From IMG/VR virus record IMGVR_UViG_3300008450_000433, positions 1 to 24,245 of that record: 24,245 bases of DNA. One strand, given 5' to 3'. Of the stretch, positions 1-24,245 are shown piece by piece; the first letter of the stretch is position 1, and every line of letters starts with the position of its first letter. The position numbers and the translations under genes were made by a program. The notes under the pieces are model-generated. The model was not told the origin of the DNA. It saw only the letters and a program-made list of their open reading frames with translations, and did no database searches. Source of the DNA: a virus.

Positions 1-397
1 AGCCAGTGCCATCGTGTGTGTTGAGTGCAGTAACGTAACGTTTAACGTCACTGTTGCCAATAAACTCGCTTGGCAGTTCTATCTGGTAAAATACCTTGCT
101 ACCGTTTTTAAGAGTGCCACCGTTCACTACGTTTAATTCCAGCATATCGGTAGCCTGTACCAGCATCTCCACAAGGCTACTGTTTTGCATTGGCTCATAA
201 CGTTGCTTAACTGTTCCAAGCCACTTGTTATCCGTGTTACGGAAAATGCCAAAACTTTCCGTTTGTACCAGTGTGTTATCTGGGTTCACTGCGTACAGTG
301 GTTGCTTAACTACTGACCAGTTGGTTTTGGTTGCCTCTAAAATCTCAAAGGTCTTGTCTTGTACTGTTGCGTTTGGGTTTGTTGTTAAATTTTTCAT
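1..397 (-). CDS. DUF932 (phage/plasmid-like) protein, 3' end outside window
   Basis: The frame opens with ATG at 397 and runs off the left edge without a stop, giving 132 visible codons. The N-terminus reads MKNLTTNPNATVQD and continues with a W-S-V-V-K-Q-P-L segment, then F-G-I-F-R-N-T-D-N and L-G-T-V-K-Q-R-Y-E-P-M-Q-N. That order (W.V...pl, R.d....lg.v...Y.p.qN) is typical of DUF932/TIGR03299 proteins, which are common in phages and plasmids and have no settled biochemical role. The start is fixed by a promoter 44 bp upstream and an A/C-rich leader ending in AAACCAAAATG. It is the first gene of its unit and probably early or regulated rather than late. The family call rests on motif recognition only. 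Confidence 0.7.
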   Translation of the reverse strand, partial: MKNLTTNPNATVQDKTFEILEATKTNWSVVKQPLYAVNPDNTLVQTESFGIFRNTDNKWLGTVKQRYEPMQNSSLVEMLVQATDMLELNVVNGGTLKNGSKVFYQIELPSEFIGNSDVKRYVTALNTHDGTG

Positions 398-440
398 TTT
401 GGTTTGGGTTTTAAATGGTTTTAGTTGTTGTTTGGTTTGA

Positions 441-471
441 CAAATGTACAACGTTTAACGTTACTTGCAAC
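441..471 (-). promoter_or_regulatory. Bacteroidota-type promoter P1 with internal operator-like palindrome
   Basis: On the minus strand GTTG (471-468) is followed by exactly 19 bp and TACATTTG (448-441), matching the Bacteroidota -33/-7 consensus TTTG-N19-TAnnTTTG. The spacer contains AACGTTAAACGTT (450-462), two AACGTT palindromes one base apart. The expected start of transcription is near 434, giving a leader of roughly 37 nt before the ATG at 397. The same arrangement recurs at 1726-1756 and 2910-2940. Confidence 0.85.
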
Positions 472-544
472 AGTTAACTAAAAATAATTTTGGGTAATTA
501 TGCTAACTTGCTGATTTACCGTTAAATAATTTTACTTTAAGCCT

Positions 545-563
545 AAAAATAACGGTTATTTTT
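545..563. promoter_or_regulatory. Upstream 19-bp dyad of P1
   Basis: The plus strand reads AAAAATAACGGTTATTTTT, a perfect inverted repeat (9 bp arms around one G). It lies about 75 bp upstream of the P1 -33 element. The core TAACSGTTA is also found upstream of P2 (1831-1849) and P3 (3004-3016). Together with the next 20 bases (TTAAAGTAAAATTATTT on the minus strand), shared almost exactly with P2, this looks like a binding site rather than chance. It could also work as a weak A/T terminator stem for the unit that ends at 621. Confidence 0.5.
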
Positions 564-566
564 ATT

Positions 567-599
567 GGTTTAGTGAGGGTTTTACCCCCCATTTAAACC
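567..599 (-). terminator. Terminator-like hairpin after the 42-aa gene
   Basis: On the minus strand, GGTTTA pairs with TAAACC and encloses an inner GGGT-AAA-ACCC. It starts 22 bases past the stop of the 621-749 gene and is followed by an A/T-rich stretch without a clean U run. I read it as the end of the P2 transcription unit. It could instead be part of the P1 regulatory region. The rest of 398-620 holds only promoter elements. Confidence 0.35.
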
Positions 600-620
600 T
601 CTCTGGCTTCCTGTTTCTGC

Positions 621-749
621 TTAATTGCCGTACTTTTTAGCCAGTTTGCTTAACTCATACACGGCATAGGTGAACACCAGCAAACCTGTAACGTAGTGGC
701 ACTGCTCTAACAGAGCGAATGCCACGTATGACGCAAGTAACCCCCTCAT
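621..749 (-). CDS. Small membrane protein, 42 aa
   Basis: The frame runs from ATG at 749 to TAA at 621. Its ATG overlaps the TGA of the upstream gene (ATGA), so translation is probably coupled. The product starts MRGLLASYVAFALLEQC and continues with a hydrophobic stretch (V-T-G-L-L-V-F-T-Y-A-V), ending in a lysine-rich tail (SKLAKKYGN). This suggests one or two short membrane segments with a basic C-terminus. I do not recognise a family. It is the last gene of the P2 unit, far from the lysis block, so I do not propose holin function. Confidence 0.6.
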   Translation of the reverse strand: MRGLLASYVAFALLEQCHYVTGLLVFTYAVYELSKLAKKYGN

Positions 750-1087
750 TTGTTACCTCCCTCTGTTACCACGTATAACAATTGGTCGTTATCGTCATAG
801 ACGTAATGGTAGTAGTTGCCGTTAACGTCTGTGTTGAACTCTCCCCAGCAATCTTTAGAGTAGCCAGTAATCGGACAAGTCCACTCCATTACACCTTGGT
901 AACTTAAATGCCTATGTGTACCTGTTACCTGTGGCACTAACACGTTATCTATGTCTGTTAATAACTGCTCTGCAGTGAACTGGTCACCGTCTGGGTCTGC
1001 CAATAGTGTACGTGTGCGTTTAAGTAGGTTAATTAAAACGGTTACTTGTTTCTGGTGCATTAGCACGGTGTTGTTTTGTTGTTTCAT
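746..1087 (-). CDS. Hypothetical protein, 113 aa
   Basis: It begins with ATG at 1087 after the leader CATACCAAAATG and ends with TGA at 746, overlapping the next start by ATGA. The N-terminal half is helical and polar (L-L-K-R-T-R-T-L-L-A-D around residues 22-32, then an acidic D-x-D-x-V segment). The C-terminal half is rich in aromatic residues and ends Y-Y-H-Y-V-Y-D-D-N-D. Two cysteines in the middle are not arranged as a zinc finger. No family is recognised. It belongs to the unit of small genes driven from P2. Confidence 0.7.
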   Translation of the reverse strand: MKQQNNTVLMHQKQVTVLINLLKRTRTLLADPDGDQFTAEQLLTDIDNVLVPQVTGTHRHLSYQGVMEWTCPITGYSKDCWGEFNTDVNGNYYHYVYDDNDQLLYVVTEGGNK

Positions 1088-1108
1088 TTTGGTATGTTTT
1101 TAGTTGGT

Positions 1109-1321
1109 TTATTTGCTGGTTACAGTTAATTGTCTGTTATACTTGAATCCTTTTACCTCATTAAGTTTAAATTCTATTGGTTCATTTTCGCCCATTATCT
1201 CTACAAGGCACGTAACACGGTCGTTAACCATTTCTACCACTTCTAACCAGTGTCCGTTTAATTCAAACCAATTGGATTTGGTTTCTACTTGTGCGTATAT
1301 TTTTTTAGTTGTGTTTTCCAT
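1109..1321 (-). CDS. Hypothetical protein, 70 aa
   Basis: It starts at ATG 1321 (MENTTKK) behind a leader reading AACCAAAACAACTAAAACA, the same A/C-rich style as its neighbours, and ends 21 bases before the next gene. The sequence alternates hydrophobic and polar residues (W-F-E-L-N-G-H-W-L-E-V-V-E-M-V, later I-E-F-K-L-N-E-V-K-G-F-K-Y), as expected of a small beta-barrel. The function is unknown. Its first five residues, MENTT, are shared with the unrelated 122-aa protein at 2508-2876, as is the leader, which hints at a conserved translation-initiation cassette. Confidence 0.7.
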   Translation of the reverse strand: MENTTKKIYAQVETKSNWFELNGHWLEVVEMVNDRVTCLVEIMGENEPIEFKLNEVKGFKYNRQLTVTSK

Positions 1322-1352
1322 TGTTTTAGTTGTTTTGGTTTAAGGTTTAAAT

Positions 1353-1372
1353 GGGGAGGGTTGCCCCTCCCC
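1353..1372 (-). terminator. G/C hairpin between accessory genes
   Basis: GGGGAGGG (1353-1360) and CCCTCCCC (1365-1372) form an 8-bp perfect stem with a 4-base loop, 11 bases past the stop of the 1384-1683 gene. On the minus strand it is followed by ATTTAAACC, not a long U run. It may attenuate transcription or protect the upstream mRNA's 3' end. A near-copy is at 2483-2500. Confidence 0.45.
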
Positions 1373-1383
1373 TGTTGGGTTTA

Positions 1384-1683
1384 TTATTTAACGTATGGAA
1401 TGCCTAAACGTGTGGCAGATATATTCATTTCCTTTGCCCTTTTAACGTTTTCCATTACCTCGCTATAAACTTCGTATAAATTAGATAATTGCTTACCGTT
1501 TGTTTGTGGAATAGCCTTGTATTTAAGGCTTACACTAACCATATTGCAAATAGAGTAGTAATTATTCCCCTCAATGTATAATACAAGGTATTTATCAACA
1601 GTAAACTGGTAACTTGTTATGCCGTTAATGTTTATTACTTCCATATCTGGCATTGTGTTGGTTGTTGTTTGGTTGGTTGTCAT
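1384..1683 (-). CDS. Hypothetical protein, 99 aa, first gene of P2 unit
   Basis: ATG at 1683 lies about 36 nt downstream of the predicted P2 start of transcription, behind a C/A-rich leader. The protein opens with a threonine/asparagine-rich stretch (MTTNQTTTNTMPD), followed by beta-like segments (E-V-I-N-I-N-G-I-T-S-Y-Q-F-T-V and Y-L-V-L-Y-I-E-G-N-N-Y-Y-S-I) and a helical C-terminal third. I do not recognise a domain. The strong regulated promoter directly upstream marks it as part of the same programme as the DUF932 gene and the 122-aa gene. Confidence 0.7.
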   Translation of the reverse strand: MTTNQTTTNTMPDMEVININGITSYQFTVDKYLVLYIEGNNYYSICNMVSVSLKYKAIPQTNGKQLSNLYEVYSEVMENVKRAKEMNISATRLGIPYVK

Positions 1684-1725
1684 TTTGTTTAGTTTTAGTT
1701 GTTAGTATTGTTTGGTTTGGTTTGA

Positions 1726-1756
1726 CAAATGTACAACGTTAAACGTTACATACAAC
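1726..1756 (-). promoter_or_regulatory. Bacteroidota-type promoter P2 with internal operator-like palindrome
   Basis: Minus strand: GTTG (1756-1753), 19 bp, TACATTTG (1733-1726). The spacer holds AACGTTTAACGTT (1735-1747), the same element as in P1 and P3. The predicted start of transcription is near 1719. It should drive the genes at 1384-1683, 1109-1321, 746-1087 and 621-749. Confidence 0.85.
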
Positions 1757-1830
1757 AGTTAACAGTAAATTATTTTTAGAAAACTACCTAACTTGTTGAT
1801 TTTGTGCGAAATAATTTTACTTTAACCACT

Positions 1831-1849
1831 AAAAATAACGGTTAATTAT
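1831..1849. promoter_or_regulatory. Upstream dyad of P2
   Basis: The plus strand reads AAAAATAACGGTTAATTAT. The left arm and core TAACGGTTA are identical to the P1 dyad and the right arm is degraded. It sits about 75 bp upstream of the P2 -33 element, just beyond the stop of the 1859-2260 gene. Confidence 0.45.
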
Positions 1850-1858
1850 CCAGTAAAC

Positions 1859-2260
1859 CTAAACTTTTACTACTTCCCAAGCCACGTAAACGCACTTATT
1901 ACGGCTATCCCAAGTGTCTAACAGTACCCCATTATCCAGACAGGCTACGTGCTTTGCCATTCGTAGTATGTAAACCTTATCCGTGGGCATAGTGTGAGCC
2001 GTCATACGTTTTTTGCCTTTGGTTGCTGGGTAGTAATGCCTCTGGTGTATAAAACCAAGGTCTGTTAGTGTTTGCTCCATTTGGTAAACCCAGTGCGTTT
2101 TACTACTGCCTCGTGTCGCTCTCCAGCCGTGTTGGTATAGTAACTGGTGGACTTGGCTATAAGGCTTACCTGTTGCCAATGCTATGGCTCGTATCATACA
2201 GTCCCTGTTAGATTTTATGTCAGTGGACTCCTTTGGTTGTGTTATCTGTAGTGTTGCCAT
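1859..2260 (-). CDS. Papain-like cysteine peptidase-type protein (putative)
   Basis: A 133-residue protein with the signature of a small phage-borne papain-fold family. Near the N-terminus it has N-R-D-C21-M-I-R-A-I-A-L-A-T-G-K-P-Y, placing a nucleophile cysteine at the start of a helix. Later comes Y-I-L-R-M-A-K-H104-V-A-C-L-D-N-G, then L-L-D115-T-W-D118-S. A Cys...His...Asp/Asn order with beta strands around the His is the layout of C39/NlpC-like peptidases. No signal peptide is present, so it would act in the cytoplasm. It starts 12 bases after the stop of the 59-aa gene and ends with TAG ahead of the P2 module. The fold is inferred from motifs and catalysis is not demonstrated. Confidence 0.55.
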   Translation of the reverse strand: MATLQITQPKESTDIKSNRDCMIRAIALATGKPYSQVHQLLYQHGWRATRGSSKTHWVYQMEQTLTDLGFIHQRHYYPATKGKKRMTAHTMPTDKVYILRMAKHVACLDNGVLLDTWDSRNKCVYVAWEVVKV

Positions 2261-2272
2261 TGGTTTGCTTTT

Positions 2273-2452
2273 TTAACGGTCTGTCCAGTCTTCAGTTATG
2301 CTAAACTTTATCCCTTGCTCTGCCCATAAACCAAGTTTAGTACTTATGTGGGTTTTAAGTTCTGCCTTTGACAGTCCACGTAGTGTGGTATGTAGTTCCT
2401 CACCTGTTACCCATACAGAGTAAGTTAGTGCGTAAAGTTTTTTAGTTTTCAT
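2273..2452 (-). CDS. Hypothetical protein, 59 aa
   Basis: The frame runs from ATG 2452 (behind AAACCAAA) to TAA 2273. The product begins MKTKKLYALTYSVWV and includes a charged helix (G-L-S-K-A-E-L-K-T-H-I) and a C-terminal segment F-S-I-T-E-D-W-T-D-R. The leader, codon use and tight spacing to the next gene (12 bp) match neighbouring real genes. The family is unknown. It lies between the 2483-2500 hairpin and the cysteine peptidase-like gene and is probably co-transcribed with it by read-through from P3. Confidence 0.65.
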   Translation of the reverse strand: MKTKKLYALTYSVWVTGEELHTTLRGLSKAELKTHISTKLGLWAEQGIKFSITEDWTDR

Positions 2453-2482
2453 TTTGGTTTTGGATTGTTTGGGTTTTATAAT

Positions 2483-2500
2483 GGGGGGGTTGCCCCCCCC
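2483..2500 (-). terminator. G-run/C-run hairpin
   Basis: Seven G (2483-2489) face eight C (2493-2500) across a TTG loop, starting 7 bases past the stop of the 122-aa gene. It is the counterpart of the hairpin at 1353-1372, which has the same GTTGC loop and position relative to a stop codon. No good U run follows on the minus strand, so it may be partial termination or 3'-end stabilisation. Confidence 0.45.
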
Positions 2501-2507
2501 TTTGGGT

Positions 2508-2876
2508 TTAGTTGTTTAGGTATGCAATTAGTTTCATTCTTTTTAATTTCTCTGCATAAAAGTTAATATGTTGTTTGTGGTCTTCAATTGTATAATCAAT
2601 ATCACATTCGTTAAGCATTTTTTTTCGGCTTTCGTAGGTACTTTTTACGGCTTCATTATTTACTGTATATGAATAAACACCAATTTTTCTGCCGTGTTCA
2701 CCTTTGCCTATTAAATCCAATCTACCGAAATACATATCACCATCAATTGTACAGGCAACGTAATCACGGTTAGACTTGCGTTCGCTAATTACATTGCCGT
2801 TGTTGTCAGTTACAACGTAGTGAAATTTGCCGTTTTTCAATGTTGTTTTGGTCAGTGTGTAAGTTGTGTTTTCCAT
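2508..2876 (-). CDS. Hypothetical protein, 122 aa, first gene of P3 unit
   Basis: The open frame extends upstream to 2951, but that extension would be translated through the P3 promoter, so the start is ATG 2876 (MENTTYTLTK) about 27 nt downstream of the predicted start of transcription, behind AACTAAAAAACTAAAAAA. Residues 17-40 (K-F-H-Y-V-V-T-D-N-N-G-N-V-I-S-E-R-K-S-N-R-D-Y) resemble a motif common in Bacteroidetes phage hypotheticals, and the C-terminal third is a charged helix. The function is unknown. It is followed by the 2483-2500 hairpin. Confidence 0.7.
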   Translation of the reverse strand: MENTTYTLTKTTLKNGKFHYVVTDNNGNVISERKSNRDYVACTIDGDMYFGRLDLIGKGEHGRKIGVYSYTVNNEAVKSTYESRKKMLNECDIDYTIEDHKQHINFYAEKLKRMKLIAYLNN

Positions 2877-2909
2877 TTTTTTTAGTTTTTTAGTTGTTGT
2901 TTGGTTCAG

Positions 2910-2940
2910 CAAATGTACAACGTTAAACGTTATCTGCAAC
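2910..2940 (-). promoter_or_regulatory. Bacteroidota-type promoter P3 with internal operator-like palindrome
   Basis: Minus strand: GTTG (2940-2937), 19 bp, TACATTTG (2917-2910). The spacer contains AACGTTTAACGTT (2919-2931). The predicted start of transcription is near 2903. It is the rightmost of the three modules and separates the accessory region from the late operon ending at 3023. Confidence 0.85.
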
Positions 2941-3003
2941 ACGAAACGCAAAATAATTTGTAAAAAACCTGTAACTGCCTGTAAATTAGGCTAATTATTT
3001 TTA

Positions 3004-3016
3004 GTTAACCGTTAAC
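3004..3016. promoter_or_regulatory. Upstream dyad of P3
   Basis: GTTAAC-C-GTTAAC: two 6-bp palindromes one base apart, the same architecture as the AACGTT pair inside the promoters and sharing the core TAACSGTTA with the P1 and P2 dyads. It lies 63 bp upstream of the P3 -33 element and 7 bp beyond the last late gene. Between it and P3 there is a direct repeat, TTACAGG-cag-TTACAGG on the minus strand. Confidence 0.4.
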
Positions 3017-3022
3017 CCTATC

Positions 3023-3259
3023 CTAAAAAGTACGGTTAAAAGTGTAATCTGGTGCAGTTGTGTTAGCCTTGTAGGTGTATCCGTCCACTGCCACTACCTT
3101 AATAGGCTCATACACGGCAACAGTATTGCCCTCCCTGTACAGGTAACGCATAAGTTTAAAGGTAATGCTGGAATAACTCACGTATTGCACTGGTATTAAC
3201 TCACCAATTAGAGTTAACTGTAAATTATCCGTTGTTAGTTTCGTTTCTGTTATATTCAT
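3023..3259 (-). CDS. Hypothetical protein, 78 aa, last gene of late operon
   Basis: The open frame extends to 3334, but ATG 3259 (MNITETKLTT) overlaps the upstream stop as ATGA, which is the rule in this operon, so I take it as the start. The protein is beta-rich with alternating hydrophobics (L-I-G-E-L-I-P-V-Q-Y-V-S-Y) and a tyrosine-rich C-terminus, with no signal peptide and no membrane segment. No family is recognised. Its position directly after the spanin candidate makes it the distal gene of the lysis block. Confidence 0.65.
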   Translation of the reverse strand: MNITETKLTTDNLQLTLIGELIPVQYVSYSSITFKLMRYLYREGNTVAVYEPIKVVAVDGYTYKANTTAPDYTFNRTF

Positions 3260-3660
3260 TTTACCAGTTTTGCTATGCCAAATATAGCCAAGGCAAAGGA
3301 AAAGATTAACAGAATAATGTAAATAGGTTTCCACTCTGTTGACTGCACAACGGTTACCGTTTGCGTCTTGCGTAACGTCTCTATTACCATACGTAAACTA
3401 TCCTCTGCACACGTAAACCTTATAGTATCGTGCTTAATGGTAACAGTGTTGGTAATCCTACCCTTTTTTTTAACCAGCACCGTGTCCCTTTTGTAAACCG
3501 TGTCGCACAGTTCACGTATGCTAATGGTATTGTAAACCGTGTCGCTGGGTAAAAAAATAGTCGTGTCCCTCACCTCCGTTATTACCTCTGGTGCTAATTT
3601 ACGGTTACAGGCAGTGCTTACCAATGCCAATAGCAAAACCAATTTAATTGCTCTGCTCAT
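3256..3660 (-). CDS. Candidate unimolecular spanin (lipoprotein with C-terminal membrane anchor)
   Basis: A 134-residue protein with an N-terminal lipoprotein signal (basic MSRAIK, hydrophobic core, lipobox V-S-T-A-C18) and a single C-terminal transmembrane helix (about residues 111-132) ending in lysines. Between them is an extended, threonine-rich region with repeated D-T pairs (V-R-D-T, S-D-T-V-Y, C-D-T-V-Y, R-D-T-V, H-D-T-I). An outer-membrane lipid anchor plus an inner-membrane helix in one chain is the topology of u-spanins such as T1 gp11, which fuse the two membranes in the last step of lysis. The size is comparable. It lies two genes after the amidase and next to a holin candidate. 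It overlaps the holin candidate by 17 bp. An ordinary phage lipoprotein is the alternative. Confidence 0.6.
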   Translation of the reverse strand: MSRAIKLVLLLALVSTACNRKLAPEVITEVRDTTIFLPSDTVYNTISIRELCDTVYKRDTVLVKKKGRITNTVTIKHDTIRFTCAEDSLRMVIETLRKTQTVTVVQSTEWKPIYIILLIFSFALAIFGIAKLVK

Positions 3661-3853
3661 ACGTAAAAAGGTTACTAATTGCCTTACCTAAAGAGCCTAC
3701 CAGTATAAACGCAATGCTTAACAGTTTGTCCTCTTGTATTACCCCCACCACTGCAACGGAGGCACTGGCATAGTTGCAAAAATCCCCAAACACACGTAAC
3801 CACTTGTGCGTAGGTTGTCCGTAGTAGGACGTTTTTAATTTTATCCTGTCCAT
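3644..3853 (-). CDS. Candidate holin, 69 aa
   Basis: It follows the amidase gene by one base and overlaps the spanin candidate by 17 bp. After a basic N-terminus (MDRIKLKTSYYG) there are two moderately hydrophobic segments, about residues 26-40 and 45-62, joined by a short polar turn (Q-E-D-K), then a short polar tail. Size, two-helix hairpin topology and position between endolysin and spanin fit a holin. The segments are only weakly hydrophobic, and two other small membrane proteins (4373-4492 and 4962-5276) also compete for the role. Confidence 0.5.
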   Translation of the reverse strand: MDRIKLKTSYYGQPTHKWLRVFGDFCNYASASVAVVGVIQEDKLLSIAFILVGSLGKAISNLFTYEQSN

Positions 3854-3854
3854 A

Positions 3855-4376
3855 TTATTTTAGTTTAGAGTAACCGTATGGGTCTGCCGTGTATATGTTT
3901 TTCTCGCTAACCTTGTATAAGCATCTCTCACGTAGATACGTTGGCACGTAAAACGAGGGGCAACCTTTGTTAGCATACTGGTTATGTCCACCTATCAACA
4001 CGTCTGGTGCGTATGTCAGCACTTCGGCTATTATACTGGACAAGACTTTATTTTGTTGCTCCGTAAGTGTGTCCTTTACGTTTTTACCTGTGGCATCCAA
4101 ACCACCCACGTAACACACGTGCCTACTTACACTGTTTATGCCACTCGCTCCGTTTGTAATTTCGTTGGCATCTATCCAAGTGTCTCCATTGTGTTTAACA
4201 AACGTATGCCGTTGTCCGTCCAAAAGTATTAGGTCGCTATAGCCTACACGTGTCCAGCCTCTGCCTTGTGGCTTTGGCTTGGTGTGCCAATCTCTTACCG
4301 TCTGTGCCGTTACTGCTCTACCCTCTGGTGTGGCAGTGCAATGGATTATAAGGTATTTAAAAGGCTTACGGCTCAT
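3855..4376 (-). CDS. Endolysin: N-acetylmuramoyl-L-alanine amidase (Amidase_2, T7 lysozyme type)
   Basis: The 173-residue protein is a single Amidase_2 domain that cleaves the bond between N-acetylmuramic acid and L-alanine in peptidoglycan. The zinc ligands can be placed as H12 (I-I-H-C-T-A-T), H131 (G-G-H-N-Q-Y) and C139 (K-G-C-P-S-F). The further catalytic residues of T7 lysozyme are also present: Y46 (V-G-Y-S-D) and K137. The H-to-C spacing of eight matches T7. There is no signal peptide, so export depends on a holin. The start ATG overlaps the stop of the preceding 39-aa gene (ATGA). The roughly 25-residue C-terminal tail beyond the domain has no recognised motif. Confidence 0.9.
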   Translation of the reverse strand: MSRKPFKYLIIHCTATPEGRAVTAQTVRDWHTKPKPQGRGWTRVGYSDLILLDGQRHTFVKHNGDTWIDANEITNGASGINSVSRHVCYVGGLDATGKNVKDTLTEQQNKVLSSIIAEVLTYAPDVLIGGHNQYANKGCPSFYVPTYLRERCLYKVSEKNIYTADPYGYSKLK

Positions 4377-4492
4377 TTATTTTTATTTTTGGTACGTTCC
4401 TCCCACCACAGGCTAACAATTGAATACAACACAAGCAAAGCCGTTACAGAGCCAAAGGCAATAACAAACAGTTTAGCAGTTTCGTACTTCAT
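4373..4492 (-). CDS. Single-pass small membrane protein, 39 aa
   Basis: A very short gene joined at both ends by ATGA overlaps: its ATG (4492) sits on the stop of the DUF5675 gene and its TGA on the amidase start. It has a short polar N-terminus (MKYETAK), one strongly hydrophobic helix (about residues 8-29, ending in L-W-W) and a charged tail (E-E-R-T-K-N-K-N-K). This could be a small holin, a lysis regulator or a membrane tether. The double coupling and lack of spare bases argue that it is real. Confidence 0.65.
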   Translation of the reverse strand: MKYETAKLFVIAFGSVTALLVLYSIVSLWWEERTKNKNK

Positions 4493-4962
4493 TGGTATAG
4501 GTCTACGGCACTCTGGTTGTTTTCTATTTTTATAAAGTAACTAACCTTGGGAGTATAGCATAACGTGTTTAGTATTTGCATTAATTCCGTTACTGCCTTT
4601 TTACATTCGTATAGTTTGTTCTCACCTCTACGGTATCCCACCAGTATGCACCCAGATACGTCCTCTGTCGTGTTGCCTCCGTGTATTCTCACACCAGACC
4701 ACATAGCACCGTAGCCGTCCGTACAAGTTAGGTTTTTATTGTTGTACAACAACGGTAACACTTGGCTAAACCTACTGCTAACGTTTAACGTAAAATCGTA
4801 AACTCCTGTCGGTATGCAAGTCTCTCCATATACCTTAACTCCTAACGGTCGTGCAACGTCTTCTAAAGTATAGCACTGAAAATTTAACTGGGGTATAGTC
4901 AGTATGCCAATTGTACTGCGTGTGGTAAACCACTTACGTTCTATGTTTATGAGCAGTTCCAT
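4489..4962 (-). CDS. DUF5675 family protein
   Basis: The 157-residue protein shows the DUF5675 pattern: G-E-T-C-I-P-T-G-V-Y near residue 46, S-R-F at 63-65, and the block VRIHGGNTTEDVSGCILVG at 91-109 with H94 and C105. The His...Ser-Gly-Cys arrangement recalls the catalytic loop of L,D-transpeptidase-like folds, so a peptidoglycan-related activity is possible, but none is established for this family to my knowledge. DUF5675 genes are common in lysis or tail regions of phages. Here the gene sits directly upstream of the amidase cassette. It overlaps the upstream gene by one base (TAATG). Confidence 0.75.
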   Translation of the reverse strand: MELLINIERKWFTTRSTIGILTIPQLNFQCYTLEDVARPLGVKVYGETCIPTGVYDFTLNVSSRFSQVLPLLYNNKNLTCTDGYGAMWSGVRIHGGNTTEDVSGCILVGYRRGENKLYECKKAVTELMQILNTLCYTPKVSYFIKIENNQSAVDLYQ

Positions 4963-5276
4963 TATTTGCCCCCTGTCGCTTTAAGTTGCTCCTTTGCCAA
5001 GTTCATATTTTGCTCGTAAAACGCAGACCGTTCTCTTGCCAGTTGTAGGTCTAAAATCTTTTTTTTGTGTTCCTCTATTTCCTTTTCTATGACTGCCATA
5101 CGTACCTCGTGGTTAGTGGAAAAATCATAAACTTTTTCTACTTTCTGTTGTAACTGTTTATTGGTTTCCGTTTGGCTATCGTATGAGTTCTTTAATGACA
5201 TAAGCAAGAAACCACCGACAATACCAAGCAACCACTTTAACAATTCCTTGTAACCCTCGTCTAATTTTAATGGCAT
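4962..5276 (-). CDS. Membrane-anchored coiled-coil protein, 104 aa
   Basis: Residues about 10-28 (L-L-K-W-L-L-G-I-V-G-G-F-L-L-M-S-L) form one transmembrane helix near the N-terminus. The rest is strongly charged and helical with heptad-like spacing (residues about 35-98, including E-K-E-I-E-E-H-K-K-K-I-L-D-L-Q). It begins one base after the fibre gene stop and overlaps the DUF5675 gene by one base. The topology suggests a periplasmic or cytoplasmic coiled coil tethered to the inner membrane. A role in lysis control or as a spanin or holin partner is inference from location. Confidence 0.65.
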   Translation of the reverse strand: MPLKLDEGYKELLKWLLGIVGGFLLMSLKNSYDSQTETNKQLQQKVEKVYDFSTNHEVRMAVIEKEIEEHKKKILDLQLARERSAFYEQNMNLAKEQLKATGGK

Positions 5277-5277
5277 T

Positions 5278-7578
5278 TTACTCTATGTAGATATAGCCTC
5301 CAAATATCGTAGTCAACGGATTGGTTGCCCACGTTGGGTTAATTGCTTTAATCTCTATGTAATCGTTTACTGCTACGGCAATACTTAAAGCAGTATTACT
5401 AAAAACTCGCTCACTTGTTGCACTACCAACAGTGGCTATAAGTGTGTCCGTTGTGTTGTTTTTCCTTATGTACAGTGACCAGTTTTCTGCCGTTCCAGCA
5501 GTACCAGAAAAACAGTAAATTTCTGCGTGTTTAATTGTACCAGCCTTACGTATGTATATTTTAGACGTGTTTGCAGTTGTCGTAGGTGCTTTCGGTAAGT
5601 TTCCAAAATAAATAGTTGCTCCGTCTGCTGGTGAGGACGTTAAAGCCTGTACCGTTAAAGTGTAGCCGTGTATGTCCAAATCACCACTACCAAGCAAAGT
5701 AATACCGTTAACGGTTTTAATGTTCGTGCCACTTACTAACGTATCCTGTTTGCTTCCTATCTGTGTTTGTACTGCACTGGTTACACCTTTAACGTAACTT
5801 AACTCTGTTAGGTTTGGATAGGTTGCAGTGCTTAACGAGGCAACAGTACTGCCTGTTGCATTAAAGTAAGTAAGTTCGTTGTTAGTACCTGTGCCTGTAA
5901 CTGGATTGGTTAACGTGTTCTGTTTTGTTCCCAGTCCAACGTCTACATAGTTTTTAACTGCACTCTGTGAGGCAACTACACTGCCACTGCTACCAGCACC
6001 ACCAAGCGTACCATCACTGCTTAAATCAACTTCCTCCACGTCACCAGCACCAGTACTAATCCTTCCTAACAGTTTTTTAGTACTGCTAACGTTTTGGATT
6101 TTTGCATACGTAACGGAGTCGTTGGCTATCGTCACTGCACCAGTGTTAGCCATTGTAACGTCTCCACTTAAACTCTGTGCCGTGGGTACACCACTTGCGT
6201 TACCTATCCATATTTTAGTGTCTGCAATGTTAGGTATGTCGTTAGTACGCATAATGGAAGAAACCATAATACTACCACTTGCACCACCACTAACCTTACC
6301 TACTTTACCAATATTCTGGATAAGGTTTGTGCCTGTTGGCTTAACTGTTGTAAGACCACCACCAGCCTTAACGTATAGTGTTTGGTTAGGTGTTGGTGTA
6401 ACACCGTCTATGGGGTCTGTTGTAAACTGTCCAAAAAAACCAGAGACAACCACACCACCAAGACCGTTAGTTGCCATAGTGTTCCAAGCCAAACCAGTGG
6501 ACGGCATTTTGGTGGGGTCGGATGCGTCAGCCTTTCCAACTTCAATAACGTTAGTAGCACCAACCATACCCATAATGTAAATAGGGTCTCCATAGTTAAT
6601 GGTTGTGCCTCCTGTGTTTTTACATTCAAACACTACACGTGGTGACCAGTTTACACTAACGTCTACATACTCGTAGCCACTTGGTGCAATGTTTGCAATT
6701 GTTATACTACTGTCAAGAGTACAAGCAATTTTATTTATTAATTCTGACGGACTGCCGTCTGTTGCACTTGCTTTAACAGTAAACGCATCTGCACCCAAAG
6801 AGTATAACGGATTTATTGCAGTACCATCCCCACCCATTGTAACACCGTCTGTGCTTACACCTAAAAACTGCACTATTGGGTTTATAGGGTCTGTATTGTC
6901 TACTTTAACATTACCTCCAGCATCGTCTGAAACACTTTCCACAAAGCCACTGCCAACAGTAGCAGTTAATGGGTTGCCACTTGTACCGTCTCCAGTTATC
7001 GTTATTCCGTCAACTTCAACACCAGCAAATTGGATGATAGGATTTAATGGGTCTGTGTTGTCAACTTTAACAACACCACTACCGTCCTCGTTTACACTTT
7101 CTACTATTGTAGGCTTGTTAATTATCTGATTGTTGCCACTTGTCGCATTCCAGTCTATTGGTGACTCTGCAAGTGGGTAACCTGTTCCAAGTTCCAGCCA
7201 GTAACTTGCGTTGGTTGGCAGTATGCTATCGTTAGTTGCTATGCACCTATAGACTTTACCACTATAGTAAACCAATTCGCCAACGTTGTACGGACTACCG
7301 TAGGCACTTATGTGGTTTGTGTTAAACGGTATTGCAGTAAGCACATTGCCCCCTACTATCTGCGAGGCTACGTAATCCTCTACCTCTTTTTTACTCCACC
7401 AAATGTTAGAGCCGTCACCAGCAATAATAGTACTGTAGTTGTCTATGGCATTACCACAAACCCAGAAACCCTCGTCTGTCACCCAGCCTATCTCGCCAAG
7501 TCCCAGTACTGGGTTAATGGTTTCCCATTCTGCTTTAGTTCCTCGTTTAACTCGTATGCGTATTTTTACCTCTGCCAT
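5278..7578 (-). CDS. Tail fibre / receptor-binding protein with Mtd_N-like N-terminus, 766 aa
   Basis: Residues 4-62 read I-R-I-R-V-K-R-G-T-K-A-E-W-E...N-P-V-L-G-L-G-E-I-G-W-V-T-D, the pattern of the major-tropism-determinant N-terminal domain that attaches adhesins to the tail. Residues about 98-131 (V-G-E-L-V-Y-Y-S-G-K-V-Y-R-C) resemble a CBM5/12-type sugar-binding module. Two tandem repeats of about 45 residues follow (159-204 and 213-258), each with V-K-V-D-N-T-D-P-x-N-P-I. A long Gly/Thr/Ser-rich shaft precedes a C-terminal beta domain (about 640-766) likely to be the receptor-binding tip. It overlaps the upstream 71-aa gene by one base. No reverse transcriptase or variable-repeat signature is seen. 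Confidence 0.75.
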   Translation of the reverse strand: MAEVKIRIRVKRGTKAEWETINPVLGLGEIGWVTDEGFWVCGNAIDNYSTIIAGDGSNIWWSKKEVEDYVASQIVGGNVLTAIPFNTNHISAYGSPYNVGELVYYSGKVYRCIATNDSILPTNASYWLELGTGYPLAESPIDWNATSGNNQIINKPTIVESVNEDGSGVVKVDNTDPLNPIIQFAGVEVDGITITGDGTSGNPLTATVGSGFVESVSDDAGGNVKVDNTDPINPIVQFLGVSTDGVTMGGDGTAINPLYSLGADAFTVKASATDGSPSELINKIACTLDSSITIANIAPSGYEYVDVSVNWSPRVVFECKNTGGTTINYGDPIYIMGMVGATNVIEVGKADASDPTKMPSTGLAWNTMATNGLGGVVVSGFFGQFTTDPIDGVTPTPNQTLYVKAGGGLTTVKPTGTNLIQNIGKVGKVSGGASGSIMVSSIMRTNDIPNIADTKIWIGNASGVPTAQSLSGDVTMANTGAVTIANDSVTYAKIQNVSSTKKLLGRISTGAGDVEEVDLSSDGTLGGAGSSGSVVASQSAVKNYVDVGLGTKQNTLTNPVTGTGTNNELTYFNATGSTVASLSTATYPNLTELSYVKGVTSAVQTQIGSKQDTLVSGTNIKTVNGITLLGSGDLDIHGYTLTVQALTSSPADGATIYFGNLPKAPTTTANTSKIYIRKAGTIKHAEIYCFSGTAGTAENWSLYIRKNNTTDTLIATVGSATSERVFSNTALSIAVAVNDYIEIKAINPTWATNPLTTIFGGYIYIE

Positions 7579-7793
7579 TAGGGTAGTCCTCCAGATATAC
7601 CTGTTAAATTGTTTGCGTTTATTGGTATGTAAGTTATGTCCATTGGTTGCCCTCCGTCTAATGAGTCTATAAGTATAGACGGTGGGGTAATAGGTGACAG
7701 TGTGTTAATGTTAGCAATGGCAGTAACCTTGTCCTTAACGTTACAGTTAACCGTTATTTTATTTTTAATGTATGCCGTTGCTACAAACTTCAT
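7578..7793 (-). CDS. Small protein between fibre genes, 71 aa
   Basis: It is joined to its neighbours by ATGA (upstream) and TAATG (downstream) overlaps. The sequence is beta-rich (F-V-A-T-A-Y-I-K-N-K-I-T-V-N-C-N-V) and has a proline-rich middle (S-P-I-T-P-P-S-I-L-I-D). I do not recognise it. Its place between a BppU-like protein and the main fibre suggests a baseplate or fibre accessory part. A chaperone for fibre folding is another possibility. Confidence 0.65.
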   Translation of the reverse strand: MKFVATAYIKNKITVNCNVKDKVTAIANINTLSPITPPSILIDSLDGGQPMDITYIPINANNLTGISGGLP

Positions 7794-8170
7794 AACGCAC
7801 TCACTCCCTCAAAAATGGAACGTTCTACTTTTTCTATCTCTATGTCTGTGTCTATGCTTATCTGTGTACTGTTTGTAAACATTGGATTGTTAAACGTTAC
7901 CAGTACCTCCAGTTTTGCCATTTTCTCAATAGCCTTTAAACTGTCTGTTGCTTCCAATGCTACGGATATAACCCCACCCACTGCGTTGGTTATGGTAACG
8001 TCACCGTAACCCTCTGCACTCTTGTCCACAAGTGACCACTTACCAAACAGTCTACGTCCTTCACCGTACAAACCAACGAGCAAACCAGTTGCACCTGTTA
8101 GGTCTATAGGTGTGCCAGTGTCGGTATCCGTTATAGTTACCTCTATCTCGTATGTCGCTCCCCTTATCAT
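7790..8170 (-). CDS. BppU-N-like baseplate/fibre adaptor, 126 aa
   Basis: The N-terminus I-R-G-A-T-Y-E-I-E-V-T-I-T-D-T-D-T-G-T-P-I-D-L-T-G-A matches the start of the BppU N-terminal (DUF2479-type) Ig-like domain that links receptor-binding proteins to the baseplate in siphophages. The whole protein has about the length of that single domain, without the receptor-binding part. It is coupled to the genes on both sides by ATGA overlaps. I infer an adaptor for the fibre encoded downstream. Similarity is by eye. Confidence 0.5.
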   Translation of the reverse strand: MIRGATYEIEVTITDTDTGTPIDLTGATGLLVGLYGEGRRLFGKWSLVDKSAEGYGDVTITNAVGGVISVALEATDSLKAIEKMAKLEVLVTFNNPMFTNSTQISIDTDIEIEKVERSIFEGVSAL

Positions 8171-9720
8171 AGTGTCTGCGTATAGTCTTTAACTCTCCAA
8201 ACATTAAAGCCTGTTATTATAACTGGCTCTAACACTACATAATCTACCTCTGTAAGTGTAATAGTACCAGCAACGTCTCCAACTATCTGACCATTACTGG
8301 ACAGGGTTGCCCACGGAGTTAAGTTAATGTCTAACGTTAAACCTGTAGACACTACTAACTTTATTGGAAATGCCGTCTGGTATCTTGCAATACTGTCTAT
8401 GGTTTCCGTTGCATTGGTTGAATATAAATTGAACACACCAAGTAAATCGTTTTGGTCTGTGGCAGTATCCAAGTCCAAGGTTAACGGTGTGCTTGTTATG
8501 TCTACGAACTCTTGCAATGTGCTACCGTTGCTATCTATGTAGCCACCTGTAGCCGTATACAGTACTGGTACGTTTAACTCTGTAAGCACTGGCATAATAA
8601 CTACCAACTGGTTTAAACTTGCACTGCTTGACCAACCCTGTGTAAACTTTAGTTTAGTGTTAACTAAAGATATATTATTTAAACTTCCGTTAAACGATTG
8701 GCTTGATTGTATAATACTGTTATTAAAGTCACAGTCTAAAATCTGGGAGGCAAAACCACCCTCTGGATTATAAAAAGAACTTACGTTTTTAAAACTGTTC
8801 CTACCAATGTTTGCACTCAAAGTATCCAAATCTCCTAACTGGCTTCCGTTATCCGTTACTTTATTACTTACCATTACACCGTCCATAAATGCCCAGTTTT
8901 TATAAGTCATATCGTTACCACTGTAAACGTTGTCCCATTTGTCTCGTGCAGTAAATACATTAACAGAGCCTCCGTTAATTATAAAATTTACGTCACTGAA
9001 AATTTCATCATTATAAAATGATGCCGTTGTTATGTATTGCCAGTTAACCACGTCTGCGTCTGGTGTGGTAAGCGTACTGCCGTTTGTCAAACGATTATAA
9101 ACATTATTTTTGTAGGCTACTTTGTCACCTATTACATAACTTAAACCACCATACCAGCGTGTCGTTGTTGTAATGTTTGGGCAACGTTCAACCAACCAAC
9201 CAGAGTTACTATAGGTGCTATTGGTTAAACTGCGTACAAAGTAAAAAGGGTACGCACTCGTTAGCCTGTATAAACGGTTAGGGATTAAATCCCCATTTGT
9301 TGCGTCCGTTTCAAAATTAACAACTGTAGTTATTATAACTTGGTCATTAACCAAACCGTGCAACTCCTGTGCAGTTACTTCGTTTGCACCTCCTTTGTCC
9401 AAGTACGTATCCTTGTTAACCTCGTGTGCAAGTTCTCCAATGCTGGTTAACTGCCAGACTGCTGGGTAAGAGGTAGGAACTTCACCAAGAGAGGTAGCAA
9501 CTAAAAGTTTATAAATGTTACCAGCATAACTGACGTAGGTAGTACCTGTGTAAGTTGTGCTAATGCTCCACGGATTTAACGAACTGCCAGAGTTCATACT
9601 GGTTAGGTAGTCGTAAATCTCAATAAAGTTAGTGTCAAGTTCTGTAAATGTTAACTCGCTACCCTTGTTGGTTAAAGGTGGGTTATTGGTACTGCGTAAA
9701 ATAATATCCTGTATAGCCAT
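8167..9720 (-). CDS. Tail fibre protein with two CBM5/12-like modules, 517 aa
   Basis: Residues 1-35 carry the S-T-N-N-P-P-L-T-N-K-G-S-E-L-T-F-T-E-L-D-T-N-F motif typical of the N-terminus of phage fibre proteins. Two segments (about 50-91 and 189-230) have the pattern of small chitin/cellulose-binding modules: W...Y.....V.Y.G..Y.........P......W. From about 236 to 380 the sequence is Asn/Ser-rich with short repeated beta-strand patterns, compatible with a beta-helix shaft, and the C-terminus is a further beta domain. It begins on the stop codon of the adaptor gene (TAATG). It is a second adsorption protein beside the 766-residue fibre. Confidence 0.65.
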   Translation of the reverse strand: MAIQDIILRSTNNPPLTNKGSELTFTELDTNFIEIYDYLTSMNSGSSLNPWSISTTYTGTTYVSYAGNIYKLLVATSLGEVPTSYPAVWQLTSIGELAHEVNKDTYLDKGGANEVTAQELHGLVNDQVIITTVVNFETDATNGDLIPNRLYRLTSAYPFYFVRSLTNSTYSNSGWLVERCPNITTTTRWYGGLSYVIGDKVAYKNNVYNRLTNGSTLTTPDADVVNWQYITTASFYNDEIFSDVNFIINGGSVNVFTARDKWDNVYSGNDMTYKNWAFMDGVMVSNKVTDNGSQLGDLDTLSANIGRNSFKNVSSFYNPEGGFASQILDCDFNNSIIQSSQSFNGSLNNISLVNTKLKFTQGWSSSASLNQLVVIMPVLTELNVPVLYTATGGYIDSNGSTLQEFVDITSTPLTLDLDTATDQNDLLGVFNLYSTNATETIDSIARYQTAFPIKLVVSTGLTLDINLTPWATLSSNGQIVGDVAGTITLTEVDYVVLEPVIITGFNVWRVKDYTQTL

Positions 9721-10262
9721 TAGATTTTACTTGCTGGTGTTAGTTTGTGTATGAATTTACTGGTAAGTGTCTCGTTACATTTGTTTCCAAACAAAGGAAA
9801 CAGTGCAGAGTTGGCACGGACATACCTAATGGTGTCCTGTAAATATAGTCCTCCTTCGTTGCGTTTCTCTGACGCAATGCTGATAATTAACTGGGGGTCT
9901 GTTTGCTCACTGTACTCGCTCGTTTTGGCAACCATTCCAAACGGTGTGTCTACTGCGTTTTTATGCAACACGTAACGTGCGTATGTGAAACAGGCAAGAG
10001 ATGCCTTTAGACCTTGAAACGTTACAGTGTCTCCATTATCGTTTACATACGTGCCACCCTCTAACAGTGTTTTGTAATTATCGTTTAGATAGTTTGCAAT
10101 TAAGTCAGTCCAGAAAACGTCACCAAACACTGGACGTATGTCTACGTTTTGGGATGCCAGTATATGGCTAAACAAAGTGTCTTCTTCTCTTGCGTGTAGT
10201 GCTACCTGTGCATACGGTGTTATGTCCGTTCTGTTAATGAGTAACGTTATTGGCTCTGGCAT
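9720..10262 (-). CDS. DUF6712-like protein, probable head-tail adaptor, 180 aa
   Basis: It is a mostly helical protein with the pattern R-P-V-F-G-D-V-F-W-T-D-L...Y..L.....Y..G..Y...........L..A.A.F..A.Y-V-L..., which I associate with DUF6712 proteins of Bacteroidetes phages, often encoded next to the portal. Head-completion or connector proteins of the gp6 type have the same helical build and location. The gene starts 5 bases after the portal stop, which supports a role at the portal ring. The family name is from memory of the pattern. Confidence 0.5.
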   Translation of the reverse strand: MPEPITLLINRTDITPYAQVALHAREEDTLFSHILASQNVDIRPVFGDVFWTDLIANYLNDNYKTLLEGGTYVNDNGDTVTFQGLKASLACFTYARYVLHKNAVDTPFGMVAKTSEYSEQTDPQLIISIASEKRNEGGLYLQDTIRYVRANSALFPLFGNKCNETLTSKFIHKLTPASKI

Positions 10263-10267
10263 ATTTA

Positions 10268-11581
10268 TTATTTTAATTGTTGTGGCAATGGTAAACCTTT
10301 AACAATGGCAGTGGCTATGTTAATGTCCACACCGTACACGGCTACCATATAGTTTATTTTCTGCTCTGTCGTTAGCAATGGGTCTACTATCAAACCTTGC
10401 AAGGCAACCAACTTTCCTACCTCCAACACTTCGCCAAGTGGCTTAATTGTTTTCTGTTCCTCTAACCCAGTAAGTGGGATTATTAAATAATCTCCGTCTG
10501 GTGCTGGGTCTCCCTCAAACCAGTTTTTTAGTATTGGCTCAAACACATATGACAACTTGTTACGTTCATCTGCCGTGCGTTCGTCATAGTTTGCCTTGGC
10601 TTCCTCCCACTCTTTAGACAGACCTAACTGCCCTTGTGTTTTTATTGCGTGTAATGCTAACGGTTGTCCGTAGCAACGTATTACGTTTTCTCGTACTGTG
10701 GTTTCCGTCAACTCGTAAACCTTGTCGTTATCCTGTTTGTCTACTTTTATTAACTCTGGCTTTGCACTTGGTTGGGGACATTCAACAACTACGATTTTAT
10801 GACTATTGTCAACACCTTGGAAACTGTTAACTGCCTCTACGTATGCGTCTCTCTCTTGCTCACTGGCAAACTCTCCGTTAAAAACCCAAAAGTAGTTAGC
10901 CATAAAGTCCGTGCTTATGCCTCTGTACTTCCACATTTTTATCCCAGCATCCGTTAACACGTCTTCAAAGACTGGGTCGCATACTGCTGGTGGGTAAATG
11001 TTATGTCCTTTCTCTGAAAAATAGTAAACCTGTCCCCTCCAATTGTCAAAACCACCAGCCTTGTTTATCTGGTCGTAAATTATTTCCAAATCATTTGTGT
11101 AAAGGTCGTAGGTCTGCAACAGTTTTTTATCAAATGTCCCTGTTTCCCTCGCCCAGTCTGGGTGTACCTTTACCTGTGTGACGTTTAGCATATCGTCTGG
11201 TAGTTCCAAACGGATAAACTCGTAAGGTATATGCTTAATGCTTATGGGTTGTAACAACGCATTGTATGTAATGTGGAAAGCATAACCCAAATACATAGAA
11301 CGGTCTGCACACAACAGACGGTGTACGTCTGCCAGTGTCTGCATCTTTTCGTTAACAATTAACTTTTCAAGGTTTTGGTTACGATAGCCTCTACCTCGTA
11401 GGTGTTTTGCAAATAAATTGGTACAAGCCGTAGCAGTGCCACTACTGTTAATGGCATTGCGTACCCTCTGTGGGTATATGTTATCTGCGTCATACATTTG
11501 CACACCGTTTGCCTTATCATCTCTGTAGGCTAAACGTTTGGTTGCAAAGGACGGTACTGCTATGCGACTGTTTTGGCTCAT
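10268..11581 (-). CDS. Portal protein, 437 aa
   Basis: The protein has the features of Bacteroidetes-phage portals: an N-terminal N-I-Y-P-Q-R-V-R-N-A-I segment, T-A-C-T-N-L-F-A-K-H-L-R-G-R-G, a wing region with Y-L-G-Y-A-F-H-I-T-Y-N, and a helical stem (about residues 310-345) rich in charged residues including N-Y-D-E-R-T-A-D-E-R-N. Portals form the dodecameric DNA entry ring at one capsid vertex. The length fits the family. Oddly, it lies downstream of protease, capsid and tail tube genes rather than ahead of them. It begins 9 bases after the 191-aa gene. Confidence 0.75.
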   Translation of the reverse strand: MSQNSRIAVPSFATKRLAYRDDKANGVQMYDADNIYPQRVRNAINSSGTATACTNLFAKHLRGRGYRNQNLEKLIVNEKMQTLADVHRLLCADRSMYLGYAFHITYNALLQPISIKHIPYEFIRLELPDDMLNVTQVKVHPDWARETGTFDKKLLQTYDLYTNDLEIIYDQINKAGGFDNWRGQVYYFSEKGHNIYPPAVCDPVFEDVLTDAGIKMWKYRGISTDFMANYFWVFNGEFASEQERDAYVEAVNSFQGVDNSHKIVVVECPQPSAKPELIKVDKQDNDKVYELTETTVRENVIRCYGQPLALHAIKTQGQLGLSKEWEEAKANYDERTADERNKLSYVFEPILKNWFEGDPAPDGDYLIIPLTGLEEQKTIKPLGEVLEVGKLVALQGLIVDPLLTTEQKINYMVAVYGVDINIATAIVKGLPLPQQLK

Positions 11582-11590
11582 ATTGTTTAC

Positions 11591-12166
11591 CTATTTGCGT
11601 TTCTTTTTCGCTGGTGTTTTGTGTTTGCCACTGTTTTTATTTGCAAGGGTCTCCATTGCCTTGGGTTTACCTCGTGGCTTTAGTATTTTTATTTCTGGCT
11701 CTGGCTCTACCTCCACAGTTTCTACGGCAACAGGTGTAGCCTCTACTGTTTTTATCTCTACTGCTACTGGCTCTACCTCCAATGGCTCACCGTTCACCGT
11801 AAAAAGTTTACTGTTGTTTGCGTTTTCCTTTAACAATGTCTCGGCTATGGCATCCGTGCAGTTGTAACGTGTAACCATTATGCCAAGTTTACTGCTATAA
11901 ATCCTAACGTTAGGCTTCATAGTGTACCTTGTTACCTTGTCTGCTTTTATAAGCATATCCTTGTTACTTTTTATGTGTAGTTTCACTATCCAGTTTAGTT
12001 TATGTATTGCCTGTTCTATATCGTTAGGGCAACTGTTGCAATTAGGTTGCTCGTTAAATGTAAATGTGTAGTACTCTAAAAACTTTTCGTAAACGTTTTC
12101 CCTGTTTACCAAAGTATAAACGTTAACTATTTTAAGAAACTCTACAACGTCTGTTATTTTGTGCAT
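11591..12166 (-). CDS. Hypothetical protein with V/E/P-rich linker and lysine-rich tail, 191 aa
   Basis: Residues 1-110 form a compact-looking domain with C-N-S-C-P-N-D-I-E-Q-A-I-H-K-L near residue 43. Residues about 127-162 are a low-complexity Val/Glu/Pro/Thr stretch (repeats of V-A-V-E and V-E-P), and the last 25 residues are strongly basic (K-K-K-R-K end). An acidic linker plus a basic tail suggests binding to DNA or an acidic capsid surface, but I do not recognise the family. It is the first gene after the 12181-12211 terminator and immediately upstream of the portal, so it probably belongs to the packaging or connector group. Confidence 0.65.
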   Translation of the reverse strand: MHKITDVVEFLKIVNVYTLVNRENVYEKFLEYYTFTFNEQPNCNSCPNDIEQAIHKLNWIVKLHIKSNKDMLIKADKVTRYTMKPNVRIYSSKLGIMVTRYNCTDAIAETLLKENANNSKLFTVNGEPLEVEPVAVEIKTVEATPVAVETVEVEPEPEIKILKPRGKPKAMETLANKNSGKHKTPAKKKRK

Positions 12167-12180
12167 TCTGTAAATGTATT

Positions 12181-12211
12181 AAAAAAGGGGAAAGGGTTAC
12201 ACCCTCTCCCC
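12181..12211 (-). terminator. Intrinsic terminator after capsid/tail-tube genes
   Basis: On the minus strand GGGGAGAGGG and CCCTTTCCCC form a 10-bp stem (one G-U pair) with a 5-base loop TGTAA, followed at once by TTTTTT. It lies 24 bases beyond the stop of the tail-tube-like gene. It likely limits transcription from the capsid block into the portal/fibre genes, giving high capsid and tail-tube dosage. Confidence 0.8.
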
Positions 12212-12235
12212 CCAAACAATTGACAAGCCAAACAA

Positions 12236-12988
12236 TTATAACAGAGCAATTATCGCAGAGTCGGTTGTAGCCAAGTCAGTGTCAAAGAAAGTCACTGGAG
12301 GCTTACCCTCACGTGCGTACTCTTGTGTCTTTAATTCAATCTTGAATGCTCCAAGGTTCTCCGTGTCGTTGGGGTTACGTTCCAAGACTTCGGCTTTAAG
12401 TCCAGAGCCAACTCCGTAAATCTCATACTTGCAGTTACCTGTAGCACCAGTGTAGTTATTCTGTACGATACAAACAAAGTTACCATCTTTCATATTAAGA
12501 ATTTGCTTTTTTGTATCTGGGTCAATTTTAAAAATCAACGCACCTACTGAATGCTCAAACTGGTTTACGTATTTGCCTTTTATCATAGCAAACTTCGGCT
12601 CTGTAGACTGCAACTGTCCCTCAAACGTAAAGAATGTTTTAGTTGCAACCATAGTAATAGAGTCGGCTAACATAGAGTTACCAGCATCGTATGTGATACT
12701 CGCAATGTCTTCTTTATTTGCAATGTAGAACGTTGCAACAACACCAGACGTTAGAGGGTCTTCGCAGTTCAACTCAATACCAGCAGTGATAGCACCACAG
12801 GCATAAGCCATACCCTTACGGTCACTGTGTGAGTAACCGTAAGAAAGTACAACAGAAGATACAAACGAGATAGCACCAGCAATGTAGGTGGTTGTGGGGT
12901 CACCTCCACCAATCAAAGAGCCAAAGAGAAACGCACCTACGATACCACACAGGGCAACGTAGAGCAATTGCAGTTTATTTGTTTTCAT
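12236..12988 (-). CDS. Putative major tail (tube) protein with N-terminal membrane-like extension, 250 aa
   Basis: The frame is open to 13018, but ATG 12988 has the best ribosome binding site in the window (GGAGG, 9 bases upstream) and avoids overlap with the capsid gene. From about residue 60 (M-A-Y-A-C-G-A-I-T-A-G-I-E-L-N-C-E-D-P-L) the sequence follows Bacteroidetes-phage tail-tube-like proteins: A-N-K-E-D-I-A-S-I-T-Y-D-A-G-N, then F-E-H-S-V and D-G-N-F-V-C-I-V. Before it are about 59 residues with two hydrophobic segments (about 6-26 and 33-50), one glycine-rich, that look membrane-spanning. A tube subunit with a membrane extension is unexpected. Codon use (ATC, TTC, GGT) resembles that of the capsid gene, consistent with high expression. 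Confidence 0.55.
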   Translation of the reverse strand: MKTNKLQLLYVALCGIVGAFLFGSLIGGGDPTTTYIAGAISFVSSVVLSYGYSHSDRKGMAYACGAITAGIELNCEDPLTSGVVATFYIANKEDIASITYDAGNSMLADSITMVATKTFFTFEGQLQSTEPKFAMIKGKYVNQFEHSVGALIFKIDPDTKKQILNMKDGNFVCIVQNNYTGATGNCKYEIYGVGSGLKAEVLERNPNDTENLGAFKIELKTQEYAREGKPPVTFFDTDLATTDSAIIALL

Positions 12989-12997
12989 ATTTATATA

Positions 12998-13002
12998 CCT
13001 CC
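12998..13002 (-). promoter_or_regulatory. Shine-Dalgarno site fixing the start at 12988
   Basis: The minus strand reads ACGGAGGTATATAAATATG, a perfect GGAGG nine bases before ATG 12988. Other genes here have A-rich leaders or overlapping starts, so this SD stands out and argues that the N-terminal hydrophobic region is translated. Confidence 0.7.
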
Positions 13003-13007
13003 GTTTT

Positions 13008-14099
13008 TTAGTATGCAACTTGTACCATATTGTCTACACCTACTTTGGCATCAATTGACGCACCGAACTTGGCATACATTACCTCTGCATCTTTAGAGTA
13101 CCAAGCATCCATTTCCGACAAAGTACCAGAGGTTTCTACACCCAGCAATAAGTTGGATTTTGGAGCAAGTAGGATACGGTGTGGCAACACAGATTTTACT
13201 GGTGTGGCATCGTCTCCAAAGTAAGCCGAAATCATCCTATCCCACAACTGTACAGGCATAACGTTTATACCGTTCCAAGTAAGTGTCGTAAGTCCGTTCT
13301 CTTGACGGTTGTAAGGCAACTCAATACCAGAGATAGATTTACGTTCTTTTTCCAACTGGTCATATACTGACTGGCTAACGTAGTAAGATAAATCTGCTTT
13401 GCCCATTGAACGCAAACGCATATCTGCGTCATACCATACGGAGTCCAATGCTAAAGACACTACTTGGTTTGTAATGTCTGTACTGTTGAACTTTTGCAAT
13501 GCGTAGGAGGCTTGTGCGTTTTTAGTAGCCAAACCAGTAGAGGACAAACGAGATGCGTTAGCAGTTACAATGTCAAACACCTGTGACCAGATACCGTCTA
13601 TAGCATTGAAAAACGCAATTTCACCAGCACCTAAATTGTTGTTAGTTCCAGCAACGATGCCTTTATCACCAAACCAAAAATGTCTCTGGTAAACTTCAGA
13701 AATAGTATCGGACATTTGCTCTACAATAAAGGTAGCAAGTTCAGTGCCTGTAAGGTCTGTCTTGTTTACACCTACGTTAAGCATCCACTGTGCAAAGGTG
13801 TCCATAAAAGTGGCAAAACATTCCTCGTAACGGTCTCCAATGTACTTTGGTGTCCACGTCTTTTCTATTGCATCAAATCCCCAAGTACTGTTAGTTGGAG
13901 TTGGACAGGCAGTAACCTGTTTACCAGAGAGACCAGTGTGCCGTCCCCAGATAATTAGTTGCTTGTCTGCTTTGATTCCCTCTTGTACAGTGACCATACT
14001 GGACAAGATAGGGTCTTTAAAGAAACCCTCAAAAAGGGTCTCGCTCATACTGGTTACCTGTTGAGGTGTCAGTGCTGGTAAGTTGTTAATTAGTGCCAT
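13008..14099 (-). CDS. Major capsid protein, 363 aa
   Basis: The protein resembles major capsid proteins of Bacteroidetes siphophages (HK97-like fold expected): an N-terminal helical arm (Q-V-T-S-M-S-E-T-L-F-E-G-F-F), W-T-P-K-Y-I-G-D-R-Y-E-E-C-F-A, a spine-helix region with L-T-G-T-E-L-A-T-F-I-V-E-Q-M, then W-F-G-D-K-G and a C-terminal beta region ending in V-G-V-D-N-M-V-Q-V-A-Y. It lies directly after the protease-scaffold gene with an A-rich leader (AAAATAACGATAAAAGAAAATG) and just before the SD-led tail gene. Its codons use more ATC, TTC and GGT than neighbouring genes, as expected for the most expressed virion protein. Confidence 0.8.
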   Translation of the reverse strand: MALINNLPALTPQQVTSMSETLFEGFFKDPILSSMVTVQEGIKADKQLIIWGRHTGLSGKQVTACPTPTNSTWGFDAIEKTWTPKYIGDRYEECFATFMDTFAQWMLNVGVNKTDLTGTELATFIVEQMSDTISEVYQRHFWFGDKGIVAGTNNNLGAGEIAFFNAIDGIWSQVFDIVTANASRLSSTGLATKNAQASYALQKFNSTDITNQVVSLALDSVWYDADMRLRSMGKADLSYYVSQSVYDQLEKERKSISGIELPYNRQENGLTTLTWNGINVMPVQLWDRMISAYFGDDATPVKSVLPHRILLAPKSNLLLGVETSGTLSEMDAWYSKDAEVMYAKFGASIDAKVGVDNMVQVAY

Positions 14100-14121
14100 T
14101 TTCTTTTATCGTTATTTTAAA

Positions 14122-14682
14122 TTAAAATGCTATTGTAGATTTTTTAGTACTCTTGTTTTGGAGTTCCTTAATACGTGCCTTAATGTCCTCCTTTGATGCT
14201 TCCACTGTTGTGTCTGCCTTTTTGTTAAAGTTTACTTTGGCATTTGGGATAGCAACGTTTACCTTTAAGGTTTTTAGGTGGTTGGTAATTACTGCCACTT
14301 CCTCTACCATTTGTGTTTGTTCTGCTTTAAGTTCTGCATTCTCGGCAGTCAGTGCGTCCAATTGGTTTTGCAGTTCCTCCAGTTGTTTCTGTAGGTCTGC
14401 TTTGGTTGCATCCAAAATACTGTTTTCAATGGAGGCTGATGCCATTTCCATTTCAGTAATTAGACCACCTACTACAGTAATCATAGTGCCGTCTGCCAAG
14501 GTGTAAACACCCTCTGCTGGTTGTCCCTCTACGGTTACGGTGTCACCTATTGCAAGACCTTCGCCCACCATAGTTATTTCAAGTTCCATTCCGTCTGTGG
14601 TCTTCACCATTTCGTTAAACGTTACTCCGTGTGCCTTCAAGGCAGAGAACGCATCTTTAAAGATTTTTCCAATCTTGCTCAT
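14122..14682 (-). CDS. Possible nested in-frame scaffold protein, 186 aa
   Basis: ATG at 14682 (M186 of the protease) opens the scaffold part exactly at the domain border. It is preceded by CAACTAAAAATAAAAAACTA, which closely copies the A-rich leaders of separate genes in this window (for example AACTAAAAAACTAAAAAA before 2876). Nested scaffold genes inside protease genes are known, as in lambda C/Nu3. The leader also encodes T-T-K-N-K-K-L, so its A-richness could be coincidental. Confidence 0.4.
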   Translation of the reverse strand: MSKIGKIFKDAFSALKAHGVTFNEMVKTTDGMELEITMVGEGLAIGDTVTVEGQPAEGVYTLADGTMITVVGGLITEMEMASASIENSILDATKADLQKQLEELQNQLDALTAENAELKAEQTQMVEEVAVITNHLKTLKVNVAIPNAKVNFNKKADTTVEASKEDIKARIKELQNKSTKKSTIAF

Positions 14683-15237
14683 TAGTTTTTTATTTTTAGT
14701 TGTAAAGTTAATTGTTGCGTAAGCCTTGACGTTGTCCAGTATCTCTGTGGCAAACTTTAACTCGTATGCCGTCTGTGCTGGTACTAACTTGTCTTCCTTC
14801 ATTAGGTCGCTCAAAATCTCCCTTTCGCTCCCAGTCATATTTACATAAAAGTCCAGTAGTTGGTTTTCTATGCTACGCAGTTCCTCTGCCTTTTTGGTTA
14901 ACGTATCTGCGTCACCCTCTCCAAACGTCCAAGGGTTATGTATTAAAAACTGGGTGTTGTTATATAGTTGCCGTTTATCTCCAGCCATAAAAATAACTGT
15001 TGCAATACTGGCAACCAGTCCAACACCTTTAGTGGTTATTGGTTTGTCTAACGTTGTAAGATATTGGTAAATGCCAAAACCCTCCGTTACTTCACCACCT
15101 CCACTGTTTATGTTAACTATGTAGTTGTCTACCTCGCCAAGGTTCTGCACCTGTTCCATAACATTACGCAGACTAACCTCGCTGAAACCGTCAGTACCAA
15201 TACTACCGATTATGTTAATGACTCCACTTTTAGGCAT
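14122..15237 (-). CDS. Prohead protease (ClpP-like, S14-type) fused to scaffold-like domain, 371 aa
   Basis: Residues 1-180 are a ClpP-like domain: N-S-G-G-G at 44-48, nucleophile S77 in L-V-A-S77-I-A, and H100 in F-L-I-H100-N-P. At the place of the ClpP catalytic Asp (A-Y-E-L-K-F-A-T164-E165-I) there is Thr followed by Glu, so the third member may be replaced. From about residue 186 the protein changes to a scaffold-like part: M-S-K-I-G-K-I-F-K-D-A-F, a small beta segment, a long coiled coil (about 275-318) and a lysine-rich tail. Such fusions process and assemble the procapsid. It is immediately upstream of the capsid gene. Confidence 0.8.
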   Translation of the reverse strand: MPKSGVINIIGSIGTDGFSEVSLRNVMEQVQNLGEVDNYIVNINSGGGEVTEGFGIYQYLTTLDKPITTKGVGLVASIATVIFMAGDKRQLYNNTQFLIHNPWTFGEGDADTLTKKAEELRSIENQLLDFYVNMTGSEREILSDLMKEDKLVPAQTAYELKFATEILDNVKAYATINFTTKNKKLMSKIGKIFKDAFSALKAHGVTFNEMVKTTDGMELEITMVGEGLAIGDTVTVEGQPAEGVYTLADGTMITVVGGLITEMEMASASIENSILDATKADLQKQLEELQNQLDALTAENAELKAEQTQMVEEVAVITNHLKTLKVNVAIPNAKVNFNKKADTTVEASKEDIKARIKELQNKSTKKSTIAF

Positions 15238-15254
15238 AACTGTAAAATTAAAGT

Positions 15255-15557
15255 TTATTGTTTTATCTTTTTCTCAATAGTGTGCAACGGCTTACGCATT
15301 ATGCTAATTGCCCTGTATACCGTGGCAGTGCTTACCCTAAACTCATTAGCCACGTTACAGATAATTACTTTGTTAGGTGTGTTACGTAGTCTGGTCTGTT
15401 GGGTTGCTACCGTCTCCGTAATTCTCATATAGGTTTTAGCCTTGGGTGACAATAGACCAGCAGTTACCAAACGTGGTAACGCACCAGACTCGTCCAGTTT
15501 TTTAATCTCGTTATAGACTGCTCCTTGACTCAATAACACTAACCCTCGTTTGTACAT
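15255..15557 (-). CDS. Helix-turn-helix protein, 100 aa
   Basis: The C-terminal half contains V-I-I-C-N-V-A-N-E-F-R-V-S-T-A-T-V-Y-R-A-I-S (about residues 63-85), a clear helix-turn-helix with a recognition helix beginning S-T-A-T-V-Y-R. The N-terminal half is helical and basic. It overlaps the end of the tape measure gene by 47 bp and ends 17 bp before the protease gene. A DNA-binding protein at this spot could be a late-gene regulator or a small packaging subunit (small terminase proteins also carry HTH domains), but no large terminase is nearby. I cannot choose between these. Confidence 0.65.
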   Translation of the reverse strand: MYKRGLVLLSQGAVYNEIKKLDESGALPRLVTAGLLSPKAKTYMRITETVATQQTRLRNTPNKVIICNVANEFRVSTATVYRAISIMRKPLHTIEKKIKQ

Positions 15558-18500
15558 TGTTTATCTCTGTTACGGCTACTACTGGTGCTGGTGCATTTGC
15601 AAACCCTTTGGCTATGGAGTTCTCTAATATTTCGCTTGTGTTTATAATAGGTGCAGATATGGTGCTACTGGTAAAGCCACCGTCTGCAAACGTTCGCACT
15701 CCTGTACGTCTCCACCTTTCCAAAGATGCGAACACCTCTGGTGCTTGTCGTATCTGCCAACTTGGACTTACCCACTCCGTACCAGCCTCACCAGCCAACT
15801 TCATACCTCCGTCTCCACCTTCCCACATAGTGGGACTGCTCACGTAACCACCTCCGTAATTGTTTTGCACGGACGGCATATATTCTGCCATAGCATCTGC
15901 AACGGTGTAACCACCCTCTGCAAACTTCTGGGCATTTACTGCGTTTATGTTTGCAATGGCTCTGGCTATGGCAGAGGCAGAGAGTATACCAGCCAACACT
16001 ACTGCACCTGTTCCAGCAATTACAGATTTACCACTGTCCTTACCAGCACCCTCCCAGTATCCCGAAATTTCTTGATAGGCATTTATTAAAATCTCTGCCT
16101 TTGCCAGTGCCTGTATTGCCCTTGCGTTTTTCTTACGGTCTGCCTCGTTTTTACCAAGCAATTGACTAAAACTTGATAACGCACCTTTCGTGGCATCCAG
16201 TAACTGGTTTTGCAGTAGTTTCTGTGCTTCGGCAGTTTCTTTGGTAGTCTTTAAAATCTGCTCGTTGGTTGCTACCGTCATTTGTAAACGTGCATCGTTA
16301 CCAGCCTCCGTTACCGTAGTTAACTCTGCCTGTGTCTCCGTCTCCGTTGTTAACTGTGTTGTTGCCCTGTCTTGGTTTATCTGTGCTAACTGTTCGTTAT
16401 ACTGTTGCTCTGTTATTACTTTTTTATTTAACTTTTCCTGTGCCTGTTTCTCCAAGTTGTCAAAGTAAAGAGCCTCGTTAACTTGTCTGCTTACAGTGTA
16501 CTCCTTTTGCAGTTCCAGCAACTGGTCGTTTTTCTGTATCTCCAAACCAAGTAAACTCTGTTGGTAATCTTCTTCGTTAATCAAACCCTTTGACTTGTCC
16601 AGTTGTAGTACGTCCTGTTTGGCTTTTATGTTAGCCTCTACCTGTGCCTTTTGCTGGTCAAGATTATTTTTTAAACTTTCGTTGCTTTCCTGTAGAGACT
16701 GTTGTGCGTAATTGCGTTCTATCTCTAAAACTTTTATTGCACTCTCTTGGGTTAGTGCCGTGCGTAGAGCCGTCTCTTTTTCTCCGTTGCCTTTTATGTC
16801 TGCCAGTTTTCTCTGTAGTGCCTCTGCCTCTATTGCCAGTTCTCTGGTCTTACCGTCTACTATTGTGTTTAAAAGTGCATCCGTTGTGGCTCGTGCTAAC
16901 TGTTTCTGTGCCTCACTGTATTGCTCTGCTTTTTGCTTACGTGCATCTCGTGCCTCTGCCTCTATCTCCAGTAACTTAACTTGGTAATTGCTCTCTATAA
17001 GTTCCCTCTGTTTGGCACTTAACTGGGTGTCCTCTAACTTGGCATCCCTCTCCTGTTTGGCTATATCCTTTGCAAGTTTAACAGTGTCCCTACCTCCTAA
17101 CTGTGCGACACGTAACTGGTCTTGCAGTAGTCCTATCGTACTGTTAATTTCGTCTGCTCTTAATTGCTTACGCAGTTTACTGGTTGCACTGGCTACCTCT
17201 TTTTCCTTGTCTAAAATAGCGTCTTTAAGATTAAAAACAGTCTCCTTTAACTCTGCTTCTGCTTTTGCCTCATCCCTTGTTAATTGCCCTCGCTTTTTTT
17301 TCTCTGCGTTTTCCTGTTGTAATATTTCTAACGCCTTTGCCTCTCGGTCTAATTGGTTTTGCAGTAACTGCTTTTCCAACTCTCCAGCCTCCTTTAGTGC
17401 GTCTATTCGCTCTTGGTCTGTCTTGGTTTTGTCCTCACTTGCTACCTGTAAATCTTCTATTGCTCTTTTTAGTTCGCCCTGTGTCGCTATGTTATCTATG
17501 TCCCTTTGCTCCAGTGCCTGTTTAGCCTTTTCCAATTGCATTGCCTTGTTAGCACTCTCTACGGCTTTGCTTCCAAAACTTGTCAGACTGTCTATGGCTT
17601 TGCCAAAATCCAGAGTAGCAATTGCACTGGCTATGTCCACTATCGTACCTATGACGGTTTCAAAGATAGCAGTTAACCCAGCCATTGCCTGTTTTAATTT
17701 GTCTATGCCACTTTGGAACTTGCTAAAATAACTGATAAGACCAACCACGGCAGTAACCAGTAAACCTATGCCAATGCTTTGCAAACCCACCTTTAGTATC
17801 TGTGTGGCTCTTGCTCCTGTAGTCATACCTTGCGACACACCAGCACCAGCCTTGTTGGCACTGTCTCCTACTGCGTCCAAGTCTCCAACGGTTTCCTTTG
17901 CACTGTCTCCAACTTGTTGCACTGCCGTACTGCCTTGCTCCAGTACCTGTGTGCCACTGGTAACAGTGTCGTTGGTCTTACCCCACGTTGTGCCAAAATC
18001 TTTAATTGCATCTACCGTAGTGTTATATCCGTCTGCTATAAGTTTAGTGCCTTGCTGGACGGCATTGTATACGGACGTTCCACTTTGTATAATACCTTGT
18101 ACCTGTCCAATGGCTTGTCCAAACAGACCAGTGTTTTGTATGGCTTGTTGGAAACTCTGCGTATAATTACCAACGTTTAACCGTCCGTCTTTTATACCAG
18201 CATTAAACTCCAGCAAACCCTCCTTTAATTTCAACACTTGTGCCTGTGCTTTTTTATATTCTGCCGTTAGCACTATAGTACCGTCTGCATTTATCTTAAC
18301 AGTGTTGGCTAACGTTTTTAGTTTTACCTCTGCGTCTACGTACTGCCTGTAAAGTTTCTCGTAACTCCCCTCCTGTGCTTTGTTAACTTTTCCAAGGTTG
18401 TCCAGTTGCTTGGTGTAGTTGGTTAACTCACCTTTAGCCTGTCTGGTCTGTGCTTCGTTTTCTGCAACGGCTTGGGTAATCTTTTTGTACTCTGCACTCC

Positions 18501-19092
18501 CAACACTTAAACCCTTTAAACCGTCTGTTAGTGTCTTGTTATTTTGTGCCAGTTCTGCCAGTGCTACCTTGGTGTTGGTTATGTTTTGTAGTAACTCCTG
18601 TTGCTCTGGTGTCCCACCTAATGCCTCGCCAATGGTATCCCCCATTGTTTGCATTGCCAACTCCAACTCTTTGGACTTGTCAATAGCAGACTGGTTGGCT
18701 TCCTCTCTCTGTGCCTGTAACTCTTGCTCTGCCTGTGACTGTGCTATACTCGCCTGTCTGGCTTTCTCTGTTGCGTCTATCTGTGCCTGTGAGGCTTTCT
18801 GTGCTTCCTCTGCTTGTTTGGTTTGTGTCTTACCAAGGTTATCCAATTCCTTTTGCAGAGTTCCTAACGTACCTTTAGCCTTACGTAACTGTGCTTCATT
18901 TTCAACTATTGCCCTGTTGGCTTTGTTCCAACTTGCACTACCAATGTCTCCAGCATTTTTTAAATCGTTTGCCAGTTCCTTGTTAGTAGCCTTTAAACGT
19001 TCTACCTCCCTACGTGCCTCCGTAATGCTTTTAAGGTATTTGTTGGTCTCTATGTTTAGGTCTATTATTACAACCCTTTTAGCATCTGCCAT
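15511..19092 (-). CDS. Tape measure protein, 1193 aa
   Basis: By far the longest gene, it sets tail length and helps DNA delivery. Residues 36-90 and 182-236 are an internal duplication (both contain V-A/E-N-E-A-Q-x-R-x-A-K-G and L-D-N-L-G-K). A hydrophobic segment at about 432-456 (G-L-Q-S-I-G-I-G-L-L-V-T-A-V-V-G-L-I) and an amphipathic stretch to about 495 are typical of tape measures that insert into the inner membrane. Residues about 510-1000 are charged coiled coil. The C-terminus has the F-A-E-G-G-Y...A-G-E-A-G-T-E-W-V-S-P motif of Bacteroidetes tape measures. At typical spacing of about 1.5 angstrom per residue the tail would be near 180 nm. Its start overlaps the upstream stop (TAATG). 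Confidence 0.9.
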   Translation of the reverse strand: MADAKRVVIIDLNIETNKYLKSITEARREVERLKATNKELANDLKNAGDIGSASWNKANRAIVENEAQLRKAKGTLGTLQKELDNLGKTQTKQAEEAQKASQAQIDATEKARQASIAQSQAEQELQAQREEANQSAIDKSKELELAMQTMGDTIGEALGGTPEQQELLQNITNTKVALAELAQNNKTLTDGLKGLSVGSAEYKKITQAVAENEAQTRQAKGELTNYTKQLDNLGKVNKAQEGSYEKLYRQYVDAEVKLKTLANTVKINADGTIVLTAEYKKAQAQVLKLKEGLLEFNAGIKDGRLNVGNYTQSFQQAIQNTGLFGQAIGQVQGIIQSGTSVYNAVQQGTKLIADGYNTTVDAIKDFGTTWGKTNDTVTSGTQVLEQGSTAVQQVGDSAKETVGDLDAVGDSANKAGAGVSQGMTTGARATQILKVGLQSIGIGLLVTAVVGLISYFSKFQSGIDKLKQAMAGLTAIFETVIGTIVDIASAIATLDFGKAIDSLTSFGSKAVESANKAMQLEKAKQALEQRDIDNIATQGELKRAIEDLQVASEDKTKTDQERIDALKEAGELEKQLLQNQLDREAKALEILQQENAEKKKRGQLTRDEAKAEAELKETVFNLKDAILDKEKEVASATSKLRKQLRADEINSTIGLLQDQLRVAQLGGRDTVKLAKDIAKQERDAKLEDTQLSAKQRELIESNYQVKLLEIEAEARDARKQKAEQYSEAQKQLARATTDALLNTIVDGKTRELAIEAEALQRKLADIKGNGEKETALRTALTQESAIKVLEIERNYAQQSLQESNESLKNNLDQQKAQVEANIKAKQDVLQLDKSKGLINEEDYQQSLLGLEIQKNDQLLELQKEYTVSRQVNEALYFDNLEKQAQEKLNKKVITEQQYNEQLAQINQDRATTQLTTETETQAELTTVTEAGNDARLQMTVATNEQILKTTKETAEAQKLLQNQLLDATKGALSSFSQLLGKNEADRKKNARAIQALAKAEILINAYQEISGYWEGAGKDSGKSVIAGTGAVVLAGILSASAIARAIANINAVNAQKFAEGGYTVADAMAEYMPSVQNNYGGGYVSSPTMWEGGDGGMKLAGEAGTEWVSPSWQIRQAPEVFASLERWRRTGVRTFADGGFTSSTISAPIINTSEILENSIAKGFANAPAPVVAVTEINNVQTRVSVIESRSSL

Positions 19093-21233
19093 TACTGTAA
19101 TTTTAATAGTTCAACTTTTACTGGCTTGTCACCTGTCCAGTCTCCAACTTTTTGGATATAAAAATAACTGTTATACTGTTGCAAGTAAATTGGTGTCTTA
19201 TAGTCCAACGTCTGCACGTCCACTGCTGACAATAACATAAAACAGTTTAACTCACGGTAACGGTTAACTATTTCCGTAAACGCATTATAGTAGTTAGGAT
19301 AAAGGTACTCGCTCCACGTCAACTGCTTTGAGCCTACAGGCATACCAGCCTCTCTGTAAAAGTAAGCCGTTTTAGCCGTGGTGGTATTATCCGTGTACAC
19401 AAGTCCACCACTGTTATGCACTATGCTAAAATAGAATGGAGGCACTGCGACACGTAACTGGTCAAGTATTAAAATCCGTTGCTTGTTATCGTCACCCTCC
19501 AACTCGTCATAATCGTTGTAACGTTGTATGTATGCTATTTGCTCACCGTTCAAACGTGTTAGGTTGTTGCTACCACTGTAAGGCAGTTTAACCATTGTAA
19601 ACTCTACAGGCAATGTGGTATCTTCAATAGGTAACGTGTAAAGTCCAAAGTTCGCTCCAACTGCGTCTATGTTTTCCCAAGCAAAATAATTGCTTTGTGC
19701 GTACTTGGGTGGTCTACTGTTCCAACTGTTTGCATTTACGTTTACTACCTTATCCGTCCAGTCTTTTGCAAACGGTATGTTTTCTGCCACTTTGGATAAT
19801 GGGCAAAACTCTACCTGTTTTATGTTTTCATTTACAAACACAATGCAACCAAATAAATTGGCAATTGATTTTAAAAACGCACCTACTGTAAAGTCTGGCA
19901 AACACTGGGAGGGCGAAAAAATAGAACGGCTCAAAAATGGGTAACCAGTGGTCTGCATAATGTTTGTGGGACTGGTGTCGTAATCCACTAACCTATCTGC
20001 ATCTGTTGTGCCTCTGTCCTCTATAAACTCTTGCTCGTAGGTTATGCTGATTATTGCCCAGTCTTGGTTACTGTAAACCTCAAACGTATCTGTACTGTGT
20101 GCCGTTTTCTGTGTGTAATATTCCAACTCCGTCCTGTAACCAAACGGACTAAATGGTATGGGGTTGTTACCGTTCAGACCTGTGCCACTGCTGGTCTGTG
20201 AGCCGTAGTAAACTGCACCGTTACCACTTGGGTCTAACTCCGTTGTTACGCACGTAAAAGCACCGTACAAGTTCGTTAGTGTTGGGTAGACTTTTATGGG
20301 TGCAGAAAACGTGTTACTAAAGTTAAAGTTTATTTTTATTCTGTACAGTCCACTGTCTACGTAAAACCTCAAACGATTGTAAGCAGTAACTGGGTGGGTA
20401 ACTATGTAAGGTATCAACTGACTGTTGCCGTTTGCATCTATGGGAAAACCGTCCACGTCTGCCGTTGCTATCTGTACTTTAAATCCTGTGTTAATTGGTA
20501 CACCAGCCTGTAGTATGTTTTGCGTGGTTAGGTTTTGCGTTTTCCAACTATTACGGTACTCTGGGTTTTTATCCCTCGTTAGTTTGCTTTCGCTAAAAGG
20601 AAAAACAAGACTACTGTAAAGTGTATCGTTAAACAGTTCACCTGTGAACGTGTAACCTGTCTCGCTTTGTATTTCATTCATTACATACGACAGACGCAAT
20701 GCTGGTAGCATAGTGCGTAAGTTAATGTCGTTGGTAGTGGTTGCACTTATATCCGTAATATCGTCACTATATGCCACAAGTGGGTACAAATAATCTTTAG
20801 TGCAGTCCCTCGCTTCGTAAATTGTTTTCTGCCAGAGGTGGTGTTGGGCAGAGTAGTACGGTAAGTTACGTAACTTAATGGAGTTGATGAATTGGTAAAA
20901 CGGTGAGTTGCCAGTGTAAAAAGTTAGCCTAATTTCGTTGGCACTCATTCCGTCACTCTCTACGATAACTGCACCTCGTGGCATCTCAATACCGTTAACC
21001 TTTAAAACTGCCTCGTGCCTTTTATATGCAAAACTGGTGTTACTCTGGTACGTGTAAACATTATCCAGCACCCTCCTGTTTTTTTCTGTTACAGGTATGA
21101 TAAACGAACGTGAGAAACTGCCGACTTTTTCGCTAATGTCTCCCCAGTCCTGTGCCTGTAGCACGAGGCTAACCGTTGCCTTGTCTCCAAGGTCTAACGT
21201 TTCTCCGTTTACAATTAACTCTATTGATTGCAT
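19092..21233 (-). CDS. Baseplate / tail tip protein, 713 aa
   Basis: The N-terminal region has Q-D-W-G-D-I-S-E-K-V-G-S-F-S-R-S-F-I-I-P-V-T-E-K-N-R-R-V-L-D, a recognisable pattern of a large tail-associated protein of Bacteroidetes phages and prophages. Further on is F-Y-T-G-N-S-P-F-Y-Q-F-I-N and, in the middle, a segment resembling gp27/tail-hub-like beta domains (P-D-F-T-V-G-A-F-L-K-S-I-A-N-L-F-G-C-I-V-F-V). It is mainly beta and aromatic-rich. It is coupled to the genes on both sides by TAATG overlaps. Position next to the tape measure supports a tail-tip hub role; the exact component is inference. Confidence 0.6.
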   Translation of the reverse strand: MQSIELIVNGETLDLGDKATVSLVLQAQDWGDISEKVGSFSRSFIIPVTEKNRRVLDNVYTYQSNTSFAYKRHEAVLKVNGIEMPRGAVIVESDGMSANEIRLTFYTGNSPFYQFINSIKLRNLPYYSAQHHLWQKTIYEARDCTKDYLYPLVAYSDDITDISATTTNDINLRTMLPALRLSYVMNEIQSETGYTFTGELFNDTLYSSLVFPFSESKLTRDKNPEYRNSWKTQNLTTQNILQAGVPINTGFKVQIATADVDGFPIDANGNSQLIPYIVTHPVTAYNRLRFYVDSGLYRIKINFNFSNTFSAPIKVYPTLTNLYGAFTCVTTELDPSGNGAVYYGSQTSSGTGLNGNNPIPFSPFGYRTELEYYTQKTAHSTDTFEVYSNQDWAIISITYEQEFIEDRGTTDADRLVDYDTSPTNIMQTTGYPFLSRSIFSPSQCLPDFTVGAFLKSIANLFGCIVFVNENIKQVEFCPLSKVAENIPFAKDWTDKVVNVNANSWNSRPPKYAQSNYFAWENIDAVGANFGLYTLPIEDTTLPVEFTMVKLPYSGSNNLTRLNGEQIAYIQRYNDYDELEGDDNKQRILILDQLRVAVPPFYFSIVHNSGGLVYTDNTTTAKTAYFYREAGMPVGSKQLTWSEYLYPNYYNAFTEIVNRYRELNCFMLLSAVDVQTLDYKTPIYLQQYNSYFYIQKVGDWTGDKPVKVELLKLQ

Positions 21234-22774
21234 TAGTTAGCCACGTTGTAATACTCTGGTAACTCTATTTGCAGTTCCAACTCTACGTCTGTCTGTCTGC
21301 TCGTATACTTGACTCCTTTGGGTGCAATGGTTACACCTATCCAAGCCAAGTCTGGGTCTGTCGCAAGTTTGGTGGCATCCCATAACATAAACACCTGTGG
21401 TGACATTTCCACCTGTATGATTGCGTCTGCCTGTTCCTTGCTTACCACGTCACCTAACAAGTAACGTTTAACTTGGTTGGCACTTAACAAACGTTCACGG
21501 TAAATGCCTCTGGCTATATCTTCGTTATCCACTACAAACGTACCGTTTTGCTTGGCTACGTAACTGGTCTCGTTAACCTTGTCAAACAACCAAAAGTCCC
21601 AGCCACCAAGTACGTTTTTCCACATTAGGTAGATTGGATTTTTACGGCAGTCCTTATTTAATAAAACCCTTTTCTTTTCTGTTATCCTATAAACTGGGGT
21701 TACACTTGCTGGGGTCTGTGTCGTGTAGTTATCCTGTACGTAATCGTCCTCCACATAGTTGTTAGACGCAACGTTGCCACTCTCCAACCAAACGTCTACC
21801 TGTTCCACGTTGCTGGTGTAAGTTCCTTTAAGTGTTAATTGGTGTATGCCTACGGAAACTTTAAAACCTAAATTGGCATCGTTGTGGTTTACTATGCTAC
21901 CGTTAGTGTCTAACTCATCTTCCTCTCGTGTGTTGTTAAAACCAACTATTGGAGTAGACCAGATAAACGACAGACTGAATGGATAACCAATAAAGTAAAC
22001 AGGGTTGCTAAACAACGTAAGGAAATTAGCATAGATGCCAGTAACTCTCTGTGGTACGTAATCTGCGTAGTTCTGTCCGTATTGCGTTAGCAAATACTTT
22101 GCACCGTCTACCGTGTAGTAACGAACTGGTTGCTTTGCTCCGTTTACTATTTCCTCCTCTTTAGTTACGTTAACGTCCGTAATCTGTTGCCCCTCCTCTA
22201 TATAACTGTTACGGTATTGGATAGTAAAATAGTTCCACCCAGTATACTCCAACTCGTGGACGTTATTAAATCCAAACTTGTTACGTTTGTACATTTTATA
22301 CTCTAACAATGTACGCACGTCCATTTTAATTATCCCAGCCGTGTCTGGTGTGCCTACTATCTCACCAAGGTACTCCACTTGTTGTGTGCTTGGGATATAT
22401 GCGTACACTTTTAAAAATAACTTGTAACTTATTTTTTTTGCCCAGTTGAGGTAACCAGTGCTGGGTAGTCCAAGTGTCCAAGGTATGTCTGTTGTCAATT
22501 CAAACGATTGTCCAACTGCCGTAACCGTTCCAGTGTTTACCGTTGTGCCACGTACAATGGTAATAACGTCACCTATTGCTATATTTTGTTCGTCTAAAAC
22601 CCCAGAGCCTTGCGTGTTGTTAGTGACCAGCACGTAACCACCTTGGTTGGAAAAACTGCAATATGCATCTTTACGAGTAAACTTAAAAACGTAGGGTTGC
22701 CTGTTGGACTGCCAACGTACCATATACGTAGGATTTAAAACGTGTCCCCTTTCTGGTCTTATTAACTCTATCAT
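21233..22774 (-). CDS. Tail protein of Bacteroidetes-phage type, 513 aa
   Basis: It is a large beta-rich protein with tryptophan/tyrosine-rich blocks and a characteristic C-terminal region K-N-P-I-Y-L-M-W-K-N-V-L-G-G-W-D-F-W-L-F-D (about residues 380-400) that I associate with conserved tail proteins of Bacteroidetes phages without assigned function. A conserved Q-V-K-R-Y-L-L-G-D segment follows. It starts on the stop of the gp10-like gene and ends on the start of the 713-residue gene, so the three are translated as a block. I infer a distal tail or baseplate subunit. Confidence 0.55.
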   Translation of the reverse strand: MIELIRPERGHVLNPTYMVRWQSNRQPYVFKFTRKDAYCSFSNQGGYVLVTNNTQGSGVLDEQNIAIGDVITIVRGTTVNTGTVTAVGQSFELTTDIPWTLGLPSTGYLNWAKKISYKLFLKVYAYIPSTQQVEYLGEIVGTPDTAGIIKMDVRTLLEYKMYKRNKFGFNNVHELEYTGWNYFTIQYRNSYIEEGQQITDVNVTKEEEIVNGAKQPVRYYTVDGAKYLLTQYGQNYADYVPQRVTGIYANFLTLFSNPVYFIGYPFSLSFIWSTPIVGFNNTREEDELDTNGSIVNHNDANLGFKVSVGIHQLTLKGTYTSNVEQVDVWLESGNVASNNYVEDDYVQDNYTTQTPASVTPVYRITEKKRVLLNKDCRKNPIYLMWKNVLGGWDFWLFDKVNETSYVAKQNGTFVVDNEDIARGIYRERLLSANQVKRYLLGDVVSKEQADAIIQVEMSPQVFMLWDATKLATDPDLAWIGVTIAPKGVKYTSRQTDVELELQIELPEYYNVAN

Positions 22775-23262
22775 TATTTAAATGCGTTAACTATGTCCGT
22801 GCTTATCTCTGCCTCTATCTCTGTGCCTATCTCGTTTAAAATTGCCTGTATGCTATTCTCCGTAATGACGTTGGTATAAACCTCTCTGCGTTCACCAAGC
22901 AAATGCAATAACGTACCACGTTGGTGTATGGCACGAGTGATAAGAAAGGCTAAACTGTCCTTTGTCATATTGCCATCTGGTGTTATGCCTTTATCGTCTA
23001 TCCATTGCCTAATGGCTCTGCCCACTGCACCGTCTCCGTCCCTACGTGTCGCTCCCCTACCTTGCTCTACAAATGCCCAGCCAATGCCACCAGTAATGGA
23101 CATACCTACGGCACTGTCCGTGGTTGTCGTTTCCACTTGTAAACTCTGGGACGTTCTGCCACTGGCATTAGCACCAGTGCTAACCATCATAGCCTGTAAC
23201 TCCAGCACGAGCCTATCCCCCTCACGTTGTAAAATGCTCTCTATGCGTTTAAGGTCTAACAC
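22774..23262 (-). CDS. HK97 gp10-like tail/neck completion protein, 162 aa
   Basis: The protein begins with a helix (L-D-L-K-R-I-E-S-I-L-Q-R-E-G-D-R-L-V-L-E-L), followed by N-A-S-G-R-T-S-Q-S-L, a beta segment, and G-G-I-G-W-A-F-V-E-Q-G-R-G-A-T-R-R. Helix, then ASGrtaxSl, then a Y/F-V-E-x-G motif is the signature of HK97 gp10-like proteins, which sit at the head-tail interface. The length is normal. It overlaps the upstream gene by 7 bp and the downstream one by 1 bp. Confidence 0.65.
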   Translation of the reverse strand: MLDLKRIESILQREGDRLVLELQAMMVSTGANASGRTSQSLQVETTTTDSAVGMSITGGIGWAFVEQGRGATRRDGDGAVGRAIRQWIDDKGITPDGNMTKDSLAFLITRAIHQRGTLLHLLGERREVYTNVITENSIQAILNEIGTEIEAEISTDIVNAFK

Positions 23263-23705
23263 TGGTATGCTATGGGTTCATTTATGGTTAAGGTAAAGGT
23301 AAACACGTAACCAGTTAAATTATCATCATACTCGTGCAACAATTCCCTACGGTTAACCTGTCCGATTGCTATCTTATTATTTGGATGCTTGTTTAGGTTT
23401 GTAATAAAACGGTAGTAGATAAGTTGCAACGTTTCCAAATAATTTAAATACTCTAAAGTTGCCTGTTCGTTGTTGGCTATGTCTGCCGTATAACTGCACA
23501 AACCAGACACCTCACCTATTACCTCGTAGGTTGTAGTAACGGCATTGTTTTGGTGTATTACGTCACGTGGGTTAACCAGATGCACCCAGATACGTGGGTA
23601 GTGTTCACTCTGTAAATTACTGTACGCTTTTGCTCCACGTCCGTAGTGCTTCACTCCGTCCGTTGCCTCTGCCACGGTTTTTAGTATGGTTTCAATCAGT
23701 CTCAC
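23256..23705 (-). CDS. Probable tail terminator / completion protein, 149 aa
   Basis: It starts with GTG at 23705, whose TG forms the stop of the frameshifted chaperone frame (GTGA), with AAGAGG just upstream. The sequence has the alpha-beta order of gpU-like tail terminators: N-terminal helix, Y-P-R-I-W-V-H-L-V-N, T-T-T-Y-E-V-I-G-E-V-S-G-L, a long helix with Y-L-N-Y-L-E-T-L-Q-L-I-Y-Y-R-F, and final strands G-Y-V-F-T-F-T-L-T-I-N-E-P. Its length, and the gp10-like gene beside it, fit. Assignment is by pattern and position. Confidence 0.5.
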   Translation of the reverse strand: MRLIETILKTVAEATDGVKHYGRGAKAYSNLQSEHYPRIWVHLVNPRDVIHQNNAVTTTYEVIGEVSGLCSYTADIANNEQATLEYLNYLETLQLIYYRFITNLNKHPNNKIAIGQVNRRELLHEYDDNLTGYVFTFTLTINEPIAYQC

Positions 23706-23956
23706 CTCTTTAGTATTTTGTGTAGTTGTTTAGTAAATCTTGCTTCCTCTGCTCTACGGTATAAGGTTGTAAATGCCTCACTGTATGTAATGTTAAAGAC
23801 TGCGTCATACTTGGTAGGGTCTCCGTTCGCTAATGTATAAATTAAATTGAACTCCCCAAATTTGTTAAACCTATCTATACCAGCCTCCACCTCGTTTATG
23901 TCTGGTGTAACGTTTAACGTTTTGGCTTCGGCTTCGCATACACTATGTAACCACGT
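23702..23956 (-). CDS. -1 frame extension of tail assembly chaperone (T-like part)
   Basis: After slippage, the first new codon is ACG at 23956 and the frame continues for 84 codons to TGA 23704-23702. The added residues begin T-W-L-H-S-V-C-E-A-E-A-K and include E-A-G-I-D-R-F-N-K-F-G-E-F-N-L-I-Y and S-E-A-F-T-T-L-Y-R-R-A-E-E-A-R. The full fusion would be about 181 residues. On its own this frame could only start at GTG 23890 without an obvious ribosome binding site, giving 62 residues. The overlap, phase and heptamer favour the fusion, as in phage G/GT tail chaperones that act on the tape measure protein. Confidence 0.6.
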   Translation of the reverse strand, partial: TWLHSVCEAEAKTLNVTPDINEVEAGIDRFNKFGEFNLIYTLANGDPTKYDAVFNITYSEAFTTLYRRAEEARFTKQLHKILKR

Positions 23957-24245
23957 AAAAAAAAATCTGCCTCTGGATAGGCTTCTACTACTGGCATATT
24001 GTAAACCTCTTGCTCTATTTCCTTTACGTGCTTATCGTCCCACTTTTTATCTGGGTGCAAATACGGTGCGTAATAGTTCGCAACCACGGAGGCTACCAGT
24101 TCACTGTGTGCCGTTTTCTTTTCAATGCCATTAGTGACCAATTGTTGCATAAATAACTTTTGCCCGAACCTCTCTTGACCAACGTCACGTATAACCTTTA
24201 ACTTTATGCCGTTTATCGTTACCTCGTTTGCTCTACGTATAGCCA
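23914..24245 (-). CDS. Tail assembly chaperone, short (G-like) product, 5' end at or just beyond window edge
   Basis: The frame is open to the right edge. The visible sequence ends the window as TG-GCT-ATA-CGT, so the start codon is probably ATG with its A one base outside, giving about 110 residues beginning M-A-I-R-R-A-N-E-V-T-I-N-G-I-K. The protein is helical in the middle (L-V-A-S-V-V-A-N-Y-Y-A-P-Y-L) and has A-Y-P-E-A-D-F-F-L-R-G near the C-terminus, the usual place of the slippery site in G/GT chaperone genes. It ends with a lysine/proline-rich tail. With the overlapping -1 frame (23702-23956) it matches the G/GT layout. Confidence 0.65.
   Translation of the reverse strand, partial: AIRRANEVTINGIKLKVIRDVGQERFGQKLFMQQLVTNGIEKKTAHSELVASVVANYYAPYLHPDKKWDDKHVKEIEQEVYNMPVVEAYPEADFFLRGYIVYAKPKPKR
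23956..23962 (-). promoter_or_regulatory. -1 frameshift slippery heptamer T TTT TTA
   Basis: The minus strand has nine T (23965-23957) followed by A. In the frame of the chaperone this reads GAT TTT TTT TTA CGT, so the last seven bases are T TTT TTA in the correct phase for -1 slippage. The -1 frame is open from about 24030 through to the TGA at 23702. A modest hairpin is possible just downstream (GGTT/AGCC and CATA/TATG arms). Confidence 0.65.

Follow-up and report, generated by a model that had tools for sequence, protein, structure and literature searches.

In this work, we focused on a stretch of viral DNA of 24,245 bp, i.e. a complete IMG/VR record (hereafter the window), in which nine of the 16 four-base palindromes do not occur at all. 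We consider it highly probable that the window escapes numerous Type II restriction systems of its hosts through the synonymous loss of their sites, and that the avoided set turns over fast. The absence had been noticed in a sequence-only reading of the same DNA; it is confirmed, proves to have been understated, and represents a known strategy, restriction-site avoidance, in an extreme form. We infer the selecting agents to be restriction enzymes located in one host clade, and likewise their number.

Results

Gene content of the window

Every gene of this tailed-phage fragment lies on the minus strand, and the gene types comprise a portal, a ClpP-type head protease, a probable major capsid protein, a probable tape measure, tail proteins and an amidase. 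The following features were assigned:

2..451, minus strand: DUF932 protein, truncated by the contig end (PF06067, phrog_1221)
3855..4376, minus strand: N-acetylmuramoyl-L-alanine amidase, endolysin (phrog_822, PF01510)
4489..4962, minus strand: DUF5675 protein adjoining the lysis gene (PF18925)
10268..11581, minus strand: portal protein (phrog_11226, E=1e-63; tblastn)
13008..14099, minus strand: probable major capsid protein (phrog_38780; alignment; homologue of phage BS-TP3 at the equivalent place)
14122..15237, minus strand: ClpP-type head maturation protease (phrog_94, E=7.5e-45; PF00574)
15511..19092, minus strand: ORF of 1193 aa, probably the tape measure protein (assigned from length and position, without a family match)

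The nearest isolates by tblastn, i.e. phages of Bacteroides, Parabacteroides and Cellulophaga, have portals with 26-31% identity to that of the window; the host therefore probably belongs to the Bacteroidota. The window is part of a tailed phage whose kind is related to phages of Bacteroidota. A host was not found, nor a matching CRISPR spacer, nor the restriction systems of a host; portal or capsid alignments revealed no prophage relatives in 84,980 genomes. Using the portal protein as anchor, we assembled a set of 16 related viral contigs. One of these (G003) has 38,036 bp and end repeats of ~300 bp that are 99% identical, so that its genome is probably complete; by analogy, the full genome to which the window belongs probably measures near 38 kb, of which ~13 kb (about a third) would lie outside the window.

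Nine missing four-base palindromes

Exact counts were made over the whole record:

1..24245: zero copies of AGCT, CATG, CCGG, CGCG, CTAG, GATC, GCGC, GGCC and TCGA

The other seven palindromes are common (ACGT 208, GTAC 115, TGCA 145, TTAA 248, AATT 130, ATAT 72 and TATA 120), so that both the total absence of the nine and the plenty of the seven, which had been read by eye, stand as described. Base composition predicts 86 copies for a mixed site and 44.5 for an all-GC one, in agreement with the earlier estimates of 80-90 and several tens. An order-1 model predicts 23-86 copies per word for the nine; with elimination defined as in PMC6286503, i.e. an observed/expected ratio below 0.1 with an expectation above 15, each of the nine, observed 0 times, is eliminated on this expectation.

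Two further nulls took the coding sequence into account. Shuffles of synonymous codons that kept the protein and the codon usage (n=300) gave 17-75 expected copies per word, the lowest single shuffle holding 8. In the strictest null (60 samples), protein and codon usage were kept and synonymous codon swaps were allowed only with every dinucleotide count unchanged. The coding part is then expected to hold AGCT 70, CATG 39, CCGG 11, CGCG 10, CTAG 36, GATC 15, GCGC 16, GGCC 35 and TCGA 11 times, i.e. a sum of ~243 for the nine in coding DNA, with a minimum of 3 for any word in the 60 samples; the expectation exceeds 15 for AGCT, CATG, CTAG, GGCC and GCGC and is 9-16 for the remaining four. By both types of shuffle, neither the encoded proteins nor codon usage accounts for the absence of these words, and by the stricter one neither does the dinucleotide content. 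Neither normal exact counts nor an equal depletion in codon shuffles, the two results by which the sequence-only reading had proposed to be judged, was found.

A wider set of purged words

The scan for further words proceeded in stages, each null being kept free of the words found to be banned before. It showed the list of nine to be right in all its members and incomplete:

1..24245: zero copies of CCNGG, GGNCC, GGNNCC, GCNGC, GCNNGC, CGNCG and CTNAG
1..24245, both strands: zero copies of CCGC, ACAGC, CCTGC, AGCCC, ACATC, CCTGA and ACGGG

Observed/expected numbers were 0/49 for CTNAG, 0/40 for GCNNGC, 0/33 for GGNNCC, 0/24 for CGNCG, 0/20 for CCNGG, 0/16 for GCNGC and 0/14 for GGNCC, bringing the palindromic specificities at zero to 16 in total (nine 4-bp and seven interrupted). 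Among asymmetric words, CCGC (CCGC/GCGG) stood at 0/30 and CCCG (CCCG/CGGG) at 2/44, and at least six five-base words are at zero, i.e. those listed above after CCGC. GAATC and GATTC had been cited as sites that still occur, which is true; GAWTC is nevertheless depleted as well, with only 2 copies in all against 6.9 expected by the Markov model and ~30 by codon resampling.

The zeros depend sharply on the spacer. Neither GC..GC nor GG..CC occurs with a spacer of 0, 1 or 2, and both have normal numbers from spacer 3 on; CC..GG, CG..CG and CT..AG are missing with spacers of 0 and 1 and present again at 2; AG..CT, CA..TG, GA..TC and TC..GA are absent at spacer 0 only. The purged words are shaped like Type II recognition sites, 16 of them palindromic or short interrupted, with six or more asymmetric ones in addition. 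Such a spacer pattern is that of separate Type II specificities (e.g. HaeIII, Sau96I and NlaIV types; HhaI, Fnu4HI and Cac8I types) and is unlike a smooth compositional or structural bias.

Codon use and strand asymmetry

In a codon simulation, 23 of the eliminated motifs were banned and codons were otherwise chosen by base composition. The total CG count was 766 with the ban, 990 without it and 768 in the window, and the ban gave the right direction for the preference for Arg CGT, Pro CCA and Gly GGT and for the avoidance of Ile ATC. The proposal that site avoidance explains much of the codon choice thus holds for the CG total and for several directions of codon bias; it does not extend to the depletion of TC and GA, observed at 0.29-0.61 at codon positions against 0.84-1.01 simulated. 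Banned motifs were rejected as the cause of this depletion, since the simulation fails to reproduce it.

The depletion varies with context. On the coding strand it is stronger for TC, the dinucleotide observed/expected ratio (O/E) being 0.37 for TC and 0.76 for GA. At synonymous positions of the coding (minus) strand over 1-24245, TC stands at 0.29/0.35 and GA at 0.52/0.61, beyond the effect of the banned motifs. The same strand also shows an asymmetry between CTTC and GAAG (2 vs 66 in the window; 1 vs 97 in the related contig G004, locus L016), and in another relative (G002, L030-L031) between ACTTC and GAAGT (0 vs 58). By the strict test, the window's lack of CTTC is not established; the CTTC/ACTTC asymmetry might reflect strand-asymmetric Type III avoidance, in which a word would occur in a single orientation.

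Site loss at homologous positions

The window was compared with a relative that has cleared few words (G001) over 4580 aligned codons. The nine palindromes occur 402 times in this relative, and the window retains none of these copies; 121 of them are gone with the amino acids unchanged. For the seven tolerated palindromes, 37 of 285 copies are retained. The sites are therefore absent singly at homologous places, often by synonymous change only. When the synonymous codons of G004 were placed singly into the window, a banned site arose in 110 cases, and 1847 of the 14,476 single synonymous changes possible in the window (13%) would make one.

Cleared words among relatives

Two of the relatives (G006 and G016) are the window's species assembled from other metagenomes; they are 99.97% and 99.75% identical to it and have the same zeros. 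The same nine are also at zero in G004, which shares ~65-70% DNA identity with the window; of 5442 codons, 1834 differ synonymously from those of the window and 1825 nonsynonymously. Other family members, with portals 66-73% identical, have different sets. Of the nine, seven or eight are cleared in G008 and G007; G003 lacks ACGT, CATG, CCGG, CGCG, CTAG, GATC, GCGC and GGCC, plus CTNAG, GCNGC and others; G001 lacks CCGG, GATC and GGCC only, and G002 lacks CTAG and GGCC. The more distant G010 (portal 49% identical) has cleared CTAG, GATC and GAWTC, and is depleted in ACAG; this non-palindromic word (ACAG/CTGT; L039-L040) was observed 6 times against ~105 in the strict null and 264 at order 1. 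No 4-bp word is cleared in the GC-rich G005 and G009.

Differing sets were found inside one metagenome in three pairs (G004 and G014; G006, i.e. the window's species, and G015; G001 and G012). In the portal tree, G003 and G013 cluster and both lack ACGT, CATG, CTAG and GATC; G002, G012 and G014 cluster yet differ in their cleared words. Since groups of this tree may share or differ in their sets, the set changes over short distances. The nine zeros are conserved across ~30-35% DNA divergence, and the set turns over among relatives. The probable major capsid protein is 72-84% identical across aligned relatives despite a G+C content of 33 to 60%. Phages whose capsid or portal is mostly 66-80% identical span 33 to 62% G+C (G005, G009 and G010 vs G002 and G003; L034-L040 vs L030-L033).

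Modification genes

The 24,245-bp fragment was searched for genes of the DNA methyltransferase and Tet/JBP families and none was found. G003 (L032-L033) encodes a Tet/JBP oxygenase at 32920-33351; together with its genes for a ParB/methyltransferase-like protein, a PAPS-reductase-like protein, a nucleotidyltransferase and a phosphoheptose isomerase, this resembles a DNA hypermodification cluster. A queuine-transferase (7-deazaguanine) gene was rejected in this genome, the PHROG match being to the same ORF region as the Tet/JBP domain. G002 carries a C5 DNA methyltransferase gene (L030, 1262-2200) and G009 an N6/N4 methyltransferase. From these three genomes, DNA modification probably exists beside site loss in the family. 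In the C5 methyltransferase carrier, CCGG is over-represented (33 vs 7) and not avoided.

Rarity of multiple clearing

As comparison sample, 89 viral contigs (median 10 kb) were picked by an arbitrary 14-base word. Of these, 57 had cleared none of the 16 four-base palindromes, and no contig had cleared more than 4. In 10-kb pieces of the window, 8-9 four-base palindromes are cleared, plus all seven interrupted words. Five contigs of the sample (L086, L162, L149, L140 and L127) share the set CATG, GATC and GCNNGC, to which GGCC, GGNCC and GGNNCC are added in the longer two.

Discussion

Restriction-site avoidance, as proposed in the sequence-only reading, is strongly supported: the codon and dinucleotide nulls fail, the words have Type II shapes with sharp spacer limits, and the sets of relatives differ. 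According to this explanation, the hosts would jointly possess many Type II systems whose recognition words have 4 bases, contiguous or interrupted, and exposure to them would be lasting. Mutations that remove a site would be favoured and those that recreate one purged, mainly via synonymous codon changes, until the sites for about two dozen specificities were driven to exactly zero and nothing was left to cut. A lineage moving to hosts with other enzymes would see the constraint shift, which would give relatives with different cleared sets. The depletion of TC and GA, far past the effect of the motif ban, counts against Type II restriction as the full account.

The same mechanism could also operate under another distribution of hosts. 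The phage or its recent ancestors might roam many host species with few Type II systems each, the zeros being their union, instead of facing one heavily armed host; we regard this as a substantial but rather doubtful possibility. Close relatives at 33 to 62% G+C suggest that host changes are common in the family, and in plasmids the avoidance of 6-bp sites rises with host range (PMC10359461), but the same plasmid study found host range without effect on 4-bp palindromes (PMC10359461). Moreover, the retention of the same nine zeros in the window, G006 and G016, which come from separate metagenomes, and in G004 suggests a stable shared enzyme set.

Explanations without selection by host enzymes fare much worse. 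That the phage's own site-specific nucleases degrade host DNA, its genome having been cleared for self-protection, is very improbable: genes for them might lie in the ~13 kb that are probably missing from the window, but some 20 specificities would be needed, and in the nearly complete G003, which has cleared eight four-base palindromes, Pfam and PADLOC scans revealed no restriction-endonuclease family. Composition or mutation bias (codon preference, dinucleotide bias or a host-like k-mer signature) acting without selection on single words is more improbable still. Dinucleotide use is indeed odd (TC and GA on the coding strand), but shuffles preserving codons and dinucleotides still predict 10-70 copies per word, ACGT, TGCA and GTAC are normal in spite of a similar composition, and a host-like bias gives no exact zeros. 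The two shuffle nulls thus reject codon usage, a dinucleotide bias or plain composition as the cause. Exact zeros do have an artificial look, as a restriction-digested library, a corrupted assembly or a synthetic sequence might produce; the chance of such an artefact is practically negligible, given that the genome encodes normal proteins and that other metagenomes yielded the same sequence on assembly. Contigs of one metagenome lack different words, which rules out an artefact of the library or the assembly.

Returning to escape from host Type II systems, a wider claim, to which we give somewhat less than even weight, is that this phage clade uses near-total site erasure as its main anti-restriction device, with more than 20 Type II specificities escaped at the same time and the set rewritten within ~30% protein divergence at each host change. 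If so, the genomes could serve as a record of the restriction systems that their hosts own, and the Type II arsenals of these hosts would rank among the densest known. The window shows the reach of restriction selection, about two dozen words being gone from 24 kb with function kept and codon choice bent. Each virus probably carries in its sequence a record of the DNA-cutting defences that it had to escape. As the cleared set varies between relatives, such genomes could reveal the restriction specificities of uncultured hosts and time host changes.

Comparison with known systems

Earlier work on restriction-site avoidance in prokaryotic viruses reportedly includes that of Sharp (1986) and Rocha et al. 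(2001). As in the window, short palindromic Type II sites are under-represented or eliminated in dsDNA phages, most strongly in non-temperate ones (PMC6286503). Rusinov et al. (2018) found elimination in ~7% of (Type II site, phage) pairs, and saw it essentially only in DNA phages and for orthodox Type II sites (PMC6286503). Reported elimination concerns single (site, genome) pairs, whereas the window has nine of 16 four-base, seven interrupted and several asymmetric words at zero, and its cleared set differs from those of close relatives. Among the open-licence papers searched, none described a phage that had cleared some twenty words together.

Helicobacter pylori, the host of phage KHP30, is known for many restriction systems. 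Like the window, this phage (AB647160) is depleted in several palindromes (ACGT 5/62, GTAC 4/41 and TCGA 7/62), but it clears none fully, compared with nine in the window; many host systems therefore need not give such clearing. The nearest isolate by portal and capsid, Bacteroides phage BS-TP3 (PQ571276), shares head gene order with the window (portal 31%, capsid 28% identical). Unlike the window, it has an integrase, and its 4-bp palindromes are neither strongly avoided nor fully cleared over the 26 kb examined.
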